Assembly: GCF_012927185.1 (NCBI RefSeq)
Contig: NZ_JABBGB010000002.1
Coordinates: 930,001-994,000, forward strand
Direction of reading: 5' to 3'
DNA: 64,000 bases
DNA from: Pseudoflavitalea sp. G-6-1-2
GTDB taxonomy: Bacteria; Bacteroidota; Bacteroidia; Chitinophagales; Chitinophagaceae
The stretch's first letter is position 1; the number at the start of each line of letters is the position of its first letter. The position numbers and the translations under genes are program-made. Shown here in pieces: positions 1 through 64,000 of the stretch. Below the pieces are notes generated by a model. The model saw nothing but the letters and a program-made list of their open reading frames with translations, made no database searches and was not told the DNA's origin.

Positions 1-787
1 CGATATGAATTACTGTGTCGCTGGTGAATGATTTTTTGTATCTCGCAGTAAACTCAGGCTGCAGCAGTGTTTCAGGCCGCTGCAATGTTCCTGTTCCCCA
101 TACAACAAAATTTCTGGGTGCATTGATGGTAACGGTATAATCGTTGAAGTCGCTGTAGAATTCGTGTCCGTCAGTGAAATCATGATCATCCCATCCATTG
201 TAATCATCGTATACGGCAATGCGTGGATAGAAGTATGCGAGGAAGTAACTGGACTTATCTGCCATGCCTTCCCTGCCCATGGAGGATGCGATATCGAAAT
301 GCCATCCGATATTCAGTTTCACAGATTTTCCCGGCAGAATTGGTGCGCCGGGTTCAATGAAATAATTGGTGAAAGTTTTGTCGTTACTGAGCTCGTAAGA
401 CACTCCGTTTATTTTCAGGTCGTCGAGTTGTACGCCGGCAGTGAGATCGTTTTCATAGGCTTTGCTTTCGCGCGGAGCGCCGGGCTTGTGAATATTGAGG
501 AAAAGTTTGAGCACCAGTTCGCGGAGTGTATCCGGACTATTATTCGTATACACGATTTCTTCCACCCCTCTGATAGTTCTTTCAGGAGGATTCACCGCCA
601 GCTGAATATTGTAAGTGGCTTTATTCTGCCAGTAATTCTTTCCGGGATTTCCATCCGCGGAGCGCGTGCCGTTGGCATATGCCTTCTTAATATCGGCAGG
701 CATGTATAAAGATTGTGCGTCCGCCTTTTCAATGCTCATCAGAGAAGTGGTCAGCAGCAGTGCAATACATCCGGACTTGAACATCAT
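1..787 (-). CDS. M1-family metallopeptidase, N-terminal part (cut by window edge)
   Basis: An open frame runs without a stop from an ATG at 787 down to base 2, giving about 262 codons; the C-terminal part lies outside the window. The protein starts with a signal peptide (MMFKSGCIALLLTTSLMS, then a likely cleavage at ADA-QS), so it is exported. The following segment (WQNKATYNIQLAVNPPERTI, then EEIVYTNNSPDTLRELVLKL) is the typical beta-rich N-terminal domain of M1 aminopeptidases, with Tyr/Trp-rich stretches such as YFYPRIAVYDDYNGWDDHDF. The catalytic HExxHx18E motif would be beyond the edge, so activity cannot be judged. A second ATG at 784 is equally usable. Family assignment is by resemblance only; confidence is good for an exported M1-like protein. 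Confidence 0.72.
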   Translation of the reverse strand, partial: MMFKSGCIALLLTTSLMSIEKADAQSLYMPADIKKAYANGTRSADGNPGKNYWQNKATYNIQLAVNPPERTIRGVEEIVYTNNSPDTLRELVLKLFLNIHKPGAPRESKAYENDLTAGVQLDDLKINGVSYELSNDKTFTNYFIEPGAPILPGKSVKLNIGWHFDIASSMGREGMADKSSYFLAYFYPRIAVYDDYNGWDDHDFTDGHEFYSDFNDYTVTINAPRNFVVWGTGTLQRPETLLQPEFTARYKKSFTSDTVIHI

Positions 788-857
788 GATAAAAATTTGG
801 AAACGGAAGTTATTAAATATCCATGGTTCATTTTGTCCTTTGATCATATAACATGCA

Positions 858-890
858 AATGCCGCTGTTGCGGTTGGCAGCAGCGGCATT
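858..890 (-). terminator. Hairpin after the MFS gene
   Basis: AATGCCGCTG (858-867) and CAGCGGCATT (881-890) form a perfect 10-bp stem between the MFS transporter stop codon and the start of the peptidase gene. The U-tract is poor, so it could be a terminator or an RNA-stabilising 3' hairpin. Confidence 0.5.
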
Positions 891-911
891 CGACTAAGTG
901 ATTACCATTAT

Positions 912-2213
912 TTATGCGGGCCTGGCAACCGGTGCGGGTTGGGCAGCCTGTGCATTTTGAGAGGCTTGTGCGCGTGCGGCCATGATGCGCTTTACCATTT
1001 TGTTCAGCAGATACATCATGAATATCGTGATAAGACTGGTGCAGACCACCACATATCCAAGCGTATCATAATGCTGCAGTTTTCCTGATGGAGTTTGCAC
1101 CACAATATATCCTGCAATGATTGCACCCGTTCCGCCGGCGAGCTGCTGTACGGAGGAGTTGAGGCTCATGAAAGCACCCCTGTCCTGCATCGATGGAACA
1201 GCAGTGAACAATGCAGAGCTGGCGATCATGCGGGCGGAGATCCCGGCGAACATCACCACACTTATGGCCATTACAATACCCAGTGGTGTGACGCCCAGGT
1301 TGCAATAGATCACTACAGTGATAATGGTAAGCGTTGAACCTGCGATGAAAACAGATAACTTACCGATCTTATCACTCAGTTTTCCGATCTGTGGTCCAAT
1401 GAGTAATGCGCTGATACCTGTTGCCAGATAGATCCAGGTAAGCTGGTCCAGGGTAATGCCCAGGTTATTGGTAGAAAATGCACTGCTGAAAGGCATCAGC
1501 ATAAATCCACCGGTAGCCAGCAAGGTAGTGGTTCCAAATGCAAGGAGGTACTGACGGTTTGTTACAGTTTTAGCCAGGTGTCTGAATGGGTTAACATCGT
1601 GCTTTACCACCAGGTGACCGGTAATTGGTTTCATAAAACGAATGATCATGATAAGTACCAGCGAGCAGAAGATCACCAGCATCCAGAAAGGTGCATGCCA
1701 GCTGAGTCTGTTTGCCAGGAAGAGCCCGATAGGTAAACCGAGTACCTGGCTGGCAGATAAAGCCATCTGCACAAATCCCATTACACGGCCTCTCACTTCC
1801 ATTGCAAAAATATCGGTGATGATGGCGAAACTGATTGAACCGATCACACCTCCGAATAATCCCGTTACAATTCTTGCGATCAGCAGGAAATGAAAATTGG
1901 GAGCAGTGGCACATAACAATGTGCCTGCAATGAAACCGATATAAAAGAATACAAGCATCTTCTTTCTGTCGAATTTATCGGCAAAGCCTGCTGCGAGGAT
2001 ACCTGAAATAAATGCACTGTATGCATAACCTGATACCACTGCACCGAATTGATTCGGCTGCATGTGCAGTTGTGGCATCAGAATGGCGCCGAGTGGCGAC
2101 AGTACCATGAAGTCTACAATGATAGTGAACTGCAATAACGCAAGTATCACTATCATGAGAACCTGGTAGGAACTGAAAACTTTCTTCTTAGGAGAAGTAG
2201 GATTGGTTGTCAT
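912..2213 (-). CDS. MFS transporter (drug efflux type)
   Basis: A 433-residue major facilitator superfamily protein, the usual length for 12 transmembrane helices, in the inner membrane. The loop between helices 2 and 3 carries the MFS motif A (GFADKFDRKKMLVFFY, about residues 76-91). The first helix region (VLMIVILALLQFTIIVDFMV) resembles drug:H+ antiporters of the DHA type. The C-terminus is Ala/Pro/Gln-rich and probably cytoplasmic. The gene lies 85 bases downstream of a TetR repressor gene on the same strand, with a palindromic site in the gap, which points to a repressor-controlled efflux pump. The substrate cannot be read from sequence. Confidence 0.85.
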   Translation of the reverse strand: MTTNPTSPKKKVFSSYQVLMIVILALLQFTIIVDFMVLSPLGAILMPQLHMQPNQFGAVVSGYAYSAFISGILAAGFADKFDRKKMLVFFYIGFIAGTLLCATAPNFHFLLIARIVTGLFGGVIGSISFAIITDIFAMEVRGRVMGFVQMALSASQVLGLPIGLFLANRLSWHAPFWMLVIFCSLVLIMIIRFMKPITGHLVVKHDVNPFRHLAKTVTNRQYLLAFGTTTLLATGGFMLMPFSSAFSTNNLGITLDQLTWIYLATGISALLIGPQIGKLSDKIGKLSVFIAGSTLTIITVVIYCNLGVTPLGIVMAISVVMFAGISARMIASSALFTAVPSMQDRGAFMSLNSSVQQLAGGTGAIIAGYIVVQTPSGKLQHYDTLGYVVVCTSLITIFMMYLLNKMVKRIMAARAQASQNAQAAQPAPVARPA

Positions 2214-2240
2214 AAATGTGAAATTAAAAAAGCTACAACT

Positions 2241-2256
2241 AAATGAACATTCATTT
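2241..2256. promoter_or_regulatory. Probable TetR operator before the MFS gene
   Basis: AAATGAACATTCATTT has 6-base arms (AAATGA/TCATTT) around a 4-base centre. It resembles the site at 2907-2920 in front of the tetR gene, sharing the arms TGAA/TTCA. A second inverted pair, TGAACA (2244-2249) and TGTTCA (2258-2263), overlaps it. The position 15 bases before the MFS start suits repression. Confidence 0.55.
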
Positions 2257-2298
2257 ATTGTTCATCCATAAAATAAATCACCGAAAAAAAGGCAGTGA

Positions 2299-2889
2299 TT
2301 AAGGGGTGAGGGCCTTGATCACCAAATCGCAGGTTTGCATCAGGAGCTTATTACTGAGAACAAAGTGTTCGTTCTTATGGCTTCTACCCTGCGAATGAAA
2401 CTTTATCAGTTGATACAGGGGAGCAAATGCCACAGACCAGTACACTTCGAATGGCAGTTTGTGCAGTTGCTTGTTTTTTATGGCGCAATGTACAAACCGT
2501 CCCATTTCGTCTTTGAATCTGGCAGTCATCTCCGCTTTCGTTTTTTCATATAGGGGTGAATAGCGGATATGTTCAATGAAAGCCAGTTCCAGCGGATATT
2601 TCATGCAATGATTTGCACGGTTCTTCCACTGCAGACGCATCCCTTCGGCGAAATCCATTTCGGGGTCGAAGCCCTGCATACTATGATCGAGCATCTTGTA
2701 CGTGAGGTCTGTACTAAGCTGCACTATCAGATCTTCCTTGTCTTTGTAATAAATATAGATCGTTGCAGGACTCACCCCTGCTGCCTTCGCCAGCTTCTGG
2801 ATACTGAAGCCGTCGAGCCCATCGGAAACCATCAACTCTATGGCTTTCTCTTTGATGGCAGCAATTTTATTTTCGTCGCGGGTGCGCAT
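2299..2889 (-). CDS. TetR/AcrR family transcriptional regulator
   Basis: A 196-residue repressor with an N-terminal TetR helix-turn-helix (about residues 10-55; SIQKLAKAAGVSPATIYIYY followed by KDKEDL), matching the family signature. The C-terminal two thirds is an all-helical ligand-binding domain with no recognisable ligand signature. It is transcribed in the same direction as, and just before, the MFS gene. Paired palindromes before both genes suggest it represses itself and the pump until an inducer binds. The ATG at 2889 directly follows the putative operator region, and the length is normal. Confidence 0.88.
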   Translation of the reverse strand: MRTRDENKIAAIKEKAIELMVSDGLDGFSIQKLAKAAGVSPATIYIYYKDKEDLIVQLSTDLTYKMLDHSMQGFDPEMDFAEGMRLQWKNRANHCMKYPLELAFIEHIRYSPLYEKTKAEMTARFKDEMGRFVHCAIKNKQLHKLPFEVYWSVAFAPLYQLIKFHSQGRSHKNEHFVLSNKLLMQTCDLVIKALTP

Positions 2890-2906
2890 GATGACACAAA
2901 GATAAA

Positions 2907-2920
2907 TGAATGGTCATTCA
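2907..2920. promoter_or_regulatory. Probable TetR autoregulatory operator
   Basis: TGAATGGTCATTCA is an inverted repeat (TGAATG/CATTCA with a 2-base centre) 18 bases before the tetR start codon. It shares TGAA...TTCA arms with the site before the MFS gene. Confidence 0.55.
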
Positions 2921-3004
2921 CTTACAATATTTATTTTCGGAATCTGTCTGTTCCGATGCCATTACAATCTGAAAACACAACTATCTTAGTGCAAAACCCA
3001 GCAC

Positions 3005-3652
3005 TTGGAATTCATCGACCGTATTCAAAACCATCCTCTTACCCAGCCCTCTCCCACTGATTTCATTTCGTTGCTGCAGGTTCTGGGCAGCAAAGGCCCC
3101 ATGAGCAACGGCCTGAAAAAATTCATCGCAGCCCATCTTCTCCCCTGCAAAATTGAAAAAGGCAGCTATCTGCTGAAACCGGGAGAAGTCTGCACCCATA
3201 TCTTCTTTATCCGGTCGGGCATATTGCGTGGTTTTCTCAAAGATGGCGGAACCGAAACCACCACCTGGATCACTCCCGAAAATCAGATGGCCGCAGCCAT
3301 CAGCAGTTTTGTATTTCAGGCTCCTGCCATCGAATATGTACAGGCTGTCGAAAACTGCGAATTGCTTGGGCTTTCACATGCCGATCTCGAAAAGATCTAC
3401 CTGCGTTTTCCTTCTTTCAATATCGTTGCAAGAAAGATCTACGAACAATACTATGCCGAAGCAGAGAACAGGGCATTGCTTACGCGATTGAAAAATGCTG
3501 ACAAAAAGTACAATCATTTTCTGGAGCAGCATGCTGCACTTGCCAATCGTATCCCCATCAAATACATCGCCTCCTATCTTGGCATTGCAAGTGAAACACT
3601 GAGCAGGCTGCGAAGCAAAAAAGCTTCGAAGAACAGAAAAAAGAATGCGTAA
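3005..3652 (+). CDS. Crp/Fnr family transcriptional regulator
   Basis: A 215-residue protein with a cyclic-nucleotide-binding beta-barrel (about residues 40-130: GSYLLKPGEVCTHIFFIRSG, then RGFLKDGGTETTTWITPENQ) and a short C-terminal helix-turn-helix (IPIKYIASYLGIASETLSRL). This is the architecture of the many small Bacteroidota Crp/Fnr proteins, whose ligand is mostly unknown. The Arg and Glu that hold cAMP in E. coli CRP are not evident, so cAMP binding is doubtful. The frame opens with TTG at 3005. The first ATG (3101) would remove the N-terminal segment FISLLQVLGSKGP, which aligns with the normal start of the family, so I prefer the upstream start. It is convergent with the operon that follows. 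Confidence 0.82.
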   Translation: MEFIDRIQNHPLTQPSPTDFISLLQVLGSKGPMSNGLKKFIAAHLLPCKIEKGSYLLKPGEVCTHIFFIRSGILRGFLKDGGTETTTWITPENQMAAAISSFVFQAPAIEYVQAVENCELLGLSHADLEKIYLRFPSFNIVARKIYEQYYAEAENRALLTRLKNADKKYNHFLEQHAALANRIPIKYIASYLGIASETLSRLRSKKASKNRKKNA

Positions 3653-3967
3653 ATGTTTTGAGTGAACTGATAATTGTCATTAAAAGATAATCTGCGTTTC
3701 ATCTCATCCTGCAAATCGATTCTTACCAAACCCTTACACAATAAAAGATCCGGAAGTCTATTCATTTTAGCTGGTGTACTTCATCGGTAATCACCACATT
3801 CCTTTCTCTTTCATCCTCTTCATAATTTTTTTTGCTTTGCTGCAGCGGATCGCAATTACCAGTAGCAGGTACTCCATCGATCTTTCGGGTTATCCGTAAG
3901 ATTTGTATACGTTGAAAACCAATACAGGTATTGTGCAGAAGCTGTTCAGGTAGGTTTAACAAAAGGC
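3653..3967. other. Intergenic stretch, no supported gene
   Basis: About 315 bases after the Crp/Fnr gene. The only frame worth naming is a 66-codon minus-strand one at 3762-3962, rich in Lys/Glu/Asp at its C-terminus, with no recognisable motif or ribosome site. I see no RNA gene or repeat here. Confidence 0.4.
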
Positions 3968-4007
3968 AAAGGGTGCCTCAGCGCTTGCTGGGACACCCTT
4001 TTTTTTT
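3968..4007 (+). terminator. Intrinsic terminator
   Basis: The stem GGGTGCCTCAGC (3971-3982) pairs with GCTGGGACACCC (3987-3998) with one mismatch and one G-T pair around a GCTT loop. Flanking AAA/TTT extends the stem and a run of nine T follows on the plus strand. It sits between convergent genes and may serve both directions, but the U-tract favours plus. Confidence 0.8.
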
Positions 4008-4042
4008 GCGCATTGCCTGCATTCGGCATTGCGGAATGATAT

Positions 4043-4960
4043 TTAGAAATCGATATCGTCTGCTACATTACCGCCTTGTTCAGCGGCAAATTTCGCTGCG
4101 TATTCTTTCTGTTTTTGTTGCTGATAATCGTGGTAGTGCGTAATGTCGGTGCTGTTCCACTCCTGATTTTGCTTGGTAAGCCACTGCATCGCAACGCTCT
4201 GGAAATCTCCGAGGCTGATGCCGAAATTCTCCTGGATCCATTGTGCGCCATCGAGACCATACTCGTATGCTGCCTGGCGTGCACCGGCGAGCTCTTCGTA
4301 GTAGTAACGGTCTGTTTTTATTTTGTCCAGATGCGGATTGGAAGCGCCGCCGCCGATCGATTCGAGTTGTGGCAATGTTGCGGGCTCTGCAAAATATTGA
4401 CCGTACAATGTGGTTACAGTAAAGGTGGTATCTTCTCCCATACGCTGCGGCCAGATGGTATTCAGCTCATCCCAGATAGCCTGATCGATGCCCATGGCTT
4501 TGAAGATCTCCTGCTCGCTTACACCCTGTGTGAGTTTGATCACCATCGCTGCATAGTCGCGAAGGCTGAGGCCGTGTACAGGTGCGAGGTAAGGATTGTC
4601 GCTGCCGGTATCTTTGATGAAGCCGGAAGTTTGCATGCCGGTATACTTCAAAGAGTTGGTCATTTCAAATCGAACAACCTGATCATCGTCGGCATTGTTC
4701 CACTCGCGGTACAGTTGCTTGCGGTAATTGGTGTAGATATTGCGTTTGTCCGCTTCGCTCAGTCTTTCTCCGGAAGCTTCTTCATCGGCGATCCATGCTT
4801 CCGCCTGGCGGGCTACTTCTGCATCGAAATCTTCTTCATCATAATGTGTACCATGAAGAGTGTCTTCATCAAATTCGATTTCCTGCGGAGCTGAAAATTG
4901 CGGCTCCTCCTGAGGTTTCTGCTCTTCGTTGTTGCCTTTGCTGAATAATTTTTTGAACAT
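4043..4960 (-). CDS. Acidic protein of unknown function, last gene of SPFH operon
   Basis: I do not recognise a family. The protein (about 305 residues) begins MFKKLFSKGNNEEQK, then an acidic linker (EFDEDTLHGTHYDEEDFDAE), then a soluble, probably helical body with several Trp and Tyr residues. It has no signal peptide or membrane segment. A longer frame opens at 5008, but that start lies inside the preceding gene. The ATG at 4960 is 19 bases after that gene's stop, and its MFKKLF start resembles MFNLFKKG of the upstream protein, so I chose it. It is the last of four co-directional genes with an SPFH protein and two zinc-ribbon proteins, suggesting a shared cytoplasmic or membrane-associated assembly. 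Confidence 0.75.
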   Translation of the reverse strand: MFKKLFSKGNNEEQKPQEEPQFSAPQEIEFDEDTLHGTHYDEEDFDAEVARQAEAWIADEEASGERLSEADKRNIYTNYRKQLYREWNNADDDQVVRFEMTNSLKYTGMQTSGFIKDTGSDNPYLAPVHGLSLRDYAAMVIKLTQGVSEQEIFKAMGIDQAIWDELNTIWPQRMGEDTTFTVTTLYGQYFAEPATLPQLESIGGGASNPHLDKIKTDRYYYEELAGARQAAYEYGLDGAQWIQENFGISLGDFQSVAMQWLTKQNQEWNSTDITHYHDYQQQKQKEYAAKFAAEQGGNVADDIDF

Positions 4961-4979
4961 GGGTGTTATGCTTAAATGG

Positions 4980-5930
4980 TTATATGGATCTGTGTTGAAT
5001 ATGTGCAACTTCGTTCTGATACATTTTCTCGTTGTGCTCCTTCAGATCGGGAGTAATATTGTTCCATTCGTCGTACATGGCTCGCAGGTACTGCATGTGC
5101 AGCTTTGGTGCATCGGAGATGGATTGCTGGCGGCGTGCTTCATTCAGCGCCATTTCAGCATCGACAAGTTGAATGCGTTTTTTGTCTTTCTCGTGAATGA
5201 GACTGAGCTCCAGCTTATGATTGATATGATATATTTCGCGCTCCAGCGCTTCTTCTTTTTTGTACGCCTGATACAGATGCTGCGTTCTCTGCTCGGCCAG
5301 TTCACGCGCAATGTATTGCAGGCTGCGGCTCTGTGTTCCGGGCTCGAATGTATTCTGTGTTTGGCAATGCGGACATGCGATGTAAGTAGAAATGAGGAAG
5401 ATCTTTTCTATACGGATACCACCTCCGCACTGTTTGCAGGTGAATTTGTCTTTGATGCTATCGAATTCGTCGATGATCTGTTTGTATTCAATTTCGAGAT
5501 CCCTCGCCGATGTTTGCGCTATCTGGTCCAGCCAGTAGTTCAGTTTTTGATCGAAAGTGCTGTGGTATCGATCCGAGCAGTCGTTTCTGAATTGGCTCAA
5601 CAGGTTGTGATTGTCATCCAATACCGAAACCTGATCGTTAAGACGATAATACATCGCATTCACTTTTTCGTCGTACACTTCCGAAGCTTTGCTGCGGATA
5701 TTTTGAAGTTGTCCTCTGATACCAGCCTGCACTTTCAGAAATGTACGTTTGTACTGATCTTCGTCAGTAGCCATCAGTTGTTTCAGTTCGGGAACGGCTT
5801 CGGTGCAGAGCTCTTCCATTCTTTGTTCGAGCTTGTCGAGGAATGCGTACCATCTGTCGCGCGTTTCGTTAAGCTCCTGCAACCATTCAGGAGGTTGCTG
5901 AGCGTCGCCTTTCTTGAAGAGATTGAACAT
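4980..5930 (-). CDS. Coiled-coil protein with internal zinc ribbon
   Basis: A 316-residue, strongly helical protein with long charged stretches (for example LDKLEQRMEELCTEAV) suggesting coiled coils on both sides of a central zinc ribbon, CKQCGG...CPHC, near residues 164-190. No signal peptide or transmembrane segment. It starts 3 bases after the stop of the small zinc-ribbon gene, so the two are surely co-transcribed. The mix of coiled coil, zinc ribbon and SPFH neighbour recalls the Bacillus ydjFGHI operon, where a PspA-like coiled-coil protein is encoded with zinc-ribbon and SPFH proteins. I see no clear PspA homology here, so the parallel is contextual only. Confidence 0.75.
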   Translation of the reverse strand: MFNLFKKGDAQQPPEWLQELNETRDRWYAFLDKLEQRMEELCTEAVPELKQLMATDEDQYKRTFLKVQAGIRGQLQNIRSKASEVYDEKVNAMYYRLNDQVSVLDDNHNLLSQFRNDCSDRYHSTFDQKLNYWLDQIAQTSARDLEIEYKQIIDEFDSIKDKFTCKQCGGGIRIEKIFLISTYIACPHCQTQNTFEPGTQSRSLQYIARELAEQRTQHLYQAYKKEEALEREIYHINHKLELSLIHEKDKKRIQLVDAEMALNEARRQQSISDAPKLHMQYLRAMYDEWNNITPDLKEHNEKMYQNEVAHIQHRSI

Positions 5931-5933
5931 CGG

Positions 5934-6182
5934 TTATGCCTGTCTTGAATTATCGGTTGATTGGATGTTTATGCCATTGCTGAGTTTCACTGCAATGAAT
6001 TCGAAACCGCAGTAGGCGCAGTGTGTAACGCCATCCTGCTTTGCGCGGCCGGCGCCGCAGTTGGGGCAGTCCACCGCATCCATCTTTGCTTCGGATGCTT
6101 CGAGGCTCCCTCCATAATTCTCCTGTGCAGCTGCTTTTTCTTTGAGCTTATCGAGATATGATTTTACTTTTTTCTCCGTCAT
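5934..6182 (-). CDS. Small zinc-ribbon protein
   Basis: An 82-residue protein with a Lys-rich helical N-terminus (KVKSYLDKLKEKAAAQE) and a C-terminal zinc ribbon formed by CPNCGAG...CAYCGFEF (two CxxC pairs, about residues 39-60). Such ribbons usually mediate protein contacts. It lies 15 bases downstream of the SPFH gene and 3 bases upstream of the coiled-coil gene, within a tight operon. Confidence 0.78.
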   Translation of the reverse strand: MTEKKVKSYLDKLKEKAAAQENYGGSLEASEAKMDAVDCPNCGAGRAKQDGVTHCAYCGFEFIAVKLSNGINIQSTDNSRQA

Positions 6183-6197
6183 GCCAGATGCTTTTGA

Positions 6198-7154
6198 TTA
6201 CAGTTCTTTGAGCAATTCTTCTTTTTTGCTTTTGTATTCTGCTTCATCGATCAGCCCGGCATCGAAGAGCGATTTCAATTTCTGCAACCGGGTGGTGATA
6301 TCGGGCTGTGCCTGTGGCGCTGCCTGCTGGGCTTGCTGCGCCTGCAGCTGATTCATCATTACACTCATGGCCACTGCCTGCTGCGTTGCATCGTTGAGTG
6401 CATTGCCGGCTTCGCCGATAGCATTGGCTGTATTGAATTTGGTGTATTTGTCGATGTCTTTTACCATGTTCATGCCCGTTACCTTATCGTAGTAAGCGGT
6501 TACCTCATCGGGCAGTGTAACGCTGGTAATGGTGAACTGCGTGAGCTCCACACCCAGTTGCAGAAAGTACGGCTTCAGGAATGGTTCTATCTTTTTGCTC
6601 AGTTCCGTTACATTGCCCGCTACTTCTGTTACTGCAATATGTTCATTGGCTAATACTTCACCGAATTTGGGTGCAATGAAATCGCGCAGCTGATGCTGCA
6701 GTTCAAATATGGTGAGTTGTTTGTAGGTACCTGCGTATTGTTTGAAGAATACACCAACGTCGGCAATCCTGAGATCGAAACTGCCGAAGGCACGCACACG
6801 TACCTGTCCGAATACCGGATCATTCATCAGTATCGGCGCAGGCGTTCCCCATTTGTTATTGATGAACTGATGCGTATTGAAGAAATACACATCTGCTTTG
6901 AATGGACTTTTGAATCCGTACTTCCAGCCTTTCAATCTGGAGAGTATGGGAATGTTTTCAGTGCTGAGCGTATGCAATCCTGGAGCAAAAATATCGGCCA
7001 GTTGTCCTTCGTTCAGCAGCATTGCATGCTGACTTTCACGAACGGTGAGCTTTGCACCATTCTTGATCTCTTTATCTTCATCCGCAAACTTCCACATCAG
7101 AAGATTGGGATCTGGTGTTACCGCTTCGATTATTTCTATAAAGGGAAGGCTCAT
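6198..7154 (-). CDS. SPFH/Band 7 protein with C-terminal SHOCT domain (YdjI-like)
   Basis: A 318-residue protein. Residues about 1-235 are an SPFH domain of the bacterial virion-core/YdjI subgroup (LTVRESQHAMLLNEGQLADI, then FAPGLHTLSTENIPILSRLK), without an N-terminal membrane anchor. A Gln/Ala-rich linker follows (NQLQAQQAQQAAPQAQP). The last 32 residues (LQKLKSLFDAGLIDEAEYKS and on) form a SHOCT oligomerisation motif. SPFH proteins organise membrane microdomains, and YdjI-type members are linked to envelope stress with PspA-like and zinc-ribbon partners. It is the first gene of a four-gene operon. A possible promoter with a -7-like TAATTTTA lies at 7195-7202. Confidence 0.82.
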   Translation of the reverse strand: MSLPFIEIIEAVTPDPNLLMWKFADEDKEIKNGAKLTVRESQHAMLLNEGQLADIFAPGLHTLSTENIPILSRLKGWKYGFKSPFKADVYFFNTHQFINNKWGTPAPILMNDPVFGQVRVRAFGSFDLRIADVGVFFKQYAGTYKQLTIFELQHQLRDFIAPKFGEVLANEHIAVTEVAGNVTELSKKIEPFLKPYFLQLGVELTQFTITSVTLPDEVTAYYDKVTGMNMVKDIDKYTKFNTANAIGEAGNALNDATQQAVAMSVMMNQLQAQQAQQAAPQAQPDITTRLQKLKSLFDAGLIDEAEYKSKKEELLKEL

Positions 7155-7194
7155 ACAGTGTAATGCTTGATAGTGAAGGATCTCGATTCGGTTC

Positions 7195-7226
7195 TAAAAT
7201 TAATGCCGGCATCAGCTTCGGCCAAG
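7195..7226 (-). promoter_or_regulatory. Possible promoter of the SPFH operon
   Basis: On the minus strand TAATTTTA (7202-7195) matches the Bacteroidota -7 box TAnnTTTG at 7 of 8 positions, and a TTG lies about 20 bases upstream. The distance to the SPFH start codon is about 40 bases. Confidence 0.35.
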
Positions 7227-7256
7227 TTAATTTATTAACTCCATGGTCTTTGGGTA

Positions 7257-7556
7257 TTATGCAAACACATCGTAGTGCTGCACTTTTTCTTCGAACTCCA
7301 GCAGAAAATCGTTGTCTTCGGGATAGTACTTTGCTTTTTCAAAATCCTGTCCGGCAAATTTTTTGATGCTTTCCAGATCTTCCCAGTAAGTGATGAGTGT
7401 AAAATGTGCTTCTCCGTCTTTGATTTGCCTGAGAAAGGAAAGTGAATGAAAACCGGCAGTTTTCTGGTAATCGGGAATAGCTTTTTTCTTCAGAAAATCG
7501 GTATAAACATCCAGTTTGTCGATGTTGGTTTTGCCGTGCCAGATCCTTGCGATCAT
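7257..7556 (-). CDS. Antibiotic-biosynthesis-monooxygenase (ABM)-fold small protein
   Basis: A 99-residue protein, MIARIWHGKT...FTLITYWEDLESIKKFAGQD...LEFEEKVQHYDVF, with the ferredoxin-like dimeric alpha/beta-barrel pattern of ABM/YgiN-type proteins. Members are heme- or quinone-related monooxygenases or simple ligand binders; nothing here decides which. A frame 15 codons longer opens at 7601, but residue 16 (ATG at 7556) is where the domain's first strand begins, so I use it. It stands alone on the minus strand, 102 bases upstream of the SPFH gene and divergent from the helicase gene. Confidence 0.7.
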   Translation of the reverse strand: MIARIWHGKTNIDKLDVYTDFLKKKAIPDYQKTAGFHSLSFLRQIKDGEAHFTLITYWEDLESIKKFAGQDFEKAKYYPEDNDFLLEFEEKVQHYDVFA

Positions 7557-7682
7557 ATAGATAGGTTTATCTGGCCCAACAACGCAAAAAAGGTGCCTCA
7601 TATTATTGTGGATACCTCTTTTTGCACGCCATAGTCCATATTGTCTAAAGTTTGTAAGTTCGCGCTCCGGAATTATTTACCT

Positions 7683-10544
7683 ATGGCAATGAAAGAAGAG
7701 CTGAAGACCGTTCTGTTGTTGAGTCCCCAGAAAATGCTGGAAGACCATCTGGTACTGGAATCCCTGCATATTGTGAAGAATGCGAAAGGCACTACTTTTC
7801 TCAATAAGGAGCTGGATAATGCAGAGTTGAAGGCCAATTATGAAAACCTTCCCAAACCTGCCCGCGACCTGCTGCAGCATTTCTCCAAAACCGGCATTAC
7901 CCAGATTGTGGGTCAGATAAAGCAAAAATACCAGCTCAAACGCGCCGGCATTGCATATGAACCCTATTACAAAACCGCCATGCTACGCGAACTGCATGGC
8001 ATACTGGAAACACTCAAGCCATTTGCCATACTCGCCAAATGGTACCATAAAATAAAAACGGAAAAGGGAAGCTACAGAACCGGCCCCTGCGTATTCAGTG
8101 TGTATAAGCCGTTGCTTCAATTTGAAGTGGTGAAAGAAGATAACCTGCTTCATCTCAAAACCACGGTGGTGCTGAACAATCAGCCCTATGCCATTGAAAC
8201 ATTCAACCGTTATCACTTTCTGCTGGAGAGCAGCAATGAATATTTCCTGCTCGGATTCAAAGATTATCAGACCCTCGAATGGCTGGCGATTCAGAAACCC
8301 GAGCAGTACAGCAAAGATCCTCAGGCGCTCGCACAGGAAGTACTGGCCAAACTCGAAGAAGACTATACCGTTAACCGCAATCAGCTGTTCGAACAGAAAG
8401 CCATCGATACACTTCCTGTAAACCGCGTAATGCTGAGCGAGCTGAACAATACTTTTCTGATGCTTACGCCGCAATGGCTCTATGATGGTTTTCTCATCGA
8501 CGGTCCATTCAAACAAAGCGTGGAATTCAATCGTCAGGGAGAAGTGTATCGCATCAATCGCAGTCAGGAAGCGGAACAGCAGTTCACGCAACTGCTCGAA
8601 TCGATGCACCCGATGTTCGGCAAACAGATGAACGGTTACTACTATCTCTCCTTCACGGAAGCGCAGAAAAAACAGTGGTTCCTGAAAGTATATCACAAAC
8701 TGCTCGATCAGAATATTGAACTGATAGGAATGGATATGCTGCAACATTTCCGCTACTCGCAGTACAAGCCGGAGACCCTGATGAATATTCTGAGAGAAGA
8801 GGAACATATGCTGGTGATGCAGGTGAAAGTTTCTTTCGGAGCAGAAGAAATCCCTATCGAAGAATTACAGAAAATATTGCTGGCAGGGCAACGCACTATT
8901 CTGTTGAAAGATGGCTCCCTCGGCATTCTCGACGACGAATGGCTGCAACAGTTCGGCGCACTCTTCAAGCATGGCCGATACAGCAAAAAAGAAATGCGTG
9001 TGAGCAAGTGGATGGCATTCGGTGAACAGAATGCCGGAGAAAACATCTCTGCACTGAAACCCGTGTTGCAGGATGGCTGGCGTCAGCGCTGGCAACGCTG
9101 GCAGGAACCAGACAGTACGCTTTACAATGTTCCCGCTGGCGTGAATGCCACACTCCGCCCCTATCAGCAAAAAGGATATGAATGGATGCAACTGCTTGCC
9201 GAAGCAGGTGCCGGCGCCTGTCTGGCAGACGACATGGGTTTGGGTAAAACCTTACAGACCATCTGCTTTCTGGCGCATCAGCTGAAAGTGTCGCCGGAAG
9301 CGGTTCACCTGATCATTGGTCCGTCTTCACTGATCTACAACTGGCAATCGGAGTTGCAGAAATTTGCTCCGGAGATCAACACATGGGTGTATCACGGAAG
9401 CGACAGAGATCTCAATGCATTGCAGAATGCGAAGAGTCAGATTGTGATCACCAGCTATGGAACTATCCGTTCGGACATCGATCATCTCGGCAACAAACAG
9501 TTTGGAGTAGTTGTGCTCGACGAAAGCCATAACATCAAAAACCCGGCAGCACAGATCACCAAAGCGGTATCCCGACTGCAATGCGCCAGCCGCATCGCAT
9601 TAAGTGGTACGCCGGTGATGAACAATACATTCGATCTGTATGCGCAGCTCGATTTTCTGCTTCCGGGCATTTTCGGCAGCAGAGAATTCTTCAAGCGCGA
9701 ATATGCAGACCCCATCGATCGTTTTCGCGACGAAGCCAAGATTCAGGCATTGCAGAAACTCACGGCTCCGTTCATTCTGCGGAGAACAAAATCTCAGGTA
9801 GCGCGCGATCTGCCGGAGAAAACCGAAATAGTGATGTGGTGCGAAATGGGCACGGCCCAGAAAGCGCTGTACGACAGCATCCGCGACAATATCCGCAGCA
9901 GTCTATTCCTCAACATACAAAGTGAAGGACTCGGCAAAAGCAAGCTCGCTGTATTGCAGGGCATGCTCAAACTGCGCCAGCTCTGCAATTCGCCTATGCT
10001 GCTTCCGTCGGAAGATCGTACCACTACCGATGCCATCAAAACGGAGATGCTGATGGATGAGCTCAGCAATAACCTGAAAGATCAGAAAGTGCTGGTATTC
10101 TCACAATTCACCAGCATGCTCGATCTGCTGGCCGAAGGATGCCGCGAGCGCAATATCGACTTCTTCCATTTCGACGGACAAACACCGCCAGCCAAAAGAG
10201 CGGAAATGGTGGAGGCATTTCAGCAGGAAGGCAATACCACCAATGTTTTCCTCATCAGTCTCAAAGCGGGCAATGCCGGATTGAACTTAACGGCAGCCAG
10301 TTATGTTTTCCTTGTAGACCCCTGGTGGAATACGGCGGTTCAGCAGCAGGCGATCGACCGTACTCACCGTATCGGACAAACGAAAAATATATTCGCGTAC
10401 AAAATGATCTGCAAAGACAGCATCGAAGAGAAGATCATTCAGTTGCAGCAACGCAAGAAGCAGCTGGCGGAAGATCTTGTTTCTGAAGATGAAGGTTTTG
10501 TAAAGGCATTAACGGAAGACGATATCCAGTTCCTCTTCAGCTAA
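7683..10544 (+). CDS. SNF2-family DEAD/DEAH-box helicase
   Basis: About 953 residues. The C-terminal half is a Swi2/Snf2 ATPase: motif I LADDMGLGKTLQTI (about residue 513), motif II DESH (about 612), motif III ALSGTP, and the helicase C-terminal domain with LVFSQFTSMLDLL and the motif VI region QQQAIDRTHRIGQT. The N-terminal half (about 480 residues) is less conserved and shows no SWIM zinc finger (no CxC...CxH). Bacterial SNF2 proteins of this layout are thought to remodel stalled RNA polymerase or DNA complexes. I place the start at ATG 7683 (MAMKEELKT), because the longer frame from a TTG at 7641 adds an unlikely segment. No operon partners are evident. Confidence 0.88.
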   Translation: MAMKEELKTVLLLSPQKMLEDHLVLESLHIVKNAKGTTFLNKELDNAELKANYENLPKPARDLLQHFSKTGITQIVGQIKQKYQLKRAGIAYEPYYKTAMLRELHGILETLKPFAILAKWYHKIKTEKGSYRTGPCVFSVYKPLLQFEVVKEDNLLHLKTTVVLNNQPYAIETFNRYHFLLESSNEYFLLGFKDYQTLEWLAIQKPEQYSKDPQALAQEVLAKLEEDYTVNRNQLFEQKAIDTLPVNRVMLSELNNTFLMLTPQWLYDGFLIDGPFKQSVEFNRQGEVYRINRSQEAEQQFTQLLESMHPMFGKQMNGYYYLSFTEAQKKQWFLKVYHKLLDQNIELIGMDMLQHFRYSQYKPETLMNILREEEHMLVMQVKVSFGAEEIPIEELQKILLAGQRTILLKDGSLGILDDEWLQQFGALFKHGRYSKKEMRVSKWMAFGEQNAGENISALKPVLQDGWRQRWQRWQEPDSTLYNVPAGVNATLRPYQQKGYEWMQLLAEAGAGACLADDMGLGKTLQTICFLAHQLKVSPEAVHLIIGPSSLIYNWQSELQKFAPEINTWVYHGSDRDLNALQNAKSQIVITSYGTIRSDIDHLGNKQFGVVVLDESHNIKNPAAQITKAVSRLQCASRIALSGTPVMNNTFDLYAQLDFLLPGIFGSREFFKREYADPIDRFRDEAKIQALQKLTAPFILRRTKSQVARDLPEKTEIVMWCEMGTAQKALYDSIRDNIRSSLFLNIQSEGLGKSKLAVLQGMLKLRQLCNSPMLLPSEDRTTTDAIKTEMLMDELSNNLKDQKVLVFSQFTSMLDLLAEGCRERNIDFFHFDGQTPPAKRAEMVEAFQQEGNTTNVFLISLKAGNAGLNLTAASYVFLVDPWWNTAVQQQAIDRTHRIGQTKNIFAYKMICKDSIEEKIIQLQQRKKQLAEDLVSEDEGFVKALTEDDIQFLFS

Positions 10545-10668
10545 AAATAAACTTCGGCAGGTTACGGAAATTGCTCAACTTTATTGTTGGGTCGAAGAAC
10601 TATGTTCATACCTCCCCTCCTTCCTTAAACATTCCGGCTTGCTGCTTTTTTTCTAACCATAAAATTCC

Positions 10669-11328
10669 ATGATTATGAAACTCGCGATCATTGGCGCTTC
10701 TGGTTTTGTTGGCAGTCATTTGTTGCAGGAGGCTTTGCAACGTGGCCATAAAGTAACTGCCATCGTACGCAACCCTGCGAAGATCACTACCCATCATCCC
10801 CACCTCACTGTAAAAGCCTGCGACGTAATGGATGCAGCTGCACTGGCGCCGCTGCTGGCAGGCAATGATGCTGTGATCAGCGCATATAATTCCGGCTGGA
10901 CCAACCCGAATATCTACGATGATTTTATGCGTGGATCGGATGCTATTCTTCGCGCCACGCGCGAGGCCGGTGTACCGAGACTGCTCGTTGTTGGCGGAGC
11001 AGGCAGCCTGGAAATAGCGCCAGGCAAGCAACTGGTAGATACGCCCGAATTTCCCGAAGCTTACAAAGCAGGCGCTACGGCAGCCCGCGATTTTCTCGAT
11101 CAGCTGAAGCGCGAACAATCATTGGACTGGACACTACTCAGTCCTGCCATCGAAATGAACCCCACCGTAAAAACCGGAAGAACCGGCAAATACCGCACAG
11201 GCACCGATCAGCCTGTATTCGACAACAGCAAACGCAGTTTCATTTCAGTAGAAGATCTCTGCGTTGCCTTGATGGATGAAACGGAGAAGCCTCAGTTTCC
11301 GCGCAAACGCTTCACGGTAGGATATTGA
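10669..11328 (+). CDS. NAD(P)-binding oxidoreductase (atypical SDR, YwnB-like)
   Basis: A 219-residue Rossmann-fold protein. The N-terminus LAIIGASGFVGSHLLQEALQ carries the GASGFVG dinucleotide-binding motif of atypical short-chain dehydrogenases. Further signatures are DVMDAAALAPLLAGNDAVIS and LLVVGGAGSL. The catalytic YxxxK of classical SDRs is not obvious, as usual for this NmrA/YwnB-like group. ATG codons at 10669 and 10675 are both possible. It is a monocistronic gene followed by a hairpin at 11345-11392. Substrate unknown. Confidence 0.82.
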   Translation: MIMKLAIIGASGFVGSHLLQEALQRGHKVTAIVRNPAKITTHHPHLTVKACDVMDAAALAPLLAGNDAVISAYNSGWTNPNIYDDFMRGSDAILRATREAGVPRLLVVGGAGSLEIAPGKQLVDTPEFPEAYKAGATAARDFLDQLKREQSLDWTLLSPAIEMNPTVKTGRTGKYRTGTDQPVFDNSKRSFISVEDLCVALMDETEKPQFPRKRFTVGY

Positions 11329-11344
11329 TACCGGCATAAAAAAG

Positions 11345-11399
11345 TTCCGCAGCGCTGCCAACCATTATAGCTTAGGTTGAAGCACTGCGGAATTATTTT
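11345..11399 (+). terminator. Terminator-like hairpin
   Basis: TTCCGCAGCGCT (11345-11356) pairs with AGCACTGCGGAA (11381-11392) with one mismatch; TTATTTTG follows. The 24-base loop is long. It lies 17 bases after the oxidoreductase stop. Confidence 0.55.
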
Positions 11400-11503
11400 G
11401 GCTGTTATCAGTCAATCGATCTGCCTATACCTGCAAAAATTTCAAAGAATCATTGCCAGCAGAAAGCAAACCAGTGATTTTATGATAACATGAGCGTTCA
11501 TCA

Positions 11504-11947
11504 TTATTCTTTCTTTTTAGGAGCAACTTTTGGCACTTCAGCATGCAGAGAAGGTTCTTTTCCCTGATCTACTTTAGGAGCAACTGGCGCAGCTGTTCTA
11601 TCAGTGTTGGCACTTTTCTGATCGCTGGCCATATTACCCGGGCTTGAAGATTTTTTGAAGGCACTGCTGCGTCCGCGGGCAGTACCGCCGCCAGCGGCTA
11701 CATTAGGTCCTATTCCTTTTTTCACTTTTGCATTGAAGCTCTCCCGATCAGATTTAGATGATTTATCTGATTGAATGGATGGTCTCGATTTTGGTCCCAT
11801 GCGAAGTCCGGGCGCAGTGCCATTCTTGAGCTGATCGGAAATGCGCTGGTTCGTATTGTATTTGGGATTATCATTCTGCGCCATCAGTTTACTCTGGCCA
11901 AACAGAATACATCCCAATACAAGTGTATATGCAAGAATTCTTTTCAT
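11504..11947 (-). CDS. Small secreted basic low-complexity protein
   Basis: 147 residues: a signal peptide (MKRILAYTLVLGCILFGQSK, cleavage likely after LMAQ) and then a Ser/Lys/Pro/Ala-rich body with no predicted fold, including the basic end PKVAPKKKE. I do not recognise a family. It begins 19 bases after the stop of the giant repeat protein and is probably the last gene of that transcript, so a role in the same surface structure is possible but unproven. Confidence 0.6.
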   Translation of the reverse strand: MKRILAYTLVLGCILFGQSKLMAQNDNPKYNTNQRISDQLKNGTAPGLRMGPKSRPSIQSDKSSKSDRESFNAKVKKGIGPNVAAGGGTARGRSSAFKKSSSPGNMASDQKSANTDRTAAPVAPKVDQGKEPSLHAEVPKVAPKKKE

Positions 11948-11966
11948 ATTATTTTGATTGATTCGA

Positions 11967-14900
11967 TTATTTAATGCTTACCAATACTTTGATCTTACCG
12001 ATACTGTTGGCATTGAAATCCTGCAATGCTTTACCAATCACCTGACCGATTTTTACTTTATCCGGATCGGCTTTCATGGCCACACCTGCGATGGATGAAG
12101 TAACCAGCAGATCGCCACGTTTAATAGCACCACCTTCCATGCAAACTTTAGTAGGGATCACACCTACAACACCCATGGGTACCTGAGCAGAGAGATCATC
12201 ATCGATATGGCTCTCGGTGAGCAATACGCCGGGTTTGGTAGCATACACACCAGCCACCAGTGTGGAGTAAGGAGTGCTCGATTTTTCGACGGTACGATCT
12301 GCATCGGTAGCAATCACCAGTACATCACCTGGTTCATATGCAGCTGATGTGCCGGTTACATCAAATGATTCAGCTACGTCGGCACCACTGTTCTGAGTAC
12401 CGCCATTGAAGAACCCACGGCCTGCAGAGTTGATGCGTGCAACATTCACTGTACCTGGATTACCAGATTTGAAAACTGCGATGCTACCATTGCTATGTTG
12501 TTCAGCAGTAAACACCGGATTGGTATTGCCTGTGTTGAAGTTTACAAATCTGCCTGCACGGCCATTACCGAAGTTGGGGATCCAGCCAAAAATGGCAGCG
12601 CCTGTACCATCTGCAGTAGCTTCAACACCGTCGCCACCATTGGATGCATTGGCAGTGATACCATTGCCATTACCATCAGCGATAGCAACCAGCGCGGGTC
12701 CATTGCCGGCCGGGTTGCTGGCATGGAACAGACCTGCAAAACCGCCGGTACCGGAACTAATACCATAGATACCCGCAGTACCGAAGTTGGCGAACTGAGA
12801 ATTCACTTCACCTCTTACGGCTGGTGAAGTACCTGTAGTTCTGTCTACGAAGAAATCACCTGCTGTACCATTCCCAACTGTTTTTACGGTGATTACCTCA
12901 TTATCATTATCCTCATTGTAGATCTGGAATCGGCCGGCACGGCCGGTAGCGAATGATGGCACCCAGCCATAGACTGCAACTCCGGCTCCGTCGATATTTG
13001 CTTCCACTGCATTACCATCTTTGCTGGCATTGGCAGTGATGGCATTTCCATTACCATCCTGAATAGCCACCAGAGCAGGGCCATTGCCTGATGGATTGGA
13101 AGAATGGAACAAACCTGCAAAACCACCGGTTCCGGAAGATATACCGAAGATACCCGCTGCTCCAAAGTTGCCAAAGATCGTTTTCACTTCTCCTCTAACG
13201 GCCGCGGCCACGCTATTTGTATTGTCTACCAAAAAGCTGGAAGCATTGCCCAATGTATTATCCGGAATGTTACCATTGCCATTGGTTACTACATTCAGTG
13301 TATTTGCATCAGTATTGGTTGTATTGAAATTCTCAAACCAGCCGCCACTGCCTGTACTGTTGTTGAGACCTACCTGACCTAATACACCGATACCTGTACC
13401 TGCAGTGCTGGTGGCAATGAAACCACGCACACCATAACCACCGCCATCATTGCGGCCTACAACTGCACCGGCAATATCGCTGGTAGTTCTTCCTACCACC
13501 GCTTCACCACCACCGTTATTATCACCCACAACACCTGCAGAGCTAACAGCGGAAGTAATGCCATGCAATGCGAATCCAGCCGCTGTTGAACTTCTTACAC
13601 CTGCACCGTTACCCGTTGTGGTAACGTTCACTACCGTACCATTGCCTACAGAGTTTACAACTAGGGCATTATTGTTATTTGAGTTATTGAATATAGAGAT
13701 GCTGGCAGGTATACCGTTGTTACTGGTCGCCTGCAAACCCGTACCAGTATTGCTGTTTGCGTACACACCGTATCCATTGGCGCTTGAATTACCATATACA
13801 CCAAGGCCATTTGGGGTAGTACCATACACGCCCCATCCTGAACCGTTCTGACTGCCCCAAACTCCAATTCCTAAACCACCAGTACCATTATTGATACCGC
13901 GTACAGCTGAAGAGAATCCACCGGGAGCAGCGCTACTCACAATACCGCGAACAGCTGCAATGCTTGAAGTGGTTGTATTATTGACACCTTCAATAGATGT
14001 ACCGTCTCCATCATTTGCAATGGAGAATAAAGTAGCTGCATTGTTTTCAGCGGCAAAGAATGGAAGTGTAAGACTTCCTCCTCCACCAATGTTGGCAGGC
14101 GCCCAGTTGGCACCATCAAACTTGAGCACCTGATTCAGCGCAGGAACTACATTGCTCACAGGAGTATTCTGCAGTTTCACTACTAAAGGGCTGGGATAGG
14201 TACCGCCGAGATCTCCACTTGCCGGTCCGTTTGGAGGCAGAGACGTAGGAATCACGCCTGGTGCGATCTTCGGAAGCGTTATTGATCCGTCGGCAAGTTT
14301 CGCTGTAGTTACATTTGCATCGATGATCTTTGCAGTTCCTACAGATCCGTCAGCAAGTTTTGCCATAGTTACATTGGCGTCGATGATCTTCGCAGTTCCT
14401 ACAGATCCGTCTGCGAGCTTAGGTGCGGTTACGGCTCCGTCTGCAACTTTCACAGTTACTACAGATCCATCAGCAAGCTTTGCAATTGCCACTGCACCAT
14501 CTGCAATTTTTGGAGTAGTAACAGCATTGTCAGCCAGCTTCGTATCGGTAACTGCATTCGCAGCAATAGTTGGATTAGGATAGTTTCCTGTAAGATCGCC
14601 ACCGGCTGCGCCACTCGGAGGGAGGGTTACACCAGGACCAATCTTTACTTGCGTTACTGCACCATCAGCCAGTTTTGGTGTGGTGATAGCAGCATCCAAT
14701 ACTTTCACAGTTGTAACAGCATCATTGGCCAGTTTGCCTGCCGTAACATTTGCGTCGATGATTTTTGCAGTTCCTACAGAGCCGTCGGAAAGTTTTGGAG
14801 CAGTTACTGCACCATCAGCAAGCTTGCCTGTATTCACTGCATTGGCAGCAATATTTGGATTAGGATAGTTACCTGTAAGATCGCCACCAGCTGCGCCACT

Positions 14901-15848
14901 CGGAGGGAGGGTTACACCAGGACCAATCTTTACTTGCGTTACTGCACCATCGGCAAGTTTAGGTGTAGTAACAGCAGCATCCATTATTTTATTTGTTTCA
15001 ACAGCATTGTTGGCCAGTTTCGCTGACGTAACATTCGCATCTATGATTTTTGCAGTGCTCACAGAACCATCAGCCAGCTTGGCTGTGTTCACTGCATTAG
15101 GTTTGATAGTGGGATTGGGGAAATTACCCGTAAGATCTCCACCTGCAGGGCCGCCCGGAGGAAGCACTACGCCCGGGCCGATCTTCGATTGCGTGATGGC
15201 ACCATCAGCAATCTTCGCTGTGGTGATAACGTTAGCTGCTATCGCAGGATTGGGATATACTCCACTGAGATCACCACCCGCAGGACCGCTCGGAGGTAAT
15301 GTGATAGGAATCACGCCTGGCGCGATCTTCGGCAGGGTGATGGCCCCGTTAGCCACTTTTGCAGTAGTTACCGCATTAGCAGCAATAGTTGGATTGGGAT
15401 AGGTACCACTGAGATCACCACCAGCCGGACCAACCGGCGAACCCGTACCCGCAGTCAGCGCATAAGGCACTGAAGCCAGCTGTGCAGTACCGATGCTGGT
15501 AAAGGCAGCTCCTCCTTTCGGATCGATCTCCACCTGTATGTATTTACTTCCTGTACTCCAGTCTACACCGAGTATTGTACCACTCACATTCGTTGCGCCG
15601 GCACTTCCCATCTGAATATTGAAAAGCCCCACGGCATTGGTAGTTACCTGCCTTGTTTCTGAATACACAACAGCACCAGCACTGGAATTATTTCGAATAG
15701 ATAATCGCAAAGATATTTTTGTGTTGGCCAATACATTGCCAACTGCGTTTCTTGCCACGCCCTGGTAATTGAGCAAGCCGGGCGCTTGTGCATAACTGCC
15801 GGCTACGGCCAGGAGAATGGCGGTTATTGCCAGTAAAAATTGTCTCAT
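11967..15848 (-). CDS. Giant secreted repeat protein (tail-fibre/adhesin-like)
   Basis: 1293 residues with signal peptide (MRQFLLAITAILLAVAGSYA). Residues about 22-135 form a domain common in Bacteroidota surface proteins (PGLLNYQGVARNAVGN). Residues about 135-560 hold six modules built on GGDL(S/T)GxYPNPxIAANA, spaced by many about 10-residue units such as KLADGAVTxxK and KIIDANVT. Residues about 600-1150 are Gly/Asn-rich with beta-type repeats, including two copies of an about 83-residue unit (GTGGFAGLFHxSNPxGNGPA). The last 130 residues form a distinct compact domain (SFDVTGTSAAYEPGDVLVIA onward), possibly a cap or sorting domain. Function is probably adhesive or structural at the cell surface. 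The upstream T9SS-type protein suggests a common export route. No catalytic motif seen. Confidence 0.75.
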   Translation of the reverse strand: MRQFLLAITAILLAVAGSYAQAPGLLNYQGVARNAVGNVLANTKISLRLSIRNNSSAGAVVYSETRQVTTNAVGLFNIQMGSAGATNVSGTILGVDWSTGSKYIQVEIDPKGGAAFTSIGTAQLASVPYALTAGTGSPVGPAGGDLSGTYPNPTIAANAVTTAKVANGAITLPKIAPGVIPITLPPSGPAGGDLSGVYPNPAIAANVITTAKIADGAITQSKIGPGVVLPPGGPAGGDLTGNFPNPTIKPNAVNTAKLADGSVSTAKIIDANVTSAKLANNAVETNKIMDAAVTTPKLADGAVTQVKIGPGVTLPPSGAAGGDLTGNYPNPNIAANAVNTGKLADGAVTAPKLSDGSVGTAKIIDANVTAGKLANDAVTTVKVLDAAITTPKLADGAVTQVKIGPGVTLPPSGAAGGDLTGNYPNPTIAANAVTDTKLADNAVTTPKIADGAVAIAKLADGSVVTVKVADGAVTAPKLADGSVGTAKIIDANVTMAKLADGSVGTAKIIDANVTTAKLADGSITLPKIAPGVIPTSLPPNGPASGDLGGTYPSPLVVKLQNTPVSNVVPALNQVLKFDGANWAPANIGGGGSLTLPFFAAENNAATLFSIANDGDGTSIEGVNNTTTSSIAAVRGIVSSAAPGGFSSAVRGINNGTGGLGIGVWGSQNGSGWGVYGTTPNGLGVYGNSSANGYGVYANSNTGTGLQATSNNGIPASISIFNNSNNNNALVVNSVGNGTVVNVTTTGNGAGVRSSTAAGFALHGITSAVSSAGVVGDNNGGGEAVVGRTTSDIAGAVVGRNDGGGYGVRGFIATSTAGTGIGVLGQVGLNNSTGSGGWFENFNTTNTDANTLNVVTNGNGNIPDNTLGNASSFLVDNTNSVAAAVRGEVKTIFGNFGAAGIFGISSGTGGFAGLFHSSNPSGNGPALVAIQDGNGNAITANASKDGNAVEANIDGAGVAVYGWVPSFATGRAGRFQIYNEDNDNEVITVKTVGNGTAGDFFVDRTTGTSPAVRGEVNSQFANFGTAGIYGISSGTGGFAGLFHASNPAGNGPALVAIADGNGNGITANASNGGDGVEATADGTGAAIFGWIPNFGNGRAGRFVNFNTGNTNPVFTAEQHSNGSIAVFKSGNPGTVNVARINSAGRGFFNGGTQNSGADVAESFDVTGTSAAYEPGDVLVIATDADRTVEKSSTPYSTLVAGVYATKPGVLLTESHIDDDLSAQVPMGVVGVIPTKVCMEGGAIKRGDLLVTSSIAGVAMKADPDKVKIGQVIGKALQDFNANSIGKIKVLVSIK
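12590..13200 (-). repeat. Two-copy repeat of about 83 codons
   Basis: Two adjacent coding units (about 12570-12800 and 12940-13180) encode near-identical segments sharing ISSGTGGFAGLFH and SNPxGNGPALVAI. They are separated by a less similar linker. Confidence 0.7.
14320..15410 (-). repeat. Tandem coding repeats of the GGDL/KLADG region
   Basis: Short (about 30-base) and long (about 280-base) units recur. A stretch of about 100 bases at roughly 14569-14674 recurs almost unchanged at 14855-14960 (both contain GCTGCGCCACTCGGAGGG). A 57-base unit is repeated around 14310-14420. Confidence 0.75.
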
Positions 15849-15917
15849 AGTTGCTTTGTTAATAGGTTATTGATCAATCAAGTGAGGACAGCTCCTCAGG
15901 TAAGGGATGCAATGCAT

Positions 15918-16487
15918 TTAACGGCCTGCATTTTTGATCACTTTAAATCCGCTTCTGCGTGTCACATTCAATCCATCCGGCCTTGCCGAATCAGGGAACA
16001 ATGTGGCGATCACGAAATACACGCCATTCTGATATGGCGTCAGATCAAAGTAATCGATACGACAGCATCCATCGTAGTCGTATGTCTTTTTCTGCAGCAC
16101 CTTGCCTGCAGCATCGGTGATCTGGATCTCCATCCGCCCCGTCTGGCGAACAAAGAAGTCCAGCTCAAATCTTCCCCTCGTTGGGTTAGGGAATAATCTG
16201 AAATCGTCTGGTTCGAAATAAACAATGAAGGGATCCTTGCCGATCTTGTCTGTACAGGGTTGCAGCACACCATGCGTTACGCGCAGTGAACTGTCGGGCG
16301 TAGCAAAATCGCTGATCAGCATCAGCTCGCCCAAACTCCACTCATACTGGTAATAAGAATCGGCGTTCTGGTAGGAACCTCCTGCAATATTGAACACCGA
16401 TGGCGTTACCATCTGTGCCCGTGCAGGGGCCATGAATAGAAGGAACATCAATGCCAATACGAACCCTGACTTGTAAACATCTGTCAT
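15918..16487 (-). CDS. Secreted protein with T9SS C-terminal sorting domain
   Basis: 189 residues. The N-terminal signal (FVLALMFLLFMAPARAQ) directs export. The C-terminal 85 residues carry a type A T9SS sorting domain: FRLFPNPTRGRFELDF, then the ITDAAGKVL strand, then NGVYFVIATL. The middle contains the short region SYYQYEWSLGELMLI found in small Bacteroidota sorting-domain proteins. It lies 69 bases upstream of the giant repeat protein on the same strand, so they are probably co-transcribed from a promoter near 16671. The mature domain is only about 80 residues, so it may be a small structural or anchoring component. Confidence 0.8.
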   Translation of the reverse strand: MTDVYKSGFVLALMFLLFMAPARAQMVTPSVFNIAGGSYQNADSYYQYEWSLGELMLISDFATPDSSLRVTHGVLQPCTDKIGKDPFIVYFEPDDFRLFPNPTRGRFELDFFVRQTGRMEIQITDAAGKVLQKKTYDYDGCCRIDYFDLTPYQNGVYFVIATLFPDSARPDGLNVTRRSGFKVIKNAGR

Positions 16488-16724
16488 AAGCAGGATTGTT
16501 TAAAAGGTTAAAAATTGCTATCGGGCTATTAACCAGAGCAGGACACTGTAACAGGGTTATGTGAAAAGGAATACAAGGTCTTCCGTGAAAGGGACCTACA
16601 GGGCGAGAAATAATTATTAGGTATGGGGGCTAATTGGAAGAACGGCTACGGGGATTTGCCGTTCACATTTCAAAAGTAGCAAAAAAACATATTATAAAAA
16701 AGAGGTAGAAATACGGATAAATAA
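16488..16724. other. Leader/promoter region of the surface-protein transcript
   Basis: On the minus strand TACTTTTG (16678-16671) is a perfect match to the -7 box TAnnTTTG, implying a leader of about 180 bases. The leader contains a small hairpin at about 16650-16664. No gene or repeat seen. Confidence 0.45.
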
Positions 16725-16766
16725 AACAGCGGCTCCGTAGTTCCCCTCAAAGAACCGCGGAGCCGC
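16725..16766 (-). terminator. Terminator of the glycerol operon
   Basis: On the minus strand GCGGCTCCG (16766-16758) pairs with CGGAGCCGC (16737-16729), a perfect 9-bp GC-rich stem followed by TGTTTTATTT. It lies 22 bases after the GDPD stop codon. Confidence 0.75.
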
Positions 16767-16787
16767 CTGCAGTATAGATTTCAGCGC

Positions 16788-17696
16788 TTAGTACGCTGTA
16801 AGAAGATTGGGATAATCTGTAATTATTCCGTTTACACCCAGCTTCACCAGCTTCTCTATTTCCGCTGCCGTGTTCACCGTCCAGGGAACCAGCTTCATGC
16901 CATGCCTGCGGCAGGCTTCTACTGTAGCGGTGGTTACGAGCTGAAAAGCCGGACTGTACACATCGGGTTTGAAGCCCAGTTCTTTCACGTTATCATCCAC
17001 AGTAGCCTTTTCGTTTCCGGTAAGAAAACCAATGGTCACATTCGGGTATAGTTTCTTCGCTTCGCGAAGCGGACGCATATCGAAGGATTGCAGATAGAAA
17101 CGATTGCCGATCTTTTTGCTGTTCACCACTTCCATCAACGCGCGCACCAGCACATCTGGTGCAGCAGGCTGATAGATGCCATCCATCTTTGGATTGCTCT
17201 TGATCTCGATATTGTAAATGGTGCCGGGCAGTTTATGAGAAGCGGTATAGGCTTCCACTGAATCGATCAGTTCACCCAGCAGCGGCATGTAGGTCGCCAG
17301 CTTCTGCTGTTGAGGAAAAGCTGTGTTGCCTTTCGATCCCACATCGATACTGCGGATATCTGAATAATTCATTTGATGCCAGGTATAGAGTTTGGCACTG
17401 TCTTTAGATACAGTATGTCCTCCGGGCAATAACGAAATAGCAGTGTTCACGTAAGGATCGTGTGCAATCAACACCTGCCCGTCTTTACTCAGGTACACAT
17501 CCACCTCGATCATATTGGCGCCGGATTCGATGCCTTTGATCATCGCAGGAATAGTGTTCTCAGGCATCAGGCCGCGTGCTCCACGATGTCCTTCCTTATA
17601 AAAAGTTGGGAATCCTTTCGGATTGCCGGTGGATTGCTTTGATGTACCGCATGCTGCGAGGCAACCGAATGCGAGTACAGGAATTAATTGCTTCAT
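16788..17696 (-). CDS. Glycerophosphodiester phosphodiesterase, lipoprotein
   Basis: 302 residues. The lipobox LAAC (Cys16) predicts a lipid anchor in the cell envelope. The GDPD TIM-barrel signature is clear: HRGARGLMPENT (His37, Arg38, Glu46), EVDVYLSKDG (Glu64, Asp66) and HDP (His79), which bind the divalent metal and the phosphodiester. The enzyme hydrolyses glycerophosphodiesters to glycerol 3-phosphate and an alcohol; relatives of the GlpQ type can also act on poly(glycerol phosphate). It is the last gene of the SusC-to-GDPD operon, 12 bases after glpF. Its envelope location places cleavage before uptake through the inner membrane. Confidence 0.9.
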   Translation of the reverse strand: MKQLIPVLAFGCLAACGTSKQSTGNPKGFPTFYKEGHRGARGLMPENTIPAMIKGIESGANMIEVDVYLSKDGQVLIAHDPYVNTAISLLPGGHTVSKDSAKLYTWHQMNYSDIRSIDVGSKGNTAFPQQQKLATYMPLLGELIDSVEAYTASHKLPGTIYNIEIKSNPKMDGIYQPAAPDVLVRALMEVVNSKKIGNRFYLQSFDMRPLREAKKLYPNVTIGFLTGNEKATVDDNVKELGFKPDVYSPAFQLVTTATVEACRRHGMKLVPWTVNTAAEIEKLVKLGVNGIITDYPNLLTAY

Positions 17697-17708
17697 GCTA
17701 TTCAGATC

Positions 17709-18449
17709 TTAGTGTTGTAACAAGATGTAAAGACCAGCAGCTGCAGCGGCTCCGATAACCGGACCAATCACCGGTATCCATGCATAATCCCATCCACCTG
17801 GTCCTTTTGCGGGAATAGGAAGAATGGCGTGCATGATGCGCGGACCGAGATCACGCGCAGGATTGATGGCATAACCGGTAGTGCCGCCGAGCGACAAACC
17901 AATCACCCACACAAGAAATGCCACAGGCAATGCACCGATAGAACCCATGCCAATCGGCGTTTTCGGCATATCAGCCGAACCCAGCAGCGGATCTGAAAAG
18001 TAAAAGATGGTGAACACCAGTACGAATGTGCCGATGATCTCACTGATGAGATTCGAGAAATTATTTCTGATGGCAGGCGCTGTACAAAAAGTTGCCTGTA
18101 TCGCACCTGCATCGGATGTTTCTTTGTAATGATCTTTGTAGAACAGCCAAACGAGAAATGCACCGAGCATAGCGCCGATCATCTGCGCCAGAATATAAGT
18201 AGGTACAAGGTTCCAGCTGAACTTTCCTGCGATGCTCAATCCGATGGTCACTGCCGGATTCAGATGCGCACCACTTGCGGCGCCACTCAATATCACCCCA
18301 ACGAACACTGCGAGCGCCCATGCCGTGGTGATCACAATCCATCCTCCCCCATTGCCTTTTGTTTTATTGAGCACTACATTGGCAACAACACCGTTGCCCA
18401 GTAAAATGAGCACTGCCGTGCCAATGATCTCTGCGATAAATGCTGTCAT
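17709..18449 (-). CDS. glpF: Glycerol facilitator (MIP/aquaglyceroporin)
   Basis: A 246-residue inner-membrane channel of the MIP family with both NPA boxes: SGAHLNPAVTIG (about residues 60-70) and GYAINPARDLGPR (about residue 196). The Asp after the second NPAR is characteristic of glycerol-conducting members (GlpF) rather than strict water channels. It sits between glpK and the GDPD gene. GlpK traps the imported glycerol as glycerol 3-phosphate. No glycerol-3-phosphate permease is encoded in the locus, so entry through this channel implies dephosphorylation outside the inner membrane. Confidence 0.93.
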   Translation of the reverse strand: MTAFIAEIIGTAVLILLGNGVVANVVLNKTKGNGGGWIVITTAWALAVFVGVILSGAASGAHLNPAVTIGLSIAGKFSWNLVPTYILAQMIGAMLGAFLVWLFYKDHYKETSDAGAIQATFCTAPAIRNNFSNLISEIIGTFVLVFTIFYFSDPLLGSADMPKTPIGMGSIGALPVAFLVWVIGLSLGGTTGYAINPARDLGPRIMHAILPIPAKGPGGWDYAWIPVIGPVIGAAAAAGLYILLQH

Positions 18450-18488
18450 AAAGGATTCAGTTTTGGGTATTGAACGTGAACAGAAAGA

Positions 18489-19976
18489 TTAGTCTTCGGC
18501 CCAGGCTTTTGCTGCTTTGATGGCGCGGTTCCAGCCCTTGATCATACTGGCAGTATCAACTTTGCTGTCTGCTTCGAAGCTGCGGTTGATCTTCCATTGT
18601 TTCTGAATTTCTTCAGGGCTTTTCCAGACGTTGGTGGCAAGGCCCGCGAGATATGCCGCGCCAATTGCGGTAACTTCTGTGATCTCCGGACGAACTACTG
18701 TTGCCTGCAATATGTCGGCCTGGATCTGCATCAGCAGGTTGTTGGAAGTTGCTCCACCATCTACGCGCAGTTCTTTGATAGGCAGACCGGCATCGGCTTC
18801 CATGGCTTTCAGTACATCGATGGTCTGAAAGGCAATGCTCTCCAGTGCTGCACGTGCAATATGCGCAGCTTCCGTACCGCGTGTAATGCCCACCATTGTT
18901 CCGCGCGCATATTGGTTCCAGTGAGGAGCGCCCAATCCGGCAAATGCAGGAACGAGATAAACACCTCCGGTATCGGGTACTTTTTTCGCCAGCGCTTCTA
19001 CATCACCCGACGAACGGATGATGCCCAATCCATCGCGCAGCCACTGCACTACAGCGCCGCCGATGAAGATGCTCCCTTCGAGTGCATATTGAACTTTGTC
19101 GCCGATTTTCCAGGCGATGGTCGTAACGAGATTATTCTTGCTCACGATTGGCTGATCCCCGATATTCATCAGCATGAAACAGCCCGTTCCGTAAGTATTC
19201 TTCACCATTCCTTTCTGTGTGCACATCTGTCCGAATAACGCTGCCTGCTGATCTCCCGCCACACCTGCAATGGGAATATCTGCCGTGAAGATCTGATGCG
19301 CAGTATGACCAAATACTTCACTGGAGTTCTTCACTTCAGGAAGCATGGATGCCGGAATATCGAGCAGCTTCAATAATTCATCATCCCATTGGAGATCGTG
19401 AATATTGTAGAGCATGGTTCTGCTGGCGTTGGTAACGTCGGTGGCATGCACTTTTCCGGAAGTGAGGTTCCAGATCAGCCAGCTGTCGATGGTACCGAAT
19501 GCGAGTTCGCCGGCATTGGCGCGTTCGCGTGCACCTTTTACGTTATCGAGTATCCAGCGCACTTTGGTGGCGGAGAAATATGCATCTACGATCAGTCCGG
19601 TTTTCTGCTGAATCATGTCTGCATGTCCCTGCGCACGAAGCTGGTCGCAGAATTCAGCGGTACGGCGATCCTGCCATACGATGGCATTGTGCACCGGTTC
19701 TCCTGTTTTGCGATCCCACACCACCGTGGTCTCACGCTGATTGGTGATACCGATGGCATTGATATTCTTCGATTGCAGATTTGCTTTTACGATCGCTTCC
19801 GCAGCAACGGCCACCTGTGTACTCCAGATGTCGCGGGGATTGTGTTCTACCCAGCCCGGCTTCGGATAGATCTGCTGGAACTCTTTTTGCGCAAGGCTTA
19901 CGATGGCTCCATGCTCATCGAAGATGATGGCTCTGGAACTGGTTGTGCCCTGATCGAGTGCAAGAATGTATGGCAT
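18489..19976 (-). CDS. glpK: Glycerol kinase
   Basis: A 495-residue FGGY-family kinase of normal length. N-terminal phosphate-binding loop [17 protein letters not shown] (about residues 6-22), substrate region [11 protein letters not shown], and the C-terminal ATPase motif [12 protein letters not shown]. It phosphorylates glycerol with ATP to glycerol 3-phosphate in the cytoplasm. The gene is 39 bases upstream of glpF. The product feeds GlpD, encoded at the other end of the locus. Confidence 0.97.
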
Positions 19977-20012
19977 ATCGTAGCGTTTTTATATGTTGTC
20001 TTTGTTGATCGT

Positions 20013-21440
20013 TTACGCGATGGGAACTGTTGATTTATAGACACGCTTCCATCTGTCTGTTACTTCAACGGTTATCTCTTTCAGATTCGCAGGCACCTGC
20101 AAACGGAACAGGTGATCGGTTTTGTTGGGCTCTGCAAATCCGCGTGGCTTGGGCAGATCAGGTCCTTTGAGCGTGGCCACTGCCAGTGGATCGAAGCCCT
20201 TGAATTTCTCCGCTTTGATAACGGTATTGTCCGGCAGCCTGGTATTCACTTTCCATTCGGGATCGTAATTCCACACATTGATCACCACTTCTTTTTCGGT
20301 GGCAGAAACATCGTTCACAAATACACTGTACTGATAATCATCTTCCATGCCCGTTGGCTTGTATGTCCATGTAAGTTCATTGCCTTTCACTTTGTACACA
20401 CCGTATCCGCAGGGTGTTCCATCGCCACAGATGGGGCCGGTCCACCATGCTCCGCATACCGTACCATGATTGTGTTCGAACACATTTCCGATGATCACAT
20501 TGCGGTGGTAATGTGTGTGCCCGCTCATGATGTGCACGTTGCCCCTTCCTTTCAGAATCGCATAGAGATCGAGATTGTTCTTCACATCATTATGAACGGG
20601 GATATGCACGTTGAGGATCACCAGATGATCTTTTGGTACGAATTGCAGATCCTTTTCGAGCCAATCGAGTTGCTGCTGCGAAATGTATCCATCGTACTCT
20701 CTGTCTTTGCCAAGATAACGTACATCATCCATCACTACATAATGCGCTTTGCCGCGATTGAATGAGTAGTAAGTTGGACCGTACATTTTCTGGAAGGTAT
20801 CATCACTCTGATCATCCCAACCCTTGTTGTAATCCATATCATGATTGCCGATCACCTGGAAGAACGGAATGCCCATGGCACCTACTGCTTCGTTGTAATC
20901 TGCAAAGAGCTCGTGATTATCCCAGACAATGTCTCCGACAGTGATGCCGTGAATGAGTGCATTGCTTCCCTGCGCCTGTACAAATTTTTGTACATCGGGT
21001 ACGGAATTCGCCATCATCTTCGCCACATCTTTCTTCGTCTTCACCTGCGGGTCTGCCCAGATGATGAACTGGTGTTCATCATCATTCTGCGACAGTTTCT
21101 CCAGATCAAATTCAATTCCTTTTCTGGTGTTGATCTCCGAAACAAGTTTGTAATGCCGTGCTATACCATTTTGTTGCGGAAAGGCATAACCTGCAGGTGT
21201 GCTCACAAAAACCGCTACTGCATCGGCATGCAGATCGAATTCGAATTTGCCGGCGTTGCTGGTGGCTACCACACTGTATCCATCACTCACTACAACGTTG
21301 GCCAGCGCTTTCTTTCCGCTCTTCACCGTGCCTTTTATTTTCTTGTCCGAAACTGAAAATGCACTGGCTGTATTCCATCCTGCCACTACAATTCCGCCTG
21401 CCAGTAATCCTGCCTGTTGAATGAATTTTCTACGCTGCAT
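20013..21440 (-). CDS. Calcineurin-like metallophosphoesterase, Tat-exported
   Basis: 475 residues. The N-terminus MQRRKFIQQAGLLAGG is a twin-arginine signal. An Ig-like N-terminal domain (about 30-110) is followed by a calcineurin-like catalytic domain with metal ligands in IIWADPQ, GDIVWDNHE, IGNHDMD, NVHIPVH and SGHTHYHRN. A C-terminal beta domain follows (about 350-475), matching the MetallophosN-Metallophos-MetallophosC layout. It should act in the periplasm on a phosphomonoester or diester. In this operon, upstream of glpK, a plausible job is releasing glycerol from glycerol phosphate produced by the GDPD; that is inference. Confidence 0.85.
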   Translation of the reverse strand: MQRRKFIQQAGLLAGGIVVAGWNTASAFSVSDKKIKGTVKSGKKALANVVVSDGYSVVATSNAGKFEFDLHADAVAVFVSTPAGYAFPQQNGIARHYKLVSEINTRKGIEFDLEKLSQNDDEHQFIIWADPQVKTKKDVAKMMANSVPDVQKFVQAQGSNALIHGITVGDIVWDNHELFADYNEAVGAMGIPFFQVIGNHDMDYNKGWDDQSDDTFQKMYGPTYYSFNRGKAHYVVMDDVRYLGKDREYDGYISQQQLDWLEKDLQFVPKDHLVILNVHIPVHNDVKNNLDLYAILKGRGNVHIMSGHTHYHRNVIIGNVFEHNHGTVCGAWWTGPICGDGTPCGYGVYKVKGNELTWTYKPTGMEDDYQYSVFVNDVSATEKEVVINVWNYDPEWKVNTRLPDNTVIKAEKFKGFDPLAVATLKGPDLPKPRGFAEPNKTDHLFRLQVPANLKEITVEVTDRWKRVYKSTVPIA

Positions 21441-21493
21441 TTTTGTCTTCCTGAGGTTTATTATGGGAATTGGTAAGATAGCGAACTTTTGAA

Positions 21494-22762
21494 TTAAAGT
21501 GCTTTATGGATAGCGATATCTTCTATCGAAAGTCTTCCATTGTTAACAGTGGTAGACGACTTACCCAGTCCGCGTTTATTGATTCTGATACGTACATTTC
21601 CTGCAACATTTACCATAAACACGGCTTGTTTGGAACCACGGTCCGGCATGTCGCTTAATTCGGGCCCGGACTGTTTCCAGGTGGTGCCTCCATTGGTGGA
21701 ATATTCCAGCTTCAATGTTGAAACAGGGTCGGTATAATATTTTCCGTAGAAGAATGTCACTTTGGAAATTCCTTCGGTGAGGTCGTAGTTCATTTGAAGC
21801 AAGCCATCGGAGGTAATGTCCTGTTGCATGCGGATGCATTGTTTACCGGGCACATTGTATTTGTCGCGCAGGAAAGTATTGCCTAAGATGGCGCGTAACA
21901 ATTTCCAGTTCCCTGTATTGAGATCGATGTCGTTCTTAACACCGCCCATATCGTATGATCCTTTCTTTGAAGCATCAGGAACTTCGAAGCTTTCAGGGAA
22001 TTTATCATACAACGAACCGGCTACAAAATTGATATCGGCTGCATTGCGCAGAGACAGTGTTCTCTTTCCGCCTTCTGCAGAGTAAATGCCTGTGAAACCA
22101 GCGTTTGCCGGAATAGTGCTTCCTGCAAAATCTGCATCGGCTCTTGTGATGAGCGTAAGATCTCCGCCGGTATTATCGAACATCGTATGACTGCCCGCGA
22201 AAGTGCCGCCAGCCGCATAATCCGTAAGGTTTGCATGCACAGTAACGAGGGTCGATTCGTAATCATCCGGCGTGAGCGCAAGCATCGCCATGGTTACAGT
22301 GCGGATGGTAACTTTTGCATTGGTTGCCAGTTTTGTGATCTTCTCAGACTTCACATTCGACAGCACCAGACGGCCATCTTCCCTGCTGAGTTTTGCTCCT
22401 TCGAGACCAATAGAAATAGAATCACCAGGAGCAACAGCTACAGCAGCGCCACCAAGATCAACAACAATACCTCTGGTAATATCACCTACCTGATTGGAAG
22501 TAACCACATCTCCCTGCATCACAAAAGTGCCGGGTGCGATATTCTTTGCATTCGCATCTGATGTAACCACACCATATACTTTACTTGCTCCATCGAGCAC
22601 TTCTCTGTCGATGGTAATGGGCTGGCCTTTGTATATGTCGCGAACAACCGATACACTCGCAAAATCGCTGGCAACACCTTCGGACGGATTGATATCTTTT
22701 TTTAAGCAGGATGCAAATGTGGTGAGCCCTGCCATCAATAAACTGTATTGTAAGATTTTCAT
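21494..22762 (-). CDS. DUF5689-domain surface lipoprotein
   Basis: 422 residues with lipobox (LTTFASC, Cys19), hence a lipoprotein, likely on the outer membrane. Residues about 30-260 resemble DUF5689 (KGQPITIDREVLDGASKVYG, VVTSDANAKNI, GTFVMQGD), an OB-like beta domain found next to SusCD pairs. The C-terminal 150 residues look like a beta-sandwich (SKVTFFYGKYYTDPVSTLKL, then EYSTNGGTTWKQSG). It probably assists substrate capture with the SusD protein encoded 32 bases upstream. The substrate cannot be deduced from this protein alone. Confidence 0.78.
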   Translation of the reverse strand: MKILQYSLLMAGLTTFASCLKKDINPSEGVASDFASVSVVRDIYKGQPITIDREVLDGASKVYGVVTSDANAKNIAPGTFVMQGDVVTSNQVGDITRGIVVDLGGAAVAVAPGDSISIGLEGAKLSREDGRLVLSNVKSEKITKLATNAKVTIRTVTMAMLALTPDDYESTLVTVHANLTDYAAGGTFAGSHTMFDNTGGDLTLITRADADFAGSTIPANAGFTGIYSAEGGKRTLSLRNAADINFVAGSLYDKFPESFEVPDASKKGSYDMGGVKNDIDLNTGNWKLLRAILGNTFLRDKYNVPGKQCIRMQQDITSDGLLQMNYDLTEGISKVTFFYGKYYTDPVSTLKLEYSTNGGTTWKQSGPELSDMPDRGSKQAVFMVNVAGNVRIRINKRGLGKSSTTVNNGRLSIEDIAIHKAL

Positions 22763-22794
22763 TGTTCTTTTTTTAAAGTGAATAACTGCAAGGA

Positions 22795-24300
22795 TTATTT
22801 ATTCCACCACACTTTGGAGTTGATGTCGTCACCACCCATTGCTGCAGCTGCTTTCTCGTAGTTGGTTCTGTTGAGCGACTGAACAGAAACCGGATATTTG
22901 AGACGTGAAGGCATCTGCCCGTTATTGGATAAACCAGGTCCTTTGGGAAGATTGGGATACCCCGTTCTTCTGTATTCGAACCACATCTGAAAATCGGTAA
23001 AGAAGTAAGTAAAATATTTCTGTGTAATGATCTTTTCCAGTTTCTTTTCCGGCAATTCAGCAGCATCCCATGCCACACCTGGTCTTTGAAGGTGGCCTGC
23101 CGGAACAGTCAGGTTCCAGAAAGTGATGGCATTGGTAACGCCATTTTCATACAGCGTTTTGGCATCACCTCCGGTATAACCTTTCAGCGCAGCTTCTGCC
23201 AGCATAAACTGCAGTTCGGAATAGTTGATGATATTGCCCAGCAGCGGCTCATTTTTCAGTGTCACTTTGTACGTGCTCATTCTTTCGGGAATAGCGCCGG
23301 GGAGGTATCCGCTCGGAATGCCTTCAAAAACACCACCTGCCTGATTGGCCCATGCGTCTCTGCGCGGATCTTCCCAATCGTTGAGTGTATTGATGAAGAA
23401 GCGCGAAAGACCATTATCTCCGTTGAAATCGAAATCCCTGTAAGTATTGAAGGCGCTTACAAAAGGAGCAATACCGGTGAAACGAAGCACTGCAGATTCT
23501 GCATTGCTGGCGAACATCGGATAGCTGCTCTTTTTGGTATCGCAGATCTCTTTGATCCTGGCAACAGCATTTGTTTCAGGCTTTGACGATACGCGCAGCA
23601 ACAGACGCAGATAAAGCGTATTGCCGAATTTTCTCCAGGCAGCCTTGAATGCGTTGGAAGCCGCCGTAGCAGCGTTTGCATCGGTAGCCATATTGGCCAC
23701 GATGGCTTTACCGTAGATCGGATCTCTGCCGATGATCTCCGCGTTGTATGCTTTATCTGTCTGAAGCAGCGTGTTGGCTTCTTCCATTTTAACCAGCAGG
23801 TCTGTATAGATGTCTTTCTGTGAATCGAATTTCGGCTGATAGATGCTATTGGTATATCCTTTCAGCGCTTCGGAGTAAGGAACATCTCCATAGGTATCGG
23901 TAAGCAATGAATACACCCATGCTTCGAGAATGCGTGAAATGCCCTTGAATGCAGGATCGTCCAGCTTCTGAGCCACATCATACATGGTGCGGATATTCAG
24001 CAGTTGAACATACCAGTTGTTCCACATATAATCGCTTTCTGAAGGCCGGATGATGTAACGATGTATCTCATCGGAGTTGGAAGTTGTTACATGCACCTGC
24101 ATCAGTTCGTTGGTGATGCGGAGCGCTCTTGTTTGGTTTCTTGTAACTACGTCGTAGAGCGCAGATTCGAGCAGCGATTCCGGCGTGGTTTGATTAACCG
24201 TGTTAGGGTTGGTATTGATATTTTCGAATCCTTTATTGCAGCTCATCATTCCCATTCCGGAGACCATCAGAGCTGACAACAGTTGTATCTTGAGTTTCAT
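22795..24300 (-). CDS. SusD/RagB-family outer-membrane lipoprotein
   Basis: About 501 residues starting MKLKIQLLSALMVSGMGMMS with lipobox Cys21. TPR-like helical core with typical SusD features: WYVQLLNIRTMYDVAQKL, YGDVPYSEALKG and the C-terminal LPEKKLEKIITQKY. SusD proteins form the lid of the SusC transporter and bind substrate at the cell surface. A frame opening at 24408 overlaps SusC; the ATG at 24300 gives a proper signal peptide and lies 22 bases after the SusC stop. It is encoded within a glycerol-catabolic operon rather than a polysaccharide locus. Confidence 0.92.
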   Translation of the reverse strand: MKLKIQLLSALMVSGMGMMSCNKGFENINTNPNTVNQTTPESLLESALYDVVTRNQTRALRITNELMQVHVTTSNSDEIHRYIIRPSESDYMWNNWYVQLLNIRTMYDVAQKLDDPAFKGISRILEAWVYSLLTDTYGDVPYSEALKGYTNSIYQPKFDSQKDIYTDLLVKMEEANTLLQTDKAYNAEIIGRDPIYGKAIVANMATDANAATAASNAFKAAWRKFGNTLYLRLLLRVSSKPETNAVARIKEICDTKKSSYPMFASNAESAVLRFTGIAPFVSAFNTYRDFDFNGDNGLSRFFINTLNDWEDPRRDAWANQAGGVFEGIPSGYLPGAIPERMSTYKVTLKNEPLLGNIINYSELQFMLAEAALKGYTGGDAKTLYENGVTNAITFWNLTVPAGHLQRPGVAWDAAELPEKKLEKIITQKYFTYFFTDFQMWFEYRRTGYPNLPKGPGLSNNGQMPSRLKYPVSVQSLNRTNYEKAAAAMGGDDINSKVWWNK

Positions 24301-24322
24301 GATTGCAGATTTTGAGTGAAGA

Positions 24323-27300
24323 TTAGAATCCAAGCAGCAACGACATACCGATGCTGCGTGTTGAAGGGAATTGCCCGATCTCGAAGCCGGCTGTAACGGT
24401 TCCATCATTCAGTGTTCCGAATTCAGGATCGAATGCAGGCCAGTTGGAGATCACCATCAGGTCGCGTCCGTAGAGCCCGAAAGTGGCGCGTTGCAATCCC
24501 AGCTTCTTCACCAGAGATGGCGAGAACGTATAATCGATCCTCATCTCTCTCCATTTGATAAAGTCTGTGTTGAAAGTGTTGGCTTCTACGTTATCTCTGT
24601 TGAAATGCGCATCGTAATAAGCCTGAATATTGGTAACCACTTTGGTATTGGGAACGTATTTTCCATCAGGCGTCATCACCACACCGTTTCCGATGATGCC
24701 GTTGTCGCGGCCGGGAAGTGTTTTGGTAAGCTTGCCTTCTTCAGCAAGTACCGCATGCGTGAGTGAATAACCCATGCCACCGAACTGACCATCGAACAGG
24801 AAGCTCATGCCCCAGTTCTTCCATTTCAGGTTACTGCTGAAGCTGGCTTTCCAGTCGGGGTTTACGTTACCGAGATACTTCACTGTTTCTGTTTTCAGAG
24901 GAAGTCCCTGATCGTTGTAGATAATCTGACCGTCCGGAGCACGCTGGTATCCGAGGCCGTAAAGGTCACCTATTCTGCCGCCGGGTCTTGCTTCCTGAGA
25001 ACCGCGGTTGGCGGGGCCTGTAGACAATACGTAAGTATCCACACCATCAGCCAGGCCTATAATTCTGTTCCGGTTGGTAGAGAATGTACCGAGCAATGTA
25101 ACGTTAAGGCCTTTGGCAGTTTTGATCACATTGGCATTGGCAGAAATTTCGATACCGATATTGCGCAGTTCACTTGCATTGGTTACGAGCGAATAATATC
25201 CTGATGCACGATCGATTGGCACATTGATGATATCATCCATCGTGTGGTTGTTGTAGAACGTGAAATCGAGCCCGTACCTGTTCTTCGCAAACCGAAGATC
25301 CATGCCCGCTTCAAAACTTCTCACCTTGAATGGTTTCAGGCCATCCTTCGGAATAGAGCTTGGATTGGTAAGTCCTCCGGGGTAACCAGTTGCAGAATAA
25401 TTGTATGCCGTCTGATAAGGACTATATGCACCACCTCCTACTTCTGCCACCGATGCGCGGAGTTTCAGGTACGAAATGATGGAAGGCATTTTGAATCGCT
25501 CACTCAATACAGTGCTCAGGTTCACAGATGGATAGAAGAATCCTGTATTCTCCAGACTTGTTGGTGTGGCCAGGGTACTTGCCCAGTCGTGCCGTGAAGT
25601 CATATCGAGGAAGATCCAGCCATCCCATTCAAACTGCGCCAGCGCATAGATGCTGTTCACTTTGAATTCAGCGCGGTAAGGATATGGCTGCACCTGCACT
25701 TTGCTGTTGGCAAATGAGTACACACCGGGGTAGAGCAATTTATCTGCTCTCAGTTCATCTTTCTGGTAGCGGTTACTCATGTTGGATCCGCCCAATGTGG
25801 CTACCAGATTGAATTTGCTGGTTACTTTCTTAGCATACCGCAACATGAAATCGTGGTTCATTTCCTGAGAGAAAATATGCTGCGTGCGGAACATGCCATC
25901 TACAAACTTCTGTGATCCTTTCGGACGCTGCTGTGCACGCTGCTCCGAAGAGTAGTCCAGTGAAGAACGAACCATCAGAGAGAGATCTTTATTGAAACTG
26001 TAAGTAGCAGATACGTTACCGATCACATTGTTTCTATTGCTTTTGTTCAGCATCTCGTATGCCTGCAGATAAGGGTTGTCGAGCAGAGAGCTGAAAGGTC
26101 TTGTCTGTTCTTCCTGTTCTTTACCGGGTACCCAATAATCTTTAAACCAGTTGATGTTCATGTTGGGAGTAAGGCCCCTGATGAAGTACATGATGGTTTG
26201 GTTATTGTAACCGGTAGAAGGCAGGTTATCGCTGTACTTGTTGGTATAGTTCATCTTCACCGCCATTTGCAGCTTGTCGGTGAGTTTATGATTGAGCGAT
26301 GCTGCTACGGTGTTTCTTTTGTAACCGGTGTTGGGAATAATCCAGGTATTGCTGAGATTGGTATATGCGAGACGTGCAGAAGTATTTTTCGATCCGCCTT
26401 CGAGTGTGATGGTGTTGGTGAAAGTATTTCCTGTTTCGAAGAAATCGTTCCTTGCACTCTTGTAAGGTACCCACTCTGTTCTTGTTTCACCTTTCGTTCT
26501 GGTGACAGGATCGTACTGGTAATATTTCTGACCATTGAATTTGGGTCCCCATGAAGAACTGGTGCTGCGTGTGCTTGGTCCATCTTCAGAATCGTTGTAG
26601 GAGTACCAGGTATTTTGTCCTGCTGCACCCTGACCGTATTCGTATTGATAATCGGGCCAGCGGTTGATCTGGTCGAAGCTGAGATTGGAATTGATGGTAA
26701 CACCCATTCCGCGCGTATTGGATTTACCAGACTTGGTGGTAATGATCACGGCGCCGTTTGAGCCGCGTGCACCATAGAGAGCAGCTGCACCCGGACCTTT
26801 CAGAAACGTCACACTTTCAATGTCTTCAGGATTTATATCGTTGAGGCTGGTACCGAAATCCACGGGAGATTCGTTCTGGAGATAAGAGCTGCTGCCCGTA
26901 CCCGTCATAGTGCCGCTTGCTCCGTTTGTAACCACACCATCCACCACAATGAGTGCATCGTTGTATCCGGTGAGGGTTTTATCGCCACGGAGCGAAATGC
27001 GGTTTGTACCTGCCGGGCCGCCACCTGATTTCAGCAGGCTGAGGCCAGCTACTTTTCCCTGGAGGGAGTTAGTCCAGTTATTGCTCATGGCATCGGTCAG
27101 TTCTTCCGTTCCGAGCTTTGTAACAGAATAGCCCAGCGCCTTCTCATCGCGTTTGATACCAAGTGCAGTAACAACAACGCTTTCCATTTCATTGCTCGAC
27201 GAAAGCAATTGAATGGAAATGGTATTGTCTTTACTCACTTTTATTTCGCGGTTCTTGTATCCAACTGCGGAGATGATCAGTGTTTCTCCTTCAGCAGCAG

Positions 27301-27517
27301 AGAGGCTGAAGTTTCCTTTTTCGTCGGTAGTGGTTCCGCGGCTGGTACCTTTAACTACCACACTGATGTTAGAAAGGGGCTTATTGTCAGCGGGATTGAT
27401 AATGGTTCCGCTGATCTTTTTTTGCTGGGCCAGCACAACAGTGCAGACCATCACGAACAAGGCGCTCAGCAGCATACGCATACAGAGCCTGCCCGCAGCA
27501 ATCGTTTTTCTGTTCAT
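24323..27517 (-). CDS. SusC/RagA-family TonB-dependent transporter
   Basis: About 1064 residues. After a signal peptide there is a carboxypeptidase-regulatory-like domain (ISGTIINPADNKPLSNISVV), the TonB-box region, a plug domain (SLRGDKTLTGYNDALIVVDG, then GAAALYGARGSNGAVIITTK) and a 22-strand barrel ending MSLLLGF. It imports oligomeric substrates across the outer membrane with energy from TonB. The start at 27517 (MNRKTIAAGRL) is preferred over 27556. First gene of the seven-gene operon ending with the GDPD, 228 bases downstream of glpD. Confidence 0.94.
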   Translation of the reverse strand: MNRKTIAAGRLCMRMLLSALFVMVCTVVLAQQKKISGTIINPADNKPLSNISVVVKGTSRGTTTDEKGNFSLSAAEGETLIISAVGYKNREIKVSKDNTISIQLLSSSNEMESVVVTALGIKRDEKALGYSVTKLGTEELTDAMSNNWTNSLQGKVAGLSLLKSGGGPAGTNRISLRGDKTLTGYNDALIVVDGVVTNGASGTMTGTGSSSYLQNESPVDFGTSLNDINPEDIESVTFLKGPGAAALYGARGSNGAVIITTKSGKSNTRGMGVTINSNLSFDQINRWPDYQYEYGQGAAGQNTWYSYNDSEDGPSTRSTSSSWGPKFNGQKYYQYDPVTRTKGETRTEWVPYKSARNDFFETGNTFTNTITLEGGSKNTSARLAYTNLSNTWIIPNTGYKRNTVAASLNHKLTDKLQMAVKMNYTNKYSDNLPSTGYNNQTIMYFIRGLTPNMNINWFKDYWVPGKEQEEQTRPFSSLLDNPYLQAYEMLNKSNRNNVIGNVSATYSFNKDLSLMVRSSLDYSSEQRAQQRPKGSQKFVDGMFRTQHIFSQEMNHDFMLRYAKKVTSKFNLVATLGGSNMSNRYQKDELRADKLLYPGVYSFANSKVQVQPYPYRAEFKVNSIYALAQFEWDGWIFLDMTSRHDWASTLATPTSLENTGFFYPSVNLSTVLSERFKMPSIISYLKLRASVAEVGGGAYSPYQTAYNYSATGYPGGLTNPSSIPKDGLKPFKVRSFEAGMDLRFAKNRYGLDFTFYNNHTMDDIINVPIDRASGYYSLVTNASELRNIGIEISANANVIKTAKGLNVTLLGTFSTNRNRIIGLADGVDTYVLSTGPANRGSQEARPGGRIGDLYGLGYQRAPDGQIIYNDQGLPLKTETVKYLGNVNPDWKASFSSNLKWKNWGMSFLFDGQFGGMGYSLTHAVLAEEGKLTKTLPGRDNGIIGNGVVMTPDGKYVPNTKVVTNIQAYYDAHFNRDNVEANTFNTDFIKWREMRIDYTFSPSLVKKLGLQRATFGLYGRDLMVISNWPAFDPEFGTLNDGTVTAGFEIGQFPSTRSIGMSLLLGF

Positions 27518-27745
27518 AAGCAATAAATGGTTAAGAGTTGGAGTTCTAAACATCATGTATATACGCTATTTTGATTTCGTTGCAAAAATCCAAACTGCGT
27601 GTTACCTGATTGTTAAGAACGGCAATTATTTCATTAAAAAACCGAAACAATTCTTTTGCTGAAACACAGCACACACAAGGGTTTCAGCCGATCACAAATA
27701 TTGACCAACCAAAGCCCTTGCACCACTCTTTCTATGCTTCGTTAC
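27518..27745. promoter_or_regulatory. Upstream region of the SusC operon
   Basis: 228 bases between glpD and SusC. On the minus strand there is a TTTCGG (about 27640) and an ACGAAAT (about 27580), resembling the TTTCG/CGAAA boxes before glpD. No clear terminator after glpD, so read-through is possible. Confidence 0.35.
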
Positions 27746-29323
27746 TTACTTCAGCAAATATTTTTCAGCCAGTTTTTTATATGATCGTACCTGCTCACTA
27801 ATCCATTCTTCATCTTTACCCATTACATCGGCCATAACAGCCGCTACATCGGGTGCGATTCTGATGCTTTCCTGTGCATCGAGCAGCAATGCTCTGGTTC
27901 TTCTGCTCAATACATCTTCTACAGTCCTTGCCATTTCTTCGTTCACGGCCCACAACACCTGTGCTTTGTGGATCTTCAGCGATTCGCTGATCCAGATGCC
28001 TGCATCGCCGTTCATCATTCCTCTGATGCGATGCGCATCGCTGCCATACACAGCGAATGGATCTTCTTCATTGATGCTGTTGGTGTATCCGTGAATATGC
28101 ATGGCCGGTGTGGCAGATTTTTTCTTCTCCCAGTGGAGTTCCGTTTCTATTCTTGAAACCATATCCTCCCCCATCTTTCTGTAGGTGGTCCACTTACCAC
28201 CGAGGATGGTAAAGAGTTTCGATTGGCTCACCATTATCTTGTGGCTGCGGGAAATCTCTTTTGTCTTCTGTCCTTTTGCAGGCGCGGCCAATGGTCGCAA
28301 TCCGGCAAACACACTCAGCACATCGCTGCGTGTTGGCTTCTCCGTAAAATATTGTCCGGCTGTATCGAGTATGAAAGCGATTTCTTTTTCCAGTGCGAGT
28401 GGTTCGAGTGATGCTGTTTCCACTGGCGTATCGGTGGTTCCCACTACTACTTTGTTATGCCAGGGAACTGCAAATAATACACGCCCATCGCTGGTTTCGG
28501 GGATCATCAGCGCCTGTTCAGCAGGATAGAATTTCTTATCCAGCACCAGGTGTGTACCCTGACTCACAGTAATGGTTTTCGATGCAGCGGGATTATCCAT
28601 TTGCAGAATATCATCTACAAATACACCAGTTGCATTCACTACTGCTTTTGCACGTACTTTATATGTGCGCAGGGTTTCTGTATCGATGCATTCTACTCCG
28701 GCGATCTGCTGACAGTCTCTGATGAGACCGGTTACTTTGATGTAATTGAATGCAAGTCCACCATGTTCGTAGATGCTTTGTGCGAGGTTCACGGCGAGCC
28801 GCGAATCGTCGAACTGACCATCGTGATACAATACGCCGCCGATCAATCCTTCTGATTTTATATTCGGCAATCTGCGAATGGTGTCTTCGCGGGAGATGAA
28901 TACGGAAGAGCCGAGGCTGAGTCTTCCGGCGATCCAGTCATAGACTTTCAGGCCGATGGTATATTTGAGACGATCCCAGAAATTGTATAACGGAATAATG
29001 AAAGACTGATTCTTTACGAGGTGCGGTGCATTCCGGTAAAGGAGTCCGCGTTCGATGCTGGCTTCGCGCACCAGTTTCACATTACCCTGAGCGAGGTAGC
29101 GAACGCCTCCATGCACCAGTTTGGTGCTGCGGCTGCTGGTGCCTTTGGCAAAATCTGCCTGTTCGAGCAGCACGGTTTTGTAACCACGGGTGGCGGCTTC
29201 CATTGCAATGCCCAGTCCGGTTGCGCCTCCGCCGATCACGGCAAGGTCCCAGGTTTCTGCGCTTTCCAGCTGTTGCAGAAATACTTTCCGGCGGGCGTCA
29301 TCATGGAAGGAAGAGAGGTTCAT
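27746..29323 (-). CDS. glpD: Glycerol-3-phosphate dehydrogenase, FAD-dependent
   Basis: About 525 residues. FAD-binding motif DLAVIGGGATGLGIAMEAA (about 26-44), the GlpD signature GTSSRSTKLVHGGVRYL, and a DAO C-terminal domain with ILGGKWTTYRKMGEDMV. It oxidises glycerol 3-phosphate to dihydroxyacetone phosphate at the inner membrane, passing electrons to quinone. A longer frame opens at 29416 with a hydrophobic leader, but it runs through the TTTCG-box cluster; the ATG at 29323 (MNLSSFHDDARRK) fits the family N-terminus. The gene is divergent from a DeoR-type regulator. Confidence 0.95.
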   Translation of the reverse strand: MNLSSFHDDARRKVFLQQLESAETWDLAVIGGGATGLGIAMEAATRGYKTVLLEQADFAKGTSSRSTKLVHGGVRYLAQGNVKLVREASIERGLLYRNAPHLVKNQSFIIPLYNFWDRLKYTIGLKVYDWIAGRLSLGSSVFISREDTIRRLPNIKSEGLIGGVLYHDGQFDDSRLAVNLAQSIYEHGGLAFNYIKVTGLIRDCQQIAGVECIDTETLRTYKVRAKAVVNATGVFVDDILQMDNPAASKTITVSQGTHLVLDKKFYPAEQALMIPETSDGRVLFAVPWHNKVVVGTTDTPVETASLEPLALEKEIAFILDTAGQYFTEKPTRSDVLSVFAGLRPLAAPAKGQKTKEISRSHKIMVSQSKLFTILGGKWTTYRKMGEDMVSRIETELHWEKKKSATPAMHIHGYTNSINEEDPFAVYGSDAHRIRGMMNGDAGIWISESLKIHKAQVLWAVNEEMARTVEDVLSRRTRALLLDAQESIRIAPDVAAVMADVMGKDEEWISEQVRSYKKLAEKYLLK

Positions 29324-29348
29324 CAGAGCCAGTTTTTGATCTTTGCGC

Positions 29349-29412
29349 TTTCGTTTGCAAATTTCGAAACAAAACGAAAACAACAAAACGAAAGTAAAAG
29401 CAATTTTCGAAA
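29349..29412. promoter_or_regulatory. Cluster of TTTCG/CGAAA boxes before glpD
   Basis: Within 64 bases: TTTCGTTT (29349-29356), palindrome TTTCGAAA (29362-29369), AACGAAAA (29373-29380), AACGAAAG (about 29387-29394), palindrome TTTCGAAA (29405-29412). DeoR-family regulators such as AgaR and GlpR bind repeated TTTCGTTT-type sequences, so these are likely operators of the divergent regulator. Confidence 0.6.
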
Positions 29413-29558
29413 GCACAAAGGAAATGTCCCGAAACTTATTATCCCCGGCTTTTCCACAGCCTGAATGCTTTACAATTTCATAACGTGCTGGTTTTTAAAA
29501 TTTATGAGGGATATTTGCTAAACTGCTTCCTTTCATTTAACTTGAACCAAACCGATCG

Positions 29559-29580
29559 GTTTCGTTTTTTCTGATCGAAA
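29559..29580. promoter_or_regulatory. TTTCG...CGAAA box before the DeoR-type gene
   Basis: GTTTCGTTTTTT (29559-29570) and CGAAA (29576-29580) lie 15-36 bases before the regulator's start codon, consistent with autoregulation. Confidence 0.5.
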
Positions 29581-29594
29581 ACCTGAAATAAGCT

Positions 29595-30359
29595 ATGCTC
29601 AATATAACAGAACGCCATCAGCATATCCTTACCCGCCTCCAGGCGGAGGGTTCTGTCACAGTACTGGATCTTTGCCGCGAGCTCAATGTTTCATCCGTAA
29701 CAATCCGAAAGGATCTAAAACTTCTGGAAGATAAAAACCTGCTCTTTCGAACGCATGGTGGCGGCACTATGCACAATCCTTACACGGTAGACAAACCGGT
29801 GAATGAGAAGGAAAAGATCCGTTCTGCAGAAAAAACACGCATAGCCATTGCCGGTGCTTCGCTCATCGAACCGGACGATTGCATCATCATCGCATCGGGC
29901 ACCACGGTTCAGGCATTGGCCAAACATATTCATCCCATCAGCTCACTCACGGTAGTAACCGCTGCGCTGAATGTAGCGCTGGAACTGATCCGCCATCCGG
30001 AAATCGAAGTGATTCAGCTGGGAGGGTTGCTCCGCAAAAGCTCATCCTCGGTTACTGGTCCATATTCAGAAAAGATCCTGGGCGACCTCAGTTGCAATAA
30101 ATTATTTCTTGGTGTGGATGGCATCGATATCGAATTCGGTCTCACCACCACCAATGCGATGGAAGCGCACCTGAACAGAAAGATGATCGAGACGGCACAG
30201 AAAACGATAGTGCTGGCCGACAGTTCCAAATTCGGCAAGCGCGGATTCGGAAGAATATGTGGATTGGAAGATGTGGAAGAGATCATTACAGACAGCGGCA
30301 TTTCGGACCATACAGTTAAAACATTACAGGGTATGGGCATCGCTGTAACGATAGTCTAA
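29595..30359 (+). CDS. DeoR-family regulator (GlpR-like)
   Basis: 254 residues. N-terminal winged helix (ERHQHILTRLQAEGSVTVLD, then LNVSSVTIRKDLKLLEDKNL, RTHGGG) and a C-terminal DeoR sugar-phosphate sensor domain (IIIASGTTVQALAKHI, TAALNVALEL, QLGGLLRKSS, KLFLGVDGID, LADSSKFG). The family usually represses catabolic genes and is released by a phosphorylated substrate. Divergent orientation to glpD, with TTTCG boxes between, makes glycerol 3-phosphate the likely effector (inference). A 23-base gap separates it from the next small secreted-protein gene. Confidence 0.9.
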   Translation: MLNITERHQHILTRLQAEGSVTVLDLCRELNVSSVTIRKDLKLLEDKNLLFRTHGGGTMHNPYTVDKPVNEKEKIRSAEKTRIAIAGASLIEPDDCIIIASGTTVQALAKHIHPISSLTVVTAALNVALELIRHPEIEVIQLGGLLRKSSSSVTGPYSEKILGDLSCNKLFLGVDGIDIEFGLTTTNAMEAHLNRKMIETAQKTIVLADSSKFGKRGFGRICGLEDVEEIITDSGISDHTVKTLQGMGIAVTIV

Positions 30360-30382
30360 CCGCAATTTCGTATATTCGCTGC

Positions 30383-30760
30383 ATGAAACGCTGGCTGATC
30401 ATATGTGTTACATGCATGCTCGCGCTCTGTGCAAACGCAGCGCGGTATGATCGCGCAAAACAGCCACCAGCGGCAATTCCCGGCTATTACACAATCGGGT
30501 TATCCGCTCCTAAAAAAGCGTTCTTCGCTCCTGTAAAGAGCCATTCACATCACAATCGGTCCGAAACCGTTCACCGGGATAACTGCAACAGGTCGGTATC
30601 GCAATGCAGAACAAACGGTAACGACAATATCATCAGCGGACATGCATTGCCGTTAGCACTGATACCCTGTACCCGTTCGCAGCACACATGCCATGAGCTT
30701 CCGGCATTTACCCGAACCCTGAGCAGGTTGCTGCTTTTCCCCAATCATTATTTCTGGTAG
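30383..30760 (+). CDS. Small secreted His/Cys-containing protein
   Basis: 125 residues, unrecognised. Signal peptide MKRWLIICVTCMLALCANA, then a basic region with KSHSHHNRSETVHRDNCNRS and further Cys and His residues (four Cys after the signal), which could bind metal or form disulfides. It is 23 bases after the DeoR-type gene on the same strand. It might be a real small exported protein or a chance frame with a signal-like start; I lean to real. Confidence 0.5.
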   Translation: MKRWLIICVTCMLALCANAARYDRAKQPPAAIPGYYTIGLSAPKKAFFAPVKSHSHHNRSETVHRDNCNRSVSQCRTNGNDNIISGHALPLALIPCTRSQHTCHELPAFTRTLSRLLLFPNHYFW

Positions 30761-30826
30761 TGCATCGCGCCACATACTGCTTCTAACCTTAGTGCAACCC
30801 AAGTTTTAACAGATCAATTCACGCGA

Positions 30827-33064
30827 ATGACGCATCTGCCATATTTGATTATGGATCTGGCTCTGATCCTTGGAGCCGCAGCCATTGTAACATTACTATT
30901 CAAGAAATTAAAGCAGCCATTGGTGCTGGGCTATATCATTGCAGGCTTTTTTGTAGGCCCGCATTTTCACTGGCTGCCCACCGTATACGAATCTTCCAAC
31001 ATTCAGATATGGGGCGAGATCGGCGTGATCTTTCTGCTGTTCAGCCTGGGTCTCGAATTCAGTTTCAAGAAACTGATCAAGGTAGGCGCTCCGGCATCCA
31101 TCACCGCTGTATTTGAAGTGGTGGCCATGATTGCACTCGGTTTCGGTACCGGCAAACTATTAGGCTGGAACAATATGGACAGTCTCTTTCTCGGAGGCAT
31201 TTTGTCCATTTCCTCCACCACCATCATTCTTCGCGCATTCGATGAATTGAATGTTAAAACACAACGTTTTGCTTCACTGGTTTTCGGAGCACTGATCGTA
31301 GAAGATCTCGTAGCCATCGTATTATTGGTATTGCTGAGTACACTCGCACTGAGTCAGCAGTTTGCAGGAACCGAAATGCTGCTCTCCGTTCTGAAACTCG
31401 TATTCTTCCTGGTGATCTGGTTTGCCTCCGGCATCTTTTTCCTTCCCAGCATATTGAAGAAAACAAAGAAGCTGATGAACGAAGAAACGCTGCTGGTGGT
31501 TTCATTGTCGCTTTGTCTGCTGATGGTTTGGTTTGCAAGTGCGGTGGGCTTCTCCCCTGCCCTTGGCGCCTTCATCATGGGATCGATTCTGGCAGAAACC
31601 ACACAGGCAGAGAAGATCGAACACCTGGTGAAACCCGTGAAAGATCTTTTCGGCGCCATCTTCTTCGTATCGGTAGGTATGATGATCGAACCGGCCATGC
31701 TGGTGAAATACGCAGGTCCCATTGCATTGATCACCGTGATCACCATTGTAGGTAAGGTAACCAGCACCACTTTCGGTGCGTTGTTATCCGGACAATCACT
31801 GCAAACCTCCGTGCAGGCTGGCTTCAGCCTTGCGCAGATCGGTGAGTTCTCGTTCATCATTGCTACACTCGGTCTCACCCTGAAAGTAACCAGCGGATTC
31901 CTTTATCCGATTGCGGTGGCGGTATCTGCAGTAACAACACTAACTACACCATTCCTCATAAAGAGCAGCAAACCTTTTTACAAATGGCTGGAAAGAATAC
32001 TTCCTGATAAAGTGCTGAATGCCTTATCTGGCATGGGTTCCAAAGCCAAAGAAAGTCTGAGCGCCTGGAATCAGGTGGTGCGCTCAACACTCGTAAGCAC
32101 CTTCCTCATTTCCATGCTGCTGGTTTGTATTGTGATGGTATCGGCAGAGTATGCATTGCCTTATATCAAAGGCCATTTCAGTGATGGCTCATGGGTTAAA
32201 TGGGCAACGGCATTTCTCACGTTGTTGCTGATGCTTCCGTTTCTGTATGCACTGGCGGTGCGCAATACCAATTCTGCTGCCTATCGTGAAGTGATCAAGA
32301 GCAACAGGTACAATGGACGACTCAACCTCATCCACTTCTTCAGACTGATCATTGCCGGCAGTTTCATCGGTTTTCTGATGCATCGTTTCTTCTCATTCGA
32401 AGCCGGATTGATCTCAGTAATTGTAATCGGAGTGATCATCGGGATATTCAATAAGAAGATCCGCAAATTCTACGACCGTATCGAAGCGCGGTTCATCTCC
32501 AACTTCAATGAACGTGAGTTGGCAGCAGCGGAAAAAAATCGCTCGGAGCTGGCGCCATGGGATGCACACATTGCGCCGCTGGAGCTGCATCCGGAATCAC
32601 CGGTTATTGGAAAAACCTTACTGGAACTGCATTGGCGCGAACAGCTCGGCATAAATGTAGTACTGATCAAACGGGGTGATATCAGCATCACTGCTCCGGG
32701 CCGCGATGAGCGTGTGTATCCCGGTGATGAATTATTTGTTCTTGGAAGCGATGCACAGATCAAAAGACTGCAGGCGATTATAAGACCAGTAAAACATCCT
32801 GATGAAGAAAACGTTGCACCGATCGATGTGGTGCTACGTGAGTTTGTGATTGATGAGCACTCGCCGCTGCTGAATAAAACTATCCGGGGATCAGGCATAC
32901 GCGAAAAGATAAAAGGGATTGTGGTAGGTGTTGAGAGAATAGATCAACGCATCTTAAACCCTGAATCGTTTTTTGAATTTCAGCTGAACGATGTTGTATT
33001 TGTGGTGGGCGAAGCCAGGCTGATCCATAAATTATTGCATCCCCCGGAAAAAGCAGACAGATAA
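30827..33064 (+). CDS. CPA2 cation:proton antiporter with two TrkA-C domains
   Basis: 745 residues. About 390 N-terminal residues form a Na+/H+-exchanger domain (KLKQPLVLGYIIAGFFVGPH, LLFSLGLEFSFKKL, SISSTTIILRAFDELNVKTQ, GFSPALGAFIMGSILAET, FFVSVGMMIEPAML). A further membrane domain (about 420-560) is followed by two cytoplasmic RCK-C/TrkA-C domains (about 585-655, then 665-735). The layout is KefB/YbaL-like but without an obvious RCK-N domain. It exchanges K+ or Na+ for protons at the inner membrane. Monocistronic, ended by a strong hairpin. Confidence 0.88.
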   Translation: MTHLPYLIMDLALILGAAAIVTLLFKKLKQPLVLGYIIAGFFVGPHFHWLPTVYESSNIQIWGEIGVIFLLFSLGLEFSFKKLIKVGAPASITAVFEVVAMIALGFGTGKLLGWNNMDSLFLGGILSISSTTIILRAFDELNVKTQRFASLVFGALIVEDLVAIVLLVLLSTLALSQQFAGTEMLLSVLKLVFFLVIWFASGIFFLPSILKKTKKLMNEETLLVVSLSLCLLMVWFASAVGFSPALGAFIMGSILAETTQAEKIEHLVKPVKDLFGAIFFVSVGMMIEPAMLVKYAGPIALITVITIVGKVTSTTFGALLSGQSLQTSVQAGFSLAQIGEFSFIIATLGLTLKVTSGFLYPIAVAVSAVTTLTTPFLIKSSKPFYKWLERILPDKVLNALSGMGSKAKESLSAWNQVVRSTLVSTFLISMLLVCIVMVSAEYALPYIKGHFSDGSWVKWATAFLTLLLMLPFLYALAVRNTNSAAYREVIKSNRYNGRLNLIHFFRLIIAGSFIGFLMHRFFSFEAGLISVIVIGVIIGIFNKKIRKFYDRIEARFISNFNERELAAAEKNRSELAPWDAHIAPLELHPESPVIGKTLLELHWREQLGINVVLIKRGDISITAPGRDERVYPGDELFVLGSDAQIKRLQAIIRPVKHPDEENVAPIDVVLREFVIDEHSPLLNKTIRGSGIREKIKGIVVGVERIDQRILNPESFFEFQLNDVVFVVGEARLIHKLLHPPEKADR

Positions 33065-33078
33065 TCCTTTCAAAATAC

Positions 33079-33120
33079 AAAAGCCGCGTGAGGAGTGCTG
33101 AGCACTTTCACGCGGCTTTT
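33079..33120. terminator. Bidirectional terminator
   Basis: AAAAGCCGCGTGA (33079-33091) and TCACGCGGCTTTT (33108-33120) form a perfect 13-bp stem with A and T runs on both sides. It separates the antiporter from the convergent operon that follows. Confidence 0.88.
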
Positions 33121-33131
33121 CTTTATGCGAA

Positions 33132-33671
33132 TCATTTCTTTTTCATCTCAGTTTTCAGCAATGCATACACTTGCTGAAATTGCTCCTTTACTGCATCTGC
33201 ACTATTCCAGATTGCAGGGAAATCGCCATATGAAGGATACGCTCTCCCTGCATAATGTCCTTTAAAATACAGGCTGGAGGCTGCTACGGGAGCGGGTTCC
33301 CGCTTCAAACCGTTCGGATAGGCCCCATAGACTGTGTGAAACACGCCTGCATATACGAGCTCATTGTTTCTGACGAGATAGCATTCATCCTGCGAGCGAT
33401 TGGGCTTAACATCAAACCCGATAGTCAGCATCAGCAAACTATCACCTTCAAATACGAACGCTCGGTATTCCCATTTTGCCACATATGTTTTCTGATTGCG
33501 GATGATCTTCTTCGTAAACTTTTTCCCCGGCACATTATCTGAAGTACTCATGCAATAATTCCAGAGACTGTCTATTTTTCTGTGATACACATGATCTGTT
33601 TCCTGCGCCATGCTTACCGCAAAACTGATAATAAACAAGAGTGACAGGACCAATCGCTGTTTCATCGGCAA
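33132..33671 (-). CDS. Secreted protein of unknown function
   Basis: 179 residues with signal peptide (MKQRLVLSLLFIISFAVSMA from the second Met at 33665). The mature part has no recognised family; it contains SLWNYCMSTSDNVPGKK and YPSYGDFPAIWNSADAVKEQ. It is 9 bases after the DUF4412-like gene and surely co-transcribed with it. Probably periplasmic or outer-membrane associated. Confidence 0.65.
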   Translation of the reverse strand: MPMKQRLVLSLLFIISFAVSMAQETDHVYHRKIDSLWNYCMSTSDNVPGKKFTKKIIRNQKTYVAKWEYRAFVFEGDSLLMLTIGFDVKPNRSQDECYLVRNNELVYAGVFHTVYGAYPNGLKREPAPVAASSLYFKGHYAGRAYPSYGDFPAIWNSADAVKEQFQQVYALLKTEMKKK

Positions 33672-33680
33672 TGCACATGA

Positions 33681-34505
33681 TTATTTCTTAACTGATGGTT
33701 TACGGGCCGGAGATTTTACAGCTCCTGCTTTCTTCTTCACAGCAGTTTTTTTCTTCGGTGCAGCAGGCGGGCCTTCGGGTACAGCATAAGTGGCATCAAC
33801 TGCAGAATCCGTCACAATTTCAGCCGGATAAGCTGCTGAATCCATATCATTGTAAACCGGCTCCACATAGGCTGTGTAATCTTTCGGTACTTCAAAAACA
33901 GAATCAGGAAAAACCTCTGGTTTCACTGAAGTTGCCTGGATGGTCATTGTATCGGAACTGGCGCTGTCGCTGTATGATTTCAGCTGATCAATAATACTGA
34001 TTCCCAATACGATCTGATTATCATGAATCATACACAGCTCCATGTTTTGCAGATATTTTACAGGAACCGGATAACGCAGGTCTTTGGAAGGAAACAACCA
34101 CACTTTTCCAATCTTGGCCATCACGGCATTAAGCACAGAATACCCTGCATCAGCCAGATTGAATGTATTCACTTTATATCCTGCAATCTCGGTGGGGCCA
34201 ACAAATTCCCGATTGCTTTCGGTGTTGATAAGCGGCTTCGCCTTGAATGTTTTTTCGTCTGCTCTCAGTGTGTACATCATTCCGGAGTCGAGTCTGATCA
34301 GCAGATCATCCATTTCTTCGCGTGCTGCATTCGTTGCAACAATACGGATGGCATTCTTCCCAAAACGCACCGAGAGATCAGGAGCTTTGTCCCTGGTGGT
34401 CGACTTCGAAGTCTGACTGTACAGAATAGTTCCCTCAAAACGCTGCTGGGCGTATGCTCCCATAAAACCAGCTACCATAGAAAACACAAGGATCAATTTC
34501 TTCAT
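33681..34505 (-). CDS. Secreted DUF4412-like protein with basic tail
   Basis: 274 residues. Signal peptide MKKLILVFSMVAGFMGAYA; body (FEGTILYSQTSKSTTR, IRLDSGMMYTL, VGPTEIAGYKVNTF) resembles the DUF4412 group of Bacteroidota, lipocalin-like beta proteins of unknown role. The C-terminal 30 residues are an Ala/Lys/Pro-rich basic tail (KKKTAVKKKAGAVKSPARKP). The -7 box TACTTTTG lies 22 bases before the start codon, with a weak version of the local regulatory element further upstream. Confidence 0.65.
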   Translation of the reverse strand: MKKLILVFSMVAGFMGAYAQQRFEGTILYSQTSKSTTRDKAPDLSVRFGKNAIRIVATNAAREEMDDLLIRLDSGMMYTLRADEKTFKAKPLINTESNREFVGPTEIAGYKVNTFNLADAGYSVLNAVMAKIGKVWLFPSKDLRYPVPVKYLQNMELCMIHDNQIVLGISIIDQLKSYSDSASSDTMTIQATSVKPEVFPDSVFEVPKDYTAYVEPVYNDMDSAAYPAEIVTDSAVDATYAVPEGPPAAPKKKTAVKKKAGAVKSPARKPSVKK

Positions 34506-34526
34506 AGATTATTTATTATTCCGGTA

Positions 34527-34565
34527 CAAAAGTACACGCATTATGGTAGTTTCATATCCCTGCAA
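34527..34565 (-). promoter_or_regulatory. Promoter with weak TCS-type element (DUF4412-like operon)
   Basis: Minus strand: -7 box TACTTTTG (34534-34527), and 22 bases upstream TTGCAGGGATA (34565-34555), 9 of 11 identical to the core TTCCGGGGATA seen before the DUF4870 and lipoprotein genes. Confidence 0.35.
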
Positions 34566-34594
34566 TCAGTGATATGAAAGAAACTGCCATGGTT

Positions 34595-34602
34595 TATTTT
34601 TG
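34595..34602 (+). promoter_or_regulatory. -7 box of the membrane protein gene
   Basis: TATTTTTG is an exact TAnnTTTG match, 25 bases before the start codon at 34628. Confidence 0.4.
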
Positions 34603-34627
34603 ATACATTAATCAGGCACACCTAAAG

Positions 34628-35593
34628 ATGATGAAGGAAACAGTCTCCATACTCAACGACCACGACATACGCAGTTTTCAGCTGGAAATCAAAAGAAAGA
34701 AACTTACAGTGAGATCGTTACTGATCGTTTTCCTGTTCTTTCTTGCTTTCGCCCTGTATATATTGATAGGAACTGTGCAGGAAATAATCGAGGGGACAGA
34801 TATACTTTTTTACTTCTCTGCGATCGGTTTGTTTTTGCTTGTCTGTCTCTTCTTCTCTGCACGAAAACTCTATAACCTGCAACAGGCCTGCCATTCAGGA
34901 TCAAAAACCGTCTACTCCGGCATTATTAAAAGCCTGCAGATAAAAGGGCCTAACAAACTCATCTACAATATCAGCGGGCAATCGGTATTGGTAGATCTTC
35001 CCGCACCACTGGCAGGAATCATAGGTGCCAACTCTCTGCTTGATACAGAGATCAAACTTTCAGTTTTCCCGCTTCGGTCTGGCAGGAACTTTTTTCTGAG
35101 CGTTGATTACCCAGGATATATGACAGCTACAGCATCCATCGTACCATTCGGGGATGATGACAGAACCCAGTTCGAAAAGCAACTGAAAGCTGAACCATGG
35201 GCAAGTCTCAGGATCACCGGATATATTCTTGCGGCTTTGGTTGTGTTTTTATTGCTGATCAAAGGCGCTGAATTCTGGTTCTTTATCCTCGGCGTATTTG
35301 CACTCATCTATGGAATTGTTTTATGGTTGACCGTAGCAGGAACCCGTATTCTGCGGAAAACAAAAGAGAAACAGGTGGTAACCGGAACCATTACTGAGTC
35401 ACTTTACTTCAAACACAAAGTGGGCAGATATGGTGGATGGAGCTATTCAACCTGGTACAGAATCGGTAATGATTTGTATCATGGAATACCGGGCGACAAG
35501 GGATCGCTGAAACCTGGTGAACAGTACAGAATTGAATACTACTTAGATAAGAAAAGAAAACGCGGATCGATTTTTCAGATTCAAAAATTGTAG
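34628..35593 (+). CDS. Membrane protein of unknown function
   Basis: 321 residues with four hydrophobic segments in two pairs: about 30-50 and 58-78, then about 195-212 and 215-238. A soluble domain lies between the pairs (SGIIKSLQIKGPNKLIYNIS, a beta-rich part) and another at the C-terminus (TGTITESLYFKHKVGRYGGW...KPGEQYRIEYYLDKKRKRGS). The C-terminal part recalls DUF3592-like extracytoplasmic domains, but I cannot assign it. The two halves have a similar plan (helix pair, then VVxGxI-type strand), suggesting an internal duplication. Confidence 0.7.
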   Translation: MMKETVSILNDHDIRSFQLEIKRKKLTVRSLLIVFLFFLAFALYILIGTVQEIIEGTDILFYFSAIGLFLLVCLFFSARKLYNLQQACHSGSKTVYSGIIKSLQIKGPNKLIYNISGQSVLVDLPAPLAGIIGANSLLDTEIKLSVFPLRSGRNFFLSVDYPGYMTATASIVPFGDDDRTQFEKQLKAEPWASLRITGYILAALVVFLLLIKGAEFWFFILGVFALIYGIVLWLTVAGTRILRKTKEKQVVTGTITESLYFKHKVGRYGGWSYSTWYRIGNDLYHGIPGDKGSLKPGEQYRIEYYLDKKRKRGSIFQIQKL

Positions 35594-35677
35594 ACAGTTA
35601 TCCTATTGCTTTTGCTGCCGGGCATTGGTTTAACGGATTTTCTCCGGCATCTTCTTCGCTTCTTCGATAATCGATAT

Positions 35678-37156
35678 CTATTCATCTTCATTGAGAAAAT
35701 AAAGCCGCTTTTCCATAGAGAGGAAATACTGAATTGCTTTTTTATATTTCTCCGTATCGGTTCTTCCTACAAAATAGGTTTCATGTTCATCCCCCTGCCC
35801 ATCACGGGTGTAGAGCAGTACTTTTGTTTCGCCATTCAATAACTCGCGGATATGGAAAATGTAGAATTCATAATCATCCTTCTTGCCGGGAATTTCTTTG
35901 CAGATTCGAAATTTACCCCAACCAACATTATCTTCATCAGGTTGCGTAAAACCCATCCCGAATGATGATTGCCAGAGATCTTCATCGCTATCCGGACCAT
36001 ATTCCTTCGCAATATCCAATGCAAGTATTTTTTCAACACGCTTCCGTGTAACGGTTTCATCGAATTTATGCATGTAGTACTCCATTTCAGACCACTCAGT
36101 CAGCAGGTTTTTCCAGAGGGTTGATCCCATCGAAATAAATGGCCGCTGCCCGGGGAGCGTGGGATCGAAGTAATACCAGTCCGGTTCTTTGTCTTTTTCA
36201 ATGATACGTACCAGAATATTCAACTCCTGCTTTGTTTCCGCAGCATCTTCCTGATCGCCTGCAAGTTGAAATCCTACTAAGATCGCTTTGTTCCCCTGTT
36301 CAAAATAAACGGTTTCCGAGAAAGGCATTTCTTTCATGACCCTTACTCTTTTGTAATCTGCCCCTTTCCAGTATTCCTGTGTTTGCCAGCCCTCATTTTT
36401 ATCGGCAGGATAATTGTCCAGGAAAAGGATTGAATTCCGGAGACGTGTGAGATTTTCTATGGTAAGCAGATCATCCTTAAACACAAACGGAATGCTTTCC
36501 GGCACTTTTTCCACGAGTACAGATCTGCCTTCGTCAAAAAATGCTCTGATAGTACTTCGCACAATGATCGGCTCATCATCACCCAGTATTAGCACTTCAG
36601 GATTGAGGATGGATAAGGCATCATCATCGAGCATGTCTCTTTCGTCCCAGAGAAAATGCTGCACATCTACCATTCTTTTTTCGTCGAAGCGCTTATAATC
36701 GAAGTGGTAATCTTTGGAGATGAATACCCGGGCAGTAATAGAACCGTTTACCTTTAGTTCACCATGATTGTACTCTCCAAAGAATAGTTCAGCTACCTGA
36801 AGATTTTTATCGACGTAGATCTCCTGGCCACCTACCACGATGTTCTTTGCTGTAAGATCGCCGAGCACAATCAAACCGGTTGCACTATCTACTTCTTCGT
36901 TGTAGATATAGTTATCTACGACCATATTTCCTTCTACCAGAATCAGCAGCGCATAACCGGGCTCAACACCGCGGCTTTCAATTCCGAATGGATCATTCAG
37001 ATCGAGATCACTGATATGCAGATCACCATTGAAATACAGTACTGGTTCATTATCCAACTCTCCGTTTTTCCTTTCATTCCGGCTATAAGCCCAGCAGTCT
37101 TTGGGGAGTTTATGCTTGATGTCTGAAAACAATAATTGCTGATAATTGATGCTCAT
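35678..37156 (-). CDS. Unknown protein with polymer-forming-like beta repeats
   Basis: 492 residues, no signal peptide. Residues about 35-160 contain short beta turns with phrases such as YFNGDLHISDLDLND, LVEGNMVVDN, LIVLGDLTAKNIVVGGQ, LKVNGSITARVFISKD, the rhythm of right-handed beta-helix or bactofilin-like folds. The rest is mixed and acidic, ending with GWGKFRICKEIPGKKDDYEF and TRDGQGDEHETYFVGRTDTE. Proteins of this style occur near polymorphic-toxin immunity genes, which is also the setting here (immunity-like genes at 39.8-42.2 kb). It is 13 bases downstream of a small secreted-protein gene, likely one operon. Confidence 0.6.
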   Translation of the reverse strand: MSINYQQLLFSDIKHKLPKDCWAYSRNERKNGELDNEPVLYFNGDLHISDLDLNDPFGIESRGVEPGYALLILVEGNMVVDNYIYNEEVDSATGLIVLGDLTAKNIVVGGQEIYVDKNLQVAELFFGEYNHGELKVNGSITARVFISKDYHFDYKRFDEKRMVDVQHFLWDERDMLDDDALSILNPEVLILGDDEPIIVRSTIRAFFDEGRSVLVEKVPESIPFVFKDDLLTIENLTRLRNSILFLDNYPADKNEGWQTQEYWKGADYKRVRVMKEMPFSETVYFEQGNKAILVGFQLAGDQEDAAETKQELNILVRIIEKDKEPDWYYFDPTLPGQRPFISMGSTLWKNLLTEWSEMEYYMHKFDETVTRKRVEKILALDIAKEYGPDSDEDLWQSSFGMGFTQPDEDNVGWGKFRICKEIPGKKDDYEFYIFHIRELLNGETKVLLYTRDGQGDEHETYFVGRTDTEKYKKAIQYFLSMEKRLYFLNEDE

Positions 37157-37169
37157 AGGGTGATTAATT

Positions 37170-37760
37170 TTATTGATGGCTTTGTGTTTGTTCTTTCTGA
37201 TATTCCTCTTCCCTGATTGTCAGTTGTTCTCTGTTGATGCCGGCTGCAATGTCATTCGAATAAAGGGTTGTTCCATCCGGCAACTGAAGTTTATATCGGA
37301 TTCTTGCAGAGAGGCTTCCTTCATAAGCAGGAATGGGAAACTTCCAATATTCTTTCGATGACAATACCAGTTTATGTTTGCTGTTTCCACAAGTTATTGA
37401 TGGAAGGTACTCGACAGGCTGCCATTGTTCATCAACCCAGGCTTCTGCAATAATATTCAGGCGACTGTCAAGTGCAGGCAATTCAAGTGCCATAGCAGTT
37501 CCATTGGAAAGATACAATGCCCACGGAGCAGCTTTTGTTTCCCTGAATAATTTCAGCGTTACAGCAAACAACACAAAGGGTATTCTGTTGTCAGCAGGTT
37601 TCGGGAAATTATCACTGGGTGCAAAACCACCTGCGGCGCTGCTGTCATGCACGCGGGATGCTGCATAACAATACCCTTGTTTCATATAATGAATATTCAT
37701 TGGTTGAGCATTTAAAGTTTGTATGGCAAATACAGCTGCTATGATTATTCTCCATCTCAT
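37170..37760 (-). CDS. Small secreted protein, paralogue of the 37820-38896 gene
   Basis: About 196 residues from ATG 37760. Signal peptide (MRWRIIIAAVFAIQTLNAQ). The mature part begins MNIHYMKQGYCYA and shares a full set of blocks with the next protein: ADNRIPF, LxLSNG, DSRLNIIAEAWVDEQWQPVE, KIRYKL/RIRYKL, LPDGTTLYSN, GINREQL. Unknown family, probably periplasmic. The upstream region carries a 20-base element 17/20 identical to the pair at 45384 and 48374. The blocks show it arose by duplication; it lacks the C-terminal half of its paralogue. Confidence 0.7.
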   Translation of the reverse strand: MRWRIIIAAVFAIQTLNAQPMNIHYMKQGYCYAASRVHDSSAAGGFAPSDNFPKPADNRIPFVLFAVTLKLFRETKAAPWALYLSNGTAMALELPALDSRLNIIAEAWVDEQWQPVEYLPSITCGNSKHKLVLSSKEYWKFPIPAYEGSLSARIRYKLQLPDGTTLYSNDIAAGINREQLTIREEEYQKEQTQSHQ

Positions 37761-37775
37761 ATCAATTCTATTTAT

Positions 37776-37826
37776 CGGATTTATTCTTTGCTCACAATGA
37801 AGCATCTCTCCGGAACTGGCTATTTT
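37776..37826 (-). promoter_or_regulatory. TCS-type promoter element
   Basis: On the minus strand AAAATAGCCAGTTCCGGAGA (37826-37807) differs at 3 of 20 positions from the element before the DUF4870 gene. A -7-like TAAATCCG (37783-37776) sits after exactly 23 bases. The -7 match is imperfect. Confidence 0.5.
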
Positions 37827-38896
37827 TTCGTAAATACAACATCGATTTTGAAGACCTTCTTATTCTTGTAGAATACAAACAACTGCTTGTTTCCGGGTAA
37901 ATTCCAACTATCTGCATTCCAATCTTTTTCTTCACGATAATCACCTTGCTGCTTCAGCTTTTCTCTCACATTTTTTCTGCTATCGCTGAATTGAAGTCTA
38001 AAGGGAAGTTCACCTGCATATGTTCTTACCTCATTGTGAAATATCACAGCATGCAACACCCATGATACTTTTCCGGGAACCTTCCTGTAGCTTTCTTTGA
38101 AGGCGGAGGCATCAATAAATTCCAGGTGCAGACTACCGCCTGCAACAGGCCAATATCTTTGGTGTGCCGCCCTGATGGGCATTTGCATAAGGTAATTGTC
38201 CCAGATGTTCAAAGACTGGAAGATGGCTTTCAATTCAACATCATCACTGCTCTTCCCAACTGCCGACAGCCAGACTTCAGCAGGAATTGCTTCTGGCAGG
38301 CTTTCATCGCTGAGATTCTCCACTCTCAGCTGATCTGGTAAAGTTTCTTCCTTCACCGATAACTGTTCCTTGTTGATGCCACACCAAAGCTCATTCGAGT
38401 ACACAAAAGTGCCATCAGACAGACTGAGTTTGTAACGGATCTTTGTGGTTATGTCTCCTCTGTAGCCGGGAATGTTAAAGCTCCAGTAGTGCAAGGGAGC
38501 AAGATCCACAATCACCTGATGGCTGTCTATATGTTGAGGCATATACTCTATCGGCTGCCAGGCTTCATCTACCCATGCTTCGGCAATAATGGGCAATCTG
38601 CTGTCAGTAGTGCGAAACGAAATCGTTTCATCGATTCCATTGGACAGCATCAGATTTGGAGCGCTGCCGTACCATGGCCTGAAGATTTCCAACGATACTT
38701 TCTTCATAGGAAAAGGTACTCTGTTATTGATTCCACAGGGATAGTTGGCAGACAGCTTTGCATCATCCGAGGCAGTACTGTCTTCTGCAAAGCCTGATGC
38801 AAAACAATATCCTGCTTTCATATAACGGATATTCATCGTTTGCGCGTTTGCCATGTTAATATAAAACAGTGTAGAAATAATGAAGAATCGTTTCAT
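37820..38896 (-). CDS. Secreted two-part protein, paralogue of the 37170-37760 gene
   Basis: About 358 residues from ATG 38896. Signal peptide MKRFFIISTLFYINMANA, then MNIRYMKAGYCFASG. Residues about 20-195 align with the shorter neighbour (NNRVPF, LMLSNGIDE, DSRLPIIAEAWVDEAWQPIE, TKIRYKLSLSDGTFVYSN, CGINKEQLSVKEE). The remaining 160 residues form an additional domain (HQRYWPVAGGSLHLEFID, VLHAVIFHNEVRTYAGELPF). No family recognised. A longer frame from 38944 runs over the promoter, so the later ATG is preferred. The 59-base gap to the next gene holds that gene's own element. Confidence 0.72.
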   Translation of the reverse strand: MKRFFIISTLFYINMANAQTMNIRYMKAGYCFASGFAEDSTASDDAKLSANYPCGINNRVPFPMKKVSLEIFRPWYGSAPNLMLSNGIDETISFRTTDSRLPIIAEAWVDEAWQPIEYMPQHIDSHQVIVDLAPLHYWSFNIPGYRGDITTKIRYKLSLSDGTFVYSNELWCGINKEQLSVKEETLPDQLRVENLSDESLPEAIPAEVWLSAVGKSSDDVELKAIFQSLNIWDNYLMQMPIRAAHQRYWPVAGGSLHLEFIDASAFKESYRKVPGKVSWVLHAVIFHNEVRTYAGELPFRLQFSDSRKNVREKLKQQGDYREEKDWNADSWNLPGNKQLFVFYKNKKVFKIDVVFTKK

Positions 38897-38916
38897 CCCG
38901 GCATTGATGTTCACTT

Positions 38917-38960
38917 CAAATATAGAATCATTACCCGCTATCACAACTCACCGGAGAACA
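38917..38960 (-). promoter_or_regulatory. TCS-type promoter element
   Basis: Minus strand: TGTTCTCCGGTGA (38960-38948), a variant of the TTCCGGGGA core, then exactly 23 bases, then a perfect -7 box TATATTTG (38924-38917), 20 bases before the start codon. Confidence 0.5.
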
Positions 38961-39065
38961 TGAAATCAAAAATACCGGAAAGCAGGTAGGCGGCACTGTA
39001 TCAGCAGAGACAGGGTTCAATCCTGAAGTATCCGGACAGCGCAAACACTGACCGAAAAATCCCGG

Positions 39066-39105
39066 ATTACGGGGACTTGAAGCGCCGATTGTATCAGTAA
39101 CTTTG
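39066..39105 (+). promoter_or_regulatory. TCS-type promoter element
   Basis: ATTACGGGGACT (39066-39077) is followed 22 bases after GGGGA by a perfect -7 box TAACTTTG (39098-39105), 20 bases before the start codon at 39126. Confidence 0.5.
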
Positions 39106-39125
39106 AACAGCAGAACATTCACAAG

Positions 39126-39782
39126 ATGTACAAATCAATCATCCAAATACTACTTCCAATTCTTGCAACCATGGCAACCCACGCACAGACAGGTAAGCTG
39201 TACGGAGGAGTAATCAATTCAATGTGTGGTAAAACAAGCACTGGAGGATTCAACAACAGTCAGCACAGGCTTTTCCATTTCAAAGAAGACACTGTCGGAA
39301 TCCTCGATTACGAGATTGAATTTAAACAAGATGATCGTCATCATCTGTTCAGCGGAACTCACGGTGACTGGACCTATTACAAATGGACCCAAAAGGGAAA
39401 CACCATCACTATTCAGGGAAAGCAAACTATTTTACTGACGCAACCACCGGGAAATGATTACGAGTTGTTGCAGAAAAACAGCAGCTCCCCGATTCATTTT
39501 TCAATCAAACACCCGCCGCAACCCGCTGCGGACGTAACAGACAGGTCATATGCTTTTGAAAAAGACAATACATCCACGTTGATCTCATTTACCAAAGACA
39601 GTCTGCAAATACTTGAATTCGACTCCGGCGATGTGATCAGTGCTGAAAAATACGGCTGGCTTGCAGTTGACGAAATCATACTCATATTTGGACCTTCCAC
39701 GCAGCAACTGATTTTCTGGAATCGCAACAACACCATCAGTCTGTCAGATGGAAGAGTACTCGGTGAAATCAAAACACTATGA
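39126..39782 (+). CDS. Secreted protein of unknown function
   Basis: 218 residues. Signal peptide (MYKSIIQILLPILATMATHA), then a beta-rich body (DTVGILDYEIEFKQDDRHHL, GTHGDWTYYKWTQKGNTITI) with no family assignment; the repeated 'DTVGILDYE'/'DSLQILEFDSG' strands suggest an internal duplication. The stop overlaps the SUKH gene by 4 bases (ATGA), implying translational coupling. Its promoter carries a member of the local regulatory element. Confidence 0.68.
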   Translation: MYKSIIQILLPILATMATHAQTGKLYGGVINSMCGKTSTGGFNNSQHRLFHFKEDTVGILDYEIEFKQDDRHHLFSGTHGDWTYYKWTQKGNTITIQGKQTILLTQPPGNDYELLQKNSSSPIHFSIKHPPQPAADVTDRSYAFEKDNTSTLISFTKDSLQILEFDSGDVISAEKYGWLAVDEIILIFGPSTQQLIFWNRNNTISLSDGRVLGEIKTL

Positions 39783-40702
39783 ACCCAGGGCTCGAAACAC
39801 TTCTGCAAATTTTCAAGTCGGGATCTCTCATCCGTTCAGAGAAACAAACCGAAAATCGGACATATCGTTTCGAAGGCATTCCGGAACAACATGCCGAAGG
39901 TGCAGAATCGTTGCAGGCGAAACTTGGGTATTCCATCGATAAAAACATCCTCGATTTCATTAGTATTTTCGGTGGAACGAAGTTGTTCATAAACGACTTC
40001 GGAAACAGTATCAATATCTATCCCTTCGATGCAATTCTTACAGAAAACCTTCGTATTGCCGAAGAATTAGGATCATCCCACTTCCCAGTGCTTGTCATGA
40101 TCGGGGAAGATACCGTCGGCGACTACCTCTGTCTCTACAAAGACGTCAAAAATGTAGTGCATTTCGGCAACATGCACCACGAAGTGATGGGTGCTTCACC
40201 TGAAGACTGGATGACTGGTTTCACCTGCGCACATTTCCCTTCATGGCTATCGATGTTTGTAGAGCAGCATGGCAATACGCTTCCGGACAAAACCTGCAGC
40301 TATACAATTTTCGAAACGATCGAGTACATCTATGCTCCACAGGCAAGTCGTTATTTGAAAGCAGGTAAACCTTTGGCGCTTTTTCTCGCAATGAATGTTC
40401 AGGATGGCAAATACATTTACGAGTGGTTGCGGTTTGAAAAACAAGATGCACAGATCAGCGCAACATGGATTCATTCAATCTATCCCGGTGAACATTCAAA
40501 TGATGTGGAGTACTTCGAAACATTCAACAGTAATTACAGCGAAGCAGAAAAGTCAGCCAGTAAGTTTACAGGCAGCTTTGAAGCATGCCTGAACTGGGCA
40601 AAACTGCAACCAGCCTATCATGCAGCAGCATTTCTCAGACTTGCCGATCTGCCTGTTCATTTTTCAGGCATACTATCTCTGATTCAAAAGAAGCATCAAT
40701 AA
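39779..40702 (+). CDS. SMI1/KNR4 (SUKH) family immunity-like protein
   Basis: 307 residues, cytoplasmic. The N-terminal 160 residues show the SUKH pattern: LGYSIDKNILDFISIFGGTK, NIYPFDAILTENLRIAEELG, VLVMIGEDTVGDYLCLYK. In bacteria SUKH proteins are mainly immunity proteins against polymorphic or contact-dependent toxins. The C-terminal half is an extra domain of unknown type (FLAMNVQDGKYIYEWLRFEK). It overlaps the preceding secreted-protein gene by 4 bases. No cognate toxin is visible nearby, so it may be an orphan immunity gene. Confidence 0.72.
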   Translation: MNPGLETLLQIFKSGSLIRSEKQTENRTYRFEGIPEQHAEGAESLQAKLGYSIDKNILDFISIFGGTKLFINDFGNSINIYPFDAILTENLRIAEELGSSHFPVLVMIGEDTVGDYLCLYKDVKNVVHFGNMHHEVMGASPEDWMTGFTCAHFPSWLSMFVEQHGNTLPDKTCSYTIFETIEYIYAPQASRYLKAGKPLALFLAMNVQDGKYIYEWLRFEKQDAQISATWIHSIYPGEHSNDVEYFETFNSNYSEAEKSASKFTGSFEACLNWAKLQPAYHAAAFLRLADLPVHFSGILSLIQKKHQ

Positions 40703-40772
40703 TTCATCATTGGGGAAATAATACAGCCCCAGACCGATTCAATAAAATAAATCTTTCAAAACAAATAGCTGT

Positions 40773-41363
40773 ATGGAAGCCAAAGAACAATTCAGACAAG
40801 CAGCGTTAACAAACGTAATTGAGGTCATCAGCAATATTCCCGAATCCGTCAGAAGAGATATTTATGCCCTGTCTTTCTGGTATGATGGCGATGTTGATGT
40901 GGCGCGTAATGCTGCAATTTTTGTAGGCTACAACACTGAACAATATTATCAAACACAGATCACAAAGGCGCCAACGCCCGCCCAGGCCAGATGGAACTTC
41001 GCATTCTGGCCTCCGAATGAATACGGTACCATTGGCGGTTGTGATAATACTTTTTTACAAAGCTGGTTCCAATCAACTCCCTGGTATTTTTCTGAGGAAG
41101 AAAATGATGAAGCAGATTACGACGATGACCTCACGGAAGAAATTCTCGAAAAAAGTGAACAGCTGGAAAAATTATTCATCGAAGAAATCATTTCACTCAC
41201 ACAACAACTGTTTGCGGAAGGCTGGATAGAAAAAACGTTCCATAGAAACATCCCGATACTCATTCACGAAACCGCATACTACGAAAAGCCCATCAGCTGG
41301 ACAGTCCGTGCCAACCCTCCCGGACTCACCGACGAATTTGTACAGGCATTCCCACTAACATAG
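40773..41363 (+). CDS. DUF4303-like immunity-type protein
   Basis: 196 residues, no signal peptide. The start IPESVRRDIYALSFWYDGDV, then GYNTEQYYQTQ and ARWNFAFWPPNEYGTIGG, follows the pattern of DUF4303 proteins, which often sit in toxin-immunity clusters. The acidic middle (EEENDEADYDDDLTEEILEK) and the C-terminal domain are typical of small immunity proteins. It lies 70 bases after the SUKH gene and before the DUF2314 gene on the same strand. Family match is moderate. Confidence 0.58.
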   Translation: MEAKEQFRQAALTNVIEVISNIPESVRRDIYALSFWYDGDVDVARNAAIFVGYNTEQYYQTQITKAPTPAQARWNFAFWPPNEYGTIGGCDNTFLQSWFQSTPWYFSEEENDEADYDDDLTEEILEKSEQLEKLFIEEIISLTQQLFAEGWIEKTFHRNIPILIHETAYYEKPISWTVRANPPGLTDEFVQAFPLT

Positions 41364-41459
41364 TGATGCAGCATTGCTTCATAAATGAATAACATTGTTA
41401 GCATCATTATTTTGTAATTTGGCGCCTGATTTGTGATAAAACCATCAATAGAAATACCC

Positions 41460-42218
41460 ATGGCAGACACCAAACTCTTTTTTGCAAAAGGCGACAGTCC
41501 CGAAATGATCGCAGCATTTGAAAAAGCTCAACAGACGTTCAAATATTTCTGGAGAGAAATGTCGTGGGAATACCGCCGCATCATTCCTGCATTGGATATG
41601 GCTTGTGTTAAAGTGGCCTTTTCAGAAGAAGTGGCCGGACAGGAAGAACCCATCGTTGAACATATGTGGATCAATCAGGTTGGCTTCGATGGCATAAACG
41701 TTTACGGAGAACTCATCAACGAACCAAACGAACTCACCAATATCAGCAATGGCGATGAAGTAAACGTTCCGCTGACGCAGATCAGCGACTGGCTCTTCGC
41801 ATCCAATGGCAAAACCTACGGAGGATTCACCATTCACGCCATGCGCGCGCAAATGTCTGATGAAGAAAGACAGGAACACGATACTGCATGGGGAATCGAC
41901 TTCGGTGATTTCAACGACATCGAAATTGTGATGAACCAGAAAGAGCAACCCGAAAATCTCGAAGTGCATCCGATGGACAGAAACACCAAAGAAGGCATGC
42001 TCAGTTTCCTGAAAGAAAACCCCGGTGAAGTAAAAACTACCGATGAACTCGGGCTTACCCTGCTGCATATTGAAACCATCGCCGGAAACCTCCATGCCGT
42101 TGAAGCATTGCTGGAAATGGGAGCAGATAAGAATGCTGCTACACCAGACGGAAGAACAGCGCTGGATCTCGCGAAGCTGCTCCAATGGAACCACCTGATT
42201 CCTGTGCTTGAAAAGTAA
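41460..42218 (+). CDS. DUF2314 protein with C-terminal ankyrin repeats
   Basis: About 252 residues from ATG 41460 (MADTKLFFAKGDSPEM). Residues about 10-135 match DUF2314 (IAAFEKAQQTFKYFWREMSW, VEHMWINQVGFDGINVYGEL, GDEVNVPLTQISDWLF, GKTYGGFTIHAMR). The C-terminal 70 residues form about two ankyrin repeats (TTDELGLTLLHIETIAGNLH, AVEALLEMGADKNAATPDGR). Both modules occur in bacterial immunity proteins, consistent with the SUKH and DUF4303-like genes just upstream. A strong terminator follows. Confidence 0.75.
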   Translation: MADTKLFFAKGDSPEMIAAFEKAQQTFKYFWREMSWEYRRIIPALDMACVKVAFSEEVAGQEEPIVEHMWINQVGFDGINVYGELINEPNELTNISNGDEVNVPLTQISDWLFASNGKTYGGFTIHAMRAQMSDEERQEHDTAWGIDFGDFNDIEIVMNQKEQPENLEVHPMDRNTKEGMLSFLKENPGEVKTTDELGLTLLHIETIAGNLHAVEALLEMGADKNAATPDGRTALDLAKLLQWNHLIPVLEK

Positions 42219-42244
42219 AGCTTGCTGAATCATTCAAATATTTC

Positions 42245-42282
42245 GATCCCGGTTAGTGTCAATACTGACCGGGATTCTTTTT
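42245..42282 (+). terminator. Intrinsic terminator
   Basis: ATCCCGGTTAGT (42246-42257) pairs with ACTGACCGGGAT (42264-42275) with one mismatch around a 6-base loop, followed by TCTTTTTG. It ends the immunity-type gene cluster. Confidence 0.8.
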
Positions 42283-42295
42283 GCATAAATACCAG

Positions 42296-42335
42296 TATCC
42301 GGGGATACGCCCGGCCCTCAGTAAGCAGTAATTTG
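42296..42335 (+). promoter_or_regulatory. TCS-type promoter element
   Basis: AGTATCCGGGGATACG (about 42295-42309) contains the perfect inverted repeat TATCC-GG-GGATA. Exactly 23 bases after GGGGA comes TAATTTGC (42329-42336), a weaker -7 box. It precedes the two-gene operon at 42341-43798. Confidence 0.55.
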
Positions 42336-42340
42336 CAGGT

Positions 42341-43099
42341 ATGATACATCCACCCAGCAGCCTTCTGTACCCGGCAGGACAACTCCGCAGCTTCGTGAGC
42401 AAATCTATGTTCATTATACTGCTACTAATCGGCAACATAAGTCATGCACAAAACAAAGTCACTGATTTGGAAGTTTATAAAATAGTATATTCCTCCTATA
42501 CAGAACCACGTGCGGAGGATGGAGAAGTCAAGGCAGTATCCATTCCGAAGAACGAAGTCCATAAATTCTCCTTATTCGCACATTCACGGTATCTTTTGGT
42601 AACCGATCGTATTAGTAAAACAGATTCTTCCAAATGGCTCGTTCAATACAATGAGAAAAAATTGTGGGAACTGCGAGGAAGCATCGCATTGCCCTTGAGT
42701 TATGATGATTTCCTTACCTCGGATGTTTATCTTGAAAACGAAGAGCGGGATAGTCTGCTGATGGATTATGGCATATTGACTTTTACAGTAGACACGGCCA
42801 CTATTGAAGGGTATCACTGCAAAAAAGCCATTATCGAAATTACGGCAGCCGATAAAGTAAGTTCTGATCCGAAAAAATTGATGCATATCTGGTATTGCCC
42901 GGAGCTTCCGGCTGCTTATTGGCCAACTATGAATCATCTGGAAAGGATACCGGGCGCCTTGCTCCTGACGAAATACGACAGGGGATACGGAGATGTAGAA
43001 TGCATCAGGGTCAAAAAAATCACTAAGCAGAAAAAAGCCGCTACCTTTTTCAATATACCGAAGAATATGATGATTCTCTATCCTCCTTCAATGAATTAA
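42341..43099 (+). CDS. Secreted GLPGLI-like protein
   Basis: Up to 252 residues. The mature part resembles the GLPGLI family: TATIEGYHCKKAIIE, HIWYCPELPAAYWP, LERIPGALLLTKYD, typical of secreted Bacteroidota proteins of unknown role. The signal peptide ends MFIILLLIGNISHAQ. The start is uncertain: ATG 42341 would be almost at the predicted transcription start, ATG 42407 lacks a basic residue, and GTG 42395 (MSKSMFIILL) gives the best signal. It is followed after 6 bases by a second secreted-protein gene. Confidence 0.68.
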   Translation: MIHPPSSLLYPAGQLRSFVSKSMFIILLLIGNISHAQNKVTDLEVYKIVYSSYTEPRAEDGEVKAVSIPKNEVHKFSLFAHSRYLLVTDRISKTDSSKWLVQYNEKKLWELRGSIALPLSYDDFLTSDVYLENEERDSLLMDYGILTFTVDTATIEGYHCKKAIIEITAADKVSSDPKKLMHIWYCPELPAAYWPTMNHLERIPGALLLTKYDRGYGDVECIRVKKITKQKKAATFFNIPKNMMILYPPSMN

Positions 43100-43105
43100 A
43101 CTGTA

Positions 43106-43798
43106 ATGAACAAATTCCGTTCTGTGACACTGCCTCTTTGTTGTATCCTGTCTTTGGCACCAGCCCGGCAGACGATGGCGCAAAGCAAATCCCGTGCAGA
43201 TATATTGCTCACGAATGCTTCAGGAGATTCTTTACTGCTTCCTGCATCATATTATCAGGCAGTCCTGAAACATTACCCTGAACTGATCCATCATGCAAAA
43301 CCACAGGCTCCGGATCAACTGTATTTTTCAAGAAGCTCTGCACTGCTCTTCTTCGACAGCGAAGCCGGTAAAGATTTGTATTATGATGTCTATGCATACT
43401 TTCTGAAACAATCACAACCTGGCAAGGCTGCCATCAGAAAAAAACTGGATAGCCTGTTCCGCCATATCCATACCCTGTATGCGCAGCTGAAATGCAGTGG
43501 TGGTCAATATTACGTCCATCGGGAGAACCGCATACCAGCATATGTTGAATACGCTGTTCACAAATATTCAAGATCTCCAGAACAGTCCATTGATAATGCG
43601 GCAAAACAGCGGCTTATCGCATCACTTCGTCAGTTGGTAAACGATGAGCTTGAAATTGATGATGATGTAGTTGGATGCGAAGCAGAACGCAAACAAACAC
43701 TACCTGCCCTGATCGTGTCTATCGACTCATTGATTACAGAAAATTTCTACCTACAGGAAGCACTGTCATTTCTGGAAGCCACAAAAAAAGGAGACTAA
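43106..43798 (+). CDS. Secreted protein of unknown function
   Basis: 230 residues with signal peptide (MNKFRSVTLPLCCILSLAPA, cleavage near TMAQ). Helical, Tyr/Gln-rich body, no recognised family: ADILLTNASGDSLLLPASYY and YAYFLKQSQPGKAAIRKKLD. Six bases after the GLPGLI-like gene and in the same operon, hence under the same promoter element. Convergent with the next pair of genes. Confidence 0.65.
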   Translation: MNKFRSVTLPLCCILSLAPARQTMAQSKSRADILLTNASGDSLLLPASYYQAVLKHYPELIHHAKPQAPDQLYFSRSSALLFFDSEAGKDLYYDVYAYFLKQSQPGKAAIRKKLDSLFRHIHTLYAQLKCSGGQYYVHRENRIPAYVEYAVHKYSRSPEQSIDNAAKQRLIASLRQLVNDELEIDDDVVGCEAERKQTLPALIVSIDSLITENFYLQEALSFLEATKKGD

Positions 43799-43838
43799 AG
43801 TCCCCTCCAAATGTAAAAACGTTATTGCATTCCCTTTA

Positions 43839-44354
43839 CTAACAAGGGCCCCAGTAAGAGATCCGGATCAGTTTTCCACCTTTGAAATCGAACTTAAAAA
43901 CATCATCAGAGCTCAGATCCAGTTCGAGAAACATCTCCGTCGTTCCTCCATTCTTTTTAGCCTGCTTCGCAGAAACCGGAAATTGTTTGCTCATTTGTTC
44001 CAGTGTGGTGTTACGATCGAACCTGCCACCAGACCAGGTAATAAACGCATCCGGACTCTTCACCAAATCGATGCTATGATAAAAAACACTATCCCTGTTC
44101 TTCTCTATGTCGAATCCTTTAATGCGGATCACATGCGACTCCGCCGCTTCCTGCGGGAAAAAAGATCCGCACTCCAATGCTTCAGGATTGGTGTAGGTAA
44201 CCAGCCCCAGCAACTTCACAACATCACTCAGTTTGCAGGGTAGCGAGAGTTTTCCGTTCAGCTTTAAAGTGGCCACAGATAAAGTTTCTTTAGTCTGCGC
44301 AGACACCTGAAAAGCAGCAGCAAAGAAGGCTGTAAGAACAAGGAGTTTTTTCAT
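43839..44354 (-). CDS. Small secreted protein, tandem paralogue A
   Basis: 171 residues. Signal peptide (MKKLLVLTAFFAAAFQVSA). Shares with the neighbouring gene the blocks KLNGK, HVIRIKGF/VVRIKGV, DLVKSPDAFITWSGGRFDRNTTLEQ (there DFSKSPDVFISWSGGRIDNATTLQD) and an ending with DVFKFDFKGGKLI. Unknown family, beta-rich, probably periplasmic. The two genes are 52 bases apart on the same strand and clearly arose by tandem duplication; identity is only about a third, so the duplication is old. Confidence 0.7.
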   Translation of the reverse strand: MKKLLVLTAFFAAAFQVSAQTKETLSVATLKLNGKLSLPCKLSDVVKLLGLVTYTNPEALECGSFFPQEAAESHVIRIKGFDIEKNRDSVFYHSIDLVKSPDAFITWSGGRFDRNTTLEQMSKQFPVSAKQAKKNGGTTEMFLELDLSSDDVFKFDFKGGKLIRISYWGPC

Positions 44355-44406
44355 AATGATTTTTAATAAAAAAAACTACTGCTTTTATGCAATAGCGGGA
44401 TGATGA

Positions 44407-44934
44407 TTAATTGTTTTCATCATAAATAATATGGTAGATCAGTTTTGTAATCTTTCCGTTGTTGAATTCCAGTATCCAAACATCATTGGAATCACCGAGT
44501 GTACGGATCCAGAATTTCTTTGCATCCTGATTGGTCTTTTCTTTGGCTGTTCTCGGGAAACGCTTTCTGATGTCCTGCAAAGTGGTTGCATTATCAATTC
44601 TTCCTCCGGACCAGCTGATAAACACATCAGGGCTTTTGCTGAAATCGATGGCACGCAGGTGCGCATTCTCTACACAGGTTTCCAGCTCAACACCTTTGAT
44701 ACGTACCACATTTGAAGGCGCTTCTTCGGCAACGTAATATGCTCCGCTTTTCAAATCATCCGGCTCTCTGTGAGTGATTGCACCAAGCTCTTTCACTATA
44801 TTCTTCAGTTTGGCATCCAGCACCGGAATTTTCCCATTGAGTTTCACAATTTTGGGATTGAGAAACTCCGTCTGAGCAGCTACCTGCAGCGCAGAAATCA
44901 CACATAGCAAAAGGAATAAGGCCTGTTTTTTCAT
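44407..44934 (-). CDS. Small secreted protein, tandem paralogue B
   Basis: 175 residues with signal peptide (MKKQALFLLLCVISALQVAA). Homologous to the gene just downstream through KSPDVFISWSGG and VVRIKG blocks. It lies 57 bases after the DUF4870 gene with a perfect hairpin between. No -7 box is evident in front, so it probably depends on the DUF4870 promoter by read-through. Confidence 0.7.
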   Translation of the reverse strand: MKKQALFLLLCVISALQVAAQTEFLNPKIVKLNGKIPVLDAKLKNIVKELGAITHREPDDLKSGAYYVAEEAPSNVVRIKGVELETCVENAHLRAIDFSKSPDVFISWSGGRIDNATTLQDIRKRFPRTAKEKTNQDAKKFWIRTLGDSNDVWILEFNNGKITKLIYHIIYDENN

Positions 44935-44951
44935 GCTTTGTTTTTTGAAAT

Positions 44952-44984
44952 CCGTTCGTCCCGTTTTTGAAACGGGACGAACGG
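44952..44984. terminator. Perfect 15-bp hairpin between DUF4870 and paralogue B
   Basis: CCGTTCGTCCCGTTT (44952-44966), loop TTG, AAACGGGACGAACGG (44970-44984). The minus-strand 3' flank is ATTTCAAAAAAC, so the U-tract is weak; it could be a processing or attenuation hairpin instead of a full terminator. Confidence 0.55.
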
Positions 44985-44991
44985 CCAGATA

Positions 44992-45321
44992 TTATTTATC
45001 GAGAAAACTAAATTTATCTTCAAACATCGGTCCAACAACCGGCACAGGTTTCATCTTTTCGTTTGCGGCATTGATGATGCCCAGTATCCAGAGTACCAGC
45101 AGCACAATGTTTACATAAGTGAGTACTGCAAGTGCCGGAACCATACGCACCACAATTCCCAGAATTATGCCGATTACGATGCCAATGATGGCCAGTCCGA
45201 GCGATTGTTTCAAATGATAGCTCACCAACGGATCTTTCGCTTTGTCTTTATATTGAAAGAACGCGATCAGCCAGCCAATGATTGTAATGTAGGAAATAAT
45301 TGAGAGTGTTTTCTTGTCCAT
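44992..45321 (-). CDS. DUF4870 (Tic20-like) membrane protein
   Basis: 109 residues with three to four hydrophobic segments (ISYITIIGWLIAFFQY, LGLAIIGIVIGIILGIVV, ALAVLTYVNIVLLVLWILG) and the C-terminal signature AANEKMKPVPVVGPMFEDKF, as in DUF4870/Tic20-like small membrane proteins of unknown role. It stands 87 bases downstream of the response-regulator gene on the same strand but has its own promoter with an element identical over 23 bases to that of the lipoprotein gene at 48455. It is therefore a likely direct target of this two-component system. Confidence 0.82.
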   Translation of the reverse strand: MDKKTLSIISYITIIGWLIAFFQYKDKAKDPLVSYHLKQSLGLAIIGIVIGIILGIVVRMVPALAVLTYVNIVLLVLWILGIINAANEKMKPVPVVGPMFEDKFSFLDK

Positions 45322-45355
45322 CTTGTGGTGTTTTTGTCATTGTTTATTGATATGG

Positions 45356-45406
45356 CAAAATTACCTGCAAGCAAGGAGCTACACTATCCCCGGAACCAGC
45401 TATTTT
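45356..45406 (-). promoter_or_regulatory. TCS-type promoter element, DUF4870 gene
   Basis: Minus strand: a 23-base element (45406-45384) containing AAAATAGCTGGTTCCGG then GGATAG, followed 20 bases later by the -7 box TAATTTTG (45363-45356). All 23 bases and the spacing are identical to the copy at 48374-48396. Confidence 0.75.
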
Positions 45407-45408
45407 GA

Positions 45409-46032
45409 TCAGATCAGTCCATACTTCGATGCGAGTTTGATCACCGCAGTCATCGAAGCCACATCGAATTTTTCGATCATGTTCTTGCGATGGCTTTCTA
45501 CCGTGTGCATGCTGATGAAGAGCTTCTCTGCAATCTGCGTGGTGGTGAGTCCCTGACTTACCAGCTCCAGAATTTCTTTTTCTCTTCTGGTGATCTTTGG
45601 AATTTCTGCCAGATCGTTTTCCGACACCTGCGCCATGATCTCCTTCGTTTTGCGGCAGAGATAATTATTGCCATTGAGCGTAGTGTGGATGGCAGTGATG
45701 ATTTCCTCTCCTACTGAATTCTTCAGCACATAACCATTGGCGCCACTGTTGAGCATATTCTTGATTACCGTGCGTTCGTTGTGTACACTGAGTGCAATGA
45801 TGCGGATATCCTTATCATGTTTACGCAGCTGCCTGCAGATCTCAGCACCATCGATATCGGGAAGATTTATATCGAGCAATACAACATTCGGATCGAGTTT
45901 ACCGATGGCTTCAATACCTGATTTCCCATTCTCGAAATATCCGGCGAGCGACATATCGTCGCGATTGGATAACAGGTTCTTCAGTCCTTCCAGCACAATC
46001 GGGTGGTCGTCGATAATGATCACTTTAATCAT
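45409..46032 (-). CDS. NarL/FixJ-type response regulator
   Basis: 207 residues. Receiver domain with acidic pair Asp8-Asp9 and phosphoacceptor Asp54 (NVVLLDINLPDIDG), and a C-terminal LuxR-type helix-turn-helix (TRREKEILELVSQGLTTTQI, AEKLFISMHTVESHRKNMIE). It is encoded 12 bases after the histidine kinase gene. Proteins of this family bind 7-base inverted repeats with a 2-base spacer, the same geometry as the TATCC-GG-GGATA element found before several local genes. Confidence 0.92.
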   Translation of the reverse strand: MIKVIIIDDHPIVLEGLKNLLSNRDDMSLAGYFENGKSGIEAIGKLDPNVVLLDINLPDIDGAEICRQLRKHDKDIRIIALSVHNERTVIKNMLNSGANGYVLKNSVGEEIITAIHTTLNGNNYLCRKTKEIMAQVSENDLAEIPKITRREKEILELVSQGLTTTQIAEKLFISMHTVESHRKNMIEKFDVASMTAVIKLASKYGLI

Positions 46033-46044
46033 GATTCAGCTTTA

Positions 46045-48288
46045 TTATTTGATAGAACATTCAATAGTAAATGTGGTGCCTGTACCGGGAGCCGATTGCA
46101 GATCCAGCCTGCCATGCAGCATTTCCACCCGCGAGCGGATATTGGCAAGCCCGGCTCCTTTGAGGCTTTCCAGCTGCGATTTATCGAGGCCTTTGCCATC
46201 GTCTTCCACAGTGAGAAAAATATGATCGTCGCTTTGCTGCAGCTGCACCAGTATTTGCGAGGCTGCGGCATGTTTTACGGCATTGTTCACCAGCTCCTGC
46301 ATAATGCGATACAGGGTAACCTGACGGCTGTGATCCATATCGTTTTTGTATCGCACAACCTGACAGTCGATAGCGATGCCCGATTTCTTAAGCCCGTTGC
46401 AATATTCGCGCGTGGCTTCTCCCAGGCCGTATGTGAGCAGCACTTCGGGCATCATGCTTTTGGCAATTCTGCGCAGTTCATCAACAGCATTGTCGAGATG
46501 ATCGAGAGAGTTGCTTACAATGGTTTGCTGCTTTTCTTCCTTCACCAACGGAGTCAATCCGGATAGTTGGATTTTTACGCCGGAGAGCAATCCACCGAGC
46601 CCATCGTGCAGATCGCGCGCGAGGCGGCTTCGCTCCTGCTCCTGCCCTTCGAGCATGGCGGAGAGGTTGGAAATGCGGTGCTCCTGTTTCATTTTATCTA
46701 CCTCAAATTCGTGCAGCCTCTTCGCCTGCTTCAGTGTTTTGGAACGTTGCTTGTAGGCGTAGAAAAGAAAGAGCAGCACCAGCAGCAAAGCCACTGCGAG
46801 TGCGGCATAGATGCGGTTCATCTTTCTGTTGAAGTTCATTCTTTCTTCCATCGCACGCAGTTCCTGCTCACGTTTGGCCGTTTTGAAATTGGCATTGGTG
46901 AGTGCCAGTTGCTTCTGTTCGGTTTCGAACCTGGCAGCCAGCAACGCCTTGTCTTTTTCTGAAGCGGCATAGCGGGCTGCAAGTAAGGCCTGGTCTTTTT
47001 CTCCTGACAATAATCTTGCCTGAATCAATTCTCTGTTACGCTGTTCAGCGATGAGCCGTATTTCGAGCAGGGCCTTTTCTTTCTTCGCATTTTCATACCG
47101 GGCTTCAAGCTCTTTGGTCTTGTTCATTTTACTGGCATCGAACAACTCTTCATACAGCTTCATGTATTGTTTGTAATGATGCAGTGCCTGGGCAGTATCT
47201 CCCCGTTTATCGTATGCTTCGGCTACGCCGAGAAAAGATTGCGATAGATTGAATTTATCAGCCATCGGATCTGTGATGCTTACGGAAAGGGCCTGATTGT
47301 AATAGGCAATGGCTGAATTATAATCGTTATTGCTTTGCGCAATGCTGCCGAGCATATTGTACACGCCGGCCTGTACCGAAAACTGTTTGGTGCGTTTACC
47401 TTCTACCAGTGCAATCTCGTTGTAATAATCGATACTGTCTTTGTATTCTTTTGTTTTGGGGAAGTAGGCGAGAAATATATTGGAGATGCCGATGGCGCTG
47501 AAAGGTATATCGCTGGGCGTGATCAATCTCTCCCGATTATTCATTGCAAGATTGAGGGATGTGCGCATGTAATACAGCGCTGAATCGAGCCATACACGCT
47601 GCGATTCATCGTTGCGGAACATATTGATGAAGTAAGAACCTCTGTCCTGATTGGCGGTGATCAGTTTGTCGAGCAGATTGAGTTTCTTAGCTGTTTCCAG
47701 TGCAAGCCTGGTGTATTTCTCCACATTGGGGAGATCGTACCAATGGAAGTAGATGCCCACCATTTCACCATAGATGGTCTGTTGAAACTTCAATGAAGTA
47801 ACCGGTTCCTGCTCAAACAGATCGAGTGCCTGCTGAAAAGACTGCATGGCCTGTGGCTCTTTCTGGGCACGGCTTTCAAGCCATCCTTTGCAGTAGAGCA
47901 CATATCCCTGCGAGGTTTTACTGGTAGTTCTTTTAGAATACCTGAAAGCACTGTCGAGTGCACGATCAGAAGCTTCGCTGTCGCCGGTAATGGAGAAAGA
48001 TAATGCCAGCGCTCCGTATGCGTGTGCACGGTATTTTCCGTCTTTCAGCGGAGCTGCCATGGCGATGGCTTCGCGATAGATATCCTGCCCTTCGGTCCAG
48101 TCTTTATTGAAGAACACAGCCTGCGCCAGACGCACCATGGTTTCAACACGGGTACCAAGCGGAAGGCTTTTCTGATTTACGATATTCCTCAGAGAGTCTT
48201 CCAGCCGCTGTGCATGCACGTTAGTGCACAAGAATGCCAGTATCAAAATAATTACACCATGTATAGATATCCGTTTCCGGTTTGTCAT
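46045..48288 (-). CDS. TPR-containing sensor histidine kinase (HisKA_3)
   Basis: 747 residues. Signal peptide, periplasmic TPR array (about 30-400; for example GSIAQSNNDYNSAIAYYNQA), a coiled-coil stretch with near-repeats of EKDxALLAARx (about 410-490), one transmembrane helix (AALAVALLLVLLFLFYAY), then a HisKA_3 domain with phosphoacceptor His561 in RLARDLHDGLGG and an HATPase with NNAVKHAA and GKGLD...GAGLANIRSRV. The TPR sensor type is common in Bacteroidota and probably detects a protein or envelope signal. Own -7 box TAGTTTTG at 48355-48348. Confidence 0.92.
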   Translation of the reverse strand: MTNRKRISIHGVIILILAFLCTNVHAQRLEDSLRNIVNQKSLPLGTRVETMVRLAQAVFFNKDWTEGQDIYREAIAMAAPLKDGKYRAHAYGALALSFSITGDSEASDRALDSAFRYSKRTTSKTSQGYVLYCKGWLESRAQKEPQAMQSFQQALDLFEQEPVTSLKFQQTIYGEMVGIYFHWYDLPNVEKYTRLALETAKKLNLLDKLITANQDRGSYFINMFRNDESQRVWLDSALYYMRTSLNLAMNNRERLITPSDIPFSAIGISNIFLAYFPKTKEYKDSIDYYNEIALVEGKRTKQFSVQAGVYNMLGSIAQSNNDYNSAIAYYNQALSVSITDPMADKFNLSQSFLGVAEAYDKRGDTAQALHHYKQYMKLYEELFDASKMNKTKELEARYENAKKEKALLEIRLIAEQRNRELIQARLLSGEKDQALLAARYAASEKDKALLAARFETEQKQLALTNANFKTAKREQELRAMEERMNFNRKMNRIYAALAVALLLVLLFLFYAYKQRSKTLKQAKRLHEFEVDKMKQEHRISNLSAMLEGQEQERSRLARDLHDGLGGLLSGVKIQLSGLTPLVKEEKQQTIVSNSLDHLDNAVDELRRIAKSMMPEVLLTYGLGEATREYCNGLKKSGIAIDCQVVRYKNDMDHSRQVTLYRIMQELVNNAVKHAAASQILVQLQQSDDHIFLTVEDDGKGLDKSQLESLKGAGLANIRSRVEMLHGRLDLQSAPGTGTTFTIECSIK

Positions 48289-48347
48289 TCCTTATAAATT
48301 AATAGCAGCAGCAACAGCCAATCGATAGCACACCACTGCAACTTACG

Positions 48348-48355
48348 CAAAACTA
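48348..48355 (-). promoter_or_regulatory. -7 box of the histidine kinase operon
   Basis: TAGTTTTG on the minus strand is an exact TAnnTTTG match. The 23-base element at 48374-48396 lies between this box and the divergent lipoprotein promoter, so it could regulate both. Confidence 0.5.
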
Positions 48356-48373
48356 CCACTCCTCAGCCGCATT

Positions 48374-48424
48374 AAAATAGCTGGTTCCGGGGATAGAAAA
48401 CCCCTGCATACCGGTATAATTTTG
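48374..48424 (+). promoter_or_regulatory. TCS-type promoter element, lipoprotein gene
   Basis: A 23-base element (48374-48396) containing AAAATAGCTGGTTCCGG then GGATAG, and after exactly 20 bases the -7 box TAATTTTG (48417-48424), 31 bases before the start codon. Same sequence and spacing as the copy before the DUF4870 gene. Confidence 0.75.
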
Positions 48425-48454
48425 TGTCATTAGAAAAAACAAAAATAATTGAAG

Positions 48455-48931
48455 ATGAAAAAACTCAATGTAATTCTCGCTTTCTTTCTGCTGGTAGCTG
48501 TTAGCTGCAATACGCCAAACCCTGTTGAATACAACAACAAGCTGATGACGGCCATGAACGATAATGAAAAGGAAATGAATCAGATGAACGGAGCCATGAA
48601 CAGTCAGGATTACACCAAAGCTGAGTCCGTTCGCAAAACCTGGGCAGAGAAGCTGGGAAAATCCATTGCAGATATAGAAAAGATGGATCAACTGAAAGAC
48701 GACGAAGGCCTGAAATCAGCCATCACAGAAGGTTTGAAAGGATACAAGAAAACTGCCGATGTAGATTACAAAAGCCTCATCGAGCTGCGTACCAAAGAGA
48801 AAAACGGTGATGCAACTGTAACGCCTCAGATCAACAGCATTCTCGAAAAAATGAACAACGAATACGAACTGATCGCCAACAATATCAATAAGGCTGCCGC
48901 TGCATTCGAGAAGAAGTTTGCAGGAAAATAA
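48455..48931 (+). CDS. Small helical lipoprotein
   Basis: About 158 residues. MKKLNVILAFFLLVAVSCNT is a lipoprotein signal (Cys in VSC). The mature protein is Lys/Asn/Glu-rich and all-helical (LMTAMNDNEKEMNQMNGAMN, INSILEKMNNEYELIANNIN), recalling four-helix LIC11966/YiiG-like surface lipoproteins, without certainty. It is divergent from the histidine kinase gene and carries one of the two identical regulatory elements, so it may be a target or an accessory sensor of that kinase. A TTG six bases upstream is less likely as start. Confidence 0.75.
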   Translation: MKKLNVILAFFLLVAVSCNTPNPVEYNNKLMTAMNDNEKEMNQMNGAMNSQDYTKAESVRKTWAEKLGKSIADIEKMDQLKDDEGLKSAITEGLKGYKKTADVDYKSLIELRTKEKNGDATVTPQINSILEKMNNEYELIANNINKAAAAFEKKFAGK

Positions 48932-49022
48932 TAATCCTTATCCGTACTCTATCTGTGTTTAAAAACCGACCCGGCTCTTATGAAGGTTGGATCAATTTGG
49001 GTGTCTCGGATCTTGTGTATTG

Positions 49023-49050
49023 AAAAAGCCGGCAATCGATGCCGGCTTTT
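49023..49050. terminator. Bidirectional terminator
   Basis: AAAAGCCGGCA (49024-49034) pairs with TGCCGGCTTTT (49040-49050) around a 5-base loop, with A and T runs on both sides, between convergent genes. Confidence 0.88.
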
Positions 49051-49075
49051 CCTGTATCAGCTATGCTGAAATGAT

Positions 49076-49546
49076 TTATTTCACTTTGATGCCGCTTGCG
49101 AGCAGGCTGATCTCTTTTTTAGGTTGCGTGATGGCCTCGATCTCCTCTTTGGATTTTTTTGCGTCTTCTGCGTAGTGGCGGAGCCTTTCAACGGAAGTGG
49201 TGGAAACTTTGGCAACTCCTTCGAGAAGGATAGTTTTGCCTTCGAGGTCCACGGGAACGAAGAAAGCATATCCTTTCATTTTAACGAATGCCGTGGTGCT
49301 GTCGTTCACCTGCAGCTTCACCCAGCAGCCCTTTTTGGGGCAAACTTCCAATACTTTAGCCTCGATGGCAACATTGATGCTGTCGTTTTTTGCCAGCATG
49401 GCGGGTAATTCGGCAATGGGAGTAGCTGAAGTGGCGGTTAAATTGGCTCCATAAACGGTTCCGGGAGTAGCCGGACCTTTAGGCGGTTGTGCCTTGGCCA
49501 GGGAGAAAGAGCAGATCAGGGCTGCGCTGAACAGTAGATTTTTCAT
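49076..49546 (-). CDS. Secreted DUF4920-domain protein
   Basis: 156 residues. Signal peptide (MKNLLFSAALICSFSLAKAQ), then an OB-fold-like domain as in DUF4920: EAKVLEVCPKKGCWVKLQVN, VKMKGYAFFVPVDLEGKTIL, followed by a charged helix (HYAEDAKKSKEEIEAITQPK). The paired Cys in CPKKGC is a feature of the family, possibly metal- or redox-related. Function unknown. A -7 box TATTTTTG precedes it on the minus strand. Confidence 0.8.
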   Translation of the reverse strand: MKNLLFSAALICSFSLAKAQPPKGPATPGTVYGANLTATSATPIAELPAMLAKNDSINVAIEAKVLEVCPKKGCWVKLQVNDSTTAFVKMKGYAFFVPVDLEGKTILLEGVAKVSTTSVERLRHYAEDAKKSKEEIEAITQPKKEISLLASGIKVK

Positions 49547-49700
49547 TTTTTTCTCTGAAGGTTTTTAGATACCCAAAAATAACGGATTCCCGCGGTAATA
49601 TTAACCCTTACGGATGTGGATATTAGCTTAAACGGCGTACCTTTATCCCCAATCCTGCTTAAAACTGGTCTTATTGTTTTATTAATCAATTGAATTTCCC

Positions 49701-49726
49701 TACCTTTGCAAACTCTTTAAAAGGAG
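49701..49726 (+). promoter_or_regulatory. Promoter -7 box and ribosome site of yceD-rpmF-plsX
   Basis: TACCTTTG (49701-49708) is an exact -7 box. AAAGGAG near 49720-49726, seven bases before the ATG at 49733, is an unusually strong ribosome-binding site for Bacteroidota. Confidence 0.6.
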
Positions 49727-49732
49727 TAGCTC

Positions 49733-50278
49733 ATGAATCGTCGGAATTTTGATATCGCTTTTGTCGGTCTAAAGCCGGGCATCCATGAGTTTGAATATGA
49801 GATCAATGACAAGTTCTTTGAGGATTACCAGGAACAGGATTTCCGGAACTGCGTAGCCAGAGTGAAACTGACCCTCGACAAACACCCCAGCTTTATGATG
49901 CTGAAGTTTGAAGTGGGCGGCAAACTGGATGTTACCTGCGACCGTTGCGGAAATGATCTGCCACTGGATCTCTGGGACGAGTTCAATATCGTTGTCAAGA
50001 TGGTTGAAGAACCTGAACTGATGAACGACCAGGAAGAAGATCCCGATGTGTATTACATATCGAAAGGCGAAAGCCATCTGAGGATCGCAGACTGGATCTA
50101 TGAATTCGTAAACCTGAGCATTCCGATGCAGCGCATGTGCACCCCCGAAGAAATGGGTGGACCCGGCTGCAATAAAGAAGTACTTGCCATGCTCAAAAAG
50201 CTGGATGCACAGAACAACCAATCTGCCAACCCGATGTGGAAGGGATTGGAAAAGTTCAAAGATTTGGAAGATAATTAA
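49733..50278 (+). CDS. DUF177 family protein (YceD-like)
   Basis: 181 residues. Contains CDRCGNDLPLDLWDEFNIVV (first Cys pair) and CTPEEMGGPGCNKE (second), the pattern of DUF177/YceD proteins, which in many bacteria precede rpmF and influence 23S rRNA processing. It is directly upstream of rpmF (36-base gap) and plsX, the conserved order. Confidence 0.88.
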   Translation: MNRRNFDIAFVGLKPGIHEFEYEINDKFFEDYQEQDFRNCVARVKLTLDKHPSFMMLKFEVGGKLDVTCDRCGNDLPLDLWDEFNIVVKMVEEPELMNDQEEDPDVYYISKGESHLRIADWIYEFVNLSIPMQRMCTPEEMGGPGCNKEVLAMLKKLDAQNNQSANPMWKGLEKFKDLEDN

Positions 50279-50314
50279 TTAGTCATTTTTTATAGTTGTA
50301 TAAATTTCTGAGTT

Positions 50315-50506
50315 ATGCCCAATCCGAAACGGAGACATTCTCAACAAAGAGGTGCTAAGAGAAGAACTCACTACAAGGCTGAGAAAGTTACTTTAAGCAA
50401 AGACAGCACTACTGGCGAAATTCATGTACGCCACCGTGCTCATGTTAGCGAAGGCAAACTGTATTATAAAGGAAAAGTGGTGGCCGAAAATTCCCCCATT
50501 AAGTAA
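50315..50506 (+). CDS. rpmF: Ribosomal protein bL32
   Basis: 63 residues, starting MPNPKRRHSQQRGAKRRTH, the invariant N-terminus of bL32. The Bacteroidota form without the C-terminal zinc-binding cysteines is seen here (no Cys). Located between yceD and plsX as in most bacteria. Confidence 0.96.
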   Translation: MPNPKRRHSQQRGAKRRTHYKAEKVTLSKDSTTGEIHVRHRAHVSEGKLYYKGKVVAENSPIK

Positions 50507-50541
50507 TTTCCTTTCCTAATACAAATGTCTGATCGCCGGCT

Positions 50542-51498
50542 ATGATTATCGGTTTAGATATGATGGGTGGAGACTTTGCACCCCGCGAAGCGGTGAAAGG
50601 GATACACCTGTATTTTTCTGAGACAAAATCACCGGCAACGCTGTTATTGACCGGAGATGAAGCGCAAATAAACCCTTTGCTGCAGGAATTCAATATTCCG
50701 GCAGACAAAGTGAAAGTGGTGCATACTACTCAGGTCATAGACATGAATGAGCATCCCACTAAAGCGCTCAAGGAAAAGCAGGATTCTTCTATAGCTGTAG
50801 GCTTCTATCTGCTTGCCACCGGCAAGTCTGAGGCCTTCATAAGCGCCGGCAACACCGGTGCTATGCTTGTAGGCGCCATGTATAGCATCAAAGCTATCGA
50901 TGGTGTTCAACGCCCAACAATCTCTACGCTTATTCCCAAAGACAATGGCAAAATGGGTGTTCTGCTCGATGTAGGACTCAATGCCGATTGCAAACCGGAA
51001 CATCTGAACCAGTTTGCCATCCTCGGCAGTCTCTATGCCCAGCACATTCTGGGTATCGATAACCCACGCGTTGCCCTCGTGAATATCGGAGAAGAAGAAG
51101 GGAAAGGAAATATCCTTGCCCAGGCCACTTATCCCCTGCTCAAAGAGAACACTGCCATCAATTTTACCGGCAACGTCGAAGGCCGCGACATCTTCCTCGA
51201 TAAGGCAGATGTAATGGTTTGCGAAGGTTTCACCGGTAACGTGATTCTGAAAATGGCAGAGAGCTTCTACGAGATCACTCATGCGAAGAATATTCAGCAC
51301 GAATATCTCGACCGCTTCAACTTCGAGAACTATGGCGGAACACCTGTACTTGGGGTAGCCAAACCCGTTATCATCGGGCATGGCATCTCTCACGCAAAGG
51401 CGTTCAGCAATATGATCAAAGTAGCTGAAAAGATGATCGCTTCTGATTTGCTGAGCAAGATGAAAAGCAGCTTCGACGGAAAAAGTACAGAACAATAA
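50542..51498 (+). CDS. plsX: Phosphate acyltransferase PlsX
   Basis: 318 residues. N-terminus IIGLDMMGGDFAPREAVKGI, then SAGNTGAMLVGAMY and VALVNIGEEEGKGN, are PlsX hallmarks. It converts acyl-ACP to acyl phosphate, the acyl donor for glycerol-3-phosphate acylation in membrane lipid synthesis. Third gene of yceD-rpmF-plsX, ended by the hairpin at 51521-51546. Confidence 0.96.
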   Translation: MIIGLDMMGGDFAPREAVKGIHLYFSETKSPATLLLTGDEAQINPLLQEFNIPADKVKVVHTTQVIDMNEHPTKALKEKQDSSIAVGFYLLATGKSEAFISAGNTGAMLVGAMYSIKAIDGVQRPTISTLIPKDNGKMGVLLDVGLNADCKPEHLNQFAILGSLYAQHILGIDNPRVALVNIGEEEGKGNILAQATYPLLKENTAINFTGNVEGRDIFLDKADVMVCEGFTGNVILKMAESFYEITHAKNIQHEYLDRFNFENYGGTPVLGVAKPVIIGHGISHAKAFSNMIKVAEKMIASDLLSKMKSSFDGKSTEQ

Positions 51499-51520
51499 GC
51501 TCCACAGCATACGATTTTTT

Positions 51521-51546
51521 AAAACCGGATCCAGTATCCGGTTTTT
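51521..51546 (+). terminator. Intrinsic terminator after plsX
   Basis: AAAACCGGAT (51521-51530), loop CCAGT, ATCCGGTTTTT (51536-51546): a perfect 10-bp stem with a T-run. Confidence 0.88.
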
Positions 51547-51585
51547 GATTATACTGCTGTATTTGAACAGCCATTACTATACCGC

Positions 51586-52512
51586 ATGAAATCTATTGTA
51601 GGTTACTTACGGCAATACGCGCAATCTCTCCACCTGATATCCTTTGTGGGTATCACTCTGCTGACGGCTGTTCTCGTTACGCTCAACTATACTTTCGGCA
51701 TCGAAGCCAACTGCATGGATATCGAGCATTACGGTCTCAGATTCCTTGCATTCTTCGGAGTATTTCTCTTTGCTTTCGGCGCTGCCTGGCTGATTCAGAT
51801 TGCTGCACATAAGAAATCCATTCAGACTCCCCCATTCTTCTGGCTGTTGCTGGTGGCTGGTCCGGCCATCTTTGCAGGAAAAGTTTCCTTCGACTGGCTC
51901 ACACGCCTCTTCACCAACGACTTCCCTTTCCCATGGGATCATTATGGTTATATGGTAGTGAACTGGCCGTTGAAATGCTTGTTGGTACTGGGTTTGATTG
52001 CTCTTTTGTGGAAATGGGGACAGTTCGGCAAACCGGTTGCAGGGCTCAGCTCCCGCGGCTTCAATGCAACGCCCTACTTTATTCTGCTGCTGATGATGGT
52101 GCCGTTGCTGGCATTCGCTTCTACCCAACCCGATTTTTTGCGCACCTATCCGAAAGTGCATCGCATAGATTTTATCGCTCCTTATGTAGAAAGCAATTGG
52201 GGTTATAAACTGCTCTACGAAATCTCCTACGGCATCGATTTTCTCACTATCGAAACATTCTTCAGAGGGTTTCTCATACTCGCTTTCGCGCGTTATGCAG
52301 GCAAGGCGGCGATTCTTCCCATGGCCGCATTCTACTGTGCCATTCACTTTGGCAAGCCATTGCTGGAGTGCATCACTTCTTACTGGGGAGGACTGATCTT
52401 AGGAGTGGTGGTCTATCACACCAAAAGCATCTGGGGTGGATTGATTGTGCATTTGGGTATTGCCTGGCTGATGGAGATCGGTGGCGCTATCGGGCATACC
52501 TACCTGAAATGA
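51586..52512 (+). CDS. CPBP-type intramembrane protease-like protein
   Basis: 308 residues with about eight membrane segments. The CPBP/Abi motifs are present in degenerate form: ETFFRGFL (E-x3-R; the second Glu of the usual EExxxR is Thr), FYCAIHFGKP (FxxxH) and WGGLIVHLGIAW (final His). The family includes prenyl-protein proteases and immunity or bacteriocin-related proteins. With one acidic residue missing, catalysis is uncertain. Monocistronic, before the RNase P RNA. Confidence 0.78.
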   Translation: MKSIVGYLRQYAQSLHLISFVGITLLTAVLVTLNYTFGIEANCMDIEHYGLRFLAFFGVFLFAFGAAWLIQIAAHKKSIQTPPFFWLLLVAGPAIFAGKVSFDWLTRLFTNDFPFPWDHYGYMVVNWPLKCLLVLGLIALLWKWGQFGKPVAGLSSRGFNATPYFILLLMMVPLLAFASTQPDFLRTYPKVHRIDFIAPYVESNWGYKLLYEISYGIDFLTIETFFRGFLILAFARYAGKAAILPMAAFYCAIHFGKPLLECITSYWGGLILGVVVYHTKSIWGGLIVHLGIAWLMEIGGAIGHTYLK

Positions 52513-52527
52513 CCTGAAAAAAAAATT

Positions 52528-52927
52528 CAACTACAAACCTGTAAGCCGGATCCTGTATGCATTCCTTTCGGAAAACATGGCTATCATTTATCTGCGCCGC
52601 CCATTACTGAACGGCTCTAGCTGCCTACCCACCCAATCTTCACTTGCGTGAACGAAGCGAGCAACTTCATTGATTGGTATACATGGCATTTCAACATGCA
52701 AGGTTTACCCCCGATGCCGATTACCCGGCACCGCCGTGGGCTCTTACCCCACGTTTTCACCTTTACCTCTGCTTGCGCAGGGCAGTTATTTTCTGTGGCA
52801 CTATCTGTTCCGCAGGGATCGCATGTACAATCAGCTACGGACCCGGCGCTTAACCGGTGCATTGCTCTGTGTTGTCCGGACTTTCCTCTCTGCCTTGCGG
52901 CATAGCGATAACCCGGTTTGTAGTTGA
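52528..52927 (-). ncRNA. rnpB: RNase P RNA, bacterial class A
   Basis: On the minus strand the 5' part contains GAGGAAAGTCCGGAC, the middle GGTAAACCTTGCATG and AGATAAATGATAGCC, and the 3' part ACAGGATCCGGCTTACAGG, the conserved cores of class A RNase P RNA. The ends CAACTACAAACC and GGTTTGTAGTTG pair to form helix P1. About 400 nt, within the normal range. The RNA is the catalytic subunit that cuts 5' leaders from pre-tRNAs. Frames seen on either strand here are not genes. Confidence 0.97.
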
Positions 52928-53038
52928 ACGGCAAAGTTACTGAAATACGCTGATTCGATTTCCGCTGAAACTGAGTTCTGTAGTGCAGGTTTCAATAACG
53001 TTTATTATTTTCACCGGATAAACCTAAGCAATCCTATT

Positions 53039-53854
53039 ATGATTTCGTTTACCCCATCGGGCGCCATACTCCTTGGCGTGTTCTCACTTCTGTTTGTCCA
53101 TTGTTCTCAACAGAAAGCACAGAAAAATATTCAACTCGTAAAACAGATAGAAACAGTTGAATTCGGAGGTGCCTATATTTTTTCTGATAAAACCGGAAAT
53201 GTACTTGAGAAGTGGGGAGGCAAAGAGACCATCTATTTCTATGATGATATGATAATGCACCAGATACCTGTTCTTCGTTCTAAGTCTGCCTTCAGGCCAG
53301 AAAATGGAGAACTCGTAAAAGTGATGGATTCTGTATTGCCTTCCTCCTCCAGCTATGTTGTTTTTAAGGCTGATAACGACAGCATCGCATTTTCTTACGA
53401 CTCAGTTCAGGGGCCCATTACCGATACGATCTCTGTAGAAAAATTCTTATCAAACAACTTCCGAAGGTTCGGAAAAAACTTCAAAGACAACAGTAACCAG
53501 ATCCTGATTTCGGGTGATAAAAACAGTAACGTCATTACAGAGAAGTACATCTATCAGGAAAAGAAAGACAACTCCTACCCTGATACTGCCTATTACACTT
53601 TCCGGAAAGATCATAACAATCTCAGGTTTAGCATCTCTCCTTCACTCGACAGTCTGAAAAAAATGAAACTGGTGAAACTCAATTTGATTTTCAACCCTGC
53701 CCCACAGGGAAAGGATACTTCTTTGAGGCTCGAAAGGCAGATTACTATTGAAATGGAGAAGAAACAAGTACAGGATCCTGCTCTTATCATTGCGCTTTTC
53801 AACCGGTTTGCAAAAGACCGGGCAGCATATGTTCCGCGTAAACAAAATCAATAG
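53039..53854 (+). CDS. Lipoprotein of unknown function
   Basis: 271 residues. The signal SGAILLGVFSLLFVHCSQQ has a lipobox (FVHC), so it is probably lipid-anchored. The beta-rich body (VEFGGAYIFSDKTGNVLEKW, ITEKYIYQEKKDNSYPDTAY) has no assigned family. It is a single gene bounded by rnpB and a terminator. Lower base and codon regularity than the neighbouring housekeeping genes hints at an accessory gene. Confidence 0.65.
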   Translation: MISFTPSGAILLGVFSLLFVHCSQQKAQKNIQLVKQIETVEFGGAYIFSDKTGNVLEKWGGKETIYFYDDMIMHQIPVLRSKSAFRPENGELVKVMDSVLPSSSSYVVFKADNDSIAFSYDSVQGPITDTISVEKFLSNNFRRFGKNFKDNSNQILISGDKNSNVITEKYIYQEKKDNSYPDTAYYTFRKDHNNLRFSISPSLDSLKKMKLVKLNLIFNPAPQGKDTSLRLERQITIEMEKKQVQDPALIIALFNRFAKDRAAYVPRKQNQ

Positions 53855-53865
53855 TTGCAAATAAC

Positions 53866-53902
53866 AAAATGCCTGCATAGACTAAATCTGTGCAGGCATT
53901 TT
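53866..53902. terminator. Bidirectional terminator
   Basis: AAAATGCCTGCA (53866-53877) pairs perfectly with TGCAGGCATTTT (53891-53902), between convergent genes. Confidence 0.88.
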
Positions 53903-53918
53903 GCTGTATGTTGAATGC

Positions 53919-54932
53919 TTAATATTTGAAATATACTTCCGTTGCGCCATATCCGTATGCAGGATGGTAGCGGTTGATGAAGGAACTCACTTCCCTCTTC
54001 ACCCTTAAGATATCATGGATCTCATCGCGCAGTTTGCCTGTACCCACTCCGTGGATCACAATCAAACTCGGTCTGCGATGGGCAATCGACAGTTCCATGT
54101 ACTTTTCAAAAGTCTGTAACTGCAGGGTGAGCTTTTCAAAATTATCCAGCTTATCCGGATAAGGTGTGAGCTCTTCGATATGCAGATCGATCTCATGCTT
54201 CGCGGGTTCGAGATGCTCGCGCGCACTGCCTGCATCATACACCTTGTAGCCCTTTTTGAGGAGAGGACTTACATCCACTGAATTGTATTCCTTATGCGGA
54301 TATTCTTCAAAGAGTTTGTAGGAGAATGTAGCTTCACCTTTTTCCTTCAGTTGCTCTATCCGCGTGAAAACCTGTTTGGCTTTGAGTTTCAGCGAAGACT
54401 CGTAGTAGTCTGCCTTGTTCTTATCCGGAACCAGCAGAGAGAACTCGAAAGAAAATGTTGGGCTGTCATTGAGATTCTCAAATGGAATATCATGCAGATA
54501 AAAATCCTCGAATGAACGAACCTGGTTCACCAGTTCAAAATCGGTATCACCTGAATAACTGAGTTTGTAGGTGAATTTGAATTCTGCGTGTGTTCTGTTG
54601 ATGAGGTGGATCTTGAGATCATCTACCACATCATCTCCGAACTCATCGGCATGCATCACGGGAATGAATGTAAGCCAAACGCCATCGGCCACTTTGGTGA
54701 GTACTTTCTTTTTCTCGTGCGCTATATTATCGATGTAAGTTTTCTGTTTTTCAGGAAAAAGCTTTTTCTGGCTGAACTGCTTGAAATAAGGGAAGTCCAG
54801 CTGATCGGTATAGGCAGGGAATTTTACTCCGCGCACATCTACCATCACCATTTTAGGATTGATAATATCCACCACTTCACCTTCCTCATTGGAATGCAAA
54901 ATCACTACTTTATCGCCAACTTGAAATTTCAT
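53919..54932 (-). CDS. DUF2027 protein with C-terminal Smr domain
   Basis: 337 residues. N-terminal SH3-like start (FQVGDKVVILHSNEEGEVVD), a central DUF2027 beta region, and a C-terminal Smr domain with EIDLHIEEL (in place of LDLHG) and VIHGVGTGKLRDEIHDIL. Smr domains are nucleases or nucleic-acid binders related to MutS2; this Bacteroidota version is of unknown role, possibly in ribosome rescue or recombination. It lies 16 bases after the HD-hydrolase gene and is likely co-transcribed. Confidence 0.86.
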   Translation of the reverse strand: MKFQVGDKVVILHSNEEGEVVDIINPKMVMVDVRGVKFPAYTDQLDFPYFKQFSQKKLFPEKQKTYIDNIAHEKKKVLTKVADGVWLTFIPVMHADEFGDDVVDDLKIHLINRTHAEFKFTYKLSYSGDTDFELVNQVRSFEDFYLHDIPFENLNDSPTFSFEFSLLVPDKNKADYYESSLKLKAKQVFTRIEQLKEKGEATFSYKLFEEYPHKEYNSVDVSPLLKKGYKVYDAGSAREHLEPAKHEIDLHIEELTPYPDKLDNFEKLTLQLQTFEKYMELSIAHRRPSLIVIHGVGTGKLRDEIHDILRVKREVSSFINRYHPAYGYGATEVYFKY

Positions 54933-54948
54933 ACCGGATCTGAGTGTA

Positions 54949-55590
54949 TTATTTGCCGCAAAGATACTGAAGTTCTTTTTGCATATTGCTTCGGGCTGCC
55001 GTATCGAATTTCTGATGGAATTCGGGGGTATGGAAGATAACCGGAGCTGCCAGGCATTGTTCGAGGAATTTCTTCCGGCCCGGTTTGTACAGGAAATCAG
55101 GAAAAACGCTGTATTCTTTCCTCACTTTTGCTGCGTAGGATTCATATTCGTTCCAGGGCGCACCGAGAATGGACATATCGAAATCGAGGAAATAAGCCAG
55201 ATCTGAAGCGTATTCGAGATTTTCGGGAATCCGATGATGCTTTGTGGCTTCGATATAAAGTTTTACAAGGCTCACCTCCTGTTCACTCATTCCAATTTCA
55301 GCAAGCCGCATTCCTGCATGGTAAGCGCTGAGCGCCTCATTGTCGACCCCCACCCTGTAAACGAGATCGTGATAGACAATCGCGAAATCCACCAGCAGCG
55401 GGGCTTTCAGCTGATGCCTGTATTCCGAAGAAAGTTTCAGCAACGCAAGAATATGTTCTGCATTGTGATAGAATCTTTTCCGCCCTGCATAGGCCTGCTC
55501 CACCTGCTGAATGCAACTGGCTGCCAGCGATGGCTCAACCGCATAGCCGGCTGTAAGCGAATTCCACACCGGTGCAAACCAGGAGTCCAT
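54949..55590 (-). CDS. HD-domain metal-dependent phosphohydrolase-like protein
   Basis: About 213 residues from ATG 55590 (MDSWFAPVWNSL). The pattern RFYHNAEHILALLKL and LVDFAIVYHDLVYRVG (H...HD) marks the HD superfamily group annotated as predicted metal-dependent phosphohydrolases. Cytoplasmic. A frame opening at 55680 overlaps the permease gene; the later start begins 2 bases after the permease stop. Substrate unknown, perhaps a nucleotide. Confidence 0.82.
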   Translation of the reverse strand: MDSWFAPVWNSLTAGYAVEPSLAASCIQQVEQAYAGRKRFYHNAEHILALLKLSSEYRHQLKAPLLVDFAIVYHDLVYRVGVDNEALSAYHAGMRLAEIGMSEQEVSLVKLYIEATKHHRIPENLEYASDLAYFLDFDMSILGAPWNEYESYAAKVRKEYSVFPDFLYKPGRKKFLEQCLAAPVIFHTPEFHQKFDTAARSNMQKELQYLCGK

Positions 55591-55592
55591 TT

Positions 55593-57281
55593 TTAGTATT
55601 TGGCGAGATTGCTGTTTTTGTACCCGTACATGAAGTAGATCGCCAATCCTGCTGCCATCCACACAAAGAACCAGATCCACGAAATGGCCGGAATCTCAAT
55701 GAGCAGATAAGAGCAGAACAGTACACCCAATACAGGTATCAGCGATAATTTTCTGAGGAAGGTGAATACCGCCATCACTACTGCCACCACAACGAATGCG
55801 AGGAACAGCACTTCCGTGAGTTTATCCGTTCCCAGATGCGTAGCTGCTTCCTGAATTCTTCCGCGGAAGAGCCAGAGGAATACGGCTACCATAATTGGTA
55901 CAATGAAACGGCCGTTGATGTATGGAAGTTTGAAGCTTCCCGCAGGTCTGTTCTCCAATCTTGGCAGCATCAGTACACCACCTGATACCAGCACGAATGC
56001 AAAGAGGGTTCCGATACTGGTAAGGTCCGTCATGCGTGAGCTTTCCATGAACAGTGCGCAGATCGCTACCAGCACACCGGTAACGATGGTAGAGAAGTAT
56101 GGAGTATGATATTTCTTATGCACTTTGCCGAATGCTTTTGGAAGCAGACCGTCGCGGCTCATGCTCATCCAGATGCGTGGTTGTCCCAGCTGGAACACCA
56201 ACAGCACACTGGTGGTTGCCACTACTGCACTTATGGATACAATGTAGCTGGTCCATTCAGCGCCTACGCTTTTGAATACATATGCAAGCGGATCATTCAC
56301 GCGAAGTGATGAGAATGGCACCATGCCGGTCAATACCAGTGCAATGAGAATGTAGAGCACGGTACAGATCACCAGTGAGTAGATCATGCCACGCGGCAGA
56401 TCGCGTTGAGGGTTCTTGGCTTCTTCAGCTGTTGTAGAGATGGCATCAAACCCAATATAGGCGTAGAATACAGCCGATACGCCTTTGAGAACGCCTTCAA
56501 ATCCGTTTGGCATGAAGGGCGTCCAGTAGTTTGGTTTTACGTAGAATGCACCGAGTACGATCACAAATATCACCACTGCAATTTTGAACACCACCATGGC
56601 ATTGGCGCTCTTCTTGCTTTCTTTGATGCCCACATAAGTAAGCATGGTGATCAGCACCACAATTACAAAGGCAGGAATATTTACGAAGAAACGGCTGCCA
56701 AACAATACAGGTGCATTATTCCAGGTATCGAGAATGTACTGCATGCCGGGCGTAACCGCTGTTCCGGATGCAACGGACTCTGTAGTGGCTTTGAATGCTT
56801 TTTCTGCTGTGGCAGGATCTACTACGAGCCAGCCGGGCAGATGTATGCCAACATCCATCAGCAGGTTATTGAAGTAACTGCTCCAGGATATTGCCACCAC
56901 TATGTTTCCGATGGCGTATTCCAGAATCAGCGCCCAGCCGATTACCCAGGCTATCAGTTCTCCGAATGTTACATATGCATAGGTGTAAGCGCTGCCTGCA
57001 ATGGGCACACGCGAAGCGAATTCAGCATAACAGAGCGCAGAGAATCCGCAGGTTACAGCAGTGATCACAAACAACAGTGATATGCCCGGACCTCCGTCCG
57101 CTGCCGCGGTTCCGATGGTGGAGAATACCCCTGCCCCTACAACAGCTGCTATTCCGAGGAAAGTGAGATCCCGGACTGAAAGGATTTTTTTAAGGCCATG
57201 ATGACCATGTTCTTCTGAACTATTCTGTGCGTCCTGGAGGATCTTATCAATTGATTTCTTACGGAACAGCGAGCCCGCCAT
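55593..57281 (-). CDS. APC-family amino acid permease
   Basis: 562 residues, about 12-14 membrane helices. The first helix region DLTFLGIAAVVGAGVFSTIG contains the G(A/S)GIF-like unwound motif (GAGVFS); further signatures FSALCYAEFASRVPIAGSAY and GFDAISTTAEEAKNPQRDLP are typical of the cationic amino acid transporter (CAT/YfnA) subgroup. Located in the inner membrane. First gene of the permease-HD-Smr transcript. Substrate specificity not readable. Confidence 0.9.
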   Translation of the reverse strand: MAGSLFRKKSIDKILQDAQNSSEEHGHHGLKKILSVRDLTFLGIAAVVGAGVFSTIGTAAADGGPGISLLFVITAVTCGFSALCYAEFASRVPIAGSAYTYAYVTFGELIAWVIGWALILEYAIGNIVVAISWSSYFNNLLMDVGIHLPGWLVVDPATAEKAFKATTESVASGTAVTPGMQYILDTWNNAPVLFGSRFFVNIPAFVIVVLITMLTYVGIKESKKSANAMVVFKIAVVIFVIVLGAFYVKPNYWTPFMPNGFEGVLKGVSAVFYAYIGFDAISTTAEEAKNPQRDLPRGMIYSLVICTVLYILIALVLTGMVPFSSLRVNDPLAYVFKSVGAEWTSYIVSISAVVATTSVLLVFQLGQPRIWMSMSRDGLLPKAFGKVHKKYHTPYFSTIVTGVLVAICALFMESSRMTDLTSIGTLFAFVLVSGGVLMLPRLENRPAGSFKLPYINGRFIVPIMVAVFLWLFRGRIQEAATHLGTDKLTEVLFLAFVVVAVVMAVFTFLRKLSLIPVLGVLFCSYLLIEIPAISWIWFFVWMAAGLAIYFMYGYKNSNLAKY

Positions 57282-57343
57282 GGGTATTGTTTTGATTAAG
57301 CGGTTAAATTATGGAAAAAATCAGTACAAGTGCAAACTCTCAC

Positions 57344-58309
57344 CTAATATTCCCTTTGAACAAGGAAACGCCCAAGCGCTTCCAGCGGCTCCTTTCTTCC
57401 GGAAACCACTGCAATTTCTTCGAGGTGATTGTAAGCTTTGCCGAGGTACTGCTCTTTCAGATCGAATGCCCACTGATCTACTTTCATGTCCCTGAATATG
57501 TTGAGCATCTGCTCTACTTTATTGTCGGGGTTGCCGGCCAGCAGACTGTTGAGGGCTTTCAGCTGAACGGGATTCGCTGATTCCAGTGCTTTGATGAGCA
57601 GGAATGTTTTCTTATTGGCCATGATATCGCCTCCCACCTGTTTGCCGAATTTGGTGGGATCGCCAAAGCAATCGAGGTAATCGTCCTGTACCTGAAATGC
57701 GATGCCGAGGTTGCGGCCGAATTCGTACAGGTGCTGCAGATTGCGTTCTCCGGCACCTCCGAGAATTCCTCCCATCTGAAGGCTGGCAGCCAGCAGCACA
57801 GAGGTTTTTAGTTCAATCATGCGGATGTATTCATCCAGACCTACCTGTTCACGCTTCTCAAAATCCATATCGAATTGCTGTCCTTCGCAAACTTCGCGTG
57901 CCGTTTTGTTGAAGAGCACATTGATTTTTCGGAGGTAGTCGACTTTGATCTTCATCAACTGATCATAGGCTTGCACCAGCATTACATCCCCGGCGAGGAT
58001 AGCATTGGATAAACCGTATTTTTCATGCAGGGTTTGCTGATTGCGGCGAAGCGGCGCATTGTCCATGATATCGTCATGAATCAATGTGAAGTTGTGAAAA
58101 AGTTCTACAGCTGTGCCTACATGATAGGCATCGGGAACTATTTCGTCGAACAATTCATTTCCCATCAGCACCAGCACCGGCCTGATACGTTTGCCGCCGA
58201 TGGCGAGAAAGTATTCACCTGAATCGTATAACGAAGCAGGTTGCTCAGGAAAATGCCTTACGTTAAAATGATCAGCAAACTTCTGCAATAAGACTTCAAA
58301 ACGCTGCAT
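57344..58309 (-). CDS. Polyprenyl synthetase (trans-isoprenyl diphosphate synthase)
   Basis: About 321 residues from ATG 58309 (MQRFEVLLQKFADHFNVRHF). First Asp-rich motif LIHDDIMDNAPLRR and second QVQDDYLDCFGD, with GGKRIRP near the N-terminus. It condenses isopentenyl diphosphate with an allylic diphosphate (farnesyl/geranylgeranyl range). The residues upstream of the first motif that set chain length are not decisive by eye. A longer frame from 58516 overlaps the RNase R gene and was rejected. It lies 22 bases after rnr on the same strand. Confidence 0.93.
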   Translation of the reverse strand: MQRFEVLLQKFADHFNVRHFPEQPASLYDSGEYFLAIGGKRIRPVLVLMGNELFDEIVPDAYHVGTAVELFHNFTLIHDDIMDNAPLRRNQQTLHEKYGLSNAILAGDVMLVQAYDQLMKIKVDYLRKINVLFNKTAREVCEGQQFDMDFEKREQVGLDEYIRMIELKTSVLLAASLQMGGILGGAGERNLQHLYEFGRNLGIAFQVQDDYLDCFGDPTKFGKQVGGDIMANKKTFLLIKALESANPVQLKALNSLLAGNPDNKVEQMLNIFRDMKVDQWAFDLKEQYLGKAYNHLEEIAVVSGRKEPLEALGRFLVQREY

Positions 58310-58331
58310 ATGATTTTTGTTGGGGCGTGTG

Positions 58332-60488
58332 TTATTTTTTAGGCGACTTCTTCTTTGGTTTTGTTTTGCCCGGAGAAGCCGCAGACTTGCCTTTGCTACT
58401 TTTTGTTTTTCCACCTTTGCTGCCTTTGTCCCTGAATTTGCTGAACGGATCATTGTCCGCTGCTGCAGCAGGTTTGCGGCTGCGCTTAGCCATTCCATCC
58501 TCGGCAACAGGTGCATTGTCTGAGTTGGAGCCCGATCCGAAAACCCAATCGTAATCGAGCTGACGTTTGTCGAGATTGGCGGCCACCACTTTGATGCGCA
58601 CTTTATCGCCCATTCTGAATTTCCTTCCGCTGCGCATACCGGCGATACTGTAATCGCCTTCGATCAGCCGGAAATCATCATACTCAAGCAGGCTGTTCAT
58701 ACTCACGAGACCTTCGCATTTGTGCTCGACAGTTTCAACCCAGAATCCGAATGCGGCAACGCCACTGATCACACCATCGAATTCATCACCCAGGAACTGC
58801 TGCATGAATTCTACCTGTTTGTATTTGTTGGATGCGCGTTCTGCTTCCATCGCAGCACGCTCGCGCTCGCTGCAATGTTTGCATTTCTGCTCCATCTTTT
58901 TATCGGGCTCCACATTGCCATCGAGAATTTCCTGCAAGATGCGGTGCACCATTACATCGGGATAACGGCGGATGGGTGATGTAAAGTGACAATAGTTTTC
59001 GAATCCCAATCCATAGTGACCGATATTCTCGGCCGTGTATGCGGCTTTGGCCATGGTACGGATACCGAGTTGTTCCAGCACGTGTTGTTCTGGTCTTCCT
59101 TTTACAGCCTGCAGCAATTGATTGAAACTTTCTGCAATGGCATCGGGCGATGATGTATCGAACTCATGCCCGAACTTTTTCGTGAATGCAACGAATGGCA
59201 TCAGCTTCGCTTCGTCGGGCTGATCGTGCACACGATATGGGAATGGCAATGGTTTCTTGTTCGGATGCTCTTTGCTGGCGCGCTCGGCCACCAGCCTGTT
59301 GGCCAGCAGCATAAATTCTTCGATCAGCTGATGTGCTTCCTTGCTTTCTTTTACCATGATGCCGATTGGCTTTCCGGTTTCATCGAGTTTGAAACGCACT
59401 TCAGTGGATGAGAAATTGATAGCGCCTTTTTTGAATCGCTGCTTGCGCATGCGCTGCGCAAAATTGTTCAGAATAAGCAGCTCACTCTGATAAAGGCCTT
59501 CACCTTTTTCGAGAATTTCCTGCACATCTTCATATGCAAAACGATGATCGGAATGGATCACTGTTCTGCCGATCCAATGCTGCTTCACTTCTCCTTTTTC
59601 ATTCATCTGCACAATGCAGGAGAAAGTGAGTTTATCTTCATTCGGACGAAGCGAACAGAGTTCGTTGGAAATCCTTTCGGGCAGCATCGGCGCTACTCTG
59701 TCGGGAAGGTATACCGATGTTGCGCGTGCATAGGCTTCGTTGTCCAGCGCTGTGCCGGGCTCTACGTAGTAGCTCACGTCGGCGATATGAATTCCAATTT
59801 CGTACATGCCATTTTTCAGTACACGGAACGAAATGGCATCATCGAAATCTTTCGCATCAACGGGGTCGATGGTGAATGTGAGAATATCGCGGCAATCTTT
59901 TCTCTTCGCAATCTCTGCGGAAGAGATGGTATCGGGGATGCGGGCAGTTTCTTCCACCACATCTTCCGGGAAGAAAAGCGAGAAGCCGTTCTCCATCAGA
60001 ATTTCTTTCATGGCGAGGTCGCCTTCGTTCGCTGCGTCCATCACCTGCACTACCTCACCAACGGGCTTTTTATTGGGTTGCCATTCTACGATGCGAACAA
60101 TTACGCGGTCGTTGTCTTTGGCGTTGTTGAGGCTTTGCAGCGGGATGAAAATATCGGGCATCGGTTTGTCGGCATTGGCGATGAAGAACGCGAAGTTCTT
60201 GCCCAGCTGCAGTTTTCCGAGGAACTCGGATTGCTTTCGCTGGATCACCTGAACGATCTTTCCCTGCTGACGGCTGCCCTGGCGGCCACCTGCAACCTGC
60301 ACCCGCACGGTATCTCCGTGAAGAGCGGTATTGAAATCTGCAGGGCGCACGAGAATATCGTTGGGCTGGCCTTCTACTATCACATACCCGATGCCTGAAC
60401 GGGTAATATCGAGGGTTCCTTTTACAGTCTGCTGAGCAGCTGAAGAGGATCTTTTTTTCTTGTCTTTTTTTGAATGCTTTTTGCTCAT
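58332..60488 (-). CDS. rnr: Ribonuclease R
   Basis: 718 residues. Basic N-terminus (MSKKHSKKDKKKRSSSA), cold-shock OB domains, RNB catalytic domain (TIDPVDAKDFDDAISFRVL, then IHIADVSYYVEPGTALDNEA) with the Asp cluster that binds Mg2+, S1 domain near residues 585-665, and a Lys/Ser/Pro-rich tail (GGKTKSSKGKSAASPG). It degrades structured RNA 3' to 5'. The HYGLGFENYCHFTSPIRRYP signature is present. Confidence 0.96.
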   Translation of the reverse strand: MSKKHSKKDKKKRSSSAAQQTVKGTLDITRSGIGYVIVEGQPNDILVRPADFNTALHGDTVRVQVAGGRQGSRQQGKIVQVIQRKQSEFLGKLQLGKNFAFFIANADKPMPDIFIPLQSLNNAKDNDRVIVRIVEWQPNKKPVGEVVQVMDAANEGDLAMKEILMENGFSLFFPEDVVEETARIPDTISSAEIAKRKDCRDILTFTIDPVDAKDFDDAISFRVLKNGMYEIGIHIADVSYYVEPGTALDNEAYARATSVYLPDRVAPMLPERISNELCSLRPNEDKLTFSCIVQMNEKGEVKQHWIGRTVIHSDHRFAYEDVQEILEKGEGLYQSELLILNNFAQRMRKQRFKKGAINFSSTEVRFKLDETGKPIGIMVKESKEAHQLIEEFMLLANRLVAERASKEHPNKKPLPFPYRVHDQPDEAKLMPFVAFTKKFGHEFDTSSPDAIAESFNQLLQAVKGRPEQHVLEQLGIRTMAKAAYTAENIGHYGLGFENYCHFTSPIRRYPDVMVHRILQEILDGNVEPDKKMEQKCKHCSERERAAMEAERASNKYKQVEFMQQFLGDEFDGVISGVAAFGFWVETVEHKCEGLVSMNSLLEYDDFRLIEGDYSIAGMRSGRKFRMGDKVRIKVVAANLDKRQLDYDWVFGSGSNSDNAPVAEDGMAKRSRKPAAAADNDPFSKFRDKGSKGGKTKSSKGKSAASPGKTKPKKKSPKK

Positions 60489-60555
60489 TCTTCTGATTTA
60501 AAACTTTAAAGGATCATAAAGGCAGGTGGATAACACCTTGCTGAGAGCGGGGCCT

Positions 60556-61632
60556 TTATGCCGGCAGTTTGAATCCTGTGATGAATTTAGTCATTAATTC
60601 AGTGAAAACCGGTTCTTCACCGAACAGGAACTGCACTTCAATGGGGAGTACATACAGGGGCAGGTCTTGCAATTGTTGTTCAAATTTGATCAAACGTACG
60701 GCATCTTTCTCAGTGGTGATGATAAGCTTCTGTGAAGCCTGCATCTGACTGAACTTCTTTTTTATCTCCTTCAGATCGTCGATACTGAAGATATGGTGAT
60801 CGCCGTACAGCAATTCGTAATACGTATCCGCAACTTCGTGCAGGTATTTTTTGAGTGGTTCCGGATTAGCGATGCCGGAAACCAGCAGTACTTCTGTCTC
60901 TGCAGACAGTTCTATAGTGTTTTTTGTGAGAATATGATAAGGTTGTCCGTACCGGATAGCGGAGAAGAAAACTTTCTGATGCGGGAGTGGTTTTATCTCT
61001 TTCTCAATAGCCTGTTTTTCTTCCAGAGTCAATGCAGGCGGGCATTTGGTTACTATCAACACTTCTGCTCTTTTATAACTGGCGCGTTCGTCGCGGAGGT
61101 CGCCGGTGGGCAGGTAATAGTCTCTGGTGAAGAGATTGCTGTAATCGGTAAGCACAATATTCATGCCCGCTTTTACAGCACGATGCTGAAAGGCATCGTC
61201 GAGTATTATCACATTGGTATCGGGTTTATCGTGCAGCAGCATGGGAATGGCCACTGCTCTTTCTTCTCCGACAGCGATGCTTACATCGGGAAACTTCTGG
61301 TGAAACTGCATGGGTTCGTCGCCGATTTCGAGGGCGGTGGTGCCTGCATTTGCGAGAGAGTATCCTTTTGTTTTTCGTTTGTATCCTCTGCTGAGAACAG
61401 CCACATTGCGGGTTTTATGGAGGTGTTTCAGCAGAAATTCTACCATGGGCGATTTGCCGGTACCACCTGCCGAGAGGTTTCCAACGCAGATCACAGGTAG
61501 ATTGAAGGAGGTTGTTTTGAGCACCTGCGTATCGTACAACCGGTTTCTGAGCCATACTATTGCGCCATACAAGATGGAGATGGGAACGAGTAAGATCCGT
61601 ATGGGTCGTAACAGAGGAGCATTAAAATTCAT
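60556..61632 (-). CDS. lpxK: Tetraacyldisaccharide 4'-kinase
   Basis: 358 residues. N-terminal membrane-associated helix (RPIRILLVPISILYGAIVWL), Walker A GNLSAGGTGKSPMVEFL (about 52-68), SRGYKRKTKGYSL and DDAFQHRAV. Phosphorylates the 4' position of the lipid A disaccharide precursor on the cytoplasmic face of the inner membrane. Overlaps the cyclo-ligase gene by 11 bases. Its presence shows the cell makes lipid A. Confidence 0.96.
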   Translation of the reverse strand: MNFNAPLLRPIRILLVPISILYGAIVWLRNRLYDTQVLKTTSFNLPVICVGNLSAGGTGKSPMVEFLLKHLHKTRNVAVLSRGYKRKTKGYSLANAGTTALEIGDEPMQFHQKFPDVSIAVGEERAVAIPMLLHDKPDTNVIILDDAFQHRAVKAGMNIVLTDYSNLFTRDYYLPTGDLRDERASYKRAEVLIVTKCPPALTLEEKQAIEKEIKPLPHQKVFFSAIRYGQPYHILTKNTIELSAETEVLLVSGIANPEPLKKYLHEVADTYYELLYGDHHIFSIDDLKEIKKKFSQMQASQKLIITTEKDAVRLIKFEQQLQDLPLYVLPIEVQFLFGEEPVFTELMTKFITGFKLPA

Positions 61633-62191
61633 ATGTGCGATACGGTGTGATACAATAGTTTAAAGGTATATCAAATTCGTTGATATCCTCGATGGAGTCC
61701 ACCGGTCCGAAGAAGGAGAATCCAACTTTGATGGCATCCGGCCTGGTGCGGATGAGGTACCTGTCGTAGTACCCTTTGCCATATCCCACACGATAACCGC
61801 GGGATTCAAAGGCAACCAAAGGTACGAAGATGATGTCGATCTGTTCGGGTGCAATAATGATACCGCTGATCGGTTCGAGAATATTGTATCTGTTTTTGAG
61901 AAAGAGGCCTCCTTTTTCTACGAGGCAGGCTTCCATATCGGCATTGTGCACTTCTATTCTGGGCCATGCCACCTGCATGGAGGGATTTTGCTTGCGGAGA
62001 ATATCTTCACAAACCGAGATATCGAATTCCCGGCGGTTGGCGAGCGGAAAATAAGACAGGAGGTACTTAACTGCAGGCAGCTGCAGTTTTTGAAAATTGA
62101 AAGCCATCAACGCAATCTGTTGCTGCAATTCTTCTTCCTGTAAATCCAATCTGCGTTGCAAATACTCTTTTCTTACGGTACTTTTTATCAT
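61622..62191 (-). CDS. 5-formyltetrahydrofolate cyclo-ligase
   Basis: 189 residues. Signatures KEYLQRRLDL near the N-terminus and the ATP-binding loop GYRVGYGKGYYDRYL near residue 131. Converts 5-formyl-THF to 5,10-methenyl-THF with ATP. Overlaps bioD by 4 bases and lpxK by 11, so lpxK, this gene and bioD form one operon. Confidence 0.94.
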   Translation of the reverse strand: MIKSTVRKEYLQRRLDLQEEELQQQIALMAFNFQKLQLPAVKYLLSYFPLANRREFDISVCEDILRKQNPSMQVAWPRIEVHNADMEACLVEKGGLFLKNRYNILEPISGIIIAPEQIDIIFVPLVAFESRGYRVGYGKGYYDRYLIRTRPDAIKVGFSFFGPVDSIEDINEFDIPLNYCITPYRTYEF

Positions 62192-62814
62192 AGTAATGCT
62201 TTCAGCCTTTGTTTCATTGCATTGGCCTGTGAATTGATAAACGCCCCGTTAGTCGTTTCAGAAAAAGGTACAGTTGCTATCTTTGGAAAGTTGCTCCATT
62301 TTACGATCTCTTCTTCATAATCCAGGTACTGGTCGTTAAACACCCACCCTATAACGGGCAGTCCCATTTCTCTGCAGACCCTTGCTGTGAGCAGGGAATG
62401 ATTGATGCTGCCGAGATAATTTCTGCTTACCAGTACAACACGTGCATCCAGTGCTTTGATCAGGTCTGCCACAAACTCCGCATCATTCAACGGAACCAAT
62501 AAACCACCTGCACCTTCTATGATCAAATTACGATTTATATTGGGAATTGATGCACAAATTTTTTGAATGGAAATCTCCACTCCTTCCTGTCGGGCTGCTA
62601 TATGCGGAGATGCCGGCAGCTGCAATTTGTATACTTCAGGATGCATCACAGAACCGGTTCCGCTGAGCGCATGCTGCACCCACTCACTGTCCGTTCCCTC
62701 GTCGAAGCCCGCCTGTATTGGTTTCCAGTAATCGGCTTCCAATGCGCGCGTAAGTATCGCCGATACCACGGTTTTGCCAACCCCGGTACCGATACCTGTT
62801 ACAAAAATGTTCAT
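62188..62814 (-). CDS. bioD: Dethiobiotin synthetase
   Basis: 208 residues, P-loop GIGTGVGKTVVSAIL (about residues 7-21), KPIQAGFDEG with the substrate Lys, EGAGGLLVPL. Forms the ureido ring of dethiobiotin with ATP and CO2, the penultimate step of biotin synthesis. No other biotin genes are nearby in the window. Confidence 0.95.
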   Translation of the reverse strand: MNIFVTGIGTGVGKTVVSAILTRALEADYWKPIQAGFDEGTDSEWVQHALSGTGSVMHPEVYKLQLPASPHIAARQEGVEISIQKICASIPNINRNLIIEGAGGLLVPLNDAEFVADLIKALDARVVLVSRNYLGSINHSLLTARVCREMGLPVIGWVFNDQYLDYEEEIVKWSNFPKIATVPFSETTNGAFINSQANAMKQRLKALL

Positions 62815-62825
62815 GGCAACTGATT

Positions 62826-63374
62826 TTAAGTGGCCTGTTTGTTTACAAAGATGCTGAAAATGGTAGTGCCGTAATTTCTTGCAGTTACAAAAAGCGGATA
62901 GCCCTCGTAGTTATTGCGGGGCGTATGCTCCAGCACAAACCATCCATCGGGTTTGAGCAGTTGCTTCTCCACCACTTTTTTGGGAAGATCGTCGATGGTA
63001 TTGAGCGCATAGGGCGGCCCGGCAAATATGAAGTCGAACTGATCCGCACAGTTCTCCATGAATTTGAATACTTCCATTTTGATCACCTTGAAGTTTTCGA
63101 GCTTCAGGTCGGTGGAAGTTTTGCGGATGAACTCAAACATCGCAGTATCTTTCTCCACTATGGTGAGATCGGCTGCACCACGCGAAGCCAGCTCGTAGCT
63201 GATGCTTCCGGTACCTCCGAAAAGATCGAGGGTCTTCATCCCTTCGATATCGAGATTGTTCTGAATGATATTGAACAGTCCTTCTTTGGCTACATCGGTA
63301 GTGGGTCGGGTATACGGCATTTTCGCCGGCGGATTGATCCGTCTTCCTCCCAAATCTCCTCCGATTATACGCAT
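62826..63374 (-). CDS. rsmD: 16S rRNA (guanine966-N2)-methyltransferase RsmD-type
   Basis: 182 residues. Start MRIIGGDLGGRRINPPAKMP and SAM-binding motif LDLFGGTGSISYELASRGA are RsmD hallmarks. The catalytic motif normally written DPPY reads FIFAGPPYAL here, with Gly in place of Asp. Otherwise full length. It is 11 bases upstream of bioD and overlaps the DUF3822 gene by 10 bases. Confidence 0.9.
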   Translation of the reverse strand: MRIIGGDLGGRRINPPAKMPYTRPTTDVAKEGLFNIIQNNLDIEGMKTLDLFGGTGSISYELASRGAADLTIVEKDTAMFEFIRKTSTDLKLENFKVIKMEVFKFMENCADQFDFIFAGPPYALNTIDDLPKKVVEKQLLKPDGWFVLEHTPRNNYEGYPLFVTARNYGTTIFSIFVNKQAT

Positions 63375-64000
63375 AAGGCCATCTTGAGCAAGGGTGAAAA
63401 ATAATGTGCAGGGAAATTCCGGAATCCTTCTTCCATAGTGGTTTCAACAGGCATCTGTTCCCATTGAACCTGGTTGAAGTATTTCAGCAATTCCTGATAG
63501 AGGATAGATTGTTCGTCCATCAAACCCGATACCTGCATATTCAGGGTTTCCTGATCGAGACCGAACTGCAGCGCCAGAGCCAGCAGCTGAAAGCTAACAT
63601 CTTCGGGTGTCTGATAGTGATAGCTCTGTGCCAGTTGCAGCTGCTGATCTTTGAAAACCACTACTGCAAACTTGTCGGCAGCGATCACCACTTTTATCAG
63701 ATCCCCTTCGATACTGCTCTTCTCGATACCGGAAAGCAGCAAAGTGTTGTAGTGCCAGTATTTGCCGCTGCTGAATTTGCCCTGCAGCAGGCTGTGCACT
63801 TCGCGGGGAATGCGATAGATATTGTAAAGCCCCCATCCATCTACTTTATCGTTCAGCAGCAGTCCTTTGCGGGCATTGCCGTAAACTATTTCGGTAACGG
63901 GCTTGTTAAGGTCGATGGTGAAATATTTTTCCGGCAGCAGATTGCTGTCTGTATAATGATAAACCAGATAAGCTTCCGCATAGGATTGCTGCAGGTATTC
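63365..64000 (-). CDS. DUF3822 family protein, C-terminal part (cut by window edge)
   Basis: The frame is open from 64000 to the stop at 63365, 211 codons, and continues past the window. The visible part (AEAYLVYHYTDSNLLPEKYF, IVYGNARKGLLLND, LIKVVIAADKFAVVVFKDQQ, LQLAQSYHYQTPEDVSFQLL) resembles DUF3822, an ASKHA-like Bacteroidota family usually next to rsmD. A GTG at 63799 in this frame is not the true start. Confidence 0.8.
   Translation of the reverse strand, partial: EYLQQSYAEAYLVYHYTDSNLLPEKYFTIDLNKPVTEIVYGNARKGLLLNDKVDGWGLYNIYRIPREVHSLLQGKFSSGKYWHYNTLLLSGIEKSSIEGDLIKVVIAADKFAVVVFKDQQLQLAQSYHYQTPEDVSFQLLALALQFGLDQETLNMQVSGLMDEQSILYQELLKYFNQVQWEQMPVETTMEEGFRNFPAHYFSPLLKMALCV

Follow-up and report, generated by a model that had tools for sequence, protein, structure and literature searches.

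A putative dyad operator and a predicted local regulon of a NarL-type two-component system in Pseudoflavitalea sp. G-6-1-2

To our knowledge, the targets of HisKA_3-type two-component systems in Bacteroidota are mostly unknown. Operators of the regulator NarL of Escherichia coli have a 2-base spacer and a half-site different from ATCCCnG, the half-site described below. In the part of the published account available, the dimer of ComA, a NarL-family regulator of Bacillus subtilis, binds an inverted repeat of TTGCGG with a 4-base spacer (PMC4797271); in a similarly partial source, a promoter with just one E. coli NarL site, centred at -44.5, is active (PMC7419079). For Bacteroidota primary-sigma promoters, the accessible text gives a consensus of TAnnTTTG at -7 and TTTG near -33, and states that the -33 element was not found in another member of the phylum (PMC7366714).

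We analysed a window of 64,000 nucleotides of Pseudoflavitalea sp. G-6-1-2, in which an operator-like dyad recurs around a NarL-type system. As far as the excerpted account of ComA goes, this dyad resembles the ComA operator in being an inverted repeat with a 4-base spacer, but its half-site is ATCCCnG rather than TTGCGG, and it belongs to a system in another phylum, with another promoter type, whereas ComA serves a quorum response. With E. coli NarL the system has the regulator family in common, although the spacer is 4 bases where NarL has 2. The TPR part of the kinase weakly matches the model of FimS, from the FimS-FimR system of Porphyromonas gingivalis (NF053520, 34.9 bits against a cut-off of 600); no published FimR operator was found in the available portions of the matches listed, and none of the listed titles and abstract openings described the dyad operator or its regulon. 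The window promoters are like Bacteroidota primary-sigma promoters in that six of the seven have TAnnTTTG at -7 but differ in having no -33 TTTG.

The two-component genes and the geometry of the dyad

The locus encodes a response regulator of 207 amino acids (45409..46032, minus strand), the proposed binder of the dyad, and a histidine kinase of 747 amino acids (46045..48288, minus strand), one of 19 HisKA_3 kinases in this genome. Pfam places Response_reg (1.3e-27) and GerE (3e-18) in the former and HisKA_3 and HATPase_c, behind an N-terminal TPR region, in the latter, all four above their cut-offs, which bears out an earlier note that had named a NarL/LuxR-type regulator and a TPR histidine kinase at 45409-48288.

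The common element is an 18-bp dyad, ATCCCnG-N4-CnGGGAT, lying 20-21 bases before a TAnnTTTG box, the gap being counted as the bases between element position 19 and the T of TAnnTTTG. Its centre falls 30-31 bases 5' of the first base of the box, which is about -42 on the customary scale with the box at -7 and coincides with the -33 region. The same note had described a 7-2-7 inverted repeat; cross-genome comparison gives 7-4-7, and 7-base inverted half-sites 2 bases apart, as in NarL operators, were not found. The 12-mer TATCCGGGGATA at 42296 is symmetric locally, yet sits 4 bp off the conserved axis. A fixed distance to the -7 box had also been claimed, and the distance is indeed fixed, at 20 or 21 bases in our counting instead of 22-23. 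The box is matched at 6/6 positions in six of the seven window promoters and at 4/6 in the promoter at 42289. In none of the seven do the 28 bases preceding the box contain TTTG; TTG occurs there in two, and the place of the missing -33 TTTG is taken by the operator.

Proposed operator sites and predicted target genes

The seven sequences listed in the earlier note all lie where it had placed them, and five of them are copies of one dyad type, each intergenic; the final-model scores given below come from a model that had these five in its training set, so that the independent test lies in the matrices trained without this genome, described further on. Between the kinase gene and a divergent gene, the dyad ATAGCTG-GTTC-CGGGGAT (48377..48394, noted before as 48374; score 22.8) is boxed in both directions. 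On the plus strand, TAATTTTG (48417..48424, gap 21) faces a predicted target encoding a LIC11966-family lipoprotein (48449..48931, plus strand, probable start 48455), which scores 139.6 bits against a cut-off of 40 with NCBIfam NF047958 and stays below that of the narrower model NF038294 (114.1 against 200). Homologues of this lipoprotein gene carry the operator in two other genomes, G001, of the same genus, and G006. On the minus strand, TAGTTTTG (48348..48355, gap 20) faces the kinase gene. G001 keeps this dyad with 1 mismatch and has TAGATTTG as its kinase-side box, also at gap 20. A second, weaker dyad, ACCCCTG-CATA-CCGGTAT (48400..48417), lies between operator and -7 box; it scores 19.4 with a leave-own-genome-out matrix and 16.6 without the same genus, and no -7 box stands at the right spacing from it.

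The 22-mer around the operator at 48377 recurs identically at 45386..45403 (minus strand, previously 45406; dyad ATAGCTG-GTTC-CGGGGAT, score 22.8), where TAATTTTG (45363-45356, gap 21) precedes a predicted target for a small, DUF4870-like membrane protein (44992..45321, minus strand; Pfam 19.6 bits, below the cut-off of 25), with 44407-44934 and 43839-44354 following on the same strand. Its counterpart in G001, one base shorter, lies between the regulator and a DUF4870-like gene. The dyad ATACCAG-TATC-CGGGGAT (42289..42306, plus strand, previously 42296; score 21.2) has an imperfect, poor box, TAATTTGC (42329-42336, gap 21), before a predicted target for an apparently secreted GLPGLI-like protein (42341..43099, plus strand; NCBIfam TIGR01200, 30.5 bits, below the cut-off of 50), after which comes 43106-43798; a GLPGLI-like homologue in G006 has its own operator (L038 9799). 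At 39059..39076 (plus strand, previously 39066), ATCCCGG-ATTA-CGGGGAC scores 23.2 and stands at gap 20 from TAACTTTG (39098-39105), before a predicted target whose product appears to be secreted and matches no Pfam family (39126..39782, plus strand); the end of this gene is overlapped by 39779-40702 (SMI1/KNR4-like, just below cut-off).

The best-scoring dyad of 284 kb, ATCCCTG-CAAT-CAGTGAT (34556..34573, previously 34565; score 24.6), again faces both ways, each time at gap 20: through TATTTTTG (34595..34602, plus strand) towards an apparently multi-pass membrane protein (34628..35593, plus strand) and through TACTTTTG (34527..34534, minus strand) towards an apparently secreted protein (33681..34505, minus strand; weak DUF4412, 17 bits against a cut-off of 21.6), both predicted targets. 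G001 has a dyad between the homologous gene pair (L036 1427-1444). Because the dyads at 48377 and 34556 have a box on their other side as well, towards the histidine kinase gene and gene 34628, these two operators look bidirectional, and because the first of them faces the kinase gene the system looks autoregulated.

The candidate at 37806..37823 (minus strand, previously 37826) scores 10.6, has 4 mismatches in 22 to the 48374 element, stands at gap 21 from TAAATCCG and overlaps the end of gene 37820-38944; it was dropped as a strong site. The site at 38960 was rejected as an operator (final-model score -2.8). The ranking in the earlier note was thus partly inverted: 39066 and 34565, called weaker, are among the best, and 38960, of its main five, is no site. 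It had also overlooked the kinase-facing box (48355-48348), the forward box at 34595-34602 and the second dyad at 48400-48417.

Enrichment at the locus and conservation with the regulator

Using the leave-own-genome-out matrix, trained on 13 dyads from other genomes only, we found that the six dyads at 34.5-48.4 kb outrank all others in 284 kb of DNA from this genome (the window and 220 kb of background). Without same-genus training they score 23.0, 22.9, 17.9, 17.9, 17.7 and 16.6, against a best of 14.5 in the 220 kb of background. In 40 dinucleotide shuffles of 34400-48500, scored with the genus-excluded matrix, the best dyad averaged 9.5 and reached at most 18.0, and dyads scoring at least 15 occurred 0.05 times per shuffle. 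The genome-wide scan that had been proposed as a check concentrated the matches at the locus: with at most 2 mismatches of 18, the composite element, a pattern defined after the window sites had been seen, has 6 of its 7 matches in the 6.1-Mb genome here. The seventh is C3:1148815; in a 5-kb stretch at this match (L154), dyads score 19.0 and 17.6, which is higher than or close to the lowest score of a window site with the leave-own-genome-out matrix. At 3 mismatches the share of the locus drops to 6/11 (gap 20) and 3/13 (gap 21). Near the genome's 18 further HisKA_3 kinases the dyad is rare: 17 stretches, totalling 175 kb, contain three.

Among 12 loci with a homologous regulator (53-100% identical), the dyad lies beside the kinase or regulator in all 12, as scored with a matrix trained on many of these same sites, those of Olivibacter excepted, and in nine a -7 box (5-6 of 6) stands at gap 20/21 towards kinase or regulator. 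The box of the two Olivibacter loci points towards the divergent gene; that on the kinase side in Pedobacter is imperfect. The recognition helix reads HTVESHRK in 10 of 11 translated regulators (G376 left out) and HTVDSHRK in the second copy of G010. When GGGATA-N10..36-TAnnTTTG was searched in G000, G001 and Chitinophaga eiseniae together, the two-component locus accounted for 8 of 13 matches at gap 20/21 and for 0 of 60 at other gaps; in G001 alone the count at gap 20/21 was 3/3, and in G010 only 1/6. In a motif-free palindrome profile, the homologue loci had eight near-perfect palindromes at gap 20-21, of which one has an unrelated sequence, whereas every other gap had 0-3; own-paralogue, background and distant-regulator loci gave no gap peak. 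We do not claim this geometry for all NarL systems of the genome because the paralogue loci show no gap peak.

Three intergenic regions of G001 contain counterparts, despite differing spacers. In G006 the regulator and the best kinase match lie on different contigs; an operator separates the regulator gene from the lipoprotein gene, and a second one follows the kinase gene immediately and precedes the GLPGLI-like gene. As a family-wide probe the literal 21-mer was rejected: with at most 3 mismatches it occurs in 59 of 394 family genomes, and its outside matches look like background, 24 of the 32 with loci (30 from the family search, two from another) lying in open frames of at least 200 codons and none having a box of 5/6 at gap 20 or 21. 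We observe a dyad distinguished by its sequence, its geometry, its enrichment and its co-occurrence with regulator homologues.

Proposed regulation and competing readings

We consider it probable (roughly 80%) that these sites form a local regulon in which a dimer of the NarL-type regulator occupies the dyad near -42 and activates the regulator's own gene, that of the LIC11966-type lipoprotein and envelope neighbours. Such a regulon had been proposed before, and enrichment at the locus, co-occurrence with homologues and rarity at other kinases support it; autoregulation and bidirectional use had been missed, and of the proposed sites one falls out and one is weak. The TPR-containing kinase (46045-48288) would sense a periplasmic or envelope cue and phosphorylate the regulator (45409-46032), whose dimer would bind ATCCCnG-N4-CnGGGAT. 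It would then drive its own kinase-regulator operon, a positive feedback, together with the divergent lipoprotein gene and the local envelope genes 45321, 42341, 39126, 34628 and 33681, with bidirectional use of two operators. Since the dyad is centred at about -42, over the -33 region, class-II-type activation is most likely. Binding, activation over repression and the signal are what we infer from these data.

The regulator might instead be a repressor that blocks RNA polymerase over the -33 region: polymerase would make its -33 contact at the place of the dyad, and a position near -42 suits either role. We regard this as rather unlikely: the fixed spacing of 20-21 fits activation better, the promoters are without an upstream TTTG, and NarL, in the portion of that work available (PMC7419079), gives activity from a site centred at -44.5. 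These points are not decisive. It is unlikely, too, that another transcription factor binds the dyad and merely regulates the two-component system and its neighbours. Association is not binding; a similar dyad precedes the kinase gene of a related NarL pair in the same genome (regulator 46% identical); and in G002, of the same genus, the syntenic dyad is present with no regulator found, on a contig that ends where the system would begin. Further dyads also lie away from the system in several genomes, amounting, for composite matches with at most 2 mismatches, to 3/7 in G001, 5/8 in G006 (including a perfect match, C28:206266), 3/5 in C. eiseniae, 4/7 rows in G250 and 6/8 in G352. Against this, the dyad travels with the regulator across genera; in G006 it stands at the promoter of the regulator and also, on a second contig, at the gene that follows the kinase; and across 59 relatives all 7 one-mismatch matches, counted at gap 20 only, fall in G000, G001 and G006, each of which has a close homologue of the regulator. 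A 4-base spacer between inverted half-sites is, moreover, documented for NarL-family ComA in the accessible part of its description (PMC4797271).

The fixed distance to the -7 box would also suit an alternative sigma factor that recognises an extended -33 element, but the box is an ordinary TAnnTTTG, and in eight cases from six genomes the dyad is flanked in both directions by boxes that match at 5-6 of 6 positions and keep the gap of 20/21, five of these cases reaching 6/6 in both; we dropped this very improbable reading because of the bidirectional dyads. Chance likeness picked by eye, or leftover repeat copies, we consider negligible. The identical 22-mers at 48374 and 45406 could suggest recent duplication, yet each site has a separate G001 counterpart and the spacers from dyad to -7 box differ, and chance is disfavoured by the shuffles and the background.

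For the local regulon that we favour, the operator, its geometry, autoregulation and the target set can be derived from sequence and are found again across genera; the regulon is thereby directly testable and offers a template for assigning targets of other such systems. Because related bacteria keep the same dyad beside the same regulator, likely targets can be read from the genome. The LIC11966-type lipoprotein would be linked with a dedicated signalling system, probably one concerned with the envelope. More tentatively, NarL-type regulators that pair with TPR kinases may, in this order of Bacteroidota and those adjacent to it, generally use a dyad operator at about -42, recognition-helix variants choosing the half-site (ESHRK for ATCCCnG, ETHR for AT(A/C)CCGG), often with bidirectional use between kinase and envelope gene. 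If so, many uncharacterised regulons would become readable from sequence, including one possibly controlling lanthipeptide precursors.

Shape of the operator and its occurrence in the window

The seven inverted repeats that an earlier note had listed in front of a local set of transcription units are all present in the window (G000:C2:930001-994000, in a 6.1-Mb genome of six contigs). The shared element holds up, on firmer support than the note could offer, with corrections to part of the site list and to the geometry. The sites at 48374 (+) and 45406 (-) share one 22-mer, which has no further copy within three mismatches in the genome, and each element lies 21 bases before TAATTTTG across different spacers. 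Homologous loci in C. eiseniae, Pedobacter sp. Bi126 and the relatives' genomes G006, G250, G352, G376 and G010 define the common element as the dyad ATCCCnG-N4-CnGGGAT, followed after 20-21 bases (the gap) by a TAnnTTTG -7 box, with its axis 4 bp away from that of the proposed 7-2-7 repeat. Read both ways, 17 dyads (five of them from the window) keep the inner C of their half-sites without exception (34/34), the G almost always (32/34) and the outer A and T in 31/34 each.

We scanned the window, together with eleven background stretches of the own genome totalling 220 kb, using a matrix built from 13 dyads, all from other genomes. The top six dyads of these 284 kb all fall within 34556-48417, the weakest scoring 18.6; the next best is a background site at 15.2. 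Four extra 5-kb stretches, chosen for half-element matches, stand outside this ranking, and one of them (L154) carries dyads of 19.0, without a good -7 box, and 17.6, before TAGTTTTG at a gap of 21. Because the training sites from the same-genus genome G001 share descent with the window sites, we repeated the test without them: the window sites scored 23.0, 22.9, 17.9, 17.9, 17.7 and 16.6 against a best background score of 14.5. In forty shuffles of the region the best dyad averaged 9.5 and never exceeded 18.0, with 0.05 dyads of at least 15 per shuffle, so that the four lower window sites are singly near the shuffle extreme and the six as a group far outside it.

Probable autoregulation and bidirectional dyads

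G001 keeps most of the neighbouring gene order, with a kinase of 71% and a regulator of 88% identity. Upstream of the lipoprotein homologue the element recurs there with one mismatch and a gap of 21 to TACTTTTG; upstream of the DUF4870-like gene it is one base shorter, with a gap of 21 to TAGTTTTG. A second same-genus genome, G002, has a syntenic operator (two mismatches) upstream of the homologue of gene 33681; no regulator was found in this assembly, which is 88% complete and in which the contig stops at the DUF2314 gene that adjoins the system in G001.

The 48377-48394 dyad is oriented towards the kinase as well, with TAGTTTTG at a gap of 20, and so is its G001 counterpart, with TAGATTTG at the same gap. 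The dyad at 34556-34573 has a gap of 20 both ways, towards genes 34628 and 33681, and its G001 counterpart is likewise bidirectional (gaps 20 and 21). A single dyad between regulator and lipoprotein in G006 has a gap of 20 on either side. Bidirectional dyads total eight in six genomes, counting those of G352, G376 and G010, in which one box matches at 5/6 and the far-side gene is uncertain.

At all 12 homologue loci (window, G001, C. eiseniae, G006, Pedobacter, G250, G352, G376, two in G010, two in Olivibacter) a dyad scoring at least 13 adjoins the kinase or regulator, by a matrix trained on many of the same sites. The Olivibacter dyads, excluded from that matrix, score 19.3 and 16.2, and 15.4 and 15.6 in the second species. 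A -7 box (5 or 6 of 6, gap 20 or 21) points towards kinase or regulator at nine of the 12; the Pedobacter box in that direction is imperfect (gap 19), and at the two Olivibacter loci the box faces the divergent gene instead (gap 21 or 22).

Distribution in whole genomes and related systems

A genome-wide scan, which the earlier note had proposed as a check, showed enrichment at the locus in the own genome, where six of seven composite matches (at most two of 18 mismatched, gap 20 or 21, over all listed matches) lie at the system, together with many outside matches in other genomes. The shares at the system's loci were 4/7 in G001, whose shortened site escapes a pattern designed after the window sites were known, 3/8 in G006, 2/5 in C. 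eiseniae, 3/7 in G250 (two of the outside matches being one site) and 2/8 in G352. At three mismatches the own-genome share was 6/11 (gap 20) and 3/13 (gap 21), and a reversed control pattern gave 0-2 matches per genome and strand. The own-genome outlier, C3:1148815, lies upstream of a gene whose product, 299 aa long, is apparently secreted. When GGGATA was sought 10 to 36 bases before the box, gaps of 20 or 21 accounted for 7/22 matches in G000, the own genome (3 at the locus), 3/17 in G001 (3), 3/34 in C. eiseniae (2) and 6/54 in G010 (1), a tally that leaves out G006 and Pedobacter; none of the 60 matches with other gaps in the first three genomes is at the locus. Among 59 relatives (gap 20 only, two mismatches; order-level genomes searched for homologues by kinase only), 36 matches spread over 18 genomes. 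Seven of them have one mismatch, three in G000, one in G001 and three in G006, where regulator identity is 100%, 88% and 77%.

The outside matches, among them a perfect one at G006 C28:206266 upstream of a 235-aa reading frame, show that other genomes also carry the element away from the system; they may be distant regulon members or sites of related regulators. In G006, furthermore, the best kinase match and the regulator sit on different contigs, and a second operator, rather than preceding the kinase, directly follows the kinase match and stands in front of a GLPGLI-like gene. Together these observations weigh slightly against a strictly local regulon.

Near the other 18 HisKA_3 kinases of the genome, 17 stretches (175 kb) held three dyads of at least 13, the best (16.8) upstream of a kinase with a 46%-identical regulator; 37 distant-regulator loci (492 kb) held five. 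The nearest named regulator homologue, in Chitinophaga eiseniae, is 81% identical, which makes it probable that the window comes from the Chitinophagaceae. The recognition-helix core HTVESHRK occurs in 10 of 11 translated homologues (HTVDSHRK in one G010 copy), and the own-genome 46% paralogue has LTIETHRR.

A paralogous kinase-regulator pair in the own genome (L196, C2:604000-614000) is divergent from a small lipoprotein-like gene, with the dyad ATACCGG-GAAA-CAGGTAA (5500-5517) about 50 bases upstream of its kinase. At locus L187 of G352, whose regulator is 46% identical, the dyad ATCACCG-GTTC-CCGGTAT (3566-3583) is flanked by a lipoprotein-like gene on one side and a kinase-regulator pair on the other, with gaps of 21 to TACCTTTG and 20 to TATTTTTT in opposite directions; the architecture is that of the window operator and the half-site is different. 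Five of 20 hand-picked composite-search sites (G006, G250, G352) lie upstream of short peptides (G006 L169, L174, L176 and L182; G250 L186). Their dyads resemble the operator more loosely and lie 20-21 bases before TAnnTTTG (L186, AATACCAG-GAAT-CCGGTATT). Of the five peptides, four score above cut-off against the NCBIfam class I lanthipeptide leader (NF038153), a lead to a candidate NarL-type regulator of lanthipeptide precursors.

Mode of action and predicted targets

By the usual numbering, Bacteroidota promoters carry TAnnTTTG at -7 and TTTG near -33 (PMC7366714), which would centre the dyad near -42, overlying the -33 region. TTTG is absent from the 28 bases upstream of the box in all seven window promoters (TTG occurs in two), weak evidence because, according to the same source, the search for a -33 motif failed in Flavobacterium johnsoniae too. 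NarL gives promoter activity from a site at -44.5 (PMC7419079), and the canonical ComA site is an inverted repeat with a 4-base spacer (PMC4797271), as in the window dyad. By analogy with both, we predict that the regulator most likely activates from the dyad.

The regulator (45409-46032, -) has Response_reg and GerE domains, and the kinase (46045-48288, -) has TPR, HisKA_3 and HATPase_c domains. The kinase N terminus, judged by eye, is signal-peptide-like; if so, the TPR part would be periplasmic. Gene 48449 encodes a LIC11966-family lipoprotein, a neighbour of the system in G001 too and adjoining the regulator in G006. The remaining predicted targets are a small membrane protein (44992-45321), a GLPGLI-like protein (42341), a membrane protein (34628) and two apparently secreted proteins without clear family assignment (39126 and 33681).

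SMI1/KNR4-like and DUF2314-ankyrin genes occupy 39779-42218, downstream of the 39059 operator. Operators also precede small membrane proteins at C. eiseniae L070 8639 (64 aa) and G250 L149 11488 (85 aa), which are alike (...GPAWAIKIGL... and ...GPAWGIKIAL...); Pfam gave no family for the former or for a 58-residue piece of the latter.

Literature searches returned, among the matches listed, no description of this operator, its bidirectional use or its recurrence across genera. From sequence comparison we put at about 80% the probability that this is an autoregulated two-component system with a predicted local regulon, which is a familiar kind of system. The predicted target set suggests an envelope response.
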